Under the pieces are notes generated by a model that saw nothing but the letters and a program-made list of their open reading frames with translations, made no database searches and was not told the DNA's origin. Positions 1 to 54,299 of a DNA stretch of 54,299 nt are shown here, in pieces. Positions within the stretch are counted from its first letter, which is position 1. Every line of letters starts with the position of its first letter. Position numbers and translations under genes: made by a program. Origin of the DNA: Mycobacterium sp. (GTDB lineage: Bacteria; Actinomycetota; Actinomycetes; Mycobacteriales; Mycobacteriaceae); NCBI GenBank assembly GCA_011620645.1, contig WOYS01000076.1, positions 1-54,299 on the forward strand. The letters are read 5' to 3'.

Positions 1-307
1 TGGTGCTCCGATCGGGCACCGCGATGGTCGCAGGAGTCGATTCGTAGTGGGCCGCCGTCAGTCCGCGCCGGGACCGCACCGCGACCTTTCCCGCCCCGGG
101 CCAACGGTCCCGCACCGCGGGGAGCGCCAGCACATCATCGACATAGCGGCGCACGGCATCCACCGAGCCGAACCGCGCCTCCGGTGGCAGCGTCAGGGCC
201 GTCCCGAAGAAGTCGATGGCACCGGTACCGTGCTGCGCGGCGCGATCGAACAAGGTGCGCACGAAATCCTCGGCGGCATAGACCTTTGCACGCTGGGTGT
301 CGCGCAC
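1..307 (-). CDS. TIGR04338 family metallohydrolase (partial, C-terminus beyond window)
   Basis: The first 102 codons lie in the window and the rest runs off the left edge. The N-terminus reads VRDTQRAKVYAAEDFVRTLF, which I recognise as the actinobacterial TIGR04338 metallohydrolase family (Rv0185-like). The predicted metal-binding HExxH region would lie outside the window, so catalytic residues cannot be checked. The GTG start overlaps the stop of the upstream DUF2786 gene (TAGTG, 305-309), implying translational coupling. The two genes form a conserved mycobacterial pair of unknown physiological role. Confidence 0.75.
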   Translation of the reverse strand, partial: MRDTQRAKVYAAEDFVRTLFDRAAQHGTGAIDFFGTALTLPPEARFGSVDAVRRYVDDVLALPAVRDRWPGAGKVAVRSRRGLTAAHYESTPATIAVPDRST

Positions 308-1056
308 TACCGCTCCAGCGGTGCCCGCGAGCCCGAGATCTCCTGACTCGGACCCAACCGGGCCCGCCGGCCGGCTCGATCCCCGGCGCGACGCGCCGCC
401 GACGAGTAGCCCGCCGAAGCACTTGCCGCACGCCAGGTGCCGCGTGCCGCCGACTCCTGACGATAGAACGATGTGAGTTCCAAGTCCTTGTTGCGCAACG
501 CAAGTGCGGTTCCCGGCGCCCGTGCCACGTCCGCGGTGGCCGCCCGGCGCGCCTCGTCCCGGGCCTCGGCCAGCCGCTGGCCGACGCGCGCACCGAAGGC
601 CAGCTGGAAGTTCAGCCGCGCGGTGATGGTCGGTGTGGGTCGGTGCGCACCGGATGCGATATAGGCATCGGAGGCTCTGACCATCTGAACCAACAGGCTG
701 GCGTACAGCGCATGGCTGGCGTCGATGTCCTCGGCGAACCCATAGGCGTAGACGAACGTCGAGTTCGACGCCACGTCACACTTCACGTCATTGGCCAGCG
801 CGATCACCACGAACAGTTGAACGTAGGTGCGCAGCCCGCGGGTGCCGGGGTCGCCGATTGTGATGGTGCGCTGCACCGGCACCTGCGCCGCGGTGCGGTG
901 CGCAGAATGGCTCCGGGCCACCGCCAGGTCGATCGACGTCGCGGTCGCCAGCCGTTGCGCCGCGGCCATGAACGCCTCGGCCTCATGCGCGTTATCGGTG
1001 CCCTCGGCCTGCCGCAGCAGCGCCGCAATCCGGGCCAGCATCTTGTCCTTACCCAC
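307..1056 (-). CDS. DUF2786 domain protein (Rv0184-like)
   Basis: This 249-residue protein begins GTG GGT AAG. Its N-terminal 40 residues (KMLARIAALLRQAEGTDNAH, then EAEAFMAAAQRLA) are the DUF2786 helical signature. A central alpha/beta stretch follows (TYVQLFVVIALANDVKCDVA), and the tail is rich in Arg and Ala (SAARRAGDRAGRRARLG). The length matches the M. tuberculosis homologue as I remember it. The function is unknown, and no catalytic motif or membrane segment is visible. It lies directly upstream of, and overlaps, the TIGR04338 gene; the two are probably co-transcribed. Confidence 0.8.
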   Translation of the reverse strand: MGKDKMLARIAALLRQAEGTDNAHEAEAFMAAAQRLATATSIDLAVARSHSAHRTAAQVPVQRTITIGDPGTRGLRTYVQLFVVIALANDVKCDVASNSTFVYAYGFAEDIDASHALYASLLVQMVRASDAYIASGAHRPTPTITARLNFQLAFGARVGQRLAEARDEARRAATADVARAPGTALALRNKDLELTSFYRQESAARGTWRAASASAGYSSAARRAGDRAGRRARLGPSQEISGSRAPLER

Positions 1057-1156
1057 GATGCAAGGCTAGGGCAGTGCCCCGACAAGTCGGGATTCACGCC
1101 CTCGCCGGCCACGCGGGCGGTCTGCGGAATGCCGCCCGATCAGTGCTGCCAAACGG

Positions 1157-3048
<1,892 letters not shown>

Positions 3049-3094
3049 CTATCGGCTGGCCGAGACGCTCCCCGGGAAGTGTCGCGCAGAGAAA

Positions 3095-3871
3095 CTACTT
3101 GGGGGGCATCCGGATGCCACCGTCGACGCGGACGACCTCGGCGTTCATGTACGAGTTGGTGAGCAGCTCGATGACCATCGAGGCCAGCTCGTCAGGCTTG
3201 CCGAGGCGGTGCGGGAACAGCACCGACTCGCTCAGCTTGGCTTTGAAAGCCTCGGAGGCTTCACCTTCCCCGTAGATCGGAGTGTCGATCAGTCCGGGCG
3301 CGACGGTGTTCACGCGGATACCCGACGCCGACAGGTCGCGGGCGACCGGCAGAGTCAGACCCACGACGCCGCCCTTGGAGGACGAGTAGGCGGCCTGGCC
3401 GATCTGGCCGTCGAAGGCCGCGACGCTGGTGATGTTGACGATCGCGCCGCGCTCGCCCGTGTCGGTGAACTCGTTGCGGCTCATGGCGGTGGCGGCTAGC
3501 CGGATGCAGTCGAAGGTGCCGACCAGGTTGATGGCGAGCACCTTCTTGTAGGCGTCCAGGTTGTGCGCCGACTCGAACTGGCCGTCCTTGCCGATGGTCC
3601 GCTGGGCCCAGCCGATGCCGGCCGAGTTGACCAGGACACGCAGCGGGCCGAGGTCGACAGCGGTGTTGACCGCGTCCAGGATCTGATCGGTGTTGGTGAC
3701 GTCGACGGTGACGAAGACGCCACCGATCTCGTGCGCGAGCTCCTGCCCGCGTTCGGCGTTGAGATCGGCGACGACGACCCTGGCGCCCTTGGCCGCCAGC
3801 TGGCGGGCCGAGGCCGCACCGATGCCGGACGCGCCACCGGTGACGATTGCGCTAGCTCCATTGATATCCAC
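3095..3871 (-). CDS. SDR family oxidoreductase, 3-hydroxyacyl-CoA dehydrogenase type 2-like
   Basis: A classical short-chain dehydrogenase of 258 residues. The Rossmann motif TGGASGIG is at about 12-19, Asp (VVVADLNAE) at the end of strand 2 favours NAD(H), NSAGIG is at about 87-92, and the catalytic YSSSK lies near 163 with Ser in NITSVAAF upstream. The sequence, especially [12 protein letters not shown] at the C-terminus, resembles human HSD17B10-type 3-hydroxyacyl-CoA dehydrogenases and Rv1144. A role in fatty-acid or branched-chain beta-oxidation is likely but inferred. It is a single gene in minus orientation, and a 66-bp gap with a hairpin separates it from the mmpL cassette. Confidence 0.85.
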
Positions 3872-3894
3872 GTCGACAGACTAAACCCCGTCGA

Positions 3895-3910
3895 GTGGGC
3901 CCCGGCCCAC
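3895..3910. terminator. GC hairpin between the mmpL cassette and the SDR gene
   Basis: GTGGGC-CCCG-GCCCAC forms a 6-bp perfect stem with a 4-nt loop in the 66-bp gap downstream of the DUF5078 gene. No U-tract follows, which is usual for mycobacterial intrinsic-like terminators. Position is the main support. Confidence 0.35.
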
Positions 3911-3937
3911 CGGTCGGTTGAGCCGCCGTCCGGCAGG

Positions 3938-4387
3938 TCAGCGCACGACGGGCCAGTCCCACACCGAGAGGTCACCGCGCGGATAGTTCATGCAGACGGG
4001 GGCCGCCTTGGCCACCACACCCTTATTGTTGAAGAACACCTTCGCCCAATTCCCCCACCGGGTGGCCACCTGCTCGTAGTAGATATTGGTGGCGGTGTCC
4101 TCGGAGTACTGGCGGCGCCCGGCGGCATCCAGTGAGTAGAACCAGTGGATGCGGTCTTCGGCCATCTGCTGCACATCGGGCGGACGGTTGCTCTTGTCGA
4201 GCATGTACCGCTCGTAGTAGATCGGGCTGGTGTCCCGGGCTGCCGCCAGATACTGCTCGGCATCGCAGGTTGTCTCGATCTGTTTGCTCGGGATCGGGTA
4301 TTCATCGGTGGCGTCGGCGTGGGCCGCCGGGGCGCTCAGCAGGGCAACCGATACCGCCAGGACCGATGCACGCATCAGGACGCTCAT
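3938..4387 (-). CDS. DUF5078-type secreted protein, Rv0455c-like siderophore-secretion factor
   Basis: A 149-residue exported protein. Residues 1-24 form a Sec signal ending AAHADA. The mature part contains exactly two Cys (TTCDAEQYLAAARDTS near 40 and APVCMNYPRGDLSVWDW near 132), so one disulfide is expected. The segments CDAEQYLAA, DTSPIYYERYM, FFNNKGVVAK and GDLSVWDW match my recollection of Rv0455c, a small secreted protein required for siderophore secretion with MmpS4/L4. Here it is the last gene of an mmpS-mmpL-DUF732 cassette. Its ATG overlaps the preceding stop as ATGA. The family match is from memory and its specific cargo is inferred. Confidence 0.7.
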   Translation of the reverse strand: MSVLMRASVLAVSVALLSAPAAHADATDEYPIPSKQIETTCDAEQYLAAARDTSPIYYERYMLDKSNRPPDVQQMAEDRIHWFYSLDAAGRRQYSEDTATNIYYEQVATRWGNWAKVFFNNKGVVAKAAPVCMNYPRGDLSVWDWPVVR

Positions 4388-4722
4388 TGCTGCACCTGCG
4401 CCGTCAGCACGCCGAGATGCTCCGGGCAGTACATCCGGAGCCCGCTCCCCAGGAACTGCCAGACCTGTTCGGTGCTCGACGAGCGCGCCAGGTTACCGGA
4501 CAGGAAGACCGCCGACTCGCCTGCATCGGCATCCACACCGGTCGTCAGCCGCTTGCAGGTGATCTTCGCCAGCCAGGCATTGTAATCCCGCTGTCCGTAG
4601 ATACCGAATCCGTGCAACTCGGTGGCGAAATCGGTATCCCTATCGGCGGACGCACTGGGCGCCAGCATCATTGGTAGGGCTACCAGTGCCGACGCCACAC
4701 CGATGATGATTCGCCGCCTCAT
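4384..4722 (-). CDS. DUF732-type small secreted protein
   Basis: Start chosen at ATG 4722, which overlaps the mmpL stop as ATGA; the longer open frame to 4800 runs inside mmpL and is unlikely. The product is 112 residues. [20 protein letters not shown] begins a Sec signal with probable cleavage after PSASA. The mature part has two Cys (ITCKRL and RMYCPEH) in a small helical domain of the DUF732 type common in mycobacterial exported proteins. Its function is unknown. Tight overlap on both sides (mmpL upstream, the Rv0455c-like gene downstream) suggests a periplasmic partner of the transporter. Confidence 0.75.
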
Positions 4723-7604
4723 GCCGGCACCTCCTGGACTACTTTGGGCCACGGCTGCGGTTTCGGACGTGGACGCACGTGCATCGGCCACCAGAACCAC
4801 TTGCCCATCAGCGCGGCGATGGACGGTGTCATGAGCGAGCGCACGACCAGCGTATCGAACAACAGGCCCAGACCGATGGTCGAGCCCACCTGCCCGATCA
4901 CGATCATGTCGCTCACGAGCATGCCGATCATCGTGAAGGCGAACACGAATCCGGCTGCGGTGACCACGGAACCGGTGCCGGCCATGGCGCGGATGATCCC
5001 GGTACTGATCCCGGCATGGATCTCCTCCTTCATGCGCGACACCAACAGCAGGTTGTAGTCAGCTCCCACGGCGAGCAGCACGATCACCGTCATCGGTAGC
5101 ACCATCCAGCCGAGCGGGATACCGACGATGTGCTGCCACAGGAGGACCGAAAGCCCGAAGGACGTGCCCAGACTCAGCACCACCGTGCCCACGATGACGG
5201 CGGCCGCCGCGATGGCCCGGGTCAGGATCACCATGATCACGAAGATCAGGACCAGCGATGCGACAGCGGCGATCAGCAGGTCGTAGTCGGCGCCCTGCTG
5301 CATGTCCTTGTACATCGCGGCACTACCGCCGACGTAGACGGTGGATCCCTCCAGTGGTGTGCCCTTGATGGCGTCGGCGGCCGCGATGCGTAGCGGGTCG
5401 ATGCGCTCGGTGCCGTCCTCGGTCAAGGGATCACCCTGATGGAACACGGTCATTCGCACAGCTTTTCCGTCCGGCGACATGAACAGCTTGATGCCGCGCT
5501 GGAAATCGGCTGTCTCGAACGCCTCCGGAGGCAGATAGAAGGTGTCGTCATTGCGCGCGGTGTCGAACGCCTCACCCATCGCGGTGCTGTCCTCTTGCAT
5601 GGCCATGTTGTGATCCTGCTGCATCCGCTGCGCCTGGTACTGGTTCAGTATGATCTGCTTCTGGTTCTTCATCGTCTGGATCATCGCCGGCATCACGGCC
5701 GCCATCTGCGGCGTCAGTTCGGCCATCCGCTCGATCTCGGGAACCAGTTCGGTGAAATCGTCCGACATCGTGTTGATGCCGTCCAGGCTCTCGAACACCG
5801 ACCGAATCGCCCAGCACATCGGGATGTTGAAGCAGTGCGGCTCCCAGTAGAAGTAGTTGCGGAGCGGGCGGAACTGATCGTCGAAATCGGCTATATGATC
5901 GCGCACCTCGTTGAGGTGGACCGACGTTTCGTTCATCTTGTCCGACATCCGCCGGGTGGTGGCGGCCAGTTCCAGCGTGATGCGATGCATCTCCTCCATC
6001 GAGTCGACCGTCACCTGCATCTCGTGCGCCTGCTGCAACATGTTGTCCAGCACGTTCTGCTGAAAGTCGTTGTTCATGATCTGCCCGCTGCCGCCCTGGC
6101 TCACCGAGTACGCCAGCGAGGCGTGCTTGATGGGTTTACCGTCCGGGCGGGTGATCGTGGTGACCGACGCGATACCGTGCACCCGCACCAGCGCCTTGGC
6201 GATTTTCTCGATCACCAGGAAGTCCGCAGGATTGCGCATATCGCGATCGGATTCGATCATCACGAGATCGGGATTCATCTTGGCATCGGAGAAGTGCCGA
6301 TCCGACGCCGCGTAGCCCACGTTGGCGGGCACATGGCTGGGCAGATAGATGCGGTCGTTGTAAATGGTGTGGTAGCCGGGCAATGCCAGCAGACCCACCA
6401 TGCACAACACGATCCCCAACACCAGGATCGCGCCCGGCCAGCGAACAATCCCGGCGCCGAGCCTACGCCATCCGCGGGCACGTCCATTGCCCTTGGGCTC
6501 CAGCACCTTTCCGAACCGCGTGACGATCGAGATAAGCGCAGGCCCCAGCGTGAGCGCCGCGGCCACCACGATCGTCATACCGATCGCCAGCGGGAAGCCC
6601 ATGCTCTGGAAGTACGGCAACCGGGTGAAGTGCAAACAGGCTGTGGCCCCGGCAATCGTCATTCCCGATGCCAGCACCACATGCGCGGTGCCGTGGAACA
6701 TATCGTAGTAGGCAGATTCCCGGTCCATGCCCGATCGCCGGGCCTCCTGATATCGCCCGATCAGGAAGATCGCATAGTCCGTGGCGGTGGCGATCGCCAG
6801 CGTCACCACCATGCTGGTCGCGAAGGTTGTCAGTCCGAGAACCTGGTGGTAGCCGAGGAAGGACACGATGCCCCGGGCCGAAGCCAGCCCGGCGAACACC
6901 ATCACCATGGTGATGAGCATCGTGATGACTGATCGGTAGATGATCAGCAGCATCACGATGATGATGGCGATCGTCACGAACTCAATCGTTCTCATGCTGG
7001 CGTTACCGACGATGTTCTGGTCGGCGGTCAGCGCCGCGGGCCCGGTGACGTACGCCTTCACGCCCGGCGGCGCCTGGGTGCCCTCGACGGTGCCGCGCAC
7101 GGCCCGCACCGACTCGTTGGCCAGCGCCTCGCCCTGATCACCGGCGATGTAGACCTGCACGTAGGCGGCCTTACCGTCGACACTCTGCGCACCGGCAGCG
7201 GTCAGTGTGTCGCCCCAGAAATCCTGCACATGCTGCACATGGGTGTGATCAGCGTTGAGTTTTCGGACCATCTCGTCGTAGAACACGTGCGCGTCCGGAC
7301 CCAGCGGCTCGTCGCCCTCCAGCACGATCATCACCGAGCTGGAGGTGTCGTACTCCTCGAACTTCTTTCCGACGTGCTTGGTGGCGATCAACGCGGGTGC
7401 GTCGTTGGGGCTCATCGAGACGGAACGGAGCTTCCCGACCACTTCGAGCTGCGGAACGACCGTGTTGAGCAGGGCGACGATGACCACCCAGGCCAGCGCG
7501 ATCGGCACGGCGAAGGTTCTGATGAAGTGGGGCAACTTCGGACGGGACGTGTGCCGCACCGGTGGCATGGCGCCGGTGGGGGTGTCGTCGGCGTACGTGG
7601 TCAT
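4719..7604 (-). CDS. MmpL family RND transporter (MmpL4/MmpL5 type)
   Basis: A 961-residue inner-membrane transporter of the MmpL branch of the RND superfamily, usually driven by proton flux. TM1 is at about 31-50, a first extracytoplasmic domain follows to about 200, then TM2-6. The TM4 Asp-Tyr relay pair is at D276-Y277 ([15 protein letters not shown]) and its partner pair is [14 protein letters not shown] in TM10. The second extracytoplasmic domain carries a long Gln/Met-rich heptad segment (from about [18 protein letters not shown] to [11 protein letters not shown]), the coiled-coil insertion typical of MmpL4/5. It overlaps mmpS by ATGA. Cargo is probably a siderophore or lipid-like export substrate; this is inferred from subclass and neighbours. 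Confidence 0.9.
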
Positions 7605-8023
7605 GCGGCCTTCACCAGGCAGTAGGTGGCGGCGTTCATACCTTCGGCCGTCCTTTCGTCTTTCATCTCGCCATCGACGGTGACGCGGCAGGTGATGGAT
7701 GAACCGTTACCCTGGGCCAGGATGTTGGGCATGACGGACGGCAGCGTCGTCTTCAGAGTCAGGGTCCAGGGCAGGCTGACCTCGCCCGTACGCTGCGGTT
7801 TGCCGTCCAGGTCGGCATAGTTGATGGTGGCGTAGGAACCCGTCCCGAAGATCTCGTAGGTGACGATCTTGGGATTGAACTTCTCGGCGGTATCGGCGTC
7901 CACCGGGGTCACGATGGCGCCGTCCGACCCGAAGACCGAGCGCAGTTGCGATACGGCCACCATGCCGACCGCCACCGCGAACACCACCAGGACGGGCAGC
8001 CATACCCGCTTGATGAGGGTCAT
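7601..8023 (-). CDS. MmpS family accessory membrane protein
   Basis: A 140-residue protein beginning [20 protein letters not shown], with one N-terminal membrane anchor (about 6-26) and an extracytoplasmic beta-rich domain ([20 protein letters not shown], then [11 protein letters not shown] and [10 protein letters not shown]) typical of MmpS4/MmpS5. ATG 8023 is preferred over an upstream TTG at 8032. The stop overlaps the mmpL start as ATGA. MmpS proteins assist their cognate MmpL in exporting siderophores or glycolipids. The gene is first in the cassette, behind a promoter and two inverted repeats facing a divergent TetR gene. Confidence 0.88.
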
Positions 8024-8139
8024 CGCGCACAACCACCGTTGTCGGACAAGGGTTTCGCGGCCGGTAGAGCGCGCACGAAAACTGCAGGCATGTCGTGGCC
8101 TTTCGGTAAGGGGCGCCGCGAGCCGCCGGCGGCATGCAA

Positions 8140-8151
8140 TCCAATCTTGGA
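8140..8151. promoter_or_regulatory. Inverted repeat at the predicted mmpS transcription start
   Basis: TCCAA-TC-TTGGA is a perfect 5-bp-arm inverted repeat just downstream of the predicted mmpS -10 element. It could be a second regulator half-site or a transcript hairpin. It is short and unproven. Confidence 0.3.
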
Positions 8152-8180
8152 ATCTAAGCCCACAAAGTGGATAGAGTCAA
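8151..8180 (-). promoter_or_regulatory. Predicted mmpS-mmpL promoter
   Basis: On the minus strand TTGACT (8175-8180) lies 17-18 nt from TTAGAT/TAGATT (8151-8157), a good sigma-A type match. Transcription would begin near 8145 and give a 5' leader of about 120 nt before the mmpS ATG. The strong palindrome at 8195-8216 lies about 15 bp upstream of the -35. Confidence 0.5.
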
Positions 8181-8194
8181 TCCAGTTATGGCCT

Positions 8195-8216
8195 TTTGGT
8201 AATGGACATTACTAAA
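8195..8216. promoter_or_regulatory. Probable TetR operator (palindrome)
   Basis: Within 22 bp the arms are TTTgGTAATG and CATTACtAAA around a central GA; 20 of the 22 bases pair symmetrically. It sits between mmpS and the divergent TetR gene and overlaps the region just before the TetR start. Size, symmetry and place are those of a TetR-family autoregulatory operator. Confidence 0.6.
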
Positions 8217-8225
8217 CTGGCTTCC

Positions 8226-8879
8226 GTGGTTGACAAACCCTGTCGTGTCCTGCGCAAGGATGCCGAGCGCAACCGACAGCGCGTGCTCACTGCGGCACGC
8301 GAGCTGTTCGCCGTCAAGGGCATGGAGGCCACCCTCAACGATGTGGCCCATCACGCCGGCGTCGGCGTCGGAACCGTGTATCGGCGCTTTGCCACCAAGG
8401 GGGAGCTCGTCGAGGCGATCTTCGAGGAAGGTATTGTCGAAGTCGTAGGTCTGGCGGAAACCGCCCTGCAACACCCGAACTCATGGGATGGGCTGGTCTG
8501 GTTCATCGAGCGTCAGTGCGAGCTCGCCGCCACCGACCGCGGACTGCGGGAGATCATCTACAGCAAGGCCTATGGCGGGGGCCGTGTCGAGTGTGCCCGC
8601 GAGGAGCTGGTGCCGCTGATCTCCGAGCTCGTGGAGCGGGCGCGCCACGACGGTCATCTGCGCGCCGATATCGAGCACACCGACACCCCGATCATCGGCC
8701 TGCTGGCCGGCACCGTCAGCGAATGGGCCGGCCACGTCGACCCCGAGCTGTGGCGCCGCTACGTCGCGCTCCTGCTGGAGGGCATGCGGTACCGGCCGGA
8801 TCAGAAGCCGCTGGGGGTCGACGCGCTCGATGCTGACCGGATGCAGGCGGCAATGCGGGGCTGGGACCCGGCCGGCTGA
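8226..8879 (+). CDS. TetR/AcrR family regulator, divergent from mmpS-mmpL
   Basis: A 217-residue regulator. The helix-turn-helix spans about residues 18-62 (RVLTAARELFAVKGMEATLN, then VAHHAGVGVGTVYRRFATK), followed by a ligand domain of about 150 residues. GTG 8226 is chosen because the candidate operator lies just upstream. ATG 8202 and TTG 8196 are open in the same frame but fall inside the palindrome, and no start has a good Shine-Dalgarno. It is divergent from mmpS and overlaps pirin downstream (TGATG). It most likely represses the mmpS-mmpL cassette and itself; the inducer is unknown. Confidence 0.82.
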   Translation: MVDKPCRVLRKDAERNRQRVLTAARELFAVKGMEATLNDVAHHAGVGVGTVYRRFATKGELVEAIFEEGIVEVVGLAETALQHPNSWDGLVWFIERQCELAATDRGLREIIYSKAYGGGRVECAREELVPLISELVERARHDGHLRADIEHTDTPIIGLLAGTVSEWAGHVDPELWRRYVALLLEGMRYRPDQKPLGVDALDADRMQAAMRGWDPAG

Positions 8880-9655
8880 TGACCCGAACCGCATCCGTGG
8901 ACATCCGGCCCGCGGCAGATCGCGCGACGACCAGGATCTCCTGGCTCGATTCCAAGCACTCATTCTCGTTCTCCGACCACTACGACCCGGACAACACCCA
9001 CCACGGCCTGTTGCTGGTGAACAACGATGACCTGGTGAACAACGATGACAGAGTGGCACCGGCTGCAGGATTTGATACCCACCCGCACCGCGATATGGAG
9101 ATCGTGACGTGGGTGATGCAGGGATCGCTCGTGCATCAGGATTCGACCGGCAACAGTGGTGTCATCTATCCCGGTCTGGCACAGCGCATGTCGGCCGGCC
9201 GCGGCATCCTGCATTCGGAGAACAACGACTCCTGGACGCTCACCGGACGCGAGATCCACAGCGAGCCAGTGCATTTCGTGCAGATGTGGGTGGTCCCCGA
9301 CGAGTCCGGTCGCGACCCCGGCTACCAGCAGCTCGAGATCGATGACGAGCTACTGCACGGCAGACTGGTCACCATCGCCTCCGGGATGCCCGAACACCGC
9401 AGCCAGTCGGCCATCACCATCGGCAACAAGTACGCCGCCCTGCACGGCGCGCGCTTGCAGGCCGCCGAGTCGGTGCAACTCCCGCAGGCGCCCTACCTGC
9501 ATCTGTTCGTACCCCGCGGTGCGGTGAGCCTGGAAGGTGCCGGCGAACTGCTCGAGGGCGATGCGGCGCGGCTGACCGCGACCGGCGGGCAGCGCGTCAC
9601 CGCGACCGAACCGACCGAGATCCTGGTGTGGGAGATGCATGCCGGGCTGGGCTGA
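8879..9655 (+). CDS. Pirin family protein (Rv0181c-like) with 6-residue duplication
   Basis: A bicupin of 258 residues. The N-terminal cupin carries the pirin metal ligands in FDTHPHRDMEIVTWV (His-x-His), with the other ligands expected in RGILHSENND (His and Glu). YhhW-like pirins can show quercetinase activity or act as Fe-dependent regulators; the role here is unknown. A perfect 18-bp tandem duplication (9014-9049) inserts a second LVNNDD before RVAP, where homologues normally have one copy. The start overlaps the TetR stop by one base. Synteny with Rv0181c downstream of mce1 supports orthology. Confidence 0.85.
   Translation: MTRTASVDIRPAADRATTRISWLDSKHSFSFSDHYDPDNTHHGLLLVNNDDLVNNDDRVAPAAGFDTHPHRDMEIVTWVMQGSLVHQDSTGNSGVIYPGLAQRMSAGRGILHSENNDSWTLTGREIHSEPVHFVQMWVVPDESGRDPGYQQLEIDDELLHGRLVTIASGMPEHRSQSAITIGNKYAALHGARLQAAESVQLPQAPYLHLFVPRGAVSLEGAGELLEGDAARLTATGGQRVTATEPTEILVWEMHAGLG
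9014..9049 (+). repeat. Perfect 18-bp tandem duplication inside pirin
   Basis: The unit CTGGTGAACAACGATGAC occurs twice without a mismatch and keeps the reading frame. It adds Leu-Val-Asn-Asn-Asp-Asp in a loop close to the metal-binding cupin motif. This looks like recent replication slippage. Confidence 0.9.
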
Positions 9656-10931
9656 TACTTCGAGGTTCGTCGGCGCGCTGGCCGGTGCCGCCATGATGGT
9701 CGCCTGTTCGACCGGCACCCCGGCCGGCAGCCCCGCCGGCAGCCAGGGCCAGGCGACTGCTGCGCCGGCACCGCAATCCATAGGGCTGGCCGAGGTGACC
9801 GTGAGCGTGCCCGAAGGCATGGGCGAGGCGCCGTTCGACGAGCCTCGCCGGGCGTTGGTTCCGGCGGGGTGGACGCTGTCGGTCTGGGCCAGGACATCGA
9901 AGCCGCGGCTGGCTGCCTGGGCGCCCGACGGCGCGATGATCGTCTCGATCCCCAGTGCTGGGCAGGTGCTTTCGATGCGGCCGGATCGCACCGACGTGCT
10001 GCTGGACGGTCTCAACCAGCCGCACGGACTCGCCTTCGCCGGCAATACCCTCTACATCGCCGAGAGCGACCGGGTCGATGCCTACGAATACCGCGACGGC
10101 ACCGCCGCCGATCGCCGTACCATCGCCGACGGGCTGCCCGACGCGCGCAGTCCCGAGCTGCGGGGCGCCTACTCCCATGCGCTCAAGAGCGTCGCCGTCG
10201 ACCCCGCAGGCGATGTCTACTTCTCCATCGGGTCGACGGGCAACGTCTCGGCCGAGGACCGCACCGCCACCCCACCGCGGGCCACCATCATGCGCGTCCC
10301 CGCAGGCGGCGGCGCGATGGAACCGTTCGCCACCGGGGTGCGCAACGGCACCGGACTGGCGGTCGCGCCCGACGGTGCGGTATGGACCGCCGTCAACAAC
10401 CGCGACAACGTCGCCGACCCGCGCACCGGTGCGGTGGACCCCGCGTATGTCGATGAGCATCCGCCCGAATCGGTGGCCCGCCTGACCCCCGGCCGCGAAC
10501 TCGGCTGGCCCTACTGCAATCCCGACGGCGGCCCGGCCGATCTGGAACTCATCCGCGATGTCCAGACAAACGAAAATGGCGACGCCCTCGATTGCGCCGT
10601 TCTACCGCGGGTGGAGCAGAGCCTGGGTGCGCATTCGGCGCCGTTGGGCATGAGCTTCACCGCCGGGCAGCTACCCGCGCCGTATACCACCGGCGCGCTG
10701 GTCGGTGTGCACGGCTCGTGGAATCGGCAGAACCCGCAGGCCCCCGAGGTGTCGTTCCTCGATTGGCGCAACGGCACACTGGGCAATCAGCAGACGCTCG
10801 TCGGCGGATTCCAGTCCGCCGACGGATCCCGTTGGGGCAGGCCGGTCGCCGCCGTGACCGGTCCCGACGGCGCGGTCTACATCACCGACGACTATGCCGA
10901 CGCGGTGTACAGGCTGACGCCGCCGGCCTGA
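9639..10931 (+). CDS. PQQ-dependent sugar dehydrogenase-like beta-propeller lipoprotein
   Basis: A 430-residue protein of the glucose/sorbosone dehydrogenase fold. FVGALAGAAMMVACSTG is a signal peptide with lipobox MVAC, so it should be a cell-surface lipoprotein. Repeated blade motifs follow (LNQPHGLAFAGNTLYIAES, VRNGTGLAVAPDGAVWTAVN, PVAAVTGPDGAVYITDD), as does the family segment RELGWPYCNPDG. Ligands for PQQ or Ca cannot be assigned with certainty. The ATG at 9639 lies inside the 3' end of pirin (17-bp overlap). Substrate and electron acceptor are unknown; oxidation of a sugar or alcohol in the envelope is the family expectation. Confidence 0.78.
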   Translation: MPGWADTSRFVGALAGAAMMVACSTGTPAGSPAGSQGQATAAPAPQSIGLAEVTVSVPEGMGEAPFDEPRRALVPAGWTLSVWARTSKPRLAAWAPDGAMIVSIPSAGQVLSMRPDRTDVLLDGLNQPHGLAFAGNTLYIAESDRVDAYEYRDGTAADRRTIADGLPDARSPELRGAYSHALKSVAVDPAGDVYFSIGSTGNVSAEDRTATPPRATIMRVPAGGGAMEPFATGVRNGTGLAVAPDGAVWTAVNNRDNVADPRTGAVDPAYVDEHPPESVARLTPGRELGWPYCNPDGGPADLELIRDVQTNENGDALDCAVLPRVEQSLGAHSAPLGMSFTAGQLPAPYTTGALVGVHGSWNRQNPQAPEVSFLDWRNGTLGNQQTLVGGFQSADGSRWGRPVAAVTGPDGAVYITDDYADAVYRLTPPA

Positions 10932-11009
10932 GTCCGGCAGCAGTACCCAATTCCGCTGGGCTTCACGCCGATAACCCGATGCCCAGCTGTGACGACCTTG
11001 TGACGCAAG

Positions 11010-11037
11010 CTGACAGAGTTGCTGGTGTGATTAATCT
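11010..11037 (+). promoter_or_regulatory. Candidate promoter of the phosphodiester glycosidase gene
   Basis: CTGACA (11010-11015) and TAATCT (11032-11037) are separated by 16 nt in the 141-bp gap before the gene. The predicted start is near 11044. An AAGGGA Shine-Dalgarno precedes the GTG at 11073. Confidence 0.4.
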
Positions 11038-11072
11038 GAGTCTCCTGTCCGCGCCACTTCGAAGGGATCGCC

Positions 11073-12155
11073 GTGCCGAACGCTGTCGCCCGTCTCCGGC
11101 GCCTCACCGCCGGCATCGCCGCGCTCGCGGTCACCGCGGCGCTGGCGACGACCACGGGTGCGCCGATCGCGAACGCCGCCGACGGCCGGACGTTGCTGGC
11201 GACCGCGATCGCCAACACCCGCGGGTCGTATCTGGTGTACAACTTCGGTGGCGGCAACCCGACACCGCTGCTCGATGCCGCGGGCAATTGGTACGAAAGC
11301 AGCGGCGGTGGTCACCTGATGATCATCAAATCCGCCTCCCAGCGGCTGGCGCCACGACTGCTCGCGGACAGCCACAACGGCTACCAGTCCCGCTGCGAGC
11401 GCACTCCAGGTGCCCGCACCGGAGACGGGCTGGTGCAGGCATCGGAGCTCTACACGCCCATCGCGGCCTGGCAGGCATTGGGAGAGCCCACCATTGCCAT
11501 CAACGCCAACTTCTTCGATATTCGCGGGCAGCAACGCGGGTCGTGGAAGACCACCGGTTGCAGCTCACCGCTGGGCGCCTATGTGGACAACACCCGCGGG
11601 CTCGGCCGCGTCAACGTTCCACTCACCGGGACCGTCGCCTACGCCGGGAAGCAGGGTCTGTCGGGAGGCGACGAGGTCTGGACGCCGCTGTCCACCATGA
11701 TCCTGCCGGTCGCGGGAGCGCCGTTCGTCGTGACGCCGCGTTCGGGCGACGACTTCGATGCGGCCGGCCCGGTCATCACCGATCTGATCAATAGGGGCAC
11801 CCGGTTCGTCGCCGTCAGCGGTCTCGGGCTGCTCGCCCCCGGCGATACCGGGCAGATGAACGATCCCGGCCCCTCGGCGGCGCGTACCGCGCTGGCCTAT
11901 GCCCGCGACCGCGACGAGATGTACGTCTTCCAGGGCGGCAGCTACAGACCCGACCAGATACAGGACCTGTTCCGCGGCTTGGGAAGTGACACCGCGCTGC
12001 TGCTCGACGGCGGCGGGTCCTCGTCGATCGTGCTGCGCCGTGATACCGGCGGCATGTGGGCGGGCGCGGGCGTACCCAAGGGCTCGTGTGACACCTTGCA
12101 GGTGCTGTGCGACTCCCGGGAACGCGCGCTACCCAGCTGGTTGGCCTTAAACTAG
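11073..12155 (+). CDS. Secreted phosphodiester glycosidase (NAGPA domain) family protein
   Basis: A 360-residue exported protein starting at GTG 11073 with a good AAGGGA Shine-Dalgarno. Residues 1-35 are a Sec signal ending ANAADG. The body matches the NAGPA family (uncovering-enzyme-like phosphodiester glycosidases): INANFFDIRGQQRGSWKTTG in the middle and the hallmark LLLDGGGSSSIVLR near residues 308-321. Four Cys could form disulfides. In bacteria these proteins are poorly characterised; cleavage of a sugar-phosphodiester in the cell wall or exopolysaccharide is plausible. It has its own upstream promoter-like signal and converges on the mce operon. Confidence 0.75.
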   Translation: MPNAVARLRRLTAGIAALAVTAALATTTGAPIANAADGRTLLATAIANTRGSYLVYNFGGGNPTPLLDAAGNWYESSGGGHLMIIKSASQRLAPRLLADSHNGYQSRCERTPGARTGDGLVQASELYTPIAAWQALGEPTIAINANFFDIRGQQRGSWKTTGCSSPLGAYVDNTRGLGRVNVPLTGTVAYAGKQGLSGGDEVWTPLSTMILPVAGAPFVVTPRSGDDFDAAGPVITDLINRGTRFVAVSGLGLLAPGDTGQMNDPGPSAARTALAYARDRDEMYVFQGGSYRPDQIQDLFRGLGSDTALLLDGGGSSSIVLRRDTGGMWAGAGVPKGSCDTLQVLCDSRERALPSWLALN

Positions 12156-12228
12156 CCGTGAAGTTTCATGGGATGGCCGGTGCCACCAGCACGCTCACTG
12201 CGTCGACAGGAACGCGCCCGGGCAGCCG

Positions 12229-12909
12229 CTACAGCCTGGGCGTCAGATCCAGTGAGGTGACGGCGTTCATCTGGGTGATGAGCCAGTCGGTCCCGCGTTT
12301 CTCCATGTTCAGCCGGTAGGACAGGTAGCGCAGCGACGGGATGTTCTTGGTCACCGGACTGGTCGCCACCGAGTTGGTGTAGACGATCGCTGACGCGCTG
12401 TCGGTGTCCAGCGATTCCACCGCGGCGCCGAGCACCTGAGTGTTGTTGGACACCTGGGCCTGCTTGTTGGGTGCGGCGATCGCGTCGATGTACTTGCGGT
12501 ACTCGGCCTGGAAATCCCCGCCGAGGTACTTGGCGGCCCGGTCGGGCAGGGTCTCCATGTCCTCGGGTGTGTACGTCCACAACGTGGTGATGGCATCGGC
12601 GGCGGTGCCCGCGATATCGAGCTTCACGTGAACCAGCGCGCGGTCGGTCAGGTACGGCGCCGCGTTGGCCCCGGCGAATGCGGCGGCGGCGACGAACACC
12701 GCGGCGCCGGCCACGGTCGCCACCTTCACGCCGCGGCCCGGCGTGCGGTGCGGGACCAGCACGGGTTCAGCGGCGGCATCGTCGGTCACCGCATCGTCGG
12801 TCACCGCATCGTCGGTCACCGCGTCGTCGGTCTGGGTCGCGGTTTCGGTCTCGACGTCGGCGTCCGCCTCGGTGGTCAGATCACCTGAATCAGGCGGCTG
12901 ATCTTCCAC
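12229..12909 (-). CDS. Mce-associated membrane protein (Rv0178-like)
   Basis: The last gene of the mce operon. Translation is placed at GTG 12909 because a strong AAGGAGG lies just upstream; this gives 226 residues. The cytoplasmic N-terminus (about 1-65) is acidic and holds a VTDDA tandem repeat. A single TM segment (VATVAGAAVFVAAAAFAGAN) follows, then an extracytoplasmic NTF2-like domain ending LITQMNAVTSLDLTPRL. Such Mce-associated (Mam) proteins are thought to stabilise the Mce transporter. The start overlaps the preceding gene by 34 bp. Its function is inferred only from operon membership. Confidence 0.8.
   Translation of the reverse strand: MEDQPPDSGDLTTEADADVETETATQTDDAVTDDAVTDDAVTDDAAAEPVLVPHRTPGRGVKVATVAGAAVFVAAAAFAGANAAPYLTDRALVHVKLDIAGTAADAITTLWTYTPEDMETLPDRAAKYLGGDFQAEYRKYIDAIAAPNKQAQVSNNTQVLGAAVESLDTDSASAIVYTNSVATSPVTKNIPSLRYLSYRLNMEKRGTDWLITQMNAVTSLDLTPRL
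12776..12835 (-). repeat. 15-bp coding tandem repeat (VTDDA)
   Basis: Three perfect copies of gcatcgtcggtcacc (12776-12820) and one degraded copy encode repeated Val-Thr-Asp-Asp-Ala in the acidic cytoplasmic tail. Copy number is likely to vary by slippage without breaking the frame. Confidence 0.85.
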
Positions 12910-13427
12910 TGTTGTCCCTCCTTGATCGCCGTTGCCACCCAACGACTTCCGGTCTCGATGGTCTGCTTGCCGTCCGGGGTGGTGGTGGTCATCTTGGTCG
13001 CGACCAGCACCTCGGCGCTGCCGTCGTCGTTCCACCGTTGTACACCGGCGTCCAGCACCTCACCGGTGGTGGGTTCGTTGCGGGCCACCTGCAGCACGAT
13101 CTCGTTCTGCTTCTCGGTGAACGTCTTGACGAACTCCCCGGTGCCGTGTGCGCGTATCCGTTCGGCGTAATCGTTGGCGTTGAACGGATCCAGTGTGGTG
13201 TAAGCCCTCATGAAGGCCCTCACATAGCCCAGCGCATCGGCATCTCTGATGCTGGTCCGGCGGTCGGATTCGTGCGCGACCGTCATGAACGTGGCGAGGC
13301 CCAGCGTCACGGCGATCACCGATGCGGAGATTCCCGCGACCAGCGGCAGACCCCACCGGGTGGGCGGATCGTCCGGCGCGTTGAAGTACTCCGGTGCGCC
13401 GGCATCGACGATACGGCGCGGGCTCAT
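12876..13427 (-). CDS. Mce-associated membrane protein (Rv0177-like)
   Basis: ATG 13427 is chosen because it overlaps the preceding stop as ATGA; the upstream extension to 13481 is probably not translated. The protein has 183 residues: a short cytoplasmic N-terminus, one TM helix (PLVAGISASVIAVTLGLATF) and an extracytoplasmic NTF2-like domain (YVRAFMRAYTTLDPFNANDY ... QQWKISRLIQVI). The length agrees with Rv0177 as I recall it. It is the third of four Mam genes after mce1F and probably an accessory subunit of the Mce1 lipid importer. Confidence 0.82.
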   Translation of the reverse strand: MSPRRIVDAGAPEYFNAPDDPPTRWGLPLVAGISASVIAVTLGLATFMTVAHESDRRTSIRDADALGYVRAFMRAYTTLDPFNANDYAERIRAHGTGEFVKTFTEKQNEIVLQVARNEPTTGEVLDAGVQRWNDDGSAEVLVATKMTTTTPDGKQTIETGSRWVATAIKEGQQWKISRLIQVI

Positions 13428-14392
13428 TGGCCGCCCCCGGTGTACGGCTTGGTCAGTACGGACAGATTCTGCACCTGCCACTGATCACCGGTCTTCACGA
13501 AGTCCGCCCGCACCGTGGCGCTGATGAACCGCATGGCGTTCGGGTCGCTGCCGCGCTGTCCCTGCATCGCCAACAACATCGATGCGGTGTTCGTCGTCAG
13601 CGCGGGCTGTTCCAGCACCACGCCGTTGACGGCCCAGTACTCATTGGACACCAGCGGAGCCTTCTGCACCGCCTCCTGCTGCTGGATAAGTTGCGGCCGG
13701 TAGATATCGCTGGCCAGCGACTGCGCCCGGACGAAATCGTCCTTGGCGGTGTCCGGGGCGTAGCTCAGGATCTGTTCGACGATGTGGGCGCCCTGCGCGG
13801 CGATCTCGGTACGCGCGGTCCCCAGAGCGCGGTCCTGGCGGTACACCACCAGATAGCCGGCAGCGGTCGCGACGGCGCACAGCAGCGTGGCGGACACCAG
13901 CCCGATCGCCACCGGCCGGCGCACGTTCCGTCCGGGTTCACCGACCCGGTGAACTTCGGTGCGCAGCAACAGGTCTGCAAAGGTCCGGTGCCGCCGGTCC
14001 CACAGCGGCCACAACCAGCCCAGGAACGCCGCCGCGGTGTCGAGTAGATGAGCGATATCGCGCGCCAGCAGCCGGCCGGTGCCTGCGGCGGCACCGTCGC
14101 GGCGCAGCACCCGGATACCGGTCACGGCGCGGCCGACCGTCCAGCCTGTGATCGTCGGAAGAACCCAGCGGTTGACCATCATCGCCACACCCGCCAGCAC
14201 CGCCACCACCACATAGACCCACCACAGCCAGCCCATCAGCGGCGCGGTCCAGGCCAGCAGTGCCAGCGTGACGATCAGCGCCACCCCGAATGGCACGTCG
14301 ATGCCCAGTGCGCCCGCCCTGGCACCCCAGGATGCCGGGACCGCTGCCACGTCCGTCTGAGACTCCTGCATCTCGTCGAGCACGGCCGTCAT
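13424..14392 (-). CDS. RDD-domain Mce-associated membrane protein (Rv0176-like)
   Basis: 322 residues, the same length I recall for Rv0176. The N-terminal half is an RDD domain: three hydrophobic helices between about 25 and 130 with WGARAGALGIDVPFGVALIV, VGRAVTGIRVLRRDG and RRHRTFADLLLRTEV. A fourth helix (AIGLVSATLLCAVATAAGYL) leads to an extracytoplasmic NTF2-like Mam domain ending QWQVQNLSVLTKPYTGGGQ. It overlaps its neighbours by ATGA on both sides. The RDD part could scaffold the YrbE permeases; the exact role is unknown. Confidence 0.82.
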   Translation of the reverse strand: MTAVLDEMQESQTDVAAVPASWGARAGALGIDVPFGVALIVTLALLAWTAPLMGWLWWVYVVVAVLAGVAMMVNRWVLPTITGWTVGRAVTGIRVLRRDGAAAGTGRLLARDIAHLLDTAAAFLGWLWPLWDRRHRTFADLLLRTEVHRVGEPGRNVRRPVAIGLVSATLLCAVATAAGYLVVYRQDRALGTARTEIAAQGAHIVEQILSYAPDTAKDDFVRAQSLASDIYRPQLIQQQEAVQKAPLVSNEYWAVNGVVLEQPALTTNTASMLLAMQGQRGSDPNAMRFISATVRADFVKTGDQWQVQNLSVLTKPYTGGGQ

Positions 14393-15030
14393 GAGGTGAC
14401 TTGGACGAGGTTGGCGATCTTGTAGGTGCCGTCGGCGCGCTGCATGGTGATCCGCAGCCGGTAGCCCTGCTCCTGATCCGCGGTCTCGGAGTTGGTCACC
14501 TTGGTGCGCACAGCCACCAGTACGTCGACGGAGCCGTCATCATGGTGACGCTCGACCGCGGCACGCAGATCGGCCACCTCGACCTCAACGTTGGCCGCTT
14601 GATAGGCCTCCAGCATGACCGAGCTGTAGAACACCGCCTGGGCGCCGAAGTCACCCGTCGCGCAGTCCACGATCCTGGCCTGCGCGGCGCCCATCGAGGC
14701 GGTGTCGGGCGCCTGCGTGGCCGTCACGCAGTCCTTGGCGGCCCGCAGCGCCACCGCGTCATCACGGGCGATCTGATCACTGTGGGCGTTGGACTGCCCC
14801 AGCAGATAACCGCCACCGGCCAGGCTCGCCGCCAGCAGGAAGAGCACCACGCAGATCGTGGTCAGCCAGCCGCGTCCCAGGCGGCCGTGGTCGGTACCCG
14901 CACGTTCTTCCGGGGAATCCAGCGGCGCCGTCTCCGCGGCCTCGTCGGCCGTGAGGTCGTCATCTTTCGTGTCTTCGTCGGTCGGGTTGTCGGTGGGGTT
15001 CAGCCGGCGGGTGCCAGCATCTCCTTCCAT
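14389..15030 (-). CDS. Mce-associated membrane protein (Rv0175-like)
   Basis: 213 residues. The acidic cytoplasmic N-terminus (about 1-50, with DEDTKDDDLTADEAAE) is followed by one TM helix (TTICVVLFLLAASLAGGGYL) and an extracytoplasmic domain of NTF2-like type ending TYKIANLVQVTS. Two Cys (KDCVTA, VDCATG) may pair. The ATG lies 31 bp inside the 3' end of mce1F, so the two are coupled. It is the first of four Mam genes. Confidence 0.82.
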   Translation of the reverse strand: MEGDAGTRRLNPTDNPTDEDTKDDDLTADEAAETAPLDSPEERAGTDHGRLGRGWLTTICVVLFLLAASLAGGGYLLGQSNAHSDQIARDDAVALRAAKDCVTATQAPDTASMGAAQARIVDCATGDFGAQAVFYSSVMLEAYQAANVEVEVADLRAAVERHHDDGSVDVLVAVRTKVTNSETADQEQGYRLRITMQRADGTYKIANLVQVTS

Positions 15031-16553
15031 CCGTTATCTCCTGGATTACTCGAGTTGGTGACGGAGAATTTGACGCCGTCGGGTCCGACCACCTCACCGC
15101 TGGACGGGCTGTAAACCGCAGACGGACCTGACGCCGGAGTGTAGATGCAGGGGTTGGGTTGCTGTCCACTGCAGGTGACCGTGCCCTGGCCGGGCGGGGT
15201 CAACGGGTCGCTGGTCGGCAGCGTCGACTCCGGCGGTGGCAGCTGGCTGGCCGGCAGCGGGTTCATCCCGTTGTTGATCGACGGTGCCGGGATCACCTGA
15301 CCGGGGTTGACCGGCTGGGTGCAGCGCGCACCAGCCGCGGGGCAGTCGACAATCTGGTTCGGGTCGCCGTACCAGGGGTTGGTGCCCAGCGGCGTGTAGG
15401 GCTCCTCGCTGCGGCACTCCCGCGGGCTGGCGGCCCGCTTGCCCGGCACATCGGCGCACGGGTAGTTACGCGCACCACGTACGGCGTTGGGCGCATCCTT
15501 CGGGATCTTGCAGTACAGGCCCGTCGGCACCGGTTCGGTCTTGGTGTCCGCCGGTGCCCTCCACTGCGAGCCGGGCAGGAAACCGGTCAGGCAAGGTGGT
15601 GGGGCGTTGATTGCGAGGGCGAAGTGCAGCAGGGCCTCCGGGGCGACGATCGACGCGGTCTGTGCGATCGCCCCGCCCTGCGGAAGCGTGACAAGCACCT
15701 GCTCGACGTTCTTGTTGTACCGCTTGAGCATGTCGATGACGACCTCGAGGTTGGCCAACGTCTGCGGTAACGACTCCCGCACATCACTGAACACCGCCTT
15801 GAGCTGATCGGCGGTGGGTGCGGCCTGCTGCAGGACGCTGCGCAGCGCGGCGTCCTGCTCCGCGGTCTGGGCGGAGATGGTGTTCAGGTTGGCGGACCAC
15901 TGGGAGATCGCGTCCCGGGAGTTCACCTGGGAATCGATGATCGACGCGGAGTTCTCGACGATATCGGTGACCGCGGGCAAGTTCCCCCTGAAGTCGCCGG
16001 CCAGTGCCTGGGTGCCGTCGACGAGGCGTTGCAGTGACGGCCCGAGACCGCCGACCGCCTTGGCCGTCTCGTCGAGCAGGACGTTGATCTTCTCCTCCGG
16101 CAGCGCCGCCAGGGCCCGCTGTGCCGAGTCGAGCGCGGGTCCGACCTGCGCGGGCACCCGGCCCTTGGCGATGGTGTCGCCGGCGTTGAAGTACTGCCCG
16201 GTGTTCTCGGTGGAGACCAGATCCAGGAACTGCTCACCGACCGCCGACACCGAGTGCACGTTGGCGACGGTGTCGACGGGCACCTTGGTGCCGTTGTCGA
16301 TGTTCATCGTCACCCGGGCACCCTGTTCGGTGGGCTGCACCTCGATGACCTTGCCGACGGTGGTGCCGCGGAAGGTGACGTTGGCCGTCTCGTACAGACC
16401 GGCCGAGTTGGGCAGATTCGCATACAGGCGGTACATGCCGATGCCGGCGTAGGCGGGCAACCGCAGGTAGACCAGCGACAGCACCACCAGTGCCACCACC
16501 GTCAGCGCGACGAAGATGAGCAACTGGGTCTTGATCATTCGGGTCAGCAGCAC
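15000..16553 (-). CDS. mce1F: Mce1F, MCE family lipid-binding protein
   Basis: 517 residues. One N-terminal TM helix (LLIFVALTVVALVVLSLVYL) is followed by the MCE/MlaD domain (about 35-115: GLYETANVTFRGTTVGKVIE ... TVANVHSVSAVGEQFLDLV), then a long helical region that would form the needle-like tunnel of the Mce hexamer, and a Pro-rich tail. Mce1A to F assemble as a heterohexamer that moves fatty or mycolic acids across the periplasm to the YrbE1AB permease. Its order after mce1E and length near 515 match the M. tuberculosis gene. Confidence 0.92.
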   Translation of the reverse strand: MLLTRMIKTQLLIFVALTVVALVVLSLVYLRLPAYAGIGMYRLYANLPNSAGLYETANVTFRGTTVGKVIEVQPTEQGARVTMNIDNGTKVPVDTVANVHSVSAVGEQFLDLVSTENTGQYFNAGDTIAKGRVPAQVGPALDSAQRALAALPEEKINVLLDETAKAVGGLGPSLQRLVDGTQALAGDFRGNLPAVTDIVENSASIIDSQVNSRDAISQWSANLNTISAQTAEQDAALRSVLQQAAPTADQLKAVFSDVRESLPQTLANLEVVIDMLKRYNKNVEQVLVTLPQGGAIAQTASIVAPEALLHFALAINAPPPCLTGFLPGSQWRAPADTKTEPVPTGLYCKIPKDAPNAVRGARNYPCADVPGKRAASPRECRSEEPYTPLGTNPWYGDPNQIVDCPAAGARCTQPVNPGQVIPAPSINNGMNPLPASQLPPPESTLPTSDPLTPPGQGTVTCSGQQPNPCIYTPASGPSAVYSPSSGEVVGPDGVKFSVTNSSNPGDNGWKEMLAPAG

Positions 16554-16556
16554 GTG

Positions 16557-17711
16557 TTATTCCGACCTTTCGATCAGCGGGCCGCCGGGAGCGTTGTTCG
16601 CGTTCGGCGTGAAGCGCACGTCCGGGATCATCGTCGCCGGATCGCGGCCCCAAGCCTGTTCCAGTGCCCGCAGCATGCCCGATATACCGGTACCCGACAG
16701 GAACGCGTTGTCGATGGCACTCAGGGTGAGGTCGACGTTGAGCGAGACGTTGATGTAGTCACCGCGGACCGCTTTTGAGAGATTCTCGATGTTGAACGGC
16801 ACCGTCAGCCCCAGCTTCAGCGCACCCACCAGATACTGCGAGGCCTTCCCCAGTTCCCGCAGCGGACGCTGCAGGTTCTTCAGGTTGGTGTTGAGGTTGG
16901 CATTGGTTTTGCCGCTCACCGTCGCGTCGGCGGACGCGCCGAACCTGCCCAGGGCCGTCACCGCATCGGCGAACAGATCCCGGGTCTCCGCGAAATGCTG
17001 GATCAGCGGCGGGAACTCGGTGAGCACCCGGTCCAGCGTCTCGCTGCGATCGGCGACGATGGACAGCAGCCGATCGGTCGAATCGATGGCACGGGTGATG
17101 TCCTGGCGCTGCTGGTTCAGCTCGAAGGTGAAGGTGTCGAGCCGGTTGAGGAACTCCCGGATCTCACCCGAGCGCCCCGTGAGGATCGCGTTGACCTCGT
17201 TCTGGATGACCTCGATGTTCGGGATGCCACCGCCGGTGAGGATGCCGGAGATACTGGCCAACGTCCGCTCGATGGTCGGGAACGCCGACGAACGCTCCAG
17301 CGGGATGGTGTCCCCGTCGCGCAGCGGGTCCGGCGACGGATCCTCCGGCTGGTCCAGCTCGACGTGCTGGGAACCCAGCAGTGAGGTCTGGCCGATACGG
17401 GCCAACGCGTTCTTCGGCAACTCGACGCCGGGCTCGAGATCCACCGTCAGCAGCGGCACCCAGTTCTTCAGCTCGATCTTGCGCACCCGGCCGACGAACA
17501 CGTCGGCGACCCGGACCCGGCTGTTGGCGTTGAGCGCCAACGTCTCCGGCATCTGGATGTAAATCGTCGAGTGCCCGGACTGCGAGCCCGGACCGCCCGG
17601 CAATGGCACGTTCGCGATACCGCGCCACTGCCCACATCCGCTGAGCATCAGCCCCGCCGCGGCGAGCGCGACCGTGCGGGTACCCAGCTTTTTCCAGTTA
17701 CGGCTCATCAC
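16557..17711 (-). CDS. mce1E: Mce1E (LprK-type) MCE family lipoprotein
   Basis: 384 residues. The N-terminus ends in lipobox LSGCGQW, the hallmark of the E subunit, so it is anchored by lipid rather than a TM helix. The MCE domain follows (YIQMPETLALNANSRVRVAD ... LLGSQHVELDQ), then coiled helices. GTG 17711 gives a GTGA overlap with mce1D; ATG 17708 one codon later is equally possible. It is a subunit of the Mce1 hexamer. Confidence 0.92.
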   Translation of the reverse strand: MMSRNWKKLGTRTVALAAAGLMLSGCGQWRGIANVPLPGGPGSQSGHSTIYIQMPETLALNANSRVRVADVFVGRVRKIELKNWVPLLTVDLEPGVELPKNALARIGQTSLLGSQHVELDQPEDPSPDPLRDGDTIPLERSSAFPTIERTLASISGILTGGGIPNIEVIQNEVNAILTGRSGEIREFLNRLDTFTFELNQQRQDITRAIDSTDRLLSIVADRSETLDRVLTEFPPLIQHFAETRDLFADAVTALGRFGASADATVSGKTNANLNTNLKNLQRPLRELGKASQYLVGALKLGLTVPFNIENLSKAVRGDYINVSLNVDLTLSAIDNAFLSGTGISGMLRALEQAWGRDPATMIPDVRFTPNANNAPGGPLIERSE

Positions 17712-19351
17712 GCGCCACCTGACTCAGCAGGCAGCGCAGGCCCGGGCGGTGCCGGCGCAGCGGGTGCTGCGGGCGCGGCCACCGGTGCGGCCGGCGGCGG
17801 ATCCCCGGGGATCACACCCGGCGCCGGGATGGGCGGCGGCCCGGGCTGCGGATACCACGGCGGCGGCAGCGGGGTGTTCTCGCTGTACGCATTCGGAGGG
17901 CCGGTCAGGTTACCACCCGGCGGCACACCGAGGGCCGGCGGTGCCGGCGGTGCCACGATATCGGGCCCACCGAGCAACGCGGCCAACGAATCCGGGGTCA
18001 GCATGTTCGCGGTGAACGGCTGCACCTCGACGCCCTGCATACCGGGCGCCACGATCCAGCCGGGCTCATGGTTGCCGTGCGAGAACAGGGTGTCGCGGGC
18101 GAAGATGCCCGGCACGGTGGTGTCCTTGTAGCCTGGGGGCGGACGCAGCCGCGGCTCCGAGTACGCAATCTGTTTCGGCAGCGTCATCGCGCCGGCGGCC
18201 AGGTTCACCCCGAACGGGAGGAAGTTGAACTTCATCGCGTCCAACACCGGCGTCAGATACTGCGCGCACAGCTCCGCGGACTCCTGGTAGCCGAGCCGAC
18301 TGCCGGCCTGGATCGAGCTGCAGATGAAGCTCAGCGGATTGGAGAAGTTCGTGAGGCCGGGCAGTACCGGCACGGTGACGAGGCCGCCCTGGTTCGGCGG
18401 CACGATGTTCATCACGTTGGCCAGCAAGTTGGGGAGGACGTGCAGAGTGGTTTCCAGGCCGTCGCGGGGCGTGGGCTGCAAGATCGCGTTCGTCGCCTCC
18501 GCCAGGTTGTTGACATCGTTGGTGAGCGGCGTGGCGTTCTCGTCGAGGAGCCGCCGGGTGGCGGCCAGTACCGAGTTCAGCTTGCCCAGAGCCGTGGCGA
18601 CCTCCCGGTCGGTGTTGGTGAACGAATTGGTGAACTGCGCCAGATCGTCGTTGAGCGCCACGAACTGCTGATCGCTCTTGTGCAGCGCGTTGACGAACAC
18701 GGCCAAACTCTTCACGATCCCGACGAAGTCACCGCGGCCCTCGTTGAGCGCGGTCACCGCATCCGAAAGACCCTTGAGCGTCTTGTTGAACTGCTCGCCT
18801 TTGCCCTCGAAACCGTCGGCGAACGATTCGACGATGTCACCGAAGGGACCCTTCGGCTGATCAGGTGTCGGACCGAGATCCGCCAGCAGCCGGGTGACCT
18901 GATCGCGCAGTTCGTCGTACTCGATCGGGATCTGAGTCCGATCCTCGTCGATCACCGCGCCGTCCTGCATCGCCGGCCCACCGGTGTAGGGCGGTGACAG
19001 CTGGATGACCCGGGACGCCACCAGGGACGGGTTGAGGATCGAGGCGCTCGCGTCCTCGGGAACCTTGTACTTGCTGTCCCAGTGCAGGACGACCTTCATC
19101 CGGTCGCCGTCGGGCTCGATCGAGTCGATCGAGCCGACCTTGACACCCATGATGAGCACCTTGTCGCCCGGGTACAGCGCCAGTACCTGCGGGAAGTAGG
19201 CGGTGACCGCGGTGGTGGTCAGCTTCTCGTAGACGTTCCAGCCCACGGCGGCTGCACCGACGGCGACCGCCAGCACGATGGCTCCCATGATGACGGCCGC
19301 TCTCGAGACGCGCGGCAACTGGATGTTGCGGATGTTGAAGATCGTCGACAT
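17708..19351 (-). CDS. mce1D: Mce1D, MCE family protein
   Basis: 547 residues. TM helix at about 17-38 (AAVIMGAIVLAVAVGAAAVG), MCE domain at about 40-115 (ALYPGDKVLIMGVKVGSIDS ... SRVIQLSPPYTGG), a helical needle region, and a Pro/Gly/Ala-rich C-terminus (PGPPPIPAPGVIPGDPPPAA) that is normal for C and D subunits. It abuts mce1C and overlaps mce1E. Confidence 0.92.
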   Translation of the reverse strand: MSTIFNIRNIQLPRVSRAAVIMGAIVLAVAVGAAAVGWNVYEKLTTTAVTAYFPQVLALYPGDKVLIMGVKVGSIDSIEPDGDRMKVVLHWDSKYKVPEDASASILNPSLVASRVIQLSPPYTGGPAMQDGAVIDEDRTQIPIEYDELRDQVTRLLADLGPTPDQPKGPFGDIVESFADGFEGKGEQFNKTLKGLSDAVTALNEGRGDFVGIVKSLAVFVNALHKSDQQFVALNDDLAQFTNSFTNTDREVATALGKLNSVLAATRRLLDENATPLTNDVNNLAEATNAILQPTPRDGLETTLHVLPNLLANVMNIVPPNQGGLVTVPVLPGLTNFSNPLSFICSSIQAGSRLGYQESAELCAQYLTPVLDAMKFNFLPFGVNLAAGAMTLPKQIAYSEPRLRPPPGYKDTTVPGIFARDTLFSHGNHEPGWIVAPGMQGVEVQPFTANMLTPDSLAALLGGPDIVAPPAPPALGVPPGGNLTGPPNAYSENTPLPPPWYPQPGPPPIPAPGVIPGDPPPAAPVAAPAAPAAPAPPGPALPAESGGA

Positions 19352-20941
19352 CTACTCGGCCCTATCCTGCGATCCAGGCGGAAGGAACGGCGGGTTGCCG
19401 GGAAGCGGCTCGGTGCCCACCGGCGAGAGCTGCTGGCCCGGACCGGCCGGTGGGGGTGGTCCCGGCAGCGGCGGAGGTAGCGGTGCGCGGCTCGGGATGG
19501 GTCCCGGCGGGGCCGGAACCCCCGGCGGACCGACCGGCACGGTGCGTGCCCCCGGCGGACCGGGTGCGATAGGCACCGGGGTGCCCGGCACGTTGGGAGC
19601 CACCTGACCGGGGATGGCCGCGCTCGGCACACCCGGATTGGGTCCGATTCCGTGCGCGTTGGGATCGGCGGTCTGCACACCCACCGGTGGCGGGAATCCG
19701 CCGGGCACCGGGCCGTACGGGCCCTGATCCAGCCGAGCACACGGCAACGGGTCACCGGGGCGCGGCAAACCGTCGGCCGGCGGAGTGTAGGAGCACGGCG
19801 ATCCGGGTGGCACGGCGGGGCCCGGGAATTCCGGGGTGCCTTCGAGCACCCGCGGTGCCGGCGGCGGTGCGCCGTTCTCGAAACGGGTGCCGTTAGGATC
19901 CGGGAACTGGAATGCGGGCAGACCGGCGTTGCGCCAGAACTCCTCCGGATCGATACCGCGCTTCTTGAACGCCGCATCAACGAAGGGCTGCAGCAGCGTG
20001 GGCGGCAGCAGGTTGGCGAGCATCACCTTGAAGTACGGGCCCGAGGCCAGCGACTCGGCCAGTGCGGTGATGAACCCGCCTGCGGTGCTGAGGGCGTCGA
20101 CGAGGTCCTGCTTACGCTCCACCAGGGTATCGCTGACCGTGTTGAGCTGGGTCAGCACCTTATTCAGGTTCGGATTGTCGTCGATCAACCCGTTAATCTG
20201 CTCGGACACACCGGAAATGCGCTCCAGCAGCAGGTCGACGGCCTGGCTGCGGTCGTTCACCGCGGCGAGCAGGGTCTGCGCGTTGACCAACAACGCGTTC
20301 ACCTGACCGCTGCGGTCCCCGAGGACGGTGGCGATCTTGTTGGCATTGGCCAGCAGATGCTTGAGCTCGTCATCGCGCCGGCCGAGCGTGTCGGACAACC
20401 GTTGCACGCCTTCGAGCGCGGACTGCAGGTGCGGTGAGGTCTGATCGACGGTCTCGGACAACACATTCAGCGACTGCTTGATGGCCTGGGTGTCCCAGCC
20501 GGACGCCGCCTCGGTGACGTCGAAGAACGCGTCGTAGATCTGATACGGCGTCTGGGTCTGCTCCACCGGCAGGAAGCCACGCGGTTTCAGCAGCCTGTCA
20601 CCGCGCGGTTCGACCTCGATGTTCTTGCGGCCCAGCACGGTATCGGTACGGATGGCCGCACGGCTCTCGGTGCCGATCTGACGGCCGCCGAGGGTGTAGC
20701 CGATCTCGACCTTGTCACCCTTGATCTCCATGCTCTGCACGGTGCCAACGTCGACGCCGGCGATGCGCACCTTGTCGCCGACATTCAGGCCGCCAGTGTC
20801 GTTGAACAGTGCGTAGTAGGTCGGCACCGCGAACAGCATCGGCACGCTGGTGATGCTGGAACCGACGCCGATGACGAGTGCCACCGTCACCACGCCCATC
20901 ACACCCCTACGGATGCGATCCGAACCCTGGATTGTCCTCAT
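19352..20941 (-). CDS. mce1C: Mce1C, MCE family protein
   Basis: The start is set at ATG 20941, overlapping the mce1B stop as ATGA, which gives 529 residues beginning MRTIQGSDRIRRGVMGVVTV. A TM helix, an MCE domain (LFNDTGGLNVGDKVRIAGVD ... AAIRTDTVLGRKNIEVE), a helical region and an extended Pro-rich tail (RAPLPPPLPGPPPPAGPGQQ) are visible. The tail is slightly longer than the 515 residues I recall for M. tuberculosis. Confidence 0.92.
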   Translation of the reverse strand: MRTIQGSDRIRRGVMGVVTVALVIGVGSSITSVPMLFAVPTYYALFNDTGGLNVGDKVRIAGVDVGTVQSMEIKGDKVEIGYTLGGRQIGTESRAAIRTDTVLGRKNIEVEPRGDRLLKPRGFLPVEQTQTPYQIYDAFFDVTEAASGWDTQAIKQSLNVLSETVDQTSPHLQSALEGVQRLSDTLGRRDDELKHLLANANKIATVLGDRSGQVNALLVNAQTLLAAVNDRSQAVDLLLERISGVSEQINGLIDDNPNLNKVLTQLNTVSDTLVERKQDLVDALSTAGGFITALAESLASGPYFKVMLANLLPPTLLQPFVDAAFKKRGIDPEEFWRNAGLPAFQFPDPNGTRFENGAPPPAPRVLEGTPEFPGPAVPPGSPCSYTPPADGLPRPGDPLPCARLDQGPYGPVPGGFPPPVGVQTADPNAHGIGPNPGVPSAAIPGQVAPNVPGTPVPIAPGPPGARTVPVGPPGVPAPPGPIPSRAPLPPPLPGPPPPAGPGQQLSPVGTEPLPGNPPFLPPGSQDRAE

Positions 20942-21969
20942 TGCGGTGTGCACCTACCCGTCGGCTGGCTGGTCAACTTGACGGAGCGGACCGGCCCTCC
21001 CGGCTGAAGGCCGTTGAGCCGCAGCGTAATATCGCAGGCGTAGAAGTTGAAAAAGTCGCCGTAGATGCCGCCGGCGCGGCCGATGATCCGCAGCGCGGCC
21101 GGGATCTGCCTGACGACGTCGTTGACCTGATCGAGCTGATCGATCAGCGGCTGTTGGATGGTCTCCAGATATCCGACGGTGCCCTGCAACAGCGGCCGGT
21201 TGTCGGCCAGCAGATCCGACAGCGACCCGGCGGCATTGCTGATGGCGGCCACCGAGGAGCCGATCGGCTCGGCACGGTTCTTCAGCCCGGTGATCAGCGT
21301 CTCGAAGTTCTTCAACGTGTCGTCGAACTGCTTCTGGTGTTTGACGGTGGTGTCCAGGACGGTGTTGAGGTTCGTGATGACCTCGCCGATGGCTTGATCG
21401 CGGTCTGCCAGCGCGGAGGTAAGCTCCGAGGTCTGGTCCAGGATGTTGGTGATCGTCCCGCCCTGGCCCTGGAAGATGGTGATGATCGAGGTCGCAATGC
21501 TGTTGACCTTGTCCGCATCAAGGGATTTGAACAGCGGACGGAACCCGCCGACCAGAGCGTCGAGATCGAGTGCAGGTTCGGTGCGTTCCACCGGGATGGT
21601 GCCGCCGCCGGGTAGCACCACGTCGCTGTCGCCGCGGCGCAGCTCCACATAGCGGTTGCCGATCAGATCCAGGTAGCGGATCGCGGCGGTGGTCTCCTGG
21701 AACAGCTGCAGGTTGCGCTCCACCTCGAAGTCAACCCGGACCCGGTCGCCGCCGTCGATGAGGGCGACGTCCTCGACCTTGCCGACCTCGACGCCGTAGG
21801 CGCGCACGAACTGTCCGGCGCGCAGGCCGCTGGCGTTCTCGAAAACCGCCGAATAGCCGGTGGTGCGGTCGAACCGGAGCTGGGCGAACACCACGAAGAT
21901 GATCCCGGTGAAGGCGAGCAGCACCGCCGATATCGCAGCCAGTTTGAAGAGCGTTCCTCTAATACTCAT
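20938..21969 (-). CDS. mce1B: Mce1B, MCE family protein
   Basis: 343 residues, close to the usual 346. N-terminal TM helix (LAAISAVLLAFTGIIFVVFA), MCE domain (SAVFENASGLRAGQFVRAYG ... YLDLIGNRYVELRRGDSDVV), then a helical region ending in a short tail with two Cys (YACDITL, TGRCTPQ). The start overlaps the mce1A stop as ATGA. Confidence 0.92.
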   Translation of the reverse strand: MSIRGTLFKLAAISAVLLAFTGIIFVVFAQLRFDRTTGYSAVFENASGLRAGQFVRAYGVEVGKVEDVALIDGGDRVRVDFEVERNLQLFQETTAAIRYLDLIGNRYVELRRGDSDVVLPGGGTIPVERTEPALDLDALVGGFRPLFKSLDADKVNSIATSIITIFQGQGGTITNILDQTSELTSALADRDQAIGEVITNLNTVLDTTVKHQKQFDDTLKNFETLITGLKNRAEPIGSSVAAISNAAGSLSDLLADNRPLLQGTVGYLETIQQPLIDQLDQVNDVVRQIPAALRIIGRAGGIYGDFFNFYACDITLRLNGLQPGGPVRSVKLTSQPTGRCTPQ

Positions 21970-23186
21970 GGGTTGATCGTGTTCTCCCCCACTTGGCGTC
22001 CCCAGACGTACTCGGTCATCATCGGCTGGCCGAGTTCTAAGTGGTTGTACGGCGCGAGGCTGGCGCCGGTGTCCATCACCAGGTACGGCATTGGAAATAG
22101 GTCGCGGGTGATCGGCTGCCAGCAGCCGGGCCGCCCACCGGGTCCGCCTCGTGCGTTAACGCGAGGCAGGTTGTCCGGGAACACATATGGGTTTCCGGCG
22201 CCGAGCACCGAGGAACGCGTCCTCAGCGAGTAGCCGTTACCACCCAGCAGCGCGGCGAGTTTGGGCGCCACGTCGTGGATGTTGCGGACGGCGCAGAGTA
22301 ACTCGGGGCTGTAGTAGTCCAGCAACTTCGTGCTGGGCAGCAGATCCTCCGCACCGCGCACCAGATACGGGCCACCACGCTCGAAGATCTCGGCACCGGT
22401 GTTCCCAAAGCCGACCGCCGCCATCAGCGCCTGATCGATAGTGGCCCGCTCGTCATTGAAGGCCTGGGCGGTGGTGACCGCGTTGGCCAGGCCGTCGAAC
22501 AGGTCCGGCGCGGAATCGGAGTAGACACCGGCCAAATCCGCCAGGCCGGTGACATCACGACGGATCTGCGGCATCCGTGGATTCAGCTCGCCGAGAATGT
22601 CATTGCCGTCCACCAGGGACTGCCCGAACTTGTCGCCAAGTCCGTCGAGCGCCTGCGCGGCGGCAGTAAGGGTCTGGTTGAGCTTCACCGGATCAATCTG
22701 CTCGGAGATCTTCATGATCGTCTCGAACAGGGTGTTGAACTCGGTGGTCGTGCCGGAGGCCTCGATGTTCGCGCCGGCGGCCAGGCGAGTGGAGGCCGGG
22801 TTGCTCGGCGACAGGAAGGAGATGTACTTATTGCCGAAGACGGTGGTGGCCCGCAGTTCGGCCTCCACATTGGCCGGGATCAGCGACAGATACTTCGGGT
22901 CCACAGAAAGGGTGAGCTTAGCCTTGGGAACATCTCCGACGGTCACCACACCGGCCTTGGTGAGGCGCCCGATCGGCACCCCGTTGAAGGTGACCTTCGA
23001 GCCGGGGTCCATGGCCAGACCGGCACGTTCGGCCATCACCGTCAGCTGTACCCGCTTCTCGAAGACGCCGCGGAACTGCAGCCAGGTGAGGCCGAGGATC
23101 AGCGCACTGATCAGCAGGAGCACCAGACCGGCCAACTTGTAGGGCGGGGTCCTGGGCTTGTTGAGAGGCGCCCGTGATGTCGTCAT
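21966..23186 (-). CDS. mce1A: Mce1A, MCE family protein, apparently lacking a C-terminal hydrophobic stretch
   Basis: The start is ATG 23186 (MTTSRAPLNKPRTPPYKLAG), two bases after the yrbE1B stop; the longer frame upstream is a shadow of yrbE1B. The product is 406 residues with TM helix, MCE domain (RAGLAMDPGSKVTFNGVPIG ... VFGNKYISFLSPSNP), needle helices and the conserved end DTGASLAPYNHLELGQP ... VWGRQVGENTINP. Compared with the 454-residue M. tuberculosis protein as I remember it, a hydrophobic stretch of about 45 residues between NGYSLRT and NPYxxPxNLPRVNARGG is absent. The join is near 22193-22205. Whether other fast growers also lack it should be checked. Confidence 0.9.
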   Translation of the reverse strand: MTTSRAPLNKPRTPPYKLAGLVLLLISALILGLTWLQFRGVFEKRVQLTVMAERAGLAMDPGSKVTFNGVPIGRLTKAGVVTVGDVPKAKLTLSVDPKYLSLIPANVEAELRATTVFGNKYISFLSPSNPASTRLAAGANIEASGTTTEFNTLFETIMKISEQIDPVKLNQTLTAAAQALDGLGDKFGQSLVDGNDILGELNPRMPQIRRDVTGLADLAGVYSDSAPDLFDGLANAVTTAQAFNDERATIDQALMAAVGFGNTGAEIFERGGPYLVRGAEDLLPSTKLLDYYSPELLCAVRNIHDVAPKLAALLGGNGYSLRTRSSVLGAGNPYVFPDNLPRVNARGGPGGRPGCWQPITRDLFPMPYLVMDTGASLAPYNHLELGQPMMTEYVWGRQVGENTINP

Positions 23187-23188
23187 GG

Positions 23189-24058
23189 CTACACCGTGAG
23201 GTTGAAGTTCGGGTCGGTGCCGTACAGCGCCAACGAGGCCAACAGGACGACCACCACGATGGCGATCAGCGAGGTGCGCATCGAGCGACCCACCGCCTCG
23301 CCCACGCCCACCGCGCCGCCACTGGCGAAGTAGCCGAAGTAGCAGTGGTTCAACATGATGATCATCGACATGACGATCACCTCCAGGAACGACCACATGA
23401 CGTCGTCGACGCGGAGGAACGTGTGGAAGTAGTGCTCATAGGTACCGACCGACTGTGAATAGATCGCCGTAGTGACCAGCTGAGCGGACAGGAAGGACAG
23501 CAGGATCGCCATCGCGTAGAGCGGGACGATGACGATGGCGCCTGCCACCAGCCGGCTGGACACCAGGTACGAGATCGACTTGATGCCCATCACTTCCAGC
23601 GCGTCGATCTCCTCGCTGATGCGCATGGCGCCGAGCTCCGCGGTGGCGCCGGCGCCGACGGTGGCGGCCATGGCCAGCCCGGTGACGACGGGCGCGACGA
23701 CGCGGATGTTGGCCAGGGCGGCGAAAAAGCCGGTGAAGGCCTCGACACCGATATTGCCCAGGGAGGCGAAGCCCTGGATGGCGATCAGGGAGCCCGCCGA
23801 GAGCGTGACGAACCCGATGATCGCGACGGTGCCACCGATGACGGCCATCGCCCCGGTGCCCATGCCGATCTCGGCGACCAACCGCAGCGCCTCGCGGCGG
23901 TAATTCCTGAACGCGTGCGGCAGCGAGCCGACCGCCTGCACCACGAACCAGGCGACATGACCGATGCTGTCGAGGAACCGGGCCGGCACACCGGCGAACC
24001 CGCGGGTGCGGTTGAACGCGCGCGGGAAGCGTGTTCGCAGGACTGTAGCTGTACTCAT
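23189..24058 (-). CDS. yrbE1B: YrbE1B, Mce1 permease subunit (MlaE family)
   Basis: 289 residues, the normal length. An MlaE-type integral membrane permease with about five to six TM helices. The cytoplasmic signature EEIDALEVMGIKSISYLVSSR lies near the middle and would contact the ATPase MceG, encoded elsewhere. The ATG at 24058 is embedded in a 17-bp tandem duplication and overlaps the stop of a six-codon upstream ORF. An 83-bp gap separates it from yrbE1A, whereas I recall these genes being nearly adjacent in M. tuberculosis. Confidence 0.92.
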   Translation of the reverse strand: MSTATVLRTRFPRAFNRTRGFAGVPARFLDSIGHVAWFVVQAVGSLPHAFRNYRREALRLVAEIGMGTGAMAVIGGTVAIIGFVTLSAGSLIAIQGFASLGNIGVEAFTGFFAALANIRVVAPVVTGLAMAATVGAGATAELGAMRISEEIDALEVMGIKSISYLVSSRLVAGAIVIVPLYAMAILLSFLSAQLVTTAIYSQSVGTYEHYFHTFLRVDDVMWSFLEVIVMSMIIMLNHCYFGYFASGGAVGVGEAVGRSMRTSLIAIVVVVLLASLALYGTDPNFNLTV

Positions 24059-24080
24059 GCGTCAGCTGTACTCATGCGTC
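24047..24080 (-). repeat. 17-bp tandem duplication containing the yrbE1B start codon
   Basis: AGCTGTACTCATGCGTC occurs twice without mismatch (24047-24063 and 24064-24080). On the minus strand each copy carries ATGAGTACAGCT. The upstream ATG (24075) reads six codons, MSTADA, and its TGA (24055-24057) overlaps the real ATG (24056-24058). Confidence 0.9.
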
Positions 24081-24093
24081 AGCCTCGCAGGCT
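24081..24093 (-). promoter_or_regulatory. Hairpin covering the Shine-Dalgarno of the duplicated yrbE1B start
   Basis: AGCCT-CGC-AGGCT is a perfect 5-bp stem just upstream of the first duplicated ATG. On the transcript it includes GAGG, the only Shine-Dalgarno-like element before that ATG, so folding could limit initiation. Short stem; tentative. Confidence 0.3.
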
Positions 24094-24141
24094 CGGCGGC
24101 CGTATTCAGTGGCGATGGTTCGCTCGCAAGCTTTGCTCACG

Positions 24142-24939
24142 TCAGCGTCCCGTTCCGAAGCGGACGCCGATGGTGGTCAGCACCACGTTGACCGCGAACA
24201 GTGCGACCACGCAGAGCACCAGGGTCTCGTTCACCGCGGTCCCGACACCCTTCGGTCCGCCGGCGACGGTCAGTCCCCGGTAGCAGCCGACCAGCCCGGC
24301 GATGAGTCCGAACAGGGTGGCCTTGATGACCGAGATCAACACCTCCGGGAAACCGGTGAGCAGCGTCAGCGTGGAGACGTAGGCGCCGGCGTTGACGTTC
24401 TGGATGTAGACACCGAAGAAGTACCCGCCGACGAGGCCGATGGTGATCACCGCGCCGTTGAGCAGGAAGGCCACGAACGTTGCCGCGACGACACGGGGCG
24501 CGACGAGGCGTTCGATGGGGTCGATGCCGAGCACCTCCATGGCGTCGATCTCTTCGCGGATGGTACGGGCCCCGAGGTCGGCGCAGATGGCCGTGGATCC
24601 CGCACCCGCGACGACAAGCACGGTGACCAGCGGCCCGAGTTGGGTGACGGCGCCGAGCGCCGCGCCGGCGCCCGAGACGTCGGCCGCACCGAACTCGGCG
24701 AGCAGGATGTTGAGCGTGAAGATGATGAGCACCGTGAGCGGGATGGACACCGCCAGCGTCGGCAGGAACGCCACCCGGATCAGGAACCAGCTCTGCAGCA
24801 CGAATTCCTTGAACTGGAAGGGCCGGGTTACCAGTGCCTTACCGGTCAGCACGGACAGCTTGAAGAAACCGCCGGCCATGGTCAGCGGTTTGTCGAGCTG
24901 TTCCTTGCAGTAGTCGACCAGACCATTACCCACCGTCAC
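24142..24939 (-). CDS. yrbE1A: YrbE1A, Mce1 permease subunit (MlaE family)
   Basis: 265 residues, identical in length to the M. tuberculosis protein as I recall it. Multi-pass MlaE permease with the signature REEIDAMEVLGIDPIERLVAPR, GAGSTAICADLGARTI before it, and the conserved end VNVVLTTIGVRFGTGR. The start is GTG 24939. A 25-codon Arg-rich ORF ends 9 nt upstream, and the region before that carries a duplicated ATG segment. Together with YrbE1B it forms the inner-membrane channel of the Mce1 lipid importer. Confidence 0.92.
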   Translation of the reverse strand: MTVGNGLVDYCKEQLDKPLTMAGGFFKLSVLTGKALVTRPFQFKEFVLQSWFLIRVAFLPTLAVSIPLTVLIIFTLNILLAEFGAADVSGAGAALGAVTQLGPLVTVLVVAGAGSTAICADLGARTIREEIDAMEVLGIDPIERLVAPRVVAATFVAFLLNGAVITIGLVGGYFFGVYIQNVNAGAYVSTLTLLTGFPEVLISVIKATLFGLIAGLVGCYRGLTVAGGPKGVGTAVNETLVLCVVALFAVNVVLTTIGVRFGTGR

Positions 24940-24948
24940 CAGCGCACC

Positions 24949-25026
24949 TCAGAACCGAACCCGTCGCGTAGCGGCGCTACCTGTCGCACGCCCCCTCCTC
25001 GCCCTTGCACTAAACTCTGCGTTCAT
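24949..25026 (-). CDS. Possible 25-aa leader ORF before yrbE1A
   Basis: ATG 25026 opens a 25-codon frame (MNAEFSARARRGRATGSAAT, then RRVRF) with seven Arg, ending 9 nt before the yrbE1A GTG. A four-codon ORF (MNAE) from the duplicated upstream ATG 25040 ends in TGATG at this start. No clear Shine-Dalgarno precedes either ATG. It may be a leader peptide or chance; conservation would decide. Confidence 0.25.
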   Translation of the reverse strand: MNAEFSARARRGRATGSAATRRVRF

Positions 25027-25041
25027 CACTCTGCGTTCATG
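25014..25041 (-). repeat. 14-bp near-perfect tandem duplication upstream of yrbE1A
   Basis: ACTCTGCGTTCATC is followed directly by ACTCTGCGTTCATG (13 of 14 identical). On the minus strand each copy carries ATGAACGCAGAGT, so an initiation codon has been duplicated, as also seen before yrbE1B. Confidence 0.85.
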
Positions 25042-25061
25042 AGTGTGTGATGCTGGCCTAC

Positions 25062-25075
25062 CTACCGGTTGGTAG
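25062..25075. promoter_or_regulatory. Inverted repeat in the fadD5-yrbE1A gap
   Basis: CTACC-GGTT-GGTAG has perfect 5-bp arms and lies about 120 bp upstream of yrbE1A in a 287-bp gap that otherwise holds only the leader-ORF region. It could be a regulator site for an internal mce promoter. No clear -35/-10 pair was found beside it. Confidence 0.3.
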
Positions 25076-25226
25076 TAAGCTAGATCACAGGACTGTACCT
25101 TATCCGATACCGGCGGTATTGCACATTGGCTTTTCCACACCTCAACTGTTAGCCAAAGACATCAGTCCCGGTTTCCTCTCCGAAGCCGTTGCGGAAACCG
25201 TTGCCGAAGTAGAACTTTCGTCGGCG

Positions 25227-26423
25227 TCAATGAAGATCCACGCCGAAGACCGAGCGCAGTTCCGTCTTGAGGACCTTGCCCGACGGATTTCGGGGCAGCG
25301 CATCGACGATCTCCAGCGCCTTGGGGTGCTTGTACCTGGCTAACCTCTCGGTGAGGAAATCGTCGAGTTCGGCGAGCGTGAGTCGCGCCGCGGACAAAAC
25401 CACAACAGCGACCGGAACCTCGCCCCATTTCCGGTGCGGACGCCCGATCACCGCGACCTCGGCAATTGCCGGGTGAGCAGCCAGAACGTTCTCCACCTCC
25501 GCGCAGTAGATGTTCTCGCCCCCGGAGATGATCATGTCCTTCTTACGGTCGACTACCCAGATGTAACCCTCCTCGTCCTGGCGAACGAGGTCGCCGGAGT
25601 GGAACCAGCCGCCCGCGAACGACTCGGCGGTGGCCTTCGGGTTGTTCCAGTAGCCCGACATCAGGGTCGGCGCACGGTAGACGATCTCGCCGACCTGACC
25701 GATCTGGACCTCGTTCATATCCTCGTCGACGATGCGGGCCGATACCGTCGGGATGACCCGACCGACCGAGCCGAGCTTGCGAATTGCATCGTCCCCCAAC
25801 AACATACAAGTCACCGGGGACATCTCGGTCTGACCGAATGCGGCGAGGATAAGGGCGCCGGGGAAGGTTTCGGCCATGTCCTTCAGCAACGTGTCGGATG
25901 CTGGCGCCGCACCCCAGGAGAGCACCCTCAGTCGGAGGTTGCGCGGCTGTGCGCGCTGGGCCGCACAGACTGCCTGCCACTGCGCGGGCACCAGGAAGAT
26001 GCCGGTCACTTCCTCGGCCTGAAGCACGTCGAGCAGGGCTCCCGGGGTCATCCGGAAGTTCACCGGGACCGCGATGGCGCCGAGCCGGTTGGCGGCCAGG
26101 AAGGACTCGACGAACTCGGTGCGGTTGAGCATCAGGATGAGCACCCGGTCCCCGGGTCCGACACCGCGTCGCTGCAGCGCCCCGGCCAGTTTGGTGACCC
26201 GCTCGTCGAGTTCGGCCCATGTGGTGGTGTGGCCGAGAAATCTCAGCGCCGTCTTTCCCGGCTGCATCATTGCGTGCCGGGCCAGCTGGTTGGACCAGTT
26301 CTGCTGACGGGCGAGATAGGGCTGTTCGGTCTGAGCGGTCAACGCGAAGGCTCTTTCGATCGGGATGCGCAACGGGCCTGCGCAATGTCTATGTTTGGTC
26401 CAACAGTGCGTCGCCGCGGTCAC
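25227..26423 (-). CDS. fadD5: FadD5-like acyl-CoA synthetase with in-frame internal deletion
   Basis: 398 residues against about 554 for M. tuberculosis FadD5. The N-terminus (QPYLARQQNWSNQLARHAMM, GDRVLILMLNRTEFVESFLA) and the C-terminal half (SWGAAPAS, AFGQTEMSPVTCML, GGWFHSGDL, DRKKDMIISGGENIYCAEVE, PRNPSGKVLKTEL) are well preserved. The text jumps from VNFRMTP (to residue 127) to GALLDVLQAEEVTGIFLVPA. About 140-150 residues are missing, including the YTSGTTGxPKG AMP/ATP-binding loop. The frame is intact, but the enzyme should not adenylate fatty acids. GTG 26423 is the longest start; TTG 26372 is a shorter option. It heads the mce1 operon. Confidence 0.85.
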   Translation of the reverse strand: MTAATHCWTKHRHCAGPLRIPIERAFALTAQTEQPYLARQQNWSNQLARHAMMQPGKTALRFLGHTTTWAELDERVTKLAGALQRRGVGPGDRVLILMLNRTEFVESFLAANRLGAIAVPVNFRMTPGALLDVLQAEEVTGIFLVPAQWQAVCAAQRAQPRNLRLRVLSWGAAPASDTLLKDMAETFPGALILAAFGQTEMSPVTCMLLGDDAIRKLGSVGRVIPTVSARIVDEDMNEVQIGQVGEIVYRAPTLMSGYWNNPKATAESFAGGWFHSGDLVRQDEEGYIWVVDRKKDMIISGGENIYCAEVENVLAAHPAIAEVAVIGRPHRKWGEVPVAVVVLSAARLTLAELDDFLTERLARYKHPKALEIVDALPRNPSGKVLKTELRSVFGVDLH

Positions 26424-26448
26424 ATTATGGCGACACCGGGATCGGCGG

Positions 26449-26889
26449 TTATGCGCTGAGCGCTTCGGCGCGGGTCTTCAGATTGCCGGCCAGGTGCTCG
26501 AGTGCGTCGTTCGCGACCTTCTTGACCATCATCGCCGGGATCCCCGCCATGGACACCTCGACATCCATGTCCACGGTGAGCAGGCTCGTCGGGCCCATGT
26601 CGACGACGGCAAACAGCTGCTCCTGCTTGGAGAACAGGTTGCCCTGCTGCATCACGGTCTGGATCTGGTTGTCGCCCGGGTAGTACACGGCCTGGATATA
26701 GGTGCCGTCCATGCCGGCCACCGTGGTGTCCAGCCGCAGCTGGCTGGGGCGGCCATCCTCGTACCGGGCCAGCACCCACGCGCCGGTGACCTCTTCGTTC
26801 CACTGCGGGTAGGCCTCGAAGTCCGCGACGATCGCCATGATCGCGGCGGCAGGTGCGGAGACCTCGACGGTCTTGCTGACGATCGGCAT
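26449..26889 (-). CDS. SRPBCC-fold protein (TB18.5/Rv0164-like)
   Basis: 146 residues forming a START/polyketide-cyclase-like fold. MPIVSKTVEVSAPAAAIMAI begins it, with the family pattern DFEAYPQWNEEVTGAWVLA near 25-45 and the long C-terminal helix KKVANDALEHLAGNLKTRAE. It probably binds a hydrophobic ligand; no enzymatic residues are evident. By synteny it is the counterpart of Rv0164. The mce1R gene expected between it and fadD5 is missing: only 25 bp separate the two. Confidence 0.82.
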   Translation of the reverse strand: MPIVSKTVEVSAPAAAIMAIVADFEAYPQWNEEVTGAWVLARYEDGRPSQLRLDTTVAGMDGTYIQAVYYPGDNQIQTVMQQGNLFSKQEQLFAVVDMGPTSLLTVDMDVEVSMAGIPAMMVKKVANDALEHLAGNLKTRAEALSA

Positions 26890-26974
26890 TCGGCGAGCAT
26901 ATCGGGGTCGCCCGCTGCGTTGGCTCTGCGGTGAGGGTGCGGCCCACTCGCACTTCCCCGCCCGGAATGCCGAG

Positions 26975-27412
26975 TCAATCGGTCACGGCGGTCTGCAGCA
27001 GTGTCCGGATCTCGGCCGGAATCGGGACGGGGCGCCGGCTCTCGCGGTCGACGTACACGTGCACCCAGCTGCCGGCGGCGGCCAACCGGGCGTCATCCTT
27101 GGCCCACAGCCCGGTGCGGTAGGTGACACTGCTGTTGCCCAGCCGGGTGACCGCGAGTCCGACCACCAGGTCCGAGGGGAACTTCAGCTCGGCGAAGTAG
27201 CGGCAGCTCGATTCGGCGACCATTCCCAGGCAGGGCGCGGTCGCCGCGTCGACGCCGGCCCGGGTGCCGATCCAGGCGTTGATGGCGGTGTCGAACAGTT
27301 CGTAGTACACCGCGTTGTTTAGATGCCCGAACATGTCGTTGTCGGTCCACCGCGTCTGCACCGGCCAATGCACACCGAAGTCCGCAGTCGACAGTTCCAT
27401 GCCGGCAAGCAT
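26975..27412 (-). CDS. Acyl-CoA thioesterase, hotdog fold (Rv0163-like)
   Basis: Start at ATG 27412 (or ATG 27400); the longer open frame runs antisense through the alcohol dehydrogenase and is rejected. The product is about 145 residues. The 4HBT signature is clear: VQTRWTDNDMFGHLNNAVYY with the catalytic Asp, then ELFDTAINAWIG and SSCRYFAELKFPSDLVVGLA. It likely hydrolyses acyl-CoA thioesters of unknown chain length. It is divergent from the alcohol dehydrogenase with only 14 bp between starts. Confidence 0.85.
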   Translation of the reverse strand: MLAGMELSTADFGVHWPVQTRWTDNDMFGHLNNAVYYELFDTAINAWIGTRAGVDAATAPCLGMVAESSCRYFAELKFPSDLVVGLAVTRLGNSSVTYRTGLWAKDDARLAAAGSWVHVYVDRESRRPVPIPAEIRTLLQTAVTD

Positions 27413-27426
27413 GTCAGGCTGGCACC

Positions 27427-28512
27427 ATGAAGATCCGCGGTGCCGTACTGGAAACGATCGGAGCGTCCCGCCCCTACTCCGCCTCCCGGCCGTTGGCGGT
27501 GACGGATCTGGAGCTCGACGATCCGGGTGACGGCGAGCTGTTGGTACGCATCGAGGCGGCCGGTCTGTGCCACTCCGATCTGTCCGTGGTCGACGGTAAC
27601 CGGGTGCGGCCGGTGCCGATGCTGCTGGGACACGAGGCGGCCGGGATCGTCGAGAAGGTCGGCGGGACTTCGGATCTGACGCCCGGGCAACGGGTGGTGA
27701 TGACGTTCCTGCCGCGCTGCGGTGCATGCACCGCGTGCGCGACGGACGGGTTGGCGCCGTGCATTCCGGGCACCGCCGCCAACGGCGCGGGCACTCTGCT
27801 CAGCGGCGCGGTCCGGCTCAGCGGCGGCGTGCGCCACCATCTCGGGGTGTCCGGGTTCGCCACCCATGCGGTGGTGGACCGGCGTTCGGTGGTGCCCGTC
27901 GAATTGGACGTACCAGCCGTTGTGGCATCGCTGTTGGGGTGCGCGGTGTTGACCGGTGGCGGGGCGGTGCTCAACGCCGGGCGGCCCAAGCCGGGGCAGA
28001 CCGTGGCCATCGTCGGGATGGGTGGCGTGGGGATGTCCGCCATGCTGACCGCTCTCGCGCATGACGATGTGCGGGTCATCGCGGTGGACCGGCTGGACGA
28101 CAAGCTGACGCTGGCCCGCACACTCGGCGCGCACGAGGCATACTCCCCCGAGCTGGCGGACTTCAAGGCCGAGGTGGTGATCGAGGCCGTCGGGCACGCC
28201 GCCGCGCTGGAGACCGCGATCGGATTGACCGCGCCGGGCGGGCGCACCGTGTCCGTCGGCCTGCCCGCCCCGGATGCCCGAATCACGTTGTCGCCGTTGA
28301 GCTTGGTGGCCGAGGGCAGGACGTTGATCGGCAGTTACCTCGGTTCGGCGGTACCCGCCCGCGATATCCCGCGGTTCGTCGATCTGTGGCGGGCGGGACG
28401 CCTTCCGGTGGAGAAGCTGGTGTCCTCGACGATCGCTCTCGATGAGATCAACACCGGCATGGACGAACTCGCCGACGGGCACGCGGTGCGCCAGATCATC
28501 GAGTTCGGCTGA
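27427..28512 (+). CDS. Zinc-dependent alcohol dehydrogenase (AdhE1/Rv0162c-like)
   Basis: 361 residues of the medium-chain dehydrogenase family. The catalytic zinc ligands are in GLCHSDLS (Cys) and LGHEAAGIV (His-Glu) with a Cys further on. A structural zinc site is suggested by RCGACTACATDGLAPC. The Rossmann motif VAIVGMGGVGMSA lies near 200, and VIAVDRLDDK indicates NAD(H). Such enzymes oxidise primary alcohols or S-hydroxymethyl conjugates. The position next to the Rv0163/Rv0164 homologues supports the Rv0162c assignment. Confidence 0.87.
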   Translation: MKIRGAVLETIGASRPYSASRPLAVTDLELDDPGDGELLVRIEAAGLCHSDLSVVDGNRVRPVPMLLGHEAAGIVEKVGGTSDLTPGQRVVMTFLPRCGACTACATDGLAPCIPGTAANGAGTLLSGAVRLSGGVRHHLGVSGFATHAVVDRRSVVPVELDVPAVVASLLGCAVLTGGGAVLNAGRPKPGQTVAIVGMGGVGMSAMLTALAHDDVRVIAVDRLDDKLTLARTLGAHEAYSPELADFKAEVVIEAVGHAAALETAIGLTAPGGRTVSVGLPAPDARITLSPLSLVAEGRTLIGSYLGSAVPARDIPRFVDLWRAGRLPVEKLVSSTIALDEINTGMDELADGHAVRQIIEFG

Positions 28513-28571
28513 GCGTCGTCGAGCCGACAGGTTGCAGCGGTGCAGCTATCACATGGCGTAACCGGGCGATC

Positions 28572-30269
28572 TCAAAACCAGCTGTTCTGCATCTCCAGCG
28601 TGGTGCGATCCAGGCTCTGCAGCAACTCCAATTGCGCTGCGGTCTTGGGCAGTTCATACCGGAAGAAAAACCGGGCCGCCTGGCGCTTGCCCTCGTAGAA
28701 ATCGTCATCCCGGCCATTGCTGGCGAGGTACTGCTCCAGCCAGACCCAGGCGATGACGATGTGGCCGAATGCCTCCAGGTAGATCGCGCTGTTGGCCATC
28801 GCCGCCGTGAGGTCCCCGGACCCGAGCATCGTGGTCGTCACCGACACCAGCCGCTGCCAGGCGGCTTCCAACTGCGCCGCGAGAGGCTCGTCCCCGGCAG
28901 CGGCCACCGTCGCGGCGATCCGCTCCGACAGCGCCGCCAGACTTGCCCCGCCATTCTGGGTCACCTTGCGACCCAACAGGTCCAGGCTCTGAATCCCGTG
29001 CGTGCCCTCGTGGATCGGGTTGAGCCGGTTGTCGCGGTAGTGCTGCTCGACGTCGTACTCGCGGGTGTAGCCATAGCCGCCGAGCACCTGGATCGCCAGG
29101 CTGTTGGCCTCCAGGCACCACTGTGACGGCCAGCTCTTGGCGATCGGTGTCAGGATGTCCAGCAGCGCTGACTCCTCCAGATCGGCCAGCCGCGCGCAGT
29201 ACAGCGCCAGCCCGAGCGCACCCTCCACATATGCCTTCTGGGCCAGCAACATCCGCTTCACATCGGCGTGTTCGATGATCGGCACCTGCGGGCTGGCGGG
29301 ATCCTTCACCAAGCGGCCCTGCGGACGCTCCCGGGCGTATGCGAGTGACTTGAGATAGCCGGTGTACCCCAGCGCCACCGCGCCCATCCCGACCCCGAGT
29401 CGGGCCTCGTTCATCATGTGGAACATGTAGACCAGACCGCGATGCGGTTCGCCGACGAGATACCCGGCCGCACCGTCGAAATTGAGCACGGTGTTGCTGA
29501 TACCGCGTTGGCCCATCTTGTGATTCAGGCCCGAGATGGCCACGCGGTTGCGGGTACCGTCGCCCAGGAACTTGGGCACGATGAACAGTGAGATGCCCTT
29601 GGTGCCGGCAGGCCCACCCGGGATCTTGGCCAGTACCAGGTTGACGATGTTCTCCGAAAGTTCGTGCTCGGCACCCGAAATCCACATCTTGGTGCCCGAT
29701 ACCCGGTAGCTGCCATCGGGCTGCGGCTCGGCGCGGGTGGTGATATCGGCCAGCGAAGACCCGGCCTGGGTCTCCGAGAGCGCCATGGTGCCGGTGAACC
29801 GGCCCGCCAGCATCGGTTTCACCCACGCTTCGATCTGCTCGGCGCTGCCGAACCTGCCGATCAGGTTCGCGTTGGCGATGGTCAGCATCAGGTACCCGGA
29901 GGTACTGGTGTTCGCCGCGGAGATCCATGCAAAACCGGCCTGCGCGACGGTGGCCGGGAGCTGCGCGCCGCCGAGCTCGGCGTCGAAGCTCATACCCAGC
30001 AGGTCGGCCTTGGCGAAGGCCTCGATGGCGGTCTTGACCTCGGGGATGACGGTGACCGTGGTGCCGTCGAACTGAGGCTCATGCGCATCGCTGAGCTTGT
30101 TGTGCGGCGCAAAGTACCGCTCCGCCAGCTGCTCGCACAGGTCCAGCACGCCGTCGAAGGTCTCCCGGGAGTGCTCGGCGAACCGCGGCCGGGCGATCAG
30201 CTCCTCCACGTGCAGCCATTCGTAAAGCAGGAAGTCCAGGTCGCGGCGCGAGAGGATGGTCGACTTCAT
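28572..30269 (-). CDS. Long acyl-CoA dehydrogenase with C-terminal extension
   Basis: 565 residues, longer than the usual 380-400, belonging to the ACAD group with an extra C-terminal helical domain. FAD/substrate motifs are present: [52 protein letters not shown], and [20 protein letters not shown] followed by [20 protein letters not shown], where the Glu near 425 is a candidate catalytic base. A 130-residue tail follows, with the acetyl-CoA-dehydrogenase C-like pattern. It is probably co-transcribed with the TetR gene and the SDR remnant upstream. The physiological acyl-CoA is unknown. Confidence 0.85.
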
Positions 30270-30305
30270 GCCGCCAGGTTAACCCCCTTCTCGCCGGCAC
30301 CGATG

Positions 30306-30452
30306 TCAGCGGATGGTGCTGACGCCCCCGTCGACCGGGATCACCGCACCGGTGATGTAGCTGCTGGCGCGACTGGCGAGGAACACGCCGATCCCGCGGC
30401 CGCCGCCGGTGACGACCGCGACCTTGCCGTCGAGGGAGAAGAGATCCGTCAT
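30306..30452 (-). pseudogene. SDR gene remnant: both ends retained, catalytic core deleted in frame
   Basis: A 48-codon open frame begins MTDLFSLDGKVAVVTGGGRG (the SDR cofactor-binding start) and jumps near 30384-30392 to VFLASRASSYITGAVIPVDG, ending GVSTIR (the typical SDR C-terminus). About 200 residues with the NAG, Ser and YxxxK motifs are missing, yet no stop or frameshift was introduced. Its ATG overlaps the TetR stop as ATGA, so the full gene was once the middle member of a tetR-SDR-acyl-CoA dehydrogenase operon. Confidence 0.8.
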
Positions 30453-31090
30453 TTCTGCGCACCGCCGAGCGGCTGCTCGTTGCGGACCGTCTCGTCTCGG
30501 ATCAGGCCCCGCAGCAGCGCGGTGCTGAACTCCACGGCGATCTCCTGGGCGGTGCGCCGGCCGTGCGGGCGCAGCCAGCGGTAGGCACCCAGCGTCATCC
30601 CGATATAGCCCAGCGCCAGCACATGCGAATCGCAGTCGTAGAACTCGCCGCTGGCGATACCACGGTCGATCACATCGCGGACATGCTCGTAGACGGTGGA
30701 CTCGGCCTTGCGTATATAGGCGACCTGTTCGTCGGTGAACCACTCCGAGATGTAGGGGCCCTCCTGGAAGTAGACGGCCGCGGCCTCCAGGTCGTTGGCG
30801 ATCCCGGTGAGCAGCCGGCGGGTGAAGTGGTACACCATCTCCCGTGCCGAGGCGCTGGGATCGTCGTGCAGGGCGGCGACGGTGAAGTCGGCGGTGCGCT
30901 TGTAGATATCCCAGAGAATCAGCGACTTGCTGGCGTAGTAGTGATAGACGGTGGCCTTGTTGAGGCCCACCGCCTCGGCGACGTCATCCATCCGGGTGCC
31001 GTGGTACCCGCGCGCGGCGAACAGCTCGGCGGCGACCGCCAGCAATTCGTCGCGTCGGGACGATCCGTTGGGTGCGGACTCGGTGGACAT
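30449..31090 (-). CDS. TetR family regulator (Rv0158-like)
   Basis: 213 residues, near the length I recall for Rv0158. HTH at about residues 13-58 (RRDELLAVAAELFAARGYHG, then VAEAVGLNKATVYHYYASKS). The ligand domain contains the segment AAAVYFQEGPYISEWFTDEQ typical of regulators of fatty-acid catabolic genes (KstR2-like group). It is upstream of an SDR remnant and an acyl-CoA dehydrogenase. A candidate operator is at 31132-31147. It is likely an autoregulated repressor answering to an acyl-CoA; this is inferred. Confidence 0.85.
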   Translation of the reverse strand: MSTESAPNGSSRRDELLAVAAELFAARGYHGTRMDDVAEAVGLNKATVYHYYASKSLILWDIYKRTADFTVAALHDDPSASAREMVYHFTRRLLTGIANDLEAAAVYFQEGPYISEWFTDEQVAYIRKAESTVYEHVRDVIDRGIASGEFYDCDSHVLALGYIGMTLGAYRWLRPHGRRTAQEIAVEFSTALLRGLIRDETVRNEQPLGGAQK

Positions 31091-31131
31091 GACTACTCAC
31101 TATCTGCAGACCAGGATGAACCCGGGAGTTA

Positions 31132-31147
31132 CCAATCAACTGGTTGG
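31132..31147. promoter_or_regulatory. Candidate TetR operator upstream of the Rv0158-like gene
   Basis: CCAATCAACTGGTTGG is an imperfect 16-bp palindrome with perfect outer CCAA/TTGG arms and a CA..TG core, 42 bp upstream of the TetR start. It is suitable for autoregulation and for control of the small ORF on the other strand. Confidence 0.35.
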
Positions 31148-31233
31148 CCAGTCTATGCAATGGGGCGGTTTGCTGTCCCGGATCGACCACAGGGACTAGA
31201 CTCCAGCGAAACAGGCTTGCTGCGGAGGCGACC

Positions 31234-31344
31234 ATGGATCCTAATCCCGATTACGACATCAGCGACGAGGGCGAGTTCTTCTTCAGCTGGTTGGCCTGGG
31301 GTCTGCGCGGCGTCTACCCGCCGCCGGCCTACCCGCCGGTCTAG
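31234..31344 (+). CDS. Small ORF (36 aa), unknown
   Basis: ATG 31234 has a strong GGAGG Shine-Dalgarno at 31224-31228 with 5-nt spacing. The peptide begins MDPNPDYDISDEGEFFFSWL and ends GLRGVYPPPAYPPV. An acidic start, an aromatic middle (FFFSWLAWGL) able to sit in a membrane interface, and a Pro/Tyr tail give it a non-random look. The gene lies alone between two minus-strand genes, divergent from the TetR gene. Its function is unknown. Confidence 0.5.
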   Translation: MDPNPDYDISDEGEFFFSWLAWGLRGVYPPPAYPPV

Positions 31345-31377
31345 ACCGTTCGACGCAAAGGCACCCACAGCGAGGAG

Positions 31378-31749
31378 TCAGGGTCGCTGAGCGCGGGCCA
31401 GCACGCCGGCCAACCACCGCGGCACGTCGCGGCGAGTGAATGCGGCGGCGGCCGCGGCTGTCAGAGCGGCGGTGCGGTCGCGGACCATGCCGGCACCCGC
31501 GTGCACGCGCTCACGCAACGGCACACTCGGCACCTGCTCGACCGGTAACCACGGCTCGGTGGTGGCGACGACGCCGAGTTTCGGCGGCACCGGAGGGACC
31601 CTCTCCCGGTAGATCTGCCCGCAGCCTCTGCAGTTCACCTCGTACCGAAGCAGATTCGGCCCGAGCTCGACGAATCTGTAGGCAGCCACGTCCGCGCAAT
31701 ACGGGCACCGGGCCTGTCCCCGTTCGATCATCAACTCCATGGGGAACAT
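31378..31749 (-). CDS. Small zinc-ribbon-like protein, unknown
   Basis: About 123 residues if started at ATG 31749; ATG 31740 and 31731 are alternatives, the latter with GGAG close by. ARCPYCADVAAYRF and NCRGCGQIYRERVPP give two CxxC pairs, a likely zinc ribbon. The C-terminal part is a basic/Ala-rich helix (RDRTAALTAAAAAAFTRRDV). There is no signal peptide. It is divergent from corA, with possible overlap of the two start regions. I do not recognise the family. Confidence 0.55.
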   Translation of the reverse strand: MFPMELMIERGQARCPYCADVAAYRFVELGPNLLRYEVNCRGCGQIYRERVPPVPPKLGVVATTEPWLPVEQVPSVPLRERVHAGAGMVRDRTAALTAAAAAAFTRRDVPRWLAGVLARAQRP

Positions 31750-32848
31750 GGTCGATCCGCCGACCGCCGAACGGATCATGTCGCTCCATCTCGATACGCG
31801 TTCGCTGCGCAACCGAGACCGGGTGAATGATGACGACGTGACCAAGGTGAGAGGCCGGTTGTGGCGGGGTGGCGAATCCAGGGATGACGAGTTCACGTTC
31901 GACGCGATCTCGGATTGTCTGGCCTCCGAAGACCAGCTGGTATGGGCCGACATCTATGACCCCGACCACGACGCGCTGAAGGCGCTCGCGGCCGAACTGA
32001 ACCTCGATATCTGGGCCGTGGAAGACGCCGTCGCCCCGATGGAACGCACGAAGGCGACCATCTACCGCACGCACACGTTCTTCACCGTCTACGCCGTGGA
32101 CGTCCTGACGCCACCCGCCGGTGACGACGTCACCTCGACGCTGGTGAAGCACCGCATCTCGGGCTTCGTGCTGCCGCGCGGGCTGATCACCGTGCGACTG
32201 CCCTCCGACGGTGACCACACCCACTTCGACATCGGAACTGTCTCGGAGCGCTTCGACGAACTCGGCGGCCAGCAGCACGGTGTCGGCGCGTTGGTGCACG
32301 CGCTGCTCGACGTCGTCGTCGACGGACATTTCGAGGCCGTACAGACCCTCGATGACGCGATCGAAGGACTCGAGGACGAGCTGTTCGACGAAAGCGGTCC
32401 GCGACGTGGCTTTCAGCGCAGGACATATCGGCTGCGCAAGGATCTCGTGGAACTGCGCCGCGTGGTGCTACCGACGCGCGAGGTGGTCGCCGCCATCCAG
32501 CACCGACGGCTCGACGCCAAGAACTCGCCGGACCTCGAACCGCTCTACGCCGACCTCTACGACCACGTGCTGCGCGCCTCGGAGTGGACGGAATCGCTGC
32601 GCGACATGGTCACCACCGTGTTCGAGACCAACCTGTCGCTGCAGGACGCCCGCCTCAACACCGTCATGAAGAAGCTCACCGGCTGGGCAGCAATCATCGC
32701 GGTGCCGACCGCGATCACCGGCTTCTACGGCCAGAACGTGGCGTACCCGGGAATCGACACCGTCGCCGGCTTCGTCAGCAGCTCGGCACTGATCGTCGCG
32801 CTGGTCCTGCTGCTCTACGTGACGTTCAAGCGGCGCAACTGGCTTTGA
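31739..32848 (+). CDS. CorA-like divalent cation transporter with GQN motif
   Basis: Up to 369 residues; ATG 31748 and 31778 are alternative starts. A large cytoplasmic domain (about 1-300) is followed by two TM helices at the C-terminus (WAAIIAVPTAITGFYGQNVA and FVSSSALIVALVLLLYVTFK) and the basic end KRRNWL, the usual CorA layout. The pore signature after TM1 is normally GMN; here it is YGQN followed by VAYPG. It should be a pentameric channel for Mg or related ions, but selectivity may differ. It is probably monocistronic. Confidence 0.82.
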   Translation: MGNMVDPPTAERIMSLHLDTRSLRNRDRVNDDDVTKVRGRLWRGGESRDDEFTFDAISDCLASEDQLVWADIYDPDHDALKALAAELNLDIWAVEDAVAPMERTKATIYRTHTFFTVYAVDVLTPPAGDDVTSTLVKHRISGFVLPRGLITVRLPSDGDHTHFDIGTVSERFDELGGQQHGVGALVHALLDVVVDGHFEAVQTLDDAIEGLEDELFDESGPRRGFQRRTYRLRKDLVELRRVVLPTREVVAAIQHRRLDAKNSPDLEPLYADLYDHVLRASEWTESLRDMVTTVFETNLSLQDARLNTVMKKLTGWAAIIAVPTAITGFYGQNVAYPGIDTVAGFVSSSALIVALVLLLYVTFKRRNWL

Positions 32849-32907
32849 GCCGACCGGCGAAATGAGGGGCGCGCGCAGGATCGGGGCGCAAATGCGAGAC
32901 TCTTCGG

Positions 32908-34431
32908 ATGATCATCGGGATACCGCGCGAAACTTACGCGGGTGAGACGCGAGTCGCGGCCACACCGCAGACCGTCGGGCAAATCATCAAACTCGGCTAT
33001 TCGGTCGTCGTCGAATCCGGCGCGGGCGACGCCTCCAGCTTCTCCGATACCGCCTACGTCGAGGCAGGCGCCGAAATCGGTGATCCGTGGGCCGCCGAGG
33101 TGGTGCTCAAGGTCAACGCGCCTGACGACTCCGAGATCGCCGCGGTCAAGGATGGCGCCACCGTCATCGGCCTCATCTCCCCCGCGCTCAAGCCCGAACT
33201 CGTCGAGAAGCTGTCCGCCCGCCCGATCACGGTGCTGGCGATGGACGCGGTGCCGCGCATCTCACGGGCGCAGTCGATGGACGTGCTGTCCTCGATGGCC
33301 AATATCGCCGGGTATCGCGCCGTGGTCGAGGCCGCGCACAGGTTCGGCCGGTTCTTCACCGGACAGGTGACCGCCGCGGGCAAGGTGCCGCCGGCCAAGG
33401 TGCTCGTGGTCGGCGCCGGGGTGGCCGGACTGGCCGCCATCGGCGCGGCAGGCAGCATGGGCGCCATCGTCCGTGCCACCGACCCCCGGCCCGAGGTCGC
33501 CGACCAGGTCAAATCCCTGGGCGGAGAATACCTCTATGTCGACCCGGCGGCCGCCGAGATCTCGGCCACCGGCTACGCCAAGGAGATGGGCGACGACTAC
33601 AAGGCTCGCGAGGCGGCGCTGTACGCCGAGCAGGCCGAGGACGTCGACATCATCATCACCACCGCGCTCATCCCCGGCCGGCCCGCACCCCGCATCATCA
33701 CCGCGGAGATGGTCGCCTCGATGAAACCGGGCAGCGTGATCGTGGATATGGCAGCGACCAACGGCGGCAACGTCGAGGGCACCGTCAAGGACCAGGCGAT
33801 CGTCACCGACAACGGCGTGACCATCATCGGCTACACCGATCTGGCCAGGCGGCTGCCCGCAACGGCCTCCCAGCTCTACGGCACCAACCTGGTCAACCTG
33901 CTCAAGCTGCTCACCCCCGAGAAGGACGGGCAGCTCACCCTCGACTTCGACGACGTCGTGCAGCGCTCGGTGACCGTCGTGCGCGACGGCCAGACCACCT
34001 GGCCGCCGCCACCGGTGCAGGTCTCGGCCGCCCCAGCGGCCGCTGCCGCCGCCCCGGTCGAGGCGCCGAAGGCCAAGGAACCGATGTCGACGCAGCGCCG
34101 GATCGGCCTGACGTTCGCCGCCGCCGCCGCACTGTTCGCCTTCATCGCGGTCTCACCGGCCGCACTACAGGTACACCTGATGGTGTTCGCACTGGCGATC
34201 GTCATCGGCTACTACGTGATCGGTCATGTGCACCACGCACTGCACACGCCATTGATGTCGGTGACCAATGCGATCTCGGGAATCATCGTCGTCGGCGCGC
34301 TGCTGCAGATCGGCACACACGACCTGGCCATCACCGTGTTGGCTACCGTGGCGATCCTGCTGGCCAGCATCAACGTCTTCGGCGGCTTCGCGGTGACCCG
34401 CCGGATGCTCGCGATGTTCTCCCGCAGCTGA
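32908..34431 (+). CDS. pntA: NAD(P) transhydrogenase alpha subunit (PntAa-PntAb fusion)
   Basis: 507 residues. Domain I covers about 1-370: [20 protein letters not shown] starts the AlaDH/PNT N-terminal domain and [20 protein letters not shown] with ATDPRPE forms the NAD(H) site. An Ala/Pro linker (about 370-392) joins to four TM helices (from [20 protein letters not shown]). In M. tuberculosis I recall these parts as separate genes pntAa and pntAb; here they are one chain, as in E. coli PntA. The enzyme couples proton entry to hydride transfer from NADH to NADP+. pntB follows after 42 bp. Confidence 0.93.
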
Positions 34432-34473
34432 GCCTGCGCCCCCTTTCCCTGAAGACTTTCGGAACGGATCCTC

Positions 34474-35895
34474 ATGTTCACGGTAGAGACTGCTGCCACG
34501 GCGGCGTACATCGTCGCCGCACTGCTGTTCATCCTCGCGCTGGCCGGACTGTCCAAGCACGAGACATCCCGGGCCGGCAACACCTTCGGCATGGCCGGAA
34601 TGGCCGTCGCCCTGATCGCCACCGTCGTACTCGCGCTGGGCCGCGACATCGAGCCGCTGGGCCTTGGCCTGTTGCTCGGCGCCATGCTGATCGGCGCCGC
34701 GATCGGCCTGTGGCGCGCCCGTGTGGTCGAGATGACCGGCATGCCCGAGCTCATCGCCCTGCTGCATTCCTTCGTCGGTCTGGCCGCCGTGCTCGTCGGC
34801 TGGAACGGCTACCTGCACGTGGAGGGCCACCTCGATGGTGCCGAGGCCGCCCTGCTGAACAGCGAGGGCATGCTCGGCATCCACTCCGCCGAGGTGTTCG
34901 TCGGCGTCTTCATCGGCGCGGTGACGTTCACCGGTTCGATCGTGGCCAACCTCAAGCTCTCGGCGCGTATCAAGTCCGCACCGCTGATGCTGCCCGGCAA
35001 GAACTTCCTCAATGTCGGCGCACTGGTCGCGTTCTTCGCGCTCACCGTGTGGTTCGTCATCGAGCCGCAACTGTGGCTGCTGATCGTGGTCACCGTGCTG
35101 GCCCTGCTGCTGGGCTGGCATCTGGTCGCCTCCATCGGCGGCGGCGATATGCCGGTCGTGGTGTCCATGCTCAACAGCTACTCCGGCTGGGCGGCCGCAG
35201 CATCGGGCTTCCTGCTGGGCAACGACCTGCTGATCATCACCGGCGCGCTCGTCGGCTCCTCCGGTGCCTACCTGTCCTACATCATGTGCAAGGCGATGAA
35301 CCGGTCGTTCCTCTCGGTCATCGCCGGCGGCTTCGGCATCGAGGCCGGCCCGGCCGAGGACAAGGACTACGGCGAGCACCGCGAGATCAACGCCGATGCG
35401 GCCGCCGAACTGCTCAGCTCCGCCAGTTCGGTGATCATCACCCCCGGCTACGGCATGGCCGTGGCGCAGGCCCAGTACGGGGTGGCCGAACTGACCCGCA
35501 AGCTGCGTGAGCGCGGCATCAACGTCCGCTTCGGTATCCACCCCGTCGCCGGACGGCTGCCCGGCCACATGAACGTGCTGCTGGCCGAGGCCAAGGTGCC
35601 CTACGACATCGTTTTCGAAATGGACGAGATCAACGACGACTTCGACGGCACCCCCGTCGTGCTGGTCATCGGCGCCAACGACACCGTCAACCCGGCGGCA
35701 TCGGAGGATCCCAGCAGCCCGATCGCCGGCATGCCGGTGCTCAAGGTGTGGAACGCCGACAACGTCATCGTGTTCAAGCGGTCGATGGCCTCGGGCTACG
35801 CCGGCGTGCAGAACCCACTGTTCTTCCGGGAGAACACCCAGATGCTCTTCGGTGACGCCAAGGACCGGGTGGACGCGATCAACGCCGCGCTGTGA
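34474..35895 (+). CDS. pntB: NAD(P) transhydrogenase beta subunit
   Basis: 473 residues. The N-terminal half is membrane domain II (about eight to nine TM helices, with [20 protein letters not shown] and [20 protein letters not shown]). The C-terminal 180 residues are the NADP(H)-binding domain III ([54 protein letters not shown], and the end [15 protein letters not shown] ... [10 protein letters not shown]). Complete with no disruption. It forms the transhydrogenase with PntA and supplies NADPH. Confidence 0.93.
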
Positions 35896-35908
35896 TCGGG
35901 GCGGGCCG

Positions 35909-36493
35909 TCAGGCCCGCATTCCGAAGGTCAGCAGCGTGGCCAGCTCGGCATACGCTGCGGCGTCGCTGAGGCCCGTCGCCGTCCGGACGCCGCGCTGCT
36001 GGATGCGCACCATCATCGTCGCTATGAGATCCGCGGCGAATGCGGCATGCACATCGCGGAACGCCCCGGCCTCGACGCCCTCCTCGATCAGTTGGCGCAC
36101 CCGTAGCGCGGCCGCACGGGTATTGGCCTCATAGACCTCGCGAGCCGGGGCGAATGCGTTCAGATCTGACATGAACACGTCCGACGCGATGGCCAGCTCG
36201 TCACCGACGGCGACGAGATACGCCGAGATGCGTCCGCGGGGGCTCTGCGCCTCCGCCAGCGTAGCTTCTACCGCGTTCGTGGCGCGCTTGAAGAAGTGGA
36301 TCGTGACGTGCCGGACCAACTCGTCCTTGCTGGCAGCCAGCGTGTAGAGCGTGGATTTCGAGCACCGCAGCCTGGACGCGATCCCGTCCAGGGTCAGCTG
36401 ACTGAAACCCTCGGCCAGGAACAGGATCAACAACTCGTCGAACAACGCCGTCCGCCGCCGCGTCGCGAAGCCACTGTCGGCAAGATCGGACAT
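35909..36493 (-). CDS. TetR family regulator, divergent from acyl-CoA dehydrogenase
   Basis: 194 residues. HTH at about 14-60 (RRTALFDELLILFLAEGFSQ, then RLRCSKSTLYTLAASKDELV). The C-terminal domain ends AYAELATLLTFGMRA. It is divergent from the acyl-CoA dehydrogenase at 36553, with an imperfect palindrome at 36522-36541 between them. It is likely a repressor of that gene and itself. It converges on pntB with 13 bp between stops, leaving no room for a conventional terminator. Confidence 0.83.
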   Translation of the reverse strand: MSDLADSGFATRRRTALFDELLILFLAEGFSQLTLDGIASRLRCSKSTLYTLAASKDELVRHVTIHFFKRATNAVEATLAEAQSPRGRISAYLVAVGDELAIASDVFMSDLNAFAPAREVYEANTRAAALRVRQLIEEGVEAGAFRDVHAAFAADLIATMMVRIQQRGVRTATGLSDAAAYAELATLLTFGMRA

Positions 36494-36521
36494 CCCGCCA
36501 TGGTACTGCGAAGGCTCCTAC

Positions 36522-36541
36522 AGTACTATCCGAATGATACT
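36522..36541. promoter_or_regulatory. Candidate operator between TetR and acyl-CoA dehydrogenase
   Basis: AGTActATcCGaATgaTACT pairs in 14 of 20 positions around its centre and lies between the two divergent starts. Its size and location suit a TetR-family site. Confidence 0.4.
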
Positions 36542-36552
36542 GCGGAATCATC

Positions 36553-37722
36553 GTGAGTACTGTTTTCCGAGAGGTGGCCTTCGTGCCCGTGAACCGCCTG
36601 CTGCCTTCCGAAGAGGCGCATGAGCTCATCGAGCTGACCCGCGAAATCGCCGACAAGGTGCTCGACCCGATCGTGGACGCCCACGAGAAGGCCGAGACCT
36701 ATCCTCACGGAGTGTTCGCCCAACTGGGTGCTGCCGGGCTGTTGAGCCTTCCGCAGCCCGAGGAGTGGGGCGGCGGCGGCCAGCTCTACGAGGTGTACCT
36801 GCAGGTGCTCGAGGAGATCGCGGCACGCTGGGCCGCCGTCGCGGTGGCGGTCAGCGTGCACAGCCTGTCCTCGCACCCGCTGCTGGTCTTCGGTACCGAG
36901 GAGCAGAAGCGGCGCTGGCTGCCCGGGATGCTGTCCGGTGAACAAATCGGCGCCTACAGCTTGAGCGAACCGCAAGCCGGGTCGGATGCGGCCGCGCTGC
37001 GTTGTGGCGCGGTATCAGACGGTGACGGCTACGTGCTCAACGGTTCGAAGTCGTGGATCACCCACGGCGGCGTGGCGGATTTCTACACGTTGTTCGCACG
37101 CACCGGCAGCGGCTCGAAGGGTATTTCGTGCTTCCTGGTGCCCGGCGACCTGGACGGCCTGAGCTTCGGCAAGCCCGAGGAGAAGATGGGCCTGCACGCG
37201 GTGCCGACCACCTCGGCGTTCTACGACAATGCGCGCATCGACGCCGACCGGCTGATAGGCGCTGAGGGCCAGGGTCTTTCGATCGCCTTCTCCGCGCTGG
37301 ACTCGGGGCGACTGGGCGTTGCCGCGGTGGCCGTCGGCATCGCCCAGGCCGCGCTCGATGACGCGACGCGCTACGCGAACGAGCGAACCACCTTCGGCCG
37401 CAAGATCATCGACCACCAGGGGGTCGGGTTCCTGCTGGCCGATATGTCGGCCGCCGTGGTCAGCGCCCGGGCCACCTACCTGGATGCGGCGCGGCGCCGC
37501 GACCTCGGTCTCTCGTATTCGAGCCACGCCAGCGTGGCCAAACTGGTCGCCACCGACGCCGCGATGAAGGTCACCACCGACGCCGTGCAGGTGCTCGGCG
37601 GGGTGGGCTACACCCGCGACTTCCGCGCCGAGCGCTACATGCGGGAAGCCAAGATCACCCAGATCTTCGAGGGCACCAACCAGATTCAGCGCATGGTCAT
37701 CGCGCGGGGGCTGGCCTCGTAG
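36553..37722 (+). CDS. Acyl-CoA dehydrogenase
   Basis: 389 residues at GTG 36553; GTG 36583 with an upstream GAGAGG is an alternative. The full ACAD pattern is present: GAYSLSEPQAGSDAAALRCG (FAD/substrate), YVLNGSKSWITHGG, AVGIAQAALDDATRYANERT with FGRKIIDHQGVGFLLADM, and VLGGVGYTRDFRAERYMREA then KITQIFEGTNQIQRMVIARG, where the Glu of FEGTN is the expected catalytic base. It is likely a short- or branched-chain enzyme of beta-oxidation, controlled by the divergent TetR. Confidence 0.88.
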   Translation: MSTVFREVAFVPVNRLLPSEEAHELIELTREIADKVLDPIVDAHEKAETYPHGVFAQLGAAGLLSLPQPEEWGGGGQLYEVYLQVLEEIAARWAAVAVAVSVHSLSSHPLLVFGTEEQKRRWLPGMLSGEQIGAYSLSEPQAGSDAAALRCGAVSDGDGYVLNGSKSWITHGGVADFYTLFARTGSGSKGISCFLVPGDLDGLSFGKPEEKMGLHAVPTTSAFYDNARIDADRLIGAEGQGLSIAFSALDSGRLGVAAVAVGIAQAALDDATRYANERTTFGRKIIDHQGVGFLLADMSAAVVSARATYLDAARRRDLGLSYSSHASVAKLVATDAAMKVTTDAVQVLGGVGYTRDFRAERYMREAKITQIFEGTNQIQRMVIARGLAS

Positions 37723-37815
37723 CGACGTGACGCTGGGAGCCGTTGGCGTCAGCACATCGGTCTCGCTGCTGAGCGGCGGCAAGGGTGGGCGTGGTTGGCT
37801 CATGCCGCCCAGGGT

Positions 37816-37844
37816 GTCACTTGTCTAACCATGTGACCTATCGT
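37816..37844 (+). promoter_or_regulatory. fadE2 promoter region: inverted repeat and -10, probably leaderless
   Basis: GTCAC (37816-37820) and GTGAC (37833-37837) form an inverted repeat with a 12-nt spacer, directly followed by TATCGT (37839-37844), a good -10. Seven bases later is ATG 37852, so the mRNA probably begins at or one base before the start codon. No Shine-Dalgarno is present. Confidence 0.45.
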
Positions 37845-37851
37845 GGCGGTC

Positions 37852-39081
37852 ATGGACTTCGCGATGTCGGCCAAAGCAGCTGGCTACCACAAGCGCCTCA
37901 CCGACTTCATGGTCGAGAACGTCTTCCCCGCGGAGACCGCCTACCACGCTTATCGCGAAGCGAAGGGTCCCAAGGATCACTCGGTGCCCCCGGTGGTCGA
38001 GGAGCTCAAGACCAAGGCCAGGGCCGCGGGGTTGTGGAATCTGTTCCTGCCCTCGGAGTCGGGGCTGACCAATCTGGACTACGCTCCGCTGTCCGAGCTG
38101 TCAGGGTGGAGCATGGAGATCGCTCCCGAGGTGCTCAACTGTGCAGCGCCGGACACCGGGAACATGGAGACCTTGCACCTGTTCGCGACCGCGGCGCAGA
38201 GCAAGCAGTGGCTGGAGCCGCTGCTGGCCGGGGAGATCCGTAGCGCGTTCGCGATGACCGAGCCCGCGGTGGCCTCCAGCGATGCCCGCAACATCGAGAC
38301 CACCATGCTGCGCGACGGCGCCGACTATGTGATCAACGGCCGCAAGTGGTGGATCAGCGGCGCGGCCGATCCGCGCTGCAAACTGCTGATCGTGATGGGC
38401 CGCACCAACCCCGATGCCGCCAGCCATCAGCAGCAGTCGATGATCCTGGTGCCCGCCGATACCCCCGGAGTGGACATTCAGCGGTCGTTGCCGGTGTTCG
38501 GGTGGCAGGACCAGCACGGGCACTGTGAGATCAACTTCGACAATGTACGGGTGCCCGCGGAGAACCTGTTGCACGAAGAGGGCAGTGGTTTCGCGATCGC
38601 GCAGGCCCGGCTGGGCCCGGGCCGGATCCATCACTGCATGCGTGCCCTGGGTGCTGCCGAGCGGGCGCTGGCGCTGATGATCGACCGGGTGCAGACCCGG
38701 ATCGCGTTCGGTAAGCCGCTCGCCGAGCAGGGTGTGGTGCGTGAGCAGATCGCCAAGTCGCGCAACCAGATCGATCAGGCCCGACTGTTGTGTGAAAAGG
38801 CGGCCTGGACCATCGACCAGGAGGGCAACAAGGCCGCCCATGTGCTGGTGTCCCAGATCAAGTCGGTGGCCCCGCAGGTCGCCTGCGATGTGATCGACCG
38901 CGCCATCCAGGTGCACGGCGGCGCCGGGGTCTCCGATGACTTCCCACTGGCCCGCCTCTACGGCTGGCACCGCGCGATGCGTCTGTTCGACGGACCCGAC
39001 GAGGTGCACATGCGGACCATCGCCCGCGCCGAACTCGGCCGGGAGAAGTCGCCCCTCGCCGCAGCGGCGACGGGACGGTGA
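37852..39081 (+). CDS. fadE2: Acyl-CoA dehydrogenase FadE2-like (ACAD10/11 type)
   Basis: ATG 37852 (MDFAMSAKAAGYHKRLTDFM) is preferred to GTG 37843 because a -10 element lies seven bases before it. The product is 409 residues. Motifs: AFAMTEPAVASSDARNIETT, YVINGRKWWISGAADPRCKL, GFAIAQARLGPGRIHHCMRA, RIAFGKPLAEQGVVREQIAK, IQVHGGAGVSDDFPLARLYG and the end DGPDEVHMRTIARAELGR. The Asp in DGPDEVH is the position of the base in ACAD10/11-type enzymes. A GTGA overlap joins it to ptbB, as Rv0154c is next to Rv0153c. Confidence 0.87.
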   Translation: MDFAMSAKAAGYHKRLTDFMVENVFPAETAYHAYREAKGPKDHSVPPVVEELKTKARAAGLWNLFLPSESGLTNLDYAPLSELSGWSMEIAPEVLNCAAPDTGNMETLHLFATAAQSKQWLEPLLAGEIRSAFAMTEPAVASSDARNIETTMLRDGADYVINGRKWWISGAADPRCKLLIVMGRTNPDAASHQQQSMILVPADTPGVDIQRSLPVFGWQDQHGHCEINFDNVRVPAENLLHEEGSGFAIAQARLGPGRIHHCMRALGAAERALALMIDRVQTRIAFGKPLAEQGVVREQIAKSRNQIDQARLLCEKAAWTIDQEGNKAAHVLVSQIKSVAPQVACDVIDRAIQVHGGAGVSDDFPLARLYGWHRAMRLFDGPDEVHMRTIARAELGREKSPLAAAATGR

Positions 39082-39869
39082 CCGGGGTGCTGGCGGGGGC
39101 GTGGAATTTTCGTGATGTCGCCGAGTCCGCCGGCATCCGGCCGGGCCGGTTGTTCCGGTCCAGCGAACTGAGCCGCCTCACCGACGAAGGTGGTGCGGCC
39201 ATGCTCGCCCTCGGCATCAACGATGTCGCCGATCTGCGCTCACGCCGCGAACTGGATCGTCGCGGCCCCGGCCAGGTGCCTGCGGGTGTTGCGTTGCACC
39301 ACTTGCCGTTCCACTTCGAGGACGACTCCGAGCAGGACGCCCCGCACGAGGCCACCTTCCAGCGGGTGATGGCGGAATCACCCGACGGGGAGGATGTCGC
39401 CGAGTCCGCCAAGCGGTACATGACCGAGGTGTACGAGGAGTTCCCGTCGCTGACCGGTGCTCAGGTGGCGGTGCGCCAGGTGATCTCACTGCTGGCCGCC
39501 GGCCGGCCGGTGATCGCGCACTGTTTCGCGGGTAAGGACCGCACCGGGTTCACCGTTGCCACGGTGCTGGAGGCCGTCGGCGTTCCGCGCGAGGCGATCC
39601 TGACCGATTTCCTGCGCAGTAATGACGCCATAGACTCGCTGCGCGACAGCATCATGGAGTCGGTCAAGGCCCGTGCCGGCGAGGCGCCCGAGGTCCTGAC
39701 CTTCGCCGAGGCCAGGCTCACCGACGCGGTGCTCGGCGTGCGTGCCGAATACCTCTCCGCGGCGAGCCGCAAGGTCGACGAGATCTACGGTTCGGTGAAC
39801 GGCTTCCTGGCGGCCGCCGGCGTGACCGACGAGGATCTCGCTCGGCTGCGTTCGGCCCTCACCGAGTGA
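39078..39869 (+). CDS. ptbB: Tyrosine phosphatase PtbB-like (MptpB family)
   Basis: 263 residues, GTG start overlapping the fadE2 stop. The P-loop HCFAGKDRTGF places Cys149 as nucleophile and Arg155 as phosphate ligand; the Lys-Asp inside the loop is the MptpB signature for triple-specificity (pTyr, pSer/Thr, phosphoinositide) phosphatases. NFRDVAESAGIRPGRLFRSS is the conserved start. There is no signal peptide; the M. tuberculosis homologue is secreted without one. The stop codon is the first part of a palindromic repeat that probably terminates transcription. Confidence 0.88.
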   Translation: MTGVLAGAWNFRDVAESAGIRPGRLFRSSELSRLTDEGGAAMLALGINDVADLRSRRELDRRGPGQVPAGVALHHLPFHFEDDSEQDAPHEATFQRVMAESPDGEDVAESAKRYMTEVYEEFPSLTGAQVAVRQVISLLAAGRPVIAHCFAGKDRTGFTVATVLEAVGVPREAILTDFLRSNDAIDSLRDSIMESVKARAGEAPEVLTFAEARLTDAVLGVRAEYLSAASRKVDEIYGSVNGFLAAAGVTDEDLARLRSALTE

Positions 39870-40456
39870 TTTCGGCGTGATCGGACGCGCTCAGCGCAGC
39901 GAATCACGCCGAATGGCAGCTCGGATCTGGCCAGTACCCGCTCCGGATACGCGGTGAGGTCCAGCCAGGTGAACCGCAGCACCTGCCAGCGCATCAACAT
40001 GATCTCGTTCTGGCGTTCCCGGTCGTGCTGGAAGTCGGCACGATCGCTGTGAAATGCCCAACCGTCGACCTCGATGGCCACGCGGTGCTTGGGAAAGGCG
40101 AAATCCACCCGGTACCGGCCGACCTTGTAGTTCGTCCGCCAGCCGGTGAGCGATGCGCTTCTGAGTAGTTGCGCGAGCAGTCGTTCCGCTTGCGACCGTG
40201 CCCCGTCATCTGCCGCCTGGAGTAATCGGCGCGCCGCCGGGGCGCCGTACCGCCCCTTGTGCCGCAGGTGCGACCGCCACAATTCGGACAACGGGATCTG
40301 TTGTTGCAAAGCAGAATCCATGATGGCACTGCCACCGCCGCGTAGCGCCGCAGCCTCGACCACCGTCAAGGTGAGCGCGGTTACCCGCAGTCCGCGCCGC
40401 TCGACCACATCCGGTCGCCCCAGATCGCGTCGCCGGACCCGAGTGCCCGCGTGCAT
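39785..40456 (-). pseudogene. DUF559 endonuclease-like gene fragment, 5' end lost
   Basis: From ATG 40456 (MHAGTRVRRRDLGRPDVVER) the product resembles the C-terminal two thirds of mycobacterial DUF559 (Vsr/restriction-endonuclease-like) proteins. Core: GRYRVDFAFPKHRVAIEVDG, HSDRADFQHDRERQNEIMLM, WQVLRFTWLDLTAYPERVL, which keeps the Asp, Glu-x-Asp and Gln-type residues of the fold. About 80 N-terminal residues present in relatives are absent. The similarity ends near 39915, after which the frame runs through a palindromic repeat and antisense into ptbB. Both borders coincide with copies of the same repeat. Confidence 0.65.
39868..39916. repeat. Palindromic repeat copy A (probable bidirectional terminator)
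   Basis: The left arm GATTTCGGCGTGAT and right arm ATCACGCCGAA pair over 11 bp around a 21-nt centre that itself contains GCGC-TCA-GCGC. It starts within the ptbB stop codon and ends where DUF559 similarity ends. It is the same element as copy B (3 differences in the 21-nt centre), with the outermost three bases of the right arm lost. Confidence 0.8.
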
Positions 40457-40458
40457 GC

Positions 40459-40507
40459 GATTTCGGCGTGATCCGACGCGGTCAGCGCAACGAATCACGC
40501 CGAAATC
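40459..40507. repeat. Palindromic repeat copy B
   Basis: Perfect 14-bp arms GATTTCGGCGTGAT and ATCACGCCGAAATC flank a 21-nt centre. It lies exactly between the truncated 3' end of the DUF456 gene (stop 40509-40511) and the truncated 5' end of the DUF559 fragment (ATG 40456). I recall similar palindromes between mycobacterial genes as terminator-like elements; here it marks a deletion join. Confidence 0.8.
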
Positions 40508-40508
40508 A

Positions 40509-40769
40509 CTAGCTGACCACCAGGCTCAAGGTGCCGACCTCCGCCCCGCGCATCCTGCGGACCGGCCAGAGGTACTTGATCACTTCGGCGGTCAGGTACA
40601 GCACCCACGCGACGCCGAGGGTCACCCAGGCGACCACACCGCCCTCGATCACCGCCCAGGTCGTGATGGCCCCAATGACCAGCAGCCCGCCGGGCAGGAT
40701 CGGGATCACGATACCGGCCAGACCGATGGCGATAACCAGGGCCACCAGAACGACGCCGAAGGTGCTCAC
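40509..40769 (-). pseudogene. DUF456 membrane protein, 3' half missing
   Basis: 86 codons from GTG 40769 with GAGGGG just upstream. MSTFGVVLVALVIAIGLAGI and LPGGLLVIGAITTWAVIEGG, then VTLGVAWVLYLTAEVIKYLW and PVRRMRGAEV, match the first half of DUF456 proteins (about 160 residues). After RRMRGAEV the text departs (GTLSLVVS) and stops immediately before repeat copy B, so the last two or so TM helices are missing. It might still make a short membrane peptide, but it is most likely a truncated gene. Confidence 0.65.
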
Positions 40770-40785
40770 CCCTCGAATCTACGGT

Positions 40786-40874
40786 CTACGCGCCGAGCTG
40801 TCGGGCCAGGTCGGGAAAGCAGATACCGGCCAGCCCGTCGGTACCTTCAGGGCTTGTGCGACAAGAGCTTTCAT
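40786..40874 (-). pseudogene. Possible quinone-oxidoreductase (Rv0149-like) remnant
   Basis: An ATG at 40874 overlaps the stop of the SDR gene as ATGA and begins MKALVAQAL, a typical MDR/quinone-oxidoreductase N-terminus; in M. tuberculosis Rv0149 follows Rv0148. The frame degenerates after about ten codons, while another frame reads LAGICFPDL, close to an internal family segment (AGVCFPDL), before a stop at 40786. Fewer than 90 bp remain of a gene of about 970 bp. The evidence is thin. Confidence 0.3.
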
Positions 40875-41734
40875 CCGAGCTTGAAGCTCGCGCCCTTCGC
40901 CTCGGACAGATCGGTGATCTCGCCCCACTTGGCGGCGATATCGTCGACCGACGGCACCTCGGTGAAGGTGACGCCGTCGTTCTGGAACAGCGCGGTGCGC
41001 TGCACCTTGCCGCCGCCGACGATGAACACCGAATCGGTGTCCTGCAGTTCCTCGGTCATCAGGTAAGCAACCACGGGCGCAACGTATTCCGGGGTCAGCT
41101 TCTCGAACACCTCCGGCGGCAGGATGTCCTGCGTCATCCGGGTGGCGGCGATCGGCGCGACGGCATTGGTCTTGATGTTGTACTTGGCGCCCTCCTGGGC
41201 CAGCGTGTTGATCAGGCCGACCAGGCCGAGCTTGGCCGCGCCGTAGTTCGCCTGACCGAAGTTGCCGAACAGGCCACTGGTGGAGGTGGCGACGACGACA
41301 CGGCCGAAGCTCTGCTCACGGAAGTGCGGCCACGCCGCCCGGATGACGTTGTAACCGCCGTAGAGGTGCACCTTGAGCACGGCGTCCCACTGCTCGAAGG
41401 TCATCTTGTGGAAGGTGCCGTCACGCAGGATGCCCGCGTTGCTCACCACCCCGTCGACCTTGCCGAACTCGTCGATCGCGGTCTTGATGATGTTCTCGGC
41501 ACCGGCGGGTTCGGCGACGCTGTCGTAGTTGGCGACGGCGCGGCCACCGGCGGCCTTGATCTCGGCGACCACCTCGTCGGCCATGTTGTGGCCGGCGCCG
41601 GACCCGTCACGAGAGCCGCCGAGGTCGTTGACGACGACGCTGGCACCCTCGCGGGCCAAGGTCAGGGCGTATTCACGGCCAAGACCACCGCCGGCTCCGG
41701 TGACGACAACGACGCGATCCTGCACTCCGGGCAT
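40871..41734 (-). CDS. SDR family oxidoreductase (Rv0148-like)
   Basis: ATG 41734 with the strong AGGAGAGG upstream is the start; the frame to 41794 is not needed. 287 residues, against 286 that I recall for Rv0148. Rossmann motif TGAGGGLG, VVVNDLGGSRDGSG and AGHNMADEVVAEIKAAGGRA as in hydratase/dehydrogenase SDR domains of multifunctional enzyme type 2, SNAGILRDGTF, and catalytic YGAAK near 160. It is likely a (3R)-hydroxyacyl-CoA dehydrogenase. It is encoded downstream of the aldehyde dehydrogenase on the same strand. Confidence 0.87.
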   Translation of the reverse strand: MPGVQDRVVVVTGAGGGLGREYALTLAREGASVVVNDLGGSRDGSGAGHNMADEVVAEIKAAGGRAVANYDSVAEPAGAENIIKTAIDEFGKVDGVVSNAGILRDGTFHKMTFEQWDAVLKVHLYGGYNVIRAAWPHFREQSFGRVVVATSTSGLFGNFGQANYGAAKLGLVGLINTLAQEGAKYNIKTNAVAPIAATRMTQDILPPEVFEKLTPEYVAPVVAYLMTEELQDTDSVFIVGGGKVQRTALFQNDGVTFTEVPSVDDIAAKWGEITDLSEAKGASFKLG

Positions 41735-41766
41735 TACGTTCCTCTCCTGATTGGTCAATCCGTCGG

Positions 41767-43170
41767 CTAGAACAGCCGGCGGGCCAGTTTCCACGCCTTC
41801 TCTGTATACGGCGGGTAGATCAGCGCGGCTAAGTCGGGTCGGGTGGTCTTGGTCAGCACCGACTTTCGATGGCTGAACTCCTCGAATCCGAACCTGCCGT
41901 GGTAGGCCCCGATTCCGGACGGCCCGACACCGCCGAACGGCAGCTTGGTGGTGGCGAAATGGAAGATCAGATGGTTGACCACCATGCCGCCGGCGGGCAC
42001 CTCCTTGATCACCCGCTCGCGCGTCGACTTGCCCTTGGTGAACAGGTAGGCCGCCAGCGGCTTCGGCCGTGCGTTGACGAAAGCTATTGCCTCATCGAGG
42101 TTCTGCACGGTCACGATCGGCAGCACGGGCCCGAAGATCTCATCGGTCATCAGCGGTTCGGTCAGTGACGGATCGACCACGACGGTCGGCTCGATCGCGA
42201 GCTGCGTGGCGTCCGAACCGCCACCGATCGCCACCTCGCCCTCGGTGGCGGCGACCGCGGCGGTGAGCCGGTCGAAATGCCGCCGGTTCACGATCCGCTT
42301 GCCGCCGGTCGCGTCGGCCTCGAACGCCTGCACGGCCGCCTTGACCTTGCCGACCAGTTCGTCGCGTACCGACGCGTCGACGAGCACGTAATCCGGCGCG
42401 ATGCAGACCTGACCCGAGTTGATCAGTTTGGTCCAGGCGATGCGTTTGGCGGCCACGTCGAGATCGGCGTCGGCCGCCACGATCACCGGGCTCTTGCCGC
42501 CCAGCTCGAGAGTCACCGGGGTCAGGTGCGCGGCCGCGCTCTGGTACACCTTGCGGCCGATTTCGGTGCCACCGGTGAAGCAGATCTTGTCGAACCCCTG
42601 CTCGATGAGCTGCTGGCTGACCGCTCCGTCACCCTCGATGACCGCGACCGCCTCGGGGTCCAGGTACTTCGGTACCAGCTCGGCCATCAGCGCCGATGAG
42701 GCCGGGGCCAGTTCGGACGGTTTGAGCGCGACGGTGTTTCCGGCGGCCAGTGCTCCGACCGCGGGACCCAGTGTCAGCGCGAAAGGAAAGTTCCAGGCGC
42801 CGATGACCAGCACCGTGCCGTAGGGCTCGTACTCGATCCAGCCCCGCCCGGGCAGCTGGGCGAGCTCCAGCATGCGGTAGCGGCGCTTGGCCCACTTGCC
42901 GACGTTCTTGGCCGCGTCGTGCGCCTCGGCCGCAGTACTCGCGACATCGGCCAGCCACGCCTCGAACGGTTTGCGACCCAGGTCGGCTGCCAGCGCCTCG
43001 GCGATGCGGGGCTCGTTGTCTACCACCAGACGCTCCAGAGCGCGCAACTGTTGTCTGCGCCATTCGATGTCCCGGGTGCGGCCGGTGGAGTACGCGGCAC
43101 GGAGCCCGGCGAAGACCGCCGGGATATCCGTCACCGCTGGTGAAGTGGGTGCGTCTGCGTGCATTGTCAT
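41767..43170 (-). CDS. Aldehyde dehydrogenase, class 3 type (Rv0147-like)
   Basis: 467 residues. The catalytic Glu lies in VTLELGGKSPVIVA and the nucleophilic Cys in INSGQVCIAPDYVL; the NAD site includes VLVIGAWNFPFALTLGPAVG and ICFTGGTEIGRKVYQSAAAH. The C-terminus (YPPYTEKAWKLARRLF) resembles fatty-aldehyde dehydrogenases of the ALDH3 group. It probably oxidises medium or long aldehydes to acids. The upstream region carries two tandem operator-like units (43212-43255). The SDR gene follows 32 bp downstream. Confidence 0.9.
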   Translation of the reverse strand: MTMHADAPTSPAVTDIPAVFAGLRAAYSTGRTRDIEWRRQQLRALERLVVDNEPRIAEALAADLGRKPFEAWLADVASTAAEAHDAAKNVGKWAKRRYRMLELAQLPGRGWIEYEPYGTVLVIGAWNFPFALTLGPAVGALAAGNTVALKPSELAPASSALMAELVPKYLDPEAVAVIEGDGAVSQQLIEQGFDKICFTGGTEIGRKVYQSAAAHLTPVTLELGGKSPVIVAADADLDVAAKRIAWTKLINSGQVCIAPDYVLVDASVRDELVGKVKAAVQAFEADATGGKRIVNRRHFDRLTAAVAATEGEVAIGGGSDATQLAIEPTVVVDPSLTEPLMTDEIFGPVLPIVTVQNLDEAIAFVNARPKPLAAYLFTKGKSTRERVIKEVPAGGMVVNHLIFHFATTKLPFGGVGPSGIGAYHGRFGFEEFSHRKSVLTKTTRPDLAALIYPPYTEKAWKLARRLF

Positions 43171-43211
43171 CGGAGCGTCCTTCCAAGCCGAGGAATTCCC
43201 ATCCTAGCCAT

Positions 43212-43255
43212 CAGGTCGGTCGGTCGGACCAAACAGGTCGGTCGGTCGGACCAAA
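43212..43255. promoter_or_regulatory. Two tandem 22-bp operator-like units upstream of the aldehyde dehydrogenase
   Basis: The unit CAGGTCGGTCGGTCGGACC plus AAA occurs twice head to tail without mismatch. Each contains GGTC-G-GACC, a perfect inverted repeat. The 22-bp period is about two helical turns, so two dimers could bind on the same DNA face, 40-85 bp before the start codon. Confidence 0.45.
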
Positions 43256-43290
43256 GTTCCCAATTCAGCCGGCGGACAACCGAGCGCAGG

Positions 43291-44291
<1,001 letters not shown>

Positions 44292-44297
44292 CTACCG

Positions 44298-44331
44298 AAT
44301 AGTTAAGGCGGCCTAATAGTTAAGGCAGCCT
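44298..44331 (-). repeat. 17-bp tandem duplication before the methyltransferase start, iron-box-like
   Basis: AATAGTTAAGGCGGCCT is followed by AATAGTTAAGGCAGCCT (one difference). The downstream copy with the next bases, 44320-44338, matches 13 of 19 positions of the IdeR/DtxR box TTAGGTTAGCCTAACCTAA as I recall it. The IdeR reading is tentative; the duplication itself is plain. Confidence 0.6.
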
Positions 44332-44364
44332 AGCCTTGGACCGGCCCCGGCCCTGGGAGACCAG

Positions 44365-45000
44365 TTACTCCGACAGTGTCCACAGCTTGTTAGCCATCAT
44401 CAGCTCCAACTGAGCCACCACGGCCTCCAACTCTTTATGTGACCCGACGCAACCGGCGTAGAAACCCATCCCCCACATCACCGCGACCAGCATCTCCACC
44501 AACGCGGGAACGTCGGTTACGGCGGTTAGCTCACCACGTTCTATTGCATCGCCGACGGCCCACGCGACGAAGGCGCGGGAGTTCGCCAGCGGGTCGTGGT
44601 CATCCTGGACAAGCTCGGGGTGCCGCTGCGCCTCCAGCACCGAGGTCACCAGGAAGGCGGCGACGGAACGATCGTTGCTTTCGGCCTGTATGGCGATCGA
44701 GAAGAATGCCGAGAGCTTCTTCAGCAGCGTCGGCTCCGACCTGGCTTTCTCCACCCCGGCACGCACCACGACGGCGTTGGTGTGCGCGACGACTTCCTGG
44801 TACAGCAGCCGCTTGCTCTGGAAATAGTGGTTGATCGCCGGCCGGGTCAGATCCGAGCGAACCGCGATCGCCTGGAATGTTGCTGCGTTATAACCGAGTT
44901 CGCTGAATACCTCCCGCGCGGCCTGCAGGATTCGCTCGCGGGTTTCTGCTGCCTTCGCGGCAGGCGGGCGACCCGGACCTCTGCTGGCTGTATGCGGCAC
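44365..45000 (-). CDS. TetR family regulator (Rv0144-like)
   Basis: GTG 45000 gives 211 residues beginning MPHTASRGPGRPPAAKAAET; a CACAAT sequence six bases before it may be a -10, making the mRNA leaderless. HTH at about 20-66 (RERILQAAREVFSELGYNAA, then IAVRSDLTRPAINHYFQSKR). The C-terminal ligand domain ends ELEAVVAQLELMMANKLWTL. It lies upstream of the methyltransferase on the same strand. Its target is unknown; neighbouring lipid-aldehyde genes are candidates. Confidence 0.8.
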   Translation of the reverse strand: MPHTASRGPGRPPAAKAAETRERILQAAREVFSELGYNAATFQAIAVRSDLTRPAINHYFQSKRLLYQEVVAHTNAVVVRAGVEKARSEPTLLKKLSAFFSIAIQAESNDRSVAAFLVTSVLEAQRHPELVQDDHDPLANSRAFVAWAVGDAIERGELTAVTDVPALVEMLVAVMWGMGFYAGCVGSHKELEAVVAQLELMMANKLWTLSE

Positions 45001-45096
45001 AGTCAAATTGTGCCACAGATCACCCGCCTCACTACTGTCGGATGGTTGCGAAGCAACGATGAAATTGCATTGTAGCAAACATGCGCTCCGAGCCGT

Positions 45097-45174
45097 TCAG
45101 CGCACCCAGTACGGCGTGAGCGCGTTCGGCGGCAGCGGGCCGGTTGCGTCGTGGTTGTTCGCTAGACCGACGAT
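45097..45174 (-). pseudogene. Possible 3' remnant of an unidentified gene after ptsI
   Basis: Immediately after the ptsI stop and in the same frame, 25 codons read IVGLANNHDATGPLPPNALT then PYWVR before a TGA. The text looks protein-like rather than random, as a C-terminal end would, but I cannot name the family. It may be the tail of a deleted gene. The rest of the 174-bp gap to the TetR start shows nothing else. Confidence 0.25.
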
Positions 45175-46857
45175 CTATCTCAGTACGGCAAGTGCCGCGG
45201 ACCTCGCATCCGCGGCATTTGCCGTCAGCAGCACCGCCTGCGCCGCGGCACGGCAACGCTCCAGCGTCACTCCGGCAAGCCCGGCGCCCACTCCGGGCAC
45301 CGCGGTGGCCGCCGCCGACAGCGATGTCACGCCCATCCCCACCAGTACGCAGGCCAGCAGCGGATCGGCGGCCGCCTCACCACATACGCCGACCGGCTTG
45401 CCTGCGGCCGCACCCGCGCGGGCGGTGATATCGACCAGCACCAGAACGCCGGGCTGCCACGCATCGGTCAGCGCGGCGAGTTCGGCCGACATTCGGTCGG
45501 CGGCCATCGTGTACTGAGCCAGGTCGTTGGTGCCGATCGACAGGAAGTCCACATGCTCGAGGATGTGGCTTGCCAGCAGCGCTGCGGCAGGTATCTCGAT
45601 CATCACGCCGGGCGTCAACCCGAAGGAACGGGCCTCCGCGGCAAAGCTTTTCGCCTCGTCCGGAGTCGCGATCATCGGTGCCATCACCCACGGCCTGCTG
45701 TCGGTGGCCTGCGCCGCCGCCGCGATCGACTCGAGCTGACGGCTCAGCAGACCGGGGTTGCCGAACGAGATCCGCACCCCGCGCACACCCAGCGCCGGAT
45801 TGGCCTCGTCCGGGTGCCCGGCGAACTTGAGCGGCTTGTCCGAGCCGGCGTCCAACGTGCGGATGACGACCTTGCGCCCCTCGAATGCGGACAGCACCTC
45901 GCCGTAGATCCGGGCCTGCTCGGCCACTGACGGTTCGGTGTCACGGTTCAGAAAACACAGTTCGGTGCGGAACAGTCCGACGCCCTCGGCCGGAGTCTGG
46001 CCGGCCGCACGGGCGGCCGCGCCGTCCTGGACATTGGCCAGCACCGCAACGGCGTGCCCGTCGGCGGTGGCGCCCGGCCCCGTCCACTGCGCGATCCGTT
46101 CACCCTCCAGGCGCGACGTCTCGACGGCGCGCTGCGCCTCGGCGGCATCCGGAAACACCGTCACCGTGCCACGGGAACCGTCGACCATGACCGGTGCCCC
46201 GACCGGTACGGCGTCGAGTCCGGCCACGGCCACCACGCAGGGGATGCCGAGTTGGCGGGCGATGATCGCGGTGTGACTGGTCGGGCCGCCGAGGGTGGTG
46301 GCCAGCGCCACCACCAGCGTGGGATCAAGGCCTGCGGTGTCCGCGGGCGCGAGATCCTCGGCGCACAGCACCGACGGCACATCGGGTACCGGCACGCCGG
46401 GCTCGGGCAGACCGGCCAGCTCGGCCAGCACCCGATCGCGGACGTCGCGCAGGTCGGTCACCCGCTCGGCCATCAGGTCACCCGCCTTGGCCAGGGCCTC
46501 GGCGATCTTGGCGATCGCGCCGCCGACCGCCTGCTCGGCCGCACTGCCAGTGGTGATCCGCTTCTCCGCATCGCCGAGCCAGGCGCGGTCCTGCGCCAGG
46601 GACGCGGTGGTGGCCAGCACCTCCGAGGCGACCCCGGTCGCGTGCCCGGCCCGCTCGCGCAGCCGGTCGGCGACCGCAGCGGCGGCCTCCTTCATCCGGG
46701 TGACCTCGCCCGGGCGGGCGGCCTCGTCGATCTCCACGGGTTCCGCTTGCGCGGCGGGGGGCCGCGCCCCCGGCCTGATCACCGGGGCGTAGGCCACTCC
46801 GGCCACCACCGGAACCCCGGTCAGAACCTGTGTCTCGGCCACGGATGAAGTGCTCAT
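45175..46857 (-). CDS. ptsI: PTS enzyme I
   Basis: 560 residues from ATG 46857. It transfers phosphate from phosphoenolpyruvate to HPr. The phosphorylated His lies in LGGPTSHTAIIARQLGIPCV. The PEP-binding barrel shows RTLDAGSDKPLKFAGHPDEA, NPALGVRGVRISFGNPGLLS and the second signature DFLSIGTNDLAQYTMAADRM. Complete. It is divergent from deoR-fruK-fruA-ptsH. The -10 TAATCT ends eight bases before the ATG, so the transcript is probably leaderless. The genes it would serve include a broken fruA. Confidence 0.92.
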   Translation of the reverse strand: MSTSSVAETQVLTGVPVVAGVAYAPVIRPGARPPAAQAEPVEIDEAARPGEVTRMKEAAAAVADRLRERAGHATGVASEVLATTASLAQDRAWLGDAEKRITTGSAAEQAVGGAIAKIAEALAKAGDLMAERVTDLRDVRDRVLAELAGLPEPGVPVPDVPSVLCAEDLAPADTAGLDPTLVVALATTLGGPTSHTAIIARQLGIPCVVAVAGLDAVPVGAPVMVDGSRGTVTVFPDAAEAQRAVETSRLEGERIAQWTGPGATADGHAVAVLANVQDGAAARAAGQTPAEGVGLFRTELCFLNRDTEPSVAEQARIYGEVLSAFEGRKVVIRTLDAGSDKPLKFAGHPDEANPALGVRGVRISFGNPGLLSRQLESIAAAAQATDSRPWVMAPMIATPDEAKSFAAEARSFGLTPGVMIEIPAAALLASHILEHVDFLSIGTNDLAQYTMAADRMSAELAALTDAWQPGVLVLVDITARAGAAAGKPVGVCGEAAADPLLACVLVGMGVTSLSAAATAVPGVGAGLAGVTLERCRAAAQAVLLTANAADARSAALAVLR

Positions 46858-46864
46858 GTGATTC

Positions 46865-46892
46865 AGATTACTAGAAAGTATTGACGCGTCAA
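46865..46892 (-). promoter_or_regulatory. ptsI promoter, overlapping a palindromic operator
   Basis: On the minus strand TTGACG (46887-46892) and TAATCT (46865-46870) are 16 nt apart, and ATG 46857 follows seven bases after the -10. The -35 is half of the palindrome at 46881-46892. Confidence 0.55.
46881..46892. promoter_or_regulatory. Perfect 12-bp palindrome TTGACGCGTCAA, candidate DeoR/FruR operator
   Basis: TTGACGCGTCAA is perfectly symmetric and lies in the AT-rich 100-bp gap between ptsI and deoR. It presents a TTGACG hexamer on each strand, so a bound regulator could block both promoters at once. Confidence 0.55.
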
Positions 46893-46957
46893 CAGATTCA
46901 AGCGTAAAACCACATATATCAACATTTGAGCCTATGGGCTCGCCCGAACGGAGACCG

Positions 46958-47737
46958 ATGTACGCCGAGGAACGCCAGCACGCCATCGCCGCATTGGTGA
47001 TGCAGCAGGGGCGTGCCTCGGTCACCGAACTGGCACAGACCTACGACGTCACCACCGAAACGGTGCGCCGCGATCTCGCCGTCCTGCACAAGGCCGGGCT
47101 GCTGCGGCGGGTACACGGCGGCGCCGTCCCGGCCGGCGCTCTGCACCTGGTCGAACAGGATGTCGGGGAACGCGAGGCCACCCGCTCGGCGCACAAGGAC
47201 GCCATCGCCGCCGCCGCGATCGATGTCTTCCCGGCCGGCGGCGCCAGCGTGCTACTCGATGCCGGCACCACCACCAGTCGCGTCGCGGCGCTCATTCCGA
47301 CCGACCGCGAACTCGTCGTCGTCACCAACTCGGTGCCGGTGGCCGCCCGGCTGTCCACGGTGCAGTCGGTCTCCCTACACCTGCTGGGCGGGCGGGTCCG
47401 CGGCCTCACCCAGGCCACCGTCGGCGCGCAGGCGCTGCAGACCCTGGAACACCTCCGGGTGGACATCGCCTTCATCGGTACCAACGGCATCACCGCCCGG
47501 CACGGCTTGTCCACCCCCGACAGCGAGGAGGCCGCCATCAAACGCGCCATGGTCCGTTGCGTGAACTACGTTGTGGTGGTCGCCGATTCGTCGAAGGTCG
47601 GCCACGAGGAACTCCACAGCTTCGCACCGATCTCCAGTGTCGACGCACTGATCACCGATACCGAGATTCCCGACGCCGCACGTGATGAACTCGTCGGCCT
47701 CGGCATCGAAGTCACCTGTGCAGGAGCATCCACATGA
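46958..47737 (+). CDS. DeoR family regulator of the fructose PTS
   Basis: ATG 46958 has GGAG four bases upstream; ATG 46934 is an alternative. 259 residues. The N-terminal winged helix is MYAEERQHAIAALVMQQGRA with TELAQTYDVTTETVRRDLAV, the DeoR signature. The C-terminal sugar-phosphate sensor shows LLDAGTTTSRVAALI, VTNSVPVAARLS, AFIGTNGI and VVVADSSKVGHEELHSFAPI. The likely effector is fructose 1-phosphate. It overlaps fruK (ATGA) and shares a gap with ptsI that holds a perfect palindrome. Confidence 0.88.
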   Translation: MYAEERQHAIAALVMQQGRASVTELAQTYDVTTETVRRDLAVLHKAGLLRRVHGGAVPAGALHLVEQDVGEREATRSAHKDAIAAAAIDVFPAGGASVLLDAGTTTSRVAALIPTDRELVVVTNSVPVAARLSTVQSVSLHLLGGRVRGLTQATVGAQALQTLEHLRVDIAFIGTNGITARHGLSTPDSEEAAIKRAMVRCVNYVVVVADSSKVGHEELHSFAPISSVDALITDTEIPDAARDELVGLGIEVTCAGAST

Positions 47738-48711
47738 TCGTCACGGTCACACCAAATCCCAGCATCGATCGCACCGTCACCCTGCCCGGGACACTCACCC
47801 GTGGTGCGGTACACCGGGTGAGTTCGGTGACCGATGAACCCGGCGGCAAGGGCGTCAACGTGGCGCGCGCACTCGGCCTTGCCGGCCTCGACGCATTGGC
47901 CGTGCTGCCCGCTGCCGATGGCGATCCGATACTGGCCGCACTGCGCGCCGCCGGCGTCCCGTTCGCCACGGTGCCCATCCAAGCAGCGGTGCGCACCAAT
48001 CTCGCTATCATCGAAAGCGATGGCACCACAACCAAACTCAACGAACCGGGTGCGGCCCTGGGCGCAGAGGCGCTGGCCGCGCTGGTCCGCACCGTGGTGG
48101 AGGCCGCGCACCGTGCGGAGTGGATCGTCCTGTCCGGATCGCTGCCGCCGGGGGCGCCGGACGACTGGTATGCCGATGTGGTCGCTCAGCTCGCGGGACA
48201 GAACTGCCTGGTTGCGGTCGACACCTCCGATGCCCCACTGGCCGCGCTGGCCGCCGCTTTTGGTCAGGCGGCCCCCGATATCATCAAGCCGAACGCCGAG
48301 GAGCTCGCCGGTCTGACCGGAACCTCCGCTCAGGTCCTGGAAGACGCAGCCGCCCAAGGTGATCCGATGCCGGTGATCGCGGCCGCGCGCCAGCTGGTCG
48401 ACCGCGGCGCGCGCACCATACTCGTGACGTTGGGAGCGGCCGGGGCAGTCCTGGTGGAACCGTCCGGCAGCTGGCTGGCCGCATCCCCCCCGATCACCCC
48501 GCACAGCACCGTCGGCGCAGGCGACTCCGCACTCGCCGGCTATGTGCGGGCGGCGCTGTCGGGTGCGGATGCCCCCGATCGGCTGCGGATGGCCGTCGCC
48601 TACGGCAGCGCCGCGGCATCTCTGCCCGGGTCCGCACTGCCCTCGCCTGATCAGATCGATCTCAAAGCCATACCAGTGCAATCTATTTCACTGTCTCGGT
48701 CCGACTCCTAG
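47734..48711 (+). CDS. fruK: 1-phosphofructokinase
   Basis: 325 residues of the PfkB family, phosphorylating fructose 1-phosphate to fructose 1,6-bisphosphate. [15 protein letters not shown] is the typical FruK start, [13 protein letters not shown] the substrate-binding glycines, and [15 protein letters not shown] contains the catalytic Asp of the GAGDS motif. Complete. It lies between deoR (4-bp overlap) and fruA (16 bp downstream). Without a working EIIC its substrate supply is uncertain. Confidence 0.92.
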
Positions 48712-48727
48712 TATCAGAAGGTTATCC

Positions 48728-49594
48728 ATGTCCAGTTCACTGCCGGTCATCACGACCGATCTCGTGCTACTCGACGCCGATGCGGGCGCCGACAAGCAGG
48801 CAGTCATCGCCCGCATCGCGGGATTGCTGGCGGGAGTCGGCCGCACCACCGACGCCGATGGGCTGATCGCCGCGGCGATGGCGCGTGAGGCGCGGTCCGC
48901 GACCGGATTGCCGGGCGGGATCGCCATCCCGCACTGCCGCTCCCCGTATGTGGACACCCCGACCATCGGTTTCGCTCGTCTGCAACCCAAGGTCGACTTC
49001 GGCGCGCCGGACGGTCCGGCCGATCTGGTGTTCCTCATCGCCGCACCGGATTCCGGCGGTGCCGAGCAGATGAAGTTGCTGTCCAGCCTGGCCCGCGCTC
49101 TGGTGCGCAAGGAGTTCGTCGCATCGCTGCGCTCGGCAGGCACGGCCGGTGACCTGGTCGCGCTGGTGGAAGGAATGGTCAATCCGGCATCCGCGCCCGC
49201 CCCGGCGCCGGCGGCCAAGAAGAGCATCGTCGCGATCACGGCCTGCCCCACCGGAATCGCGCACACCTACATGGCGGCCGATGCGCTGAAACTGGCCGCC
49301 GAACGCGCCGATGTCGATTTCGTGGTGGAGACCCAGGGTTCCTCGGGCAGCACTCCCCTGCCCGCGTCGACCATCGCCGCCGCCGATGCCGTCATCTTCG
49401 CCACCGATGTGGGCGTCAAGGACCGCGGCCGGTTCGCCGGCAAACCGATGATCGCCGAAGCCGTTGCCGCCGCGGATAACCCGAAGGCGGCCCGGGTGGA
49501 GGGCAACGCCGCTGCCGACAGCGGCACCGAGGGTTCCTCGAACGTCGGCTGGGGCACCCGCACCCGACAGATCCTGCTCACCGGCGTGAGCTAG
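48728..49594 (+). CDS. fruA: Fructose PTS EIIA-EIIB part of FruA, truncated by frameshift
   Basis: 288 residues from ATG 48728. The EIIA domain (about 1-150) has its phospho-His in [20 protein letters not shown]. An Ala/Pro linker leads to the EIIB domain (about 160-260) with phospho-Cys in [20 protein letters not shown]. The EIIC domain begins [15 protein letters not shown] and is cut off at once by TAG 49592-49594. The cause is visible: AGCT is duplicated (GAGCTAGCTAC where GAGCTAC is expected), a 4-bp insertion. EIIA and EIIB may be made as a soluble protein, but transport needs EIIC. Confidence 0.85.
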
Positions 49595-49595
49595 C

Positions 49596-49970
49596 TACAT
49601 GATCCCGTTCGTCGCGGCCGGCATGGTGCCGCCGCTGGCCATGGCGCTCGCGACGACGATCCGCCCGGGCCTGTTCAGCGAGCCGGAGAAGGAGAACGGC
49701 CGCGCGGCTTGGCTTCTCGGCTCCTCGTTCATCTCCGAGGGCGCCATCCCGTTCGCGGCGGCCGACCCGCTGCGGGTCATCCCGTCGATGATGTTCGGCG
49801 GTGCCATCACCGGCGCGCTGTGCATGGCGTTCGGCGTGACCCTGCGGGCCCCGCACGGCGGAATCTTCGTGTTCTTCGCGATCGGCAACCTGGCGATGTT
49901 CCTCATCGCTCTCGTGGCCGGAACGGTCATCTCCGCTTTGGCGGTCGTCTCCGCCAAGCAGTTCATCACG
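49596..49970 (+). pseudogene. FruA EIIC fragment with internal deletion
   Basis: In the frame after the 4-bp duplication, YMIPFVAAG continues directly to MVPPLAMALATTIRPGLFSE and on through GASFISEG-like text (GSSFISEGAIPFAAADPLRV, RAPHGGIFVFFAIGNLAMFL) to AVVSAKQF at about 49965. Complete EIIC domains have roughly 200 or more residues between IPFVAAG and MVPP. The join is near 49612-49622 in a GCGGCCGGC run. The natural stop is also missing: the frame stays open into ptsH. It is not expected to function. Confidence 0.8.
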
Positions 49971-50038
49971 CCCCGCCAAGCTGTTTCCGTCTGGCATTCA
50001 ACCAGACACAACCAACCCCAACAACCGAGGAGAAACAC

Positions 50039-50296
50039 ATGCCCGAAAAGACCGTCACCGTCGGATCGTCCATCGGCCTGCACGCCCGGCCCGCCGCGAT
50101 CATCGCCGAGGCCGCCGTCAACGCCGGTGTGGAGGTCACCCTGGCCGTCGACGGTGGCGAACCCGTGGACGCGGGGTCGGCGCTGATGATCATGACGCTG
50201 GGTGCCGGGAACGGCGCCCAGGTGACGGTGAGCTCCGAGGATGCCTCGGCACTGGCCACCATCGCCGATCTGGTCGCCCAGGATCTCGACGCCTGA
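50039..50296 (+). CDS. ptsH: HPr phosphocarrier protein
   Basis: 85 residues from ATG 50039, with CGAGGAG eight bases upstream. The active-site His15 lies in SSIGLHARPAAIIAEAA, and the Ser-loop region is DAGSALMIMTLGAGNGAQVT. It carries phosphate from enzyme I to EIIA. Intact, and last gene of the deoR-fruK-fruA-ptsH unit. Confidence 0.92.
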   Translation: MPEKTVTVGSSIGLHARPAAIIAEAAVNAGVEVTLAVDGGEPVDAGSALMIMTLGAGNGAQVTVSSEDASALATIADLVAQDLDA

Positions 50297-50450
50297 GCCG
50301 GGCCCAGAAAGCGGAACGTACCCCGTCTGCACCCCCGTAAAATGACTCTGGCAAAGGTGGATCGGAAGGCCGCATTCCGGCTGTCGGGACAGGATGCGCC
50401 GCCGCGAGGCGGCCTCCGCCGCGTCCGGGGCTGCAAGGGGGGTGAAAGCC

Positions 50451-51797
50451 GTGCGACGCATCGCTGCGCTGCTGGCCGCTCTGGGGCTGGTCCTGCTGAC
50501 GGCGCCGCCTGCCGGTGCGATCGAACCGCCGATCATCGACGCGGCGGCCGTACCGCCCGATGAAACCGGCCCTGACCAGCCCACCGAGCAGCGTCGCGCA
50601 TGTTCGGCGCCGATCACCTTCCCGAACTCGAGTTTCATCGACGCACCGTGGGCGAGCGACTACTTGCGGCTTGCCGACGCACAGAAGTTCGCCACCGGTG
50701 CCGGGGTCACCGTCGCGGTCATCGACACCGGAGTCAACGGCTCCCCGCGGGTGCCCGCCGAACCCGGCGGCGACTTCGTCGACGAGGCCGGCAACGGCAT
50801 GTCCGACTGTGACTCGCACGGCACACTGACCGCGGCGATCATCGCCGGCCGGCCCGCGCCCACCGACAGCTTCGTCGGTGTCGCCCCCGAAGCCCGGATT
50901 CTGTCGCTGCGGCAGACCTCGGACAACTTCCAGCCGGTGGGCACCCGAAGTGACCCGAACGATCCGAACACGACCCAGACCGCGGGATCGTTGCGCAGCC
51001 TGGCTCGATCGATCGTCCATGCCGCCAACCTCGGCGCGCAGGTCATCAACATCAGTGAGGCCGCCTGCTACAAATCCACCCGCCCGATCGACGAGAGCGC
51101 GGTGGGCGCGGCCATCAACTTCGCCGTCAACGTCAAGGGTGCGATCGTCGTCGTGGCGGCCGGCAACACCGGCCAGGACTGCGCGCAGAATCCGCCGCCG
51201 GAGGCCGACGTACCCAATGATCCCCGCGGCTGGAAACAGGCGCAGACCATCGTGTCGCCCGCCTGGTATTCACCGCTGGTGCTCACCGTCGGCGGTATCG
51301 GACAGACCGGCCAGCCGAGCACCTTCTCGATGTCGGGCCCCTGGGTCGACACCGCCGCCCCAGCGGAGAACATCACCGCGCTGGGCTACGACGGCAATCC
51401 GGTGAACGCACTCAACGGCACCGACGGCCCGATCCCGATTACGGGCACTTCCTTCGCCGCCGCACATGTTTCGGGTCTGGCCACGCTGCTCAAGCAGCGC
51501 TTCCCCGACCTGACCGCCGCGCAGATCATGAACCGGATCACCTCCACCGCCCGCCATCCCGGTGGCGGTGTGGACAACTATGTCGGGGCCGGTGTCATCG
51601 ACCCAGTCGCGGCGCTCACCTGGGATGTGCCTGCCGGGCCCAGGGCCGCGCCCTACCGCGTCAAGCAGTTGCCGCCACCGGTGGTCATCGAACCGCCCGA
51701 CCGCGGCCCGATCACCATCGTGGTGCTGACCGCGGCCGGGCTGGCGCTCGCGCTCGGGATCGGCGCGCTCACCCGGCGGGCCATGAGGCGTCGATGA
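50451..51797 (+). CDS. mycP1: Mycosin-1, ESX-1 subtilisin-like protease
   Basis: GTG 50451 with AAGGGGGG about eight bases upstream gives 448 residues, near the 446 of M. tuberculosis MycP1; the frame is open from 50394. Sec signal MRRIAALLAALGLVLLTAPP. Catalytic triad: Asp in VAVIDTGVNGSPRV, His in CDSHGTLTAAIIAG, Ser in PITGTSFAAAHVSGLATLLK. A C-terminal TM helix (ITIVVLTAAGLALALGIGAL) anchors it. MycP1 stabilises the ESX-1 complex and cleaves EspB. It overlaps eccE1 by ATGA. Confidence 0.92.
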   Translation: MRRIAALLAALGLVLLTAPPAGAIEPPIIDAAAVPPDETGPDQPTEQRRACSAPITFPNSSFIDAPWASDYLRLADAQKFATGAGVTVAVIDTGVNGSPRVPAEPGGDFVDEAGNGMSDCDSHGTLTAAIIAGRPAPTDSFVGVAPEARILSLRQTSDNFQPVGTRSDPNDPNTTQTAGSLRSLARSIVHAANLGAQVINISEAACYKSTRPIDESAVGAAINFAVNVKGAIVVVAAGNTGQDCAQNPPPEADVPNDPRGWKQAQTIVSPAWYSPLVLTVGGIGQTGQPSTFSMSGPWVDTAAPAENITALGYDGNPVNALNGTDGPIPITGTSFAAAHVSGLATLLKQRFPDLTAAQIMNRITSTARHPGGGVDNYVGAGVIDPVAALTWDVPAGPRAAPYRVKQLPPPVVIEPPDRGPITIVVLTAAGLALALGIGALTRRAMRRR

Positions 51798-53194
51798 ACG
51801 AATTTCTCGCTCAGTTCGGTTTCCGGTTCAGCACCGGCCACCTGCTGTGGTCGGCGATCCTCATCCCGGCCGGTATCGCCGTCTTCGCCAGTCTGGACCT
51901 GCTGTGGCTGGGGATCACCCTGGCCGTGCTGGTCGCGATCGCCACCACGCTGACGGTGCGCGGGCACCGGGTCACCGGATGGATCGCAGCACTGTTCTCC
52001 TGGCGCCGACGGCTCACCACGCCGCCGGCCGCCCCCTCCGAACCCGCCGTCGGTGCCACCGTGCTGCCCGGTGACCCCGTCGCGGTGCGCTGGCAGGACG
52101 ACTTCCTGATCGCGATCATCGAACTCATCCCCCGGCCGTTCACCCCGACCGTGCTGGTCCACGGTGAGGCCGTCACCGACGATGTGGTGGACACCCGCGT
52201 CATCGAGCAGTTGATCGCCGCGCACTGCCCGGAACTCGAAGCCGATGTCGTGTCGGCGGGCTACCGGGTGGGCAAATCCGCCCCGGCTGGTCTGGTCGCA
52301 CTCTACGACCAGGTGGTGGGCCCCTATCCGGCGCCCGCGAACCGGCGCACCTGGATCGTGTTGCGGGCCGACCCCGAGGTCACCCGCCGGCCCGCGCAGC
52401 GCCGCGACGCCGGCGTGTCCGGCCTGGCAAGGTATCTCGTCGCCTCGGCGACCCGCATTGCGGATCAGCTGTCCAGCAACGGTATCGATGCGCGCTGCGG
52501 CCGGAGCTTCGACGACTTCGACCGGGCCACCGAGATCAGCTTCGAACGCGAATCGTGGTCATCGATCAAGGGGCGCAGCACTTTCACCTCCGCTTACGTC
52601 GCCCCGGGTGGTCCCGATATGTGGTGGTCCGCCCGCGCGGATCACACCATCACCCGGGTCCGGATCCGTCCGGGTGACGCGCCGACGTCGACGGTACTGC
52701 TGACCACGCTCGCCAATCCTTCGACGCCGCATGGATTCTCGTGCCTGTTCGGTGGTCAGCGGGCAGCGCTGTTGGGCGAGAGCCCGGTCACCGACCGGCA
52801 TTACGAGCTGCCCATCGGCTCGGCCGGAGTGCTCATCGGCGAGACCGCCGATCGCTACCCGGTGTACCTGCCGTTCGACGACGTCGACGTCAGCATCAAT
52901 CTCGGCGACGCACGGCTGTTCACCCAGTTCGTCATCCGCTCTGCCGCGGCCGGCGGAGTGGTGACCCTGGGCCCCCAGTTCCGGGAGTTCGCCGGTTTCG
53001 TCAACGGCCGGATCGGGCAGGTCTCCAAGGTGTCCTGGCCCCATTCGACGACCTATCTCCGACCGCACCCCGGTGTCGGCCGGGTTGTGTTGCGCAGCAC
53101 CTTCATCGACACCCCGCGGCACGGCCAACTGCCGATCCGGCTGATCAATCCGCGCGAGGAGAGCCGATACCAGATGGCATTGGAGCGTGCGTGA
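51794..53194 (+). CDS. eccE1: EccE1, ESX-1 secretion complex membrane protein
   Basis: 466 residues against about 462 in M. tuberculosis. Two N-terminal TM helices (LLWSAILIPAGIAVFASLDL and LWLGITLAVLVAIATTLTVR) precede a cytoplasmic domain of about 400 residues, the EccE layout. The order mycP1-eccE1-espB identifies the ESX-1 locus. EccE sits at the edge of the hexameric membrane complex. It overlaps the next gene by one base (TGATG). Confidence 0.9.
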   Translation: MNEFLAQFGFRFSTGHLLWSAILIPAGIAVFASLDLLWLGITLAVLVAIATTLTVRGHRVTGWIAALFSWRRRLTTPPAAPSEPAVGATVLPGDPVAVRWQDDFLIAIIELIPRPFTPTVLVHGEAVTDDVVDTRVIEQLIAAHCPELEADVVSAGYRVGKSAPAGLVALYDQVVGPYPAPANRRTWIVLRADPEVTRRPAQRRDAGVSGLARYLVASATRIADQLSSNGIDARCGRSFDDFDRATEISFERESWSSIKGRSTFTSAYVAPGGPDMWWSARADHTITRVRIRPGDAPTSTVLLTTLANPSTPHGFSCLFGGQRAALLGESPVTDRHYELPIGSAGVLIGETADRYPVYLPFDDVDVSINLGDARLFTQFVIRSAAAGGVVTLGPQFREFAGFVNGRIGQVSKVSWPHSTTYLRPHPGVGRVVLRSTFIDTPRHGQLPIRLINPREESRYQMALERA

Positions 53195-54299
53195 TGTCCG
53201 GGGGCGTACGCGTCATACCGGATTCGCTCGACACGCTTGCTGAGCTGCGCAGCAAAGCCGAATGGCCGCCGGTGGACACCCGGGTCCAGAAGCTCGACGG
53301 TCTTCCGAACACCCAGGCAGCCGTCGACAACCTGAATGCGAACGCCGAAACCCTGGCCGGGTACCAGAAAATGGCCGACCAGCAGAACCAGAAACTCAAT
53401 GCGATGTTGCGGATCACCGCCGGCGAGTATCGCAAGGTCGACGAGAAGTACGCCGACAAGATCAACAGCGAGGAGCGCGCGGGTGCGGTCGCTGCCATAG
53501 CGGCGCCCGAGCCGGGCACGCCGGTGTCACCGGTGCCCGATCCGGCGCCGTTCACGCCCGTCCGTGCCGACGGCTACAGCGACGTCGAGCAGACCCAGCT
53601 GGCCCTGCTCGATGGTGACCACGGGGCTTCCCTGCAGGCCGCTGCCGCGCAGTGGTCCGCGGCGGCCGCCGCGACGAGACGCAATGACACCGGCGGATTC
53701 CCGACGAACTGGGAGGGCGCGGCCGCCGACTCCGCGATGACCCAGCTCAATGACTACGCGGCCTGGCTCGGCGAGCTGGCCGCCGCCTGGGACAAGCTTG
53801 CCGCTGCCGCCGAGCAGCTACGGGCCGCACATATCGCCACGCTGGCCGACCACTCGGACGTCTATTCGCAGTACATGATCCTCAAGGCACAACTGGCCGA
53901 ACTCGCCGCACACCCGGCCGGCCAGGGCGTCGCGATGGCCGCGCTCCAGCGGCAGCTGACGAACCTGCAGGAGCGGTCCGACGATCTGCGCGAGGACTAC
54001 GCCGGCCAGTCGTACTTCACGCCGGCGCGAGTGCCCGACCCCGGTTACGCGAAGAGGTCCGGCAAGAGCGCCGGCCCCGGCAGCCAAGGGCGTTCCGGAG
54101 GTGGTTCGCCCGCAGCCGGCGCCCCGGAGGCCGGCCAGTCCCCCGTCTCACCGCAGTCGGCGAACCCGATGGCCGGGCAGTCTCAGGGCAGTCCGACGGG
54201 CGTGGGGTCGCCGTCCCCTGCCGGTAAGGGCTCGTCGTCGGGTGGCGGTTCCCCGTCGTCGGGTGTGGGCTCCCCAGGTGGCGGCACGCCAGGTGGCGG
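53194..54299 (+). CDS. EspB-like ESX-1 secreted protein (partial, C-terminus beyond window)
   Basis: 368 codons lie in the window and the frame is open at the right edge. The N-terminal 280 residues are helical like the PE-PPE fold of EspB. YRKVDEKYADKI contains a YxxxD export motif; FPTNWEGAAADSAMTQLNDY supplies the W-x-G-like turn; ALLDGDHGASLQAAAAQW matches the EspB segment I recall (GDQGASL). A Gly/Ser/Pro-rich tail follows (GSSSGGGSPSSGVGSPGGGT). MycP1 cleaves EspB in such a tail. It overlaps the eccE1 stop by one base. Confidence 0.8.
   Translation, partial: MSGGVRVIPDSLDTLAELRSKAEWPPVDTRVQKLDGLPNTQAAVDNLNANAETLAGYQKMADQQNQKLNAMLRITAGEYRKVDEKYADKINSEERAGAVAAIAAPEPGTPVSPVPDPAPFTPVRADGYSDVEQTQLALLDGDHGASLQAAAAQWSAAAAATRRNDTGGFPTNWEGAAADSAMTQLNDYAAWLGELAAAWDKLAAAAEQLRAAHIATLADHSDVYSQYMILKAQLAELAAHPAGQGVAMAALQRQLTNLQERSDDLREDYAGQSYFTPARVPDPGYAKRSGKSAGPGSQGRSGGGSPAAGAPEAGQSPVSPQSANPMAGQSQGSPTGVGSPSPAGKGSSSGGGSPSSGVGSPGGGTPGG

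Follow-up and report, generated by a model that had tools for sequence, protein, structure and literature searches.

Interior deletions and neighbouring losses in the window

The window analysed here is a stretch of 54,299 bp from a Mycobacterium sp. and forms part of a contig (C126) of 79,785 bp. The assembly of this genome comprises 3,976,197 bp (3.98 Mb) in 128 contigs, with a completeness of 100 and a contamination of 5.2%. The window is collinear with the 6.7 Mb genome of a congener (G096). Aligned blocks of at least 1 kb are 80-89% identical, and shorter blocks are 72-93% identical. Compared to G096, the window is shorter in many places, and most of the genes that it has kept are full length. 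The features described below are listed in Table 1.

Table 1. Deleted, truncated and neighbouring features of the window, in window coordinates.
Feature	Position	Strand	Description
Lost mce1A-mce1B spacer	21963-21970	-	65-bp deletion at a 7-bp repeat
mce1A	21966-23186	-	Full length, 406 codons; Mce domain matches
fadD5 remnant	25227-26372	-	381 codons; join inside 26034-26054
mce1R loss site	26438-26465		mce1R and flanks gone, 727 bp net
SDR remnant	30306-30452	-	48 codons; join inside 30375-30392
DUF456 protein	40509-40769	-	N-terminal part, 85 of 160 aa kept
1574-bp loss site	40813-40829		Most of two G096 genes gone; the name Rv0149 is that of the first-pass annotation
fruA 5' piece (EIIA, EIIB)	48728-49594	+	Terminated by a stop from the GCTA duplication
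fruA 45-bp in-frame deletion site	49439-49462	+	8-bp repeat TGATCGCC
fruA 3' piece (EIIC start and end flanking 639 missing bp)	49599-49991	+	Join 49613-49621, 8-bp repeat GCGGCCGG

The first-pass annotation of this DNA described fadD5 as a gene with kept ends, a missing middle and a preserved frame. This description was confirmed, as 151 codons (453 bp) are absent in frame between the residues RMTP and GALLDVL of the G096 protein. The alignment script gave 454 bp with a 1-bp repeat at this join; since the difference between the two proteins is exactly 151 codons, this was read as an effect of gap placement. The lost part includes the YTSGTTGRPKG stretch of the AMP-binding domain. Matches to the later AMP-binding and C-terminal domains persist in the kept part. 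The remnant also ends some 20 residues earlier than the G096 protein. A query covering the fadD5 join found matches in 375 of 395 other congeners. Among the matches listed, best first, none crossed the join, and a crossing match would rank there.

The 48-codon SDR gene was likewise correctly recognized as two ends joined in frame over a missing middle. The gene has 258 codons in both G096 and a second congener, G034, and 630 bp are gone from the window. Residues 1-26 and 20-48 of the remnant align with the two ends of the 258-aa protein. The SDR gene was found whole in all four relatives searched (G034, G198, G200, and G121). Of the loci of six named relatives, five have it whole and one (L006) is without it.

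In fruA, three lesions were found: a 45-bp in-frame deletion, a 4-bp tandem duplication that creates a stop, and a 639-bp deletion. The duplication (GCTA at 49590-49597) lies just before the 639-bp join. Across this join, the frame is unbroken (639 = 3 x 213). The reported EIIC fragment does reflect an interior loss, and its earlier description was imprecise in that the frame is broken by the duplication and not by the join. The 3' piece has no Pfam match of its own. When the fruA join was compared to 24 other Mycobacterium genomes, 12 matched its two sides separately with the same 8-9-bp overlap, and in the remaining 12 the matches were short or lacking. The 45-bp deletion may date from a time when fruA still worked. 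The short forms of fadD5, SDR, and fruA were seen in no other genome examined.

mce1A was tried as a fourth hollow gene and rejected. The gene aligns over all of its 406 codons with its counterparts in G096 and G034, which are 406 codons long as well, and the probable loss of its middle that had been proposed is in fact restricted to the spacer between mce1A and mce1B. With 65 bp of this spacer missing, the mce1A stop and the mce1B start overlap by ATGA. The reported absence of mce1R holds, with the gene being present in G096, in G034, and in the loci of six named relatives and wholly absent from the window's genome. The truncation of the DUF456 protein was also verified. At the place expected for Rv0149, all that is left of two G096 genes is a few tens of bases.

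Genes missing relative to larger relatives

The relatives used for comparison (G096, G034, G198, G200, and G121) were among the best DNA matches to fadD5 or SDR. Their genomes measure 6.0-6.7 Mb, and the genome of the window is clearly smaller at 3.98 Mb. Among the matches listed, a genome of 5.0 Mb (G183) is one other near match by the 101-bp side of the fadD5 query, and congeners of ~4 Mb do exist as poorer matches to that query. The nearest named record to the FadE protein (28572-30269) is from M. aurum, with 88% identity in a comparison from which records of the genome itself were possibly excluded. Among the publications listed in literature searches, none was recognized as dealing with this organism.

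Across the span of the window, G096 carries 90 genes. In the window, 46 of these are full length, 40 are absent, 3 are interior-deleted, and 1 is partial. G034 served as a control. It forms a single alignment block with G096 over positions 5,026-24,979 and is shorter in three places of at least 100 bp over positions 25,339-63,630; the window is shorter than G096 in 10 places between ~5.8 and 63.6 kb. This same ~5.8-63.6 kb stretch of G096 holds 56 genes. G034 has 54 of them, while the window's genome has 31, two of which are interior-deleted. Of the 54 genes kept by G034, 23 are absent from the window's genome.

The comparison was extended to five regions of the window's genome (G000), namely C126 8-77825, C67 26829-120152, C98 17395-93494, C30 1-14349, and C40 30075-57006. 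The comparison was confined to these parts, which are collinear with the G096 stretches used; they lie on 5 of the 128 contigs and correspond to 394 kb in G096 and ~289 kb in the window's genome. Genes were called by a codon-usage script, and a gene was counted as full when 85% or more of it was covered. Among the 365 genes of G096 in these regions, 239 are full and 110 are absent; a further 13 are partial and 3 interior-deleted. Relative to G096, 54 places are shorter (126 kb) and 13 are longer (21 kb), so that losses both outnumber and outsize gains. In each of the five regions, the GC content is 0.2-1.8 points below that of the G096 stretch used.

Is the loss of gene interiors more frequent than expected? 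The interior-deleted genes are 3 of 117 in C126 and 0 of 248 in the other four regions (Fisher P 0.03 in a test made post hoc). When the same deletions were placed at random, 8.9 +- 2.4 interior cases were expected in the five regions and 3.8 +- 1.6 in C126, compared to the 3 observed. The number of interior-deleted genes is therefore not an excess, since random placement gives as many or more. Truncated genes (partial and interior-deleted together) are in fact scarce: 16 were observed, and none of 2000 random placements gave fewer than 49. Of 108 breakpoints, 26 fall inside a gene by more than 45 bp, vs. 90.7 +- 3.8 under random placement, although the share of breakpoints at gene ends is inflated because blastn alignments tend to stop at the conserved ends of coding regions. 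Old remnants may also be too decayed to be recognized. A recurrent loss of gene interiors with kept ends, as first suggested, applies to three of the four genes named and is no rule in the parts of the genome compared, with 3 of 365 genes vs. 110 that are absent. As most of the difference from the relatives consists of whole genes missing, it was read as ordinary shrinkage and not as a special hollowing of genes.

Some of the difference between the genomes may have another direction. The 25 G096 genes of the ~5.8-63.6 kb stretch that are absent here were looked up in an M. aurum locus (L001). Five are present there (mce1R and four genes beside SDR), eight are lacking, and 12 fall in parts not covered. 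The eight that are lacking form the block 48550-56291. Part of the difference would accordingly be a gain in G096.

Origin of the deletions

The three interior deletions are real sequence differences from the relatives. The whole of the data is best accounted for by an ongoing, real reduction of a mycobacterial genome, to which a probability of about 0.7 was assigned. In the course of this reduction, older events would have eliminated entire genes or blocks, of which little remains, with the direction (loss vs. gain) being clear for some of them only. Three recent events would have removed the interiors of fadD5, SDR, and fruA. The most likely route to these recent deletions would be slippage during replication, or annealing, at short direct repeats, for which non-homologous end joining (NHEJ) would not be needed, and the genes that were hit would have been dispensable.

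The joins themselves speak to this mechanism. The script gave 13 clean joins, of which two have repeats of at least 7 bp, a third (fadD5) has one when read against G096, and 10 have 0-3 bp. A direct repeat that is present in the undeleted relative and left as a single copy here was found for the fruA 639-bp deletion, the fruA 45-bp deletion, and the mce1A-mce1B spacer, as well as for fadD5 when compared to G096. The chance of a repeat of at least 8 bp was estimated at 0.00035 for the fruA 639-bp join and 0.001 (0.11%) for the 45-bp deletion, and that of at least 7 bp at 0.0009 for the 65-bp spacer loss. At the fadD5 join, the repeat measures 3 bp against G034 (chance 8.6%) and 7 bp against G096 (chance 0.2%). 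The SDR join has a 3-bp repeat, which is not beyond chance (7.9%), and the nine other clean joins have overlaps of 0-3 bp, no more than chance. The latter may be older and worn, or may have been made otherwise. Judged by sequence, deletion between direct repeats of 7-8 bp agrees with three or four of the freshest joins, which supports this route for them. Deletion by microhomology had been put forward in the first-pass annotation; it finds support in both fruA deletions (8 bp), the spacer (7 bp), and fadD5 (3-7 bp), and this support does not extend to SDR and the nine other joins.

A related process is known from another mycobacterium. In the part of the M. smegmatis study considered here, precise deletion between 38-bp direct repeats required neither Ku/LigD, RecA nor RecBCD (PMC3519483). 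As in the window, the intervening sequence is deleted, and this was described there as independent of NHEJ, homologous recombination (HR), and SSA. The repeats of that system were engineered and 38 bp long, whereas those found here are natural and 3-8 bp long (PMC3519483). With this reservation, deletion in the absence of Ku/LigD would favor slippage over end joining at the fresh joins.

A possible but less likely alternative is that the deletions are real and stem from double-strand breaks repaired through Ku/LigD end joining. The Ku gene is present, the nine clean joins with overlaps of 0-3 bp suit such a mechanism, and the 4 duplicated bp in fruA may represent an overhang that was filled in. 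Ku was, however, found in all five genomes searched, and is equally present in the four relatives as in the window's genome. The repeats of 7-8 bp at the fresh joins are far longer than expected by chance, and the M. smegmatis deletions point away from end joining, albeit with the longer repeats (PMC3519483). Two further candidates were considered and rejected. NucS loss does not apply, as NucS is present here and likewise in the four relatives searched. An apparent fusion of Ku (an open frame of 980 residues) has its extra length upstream of the usual Ku start, and its Ku part resembles that of G096.

Systematic mis-assembly, in which GC-rich gene interiors were dropped and contig ends joined via chance overlaps, was judged quite improbable. 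The assembly is a draft of 128 contigs with 5.2% contamination, several joins have short overlaps, and the short forms are confined to this genome among those examined. Against this, the missing DNA is no richer in GC than the kept DNA (67.9 vs. 67.7%, or 0.679 vs. 0.677), and windows of 75% GC or more make up 9.1% of the former vs. 9.7% of the latter; a dropout of GC-rich DNA was rejected on these grounds. The rpoB, rpoC, and ftsZ genes are whole, with rpoB matched over the same parts as in two relatives, rpoC full against G096, and ftsZ as in two relatives. fruA carries extra lesions in the form of the 45-bp deletion and the 4-bp duplication. The scarcity of truncated genes (16 vs. at least 49) also speaks against an artifact, because mis-assembly would leave undecayed fragments. 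A collapse of repeats with the middles placed on other contigs was rejected as well. On the other contigs of the assembly, the fadD5 middle gave only 11 short matches (the longest 69 bp), the fruA middle a single short match of 36 bp, and the SDR middle, for which alone a positive control was run, no match. The suggestion that high-GC DNA had been systematically mis-assembled is thus not supported.

Age of the deletions and probable mode of reduction

For the pieces that remain of fadD5 and fruA, dN/dS is 0.06-0.18, and for intact neighbors it is 0.05-0.13. The highest value (0.18) was obtained for the N-terminal part of fadD5 against G096. Because the values of the kept pieces are close to those of the intact neighbors, the lesions look recent relative to the split from G096. 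In six of six comparisons, dN/dS was higher between the window and G096 than between G096 and G034, which may reflect a slightly relaxed selection.

All three interior deletions of more than 100 bp (453, 630, and 639 bp) are multiples of 3, for which the chance is 1 in 27. Three cases are too few to carry weight, and the pattern is a hint at most. Under the reduction favored here, it would be due either to chance or to mild selection against polar effects in operons. That the short genes were retained as working short proteins and selected to lose their middles in frame is hardly credible: the in-frame lengths of the fadD5, SDR, and fruA deletions and the low dN/dS of the kept pieces would suit it, but the latter equally fits a recent loss, the fadD5 remnant is without its YTSGTTGRPKG stretch, the SDR remnant has just 48 of 258 residues, and fruA has a frameshift.

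The three hollow genes are themselves ordinary decay, and the window is probably a sign of a genome in reduction, real but ordinary. If the deletions are real, the genome is a case of a mycobacterium that shrinks mainly by gene-sized deletions and not through accumulated pseudogenes, and the repeats at a few of its fresh joins are still legible. Mycobacterium leprae is the familiar example of genome decay in this genus, with a large share of its genome lost and many pseudogenes. The present genome would resemble it in the large share of a mycobacterial genome that was lost. It differs from the pseudogene-rich M. leprae in having 16 truncated vs. 110 absent genes in 365. A broader proposal, which we regard as rather improbable, is that a mycobacterium from the neighborhood of M. 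aurum shed about one third of its genome by gene-sized deletions, leaving few pseudogenes and little change in GC and dN/dS, unlike M. leprae. Its persisting interior deletions would be in frame, as those out of frame would silence downstream genes of the operon.

Gene loss within an ongoing reduction has also been described in the symbionts of vesicomyid clams (PMC5310779). The conclusions of that study mention "-independent DNA deletion" and short repeats as possibly aiding reduction (PMC5310779). As far as the portion of the study considered here goes, the symbiont clades with lost repair genes have a lower GC content and larger genetic distances (PMC5310779). In the mycobacterium, by comparison, the GC content is just 0.2-1.8 points lower and dN/dS slightly higher.

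Window genes beside a collinear congener

A TetR-family gene of the window was found to have no counterpart among the compared genes of G096, a collinear 6.7-Mb congener in which its place is occupied by three different genes. The gene encoding a DUF559/REase_MTES_1575 protein adjoins the cut DUF456 gene and lies largely inside a 641-bp stretch that is unmatched in G096. The FadE protein of the window is 77% identical to one encoded on a contig (L034) titled as a Bifidobacterium breve MAG, a title that is probably wrong.

Other contigs of the same assembly

The biggest gain found in the window's own assembly (G000) relative to G096 is a 14.9-kb stretch of contig C98, unmatched in the compared G096 stretch and flanked by genes collinear with G096. 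The same contig carries several stretches that resemble one another and all match one part of G096 (68-76% identity); these are perhaps a tandem gene family. On contig C30, the Ku protein (L168) ends in KAEPKRTAARK and is without the long tail, rich in lysine and alanine, of the G096 Ku.

Coordinates of the features compared with G096
Feature	Sequence	Position	Locus
TetR-family gene	window	35909-36493	
DUF559/REase_MTES_1575 gene	window	39785-40498	
Gained stretch	G000:C98	38869-53901	L130-L131
Mutually similar stretches	G000:C98	93505-97214
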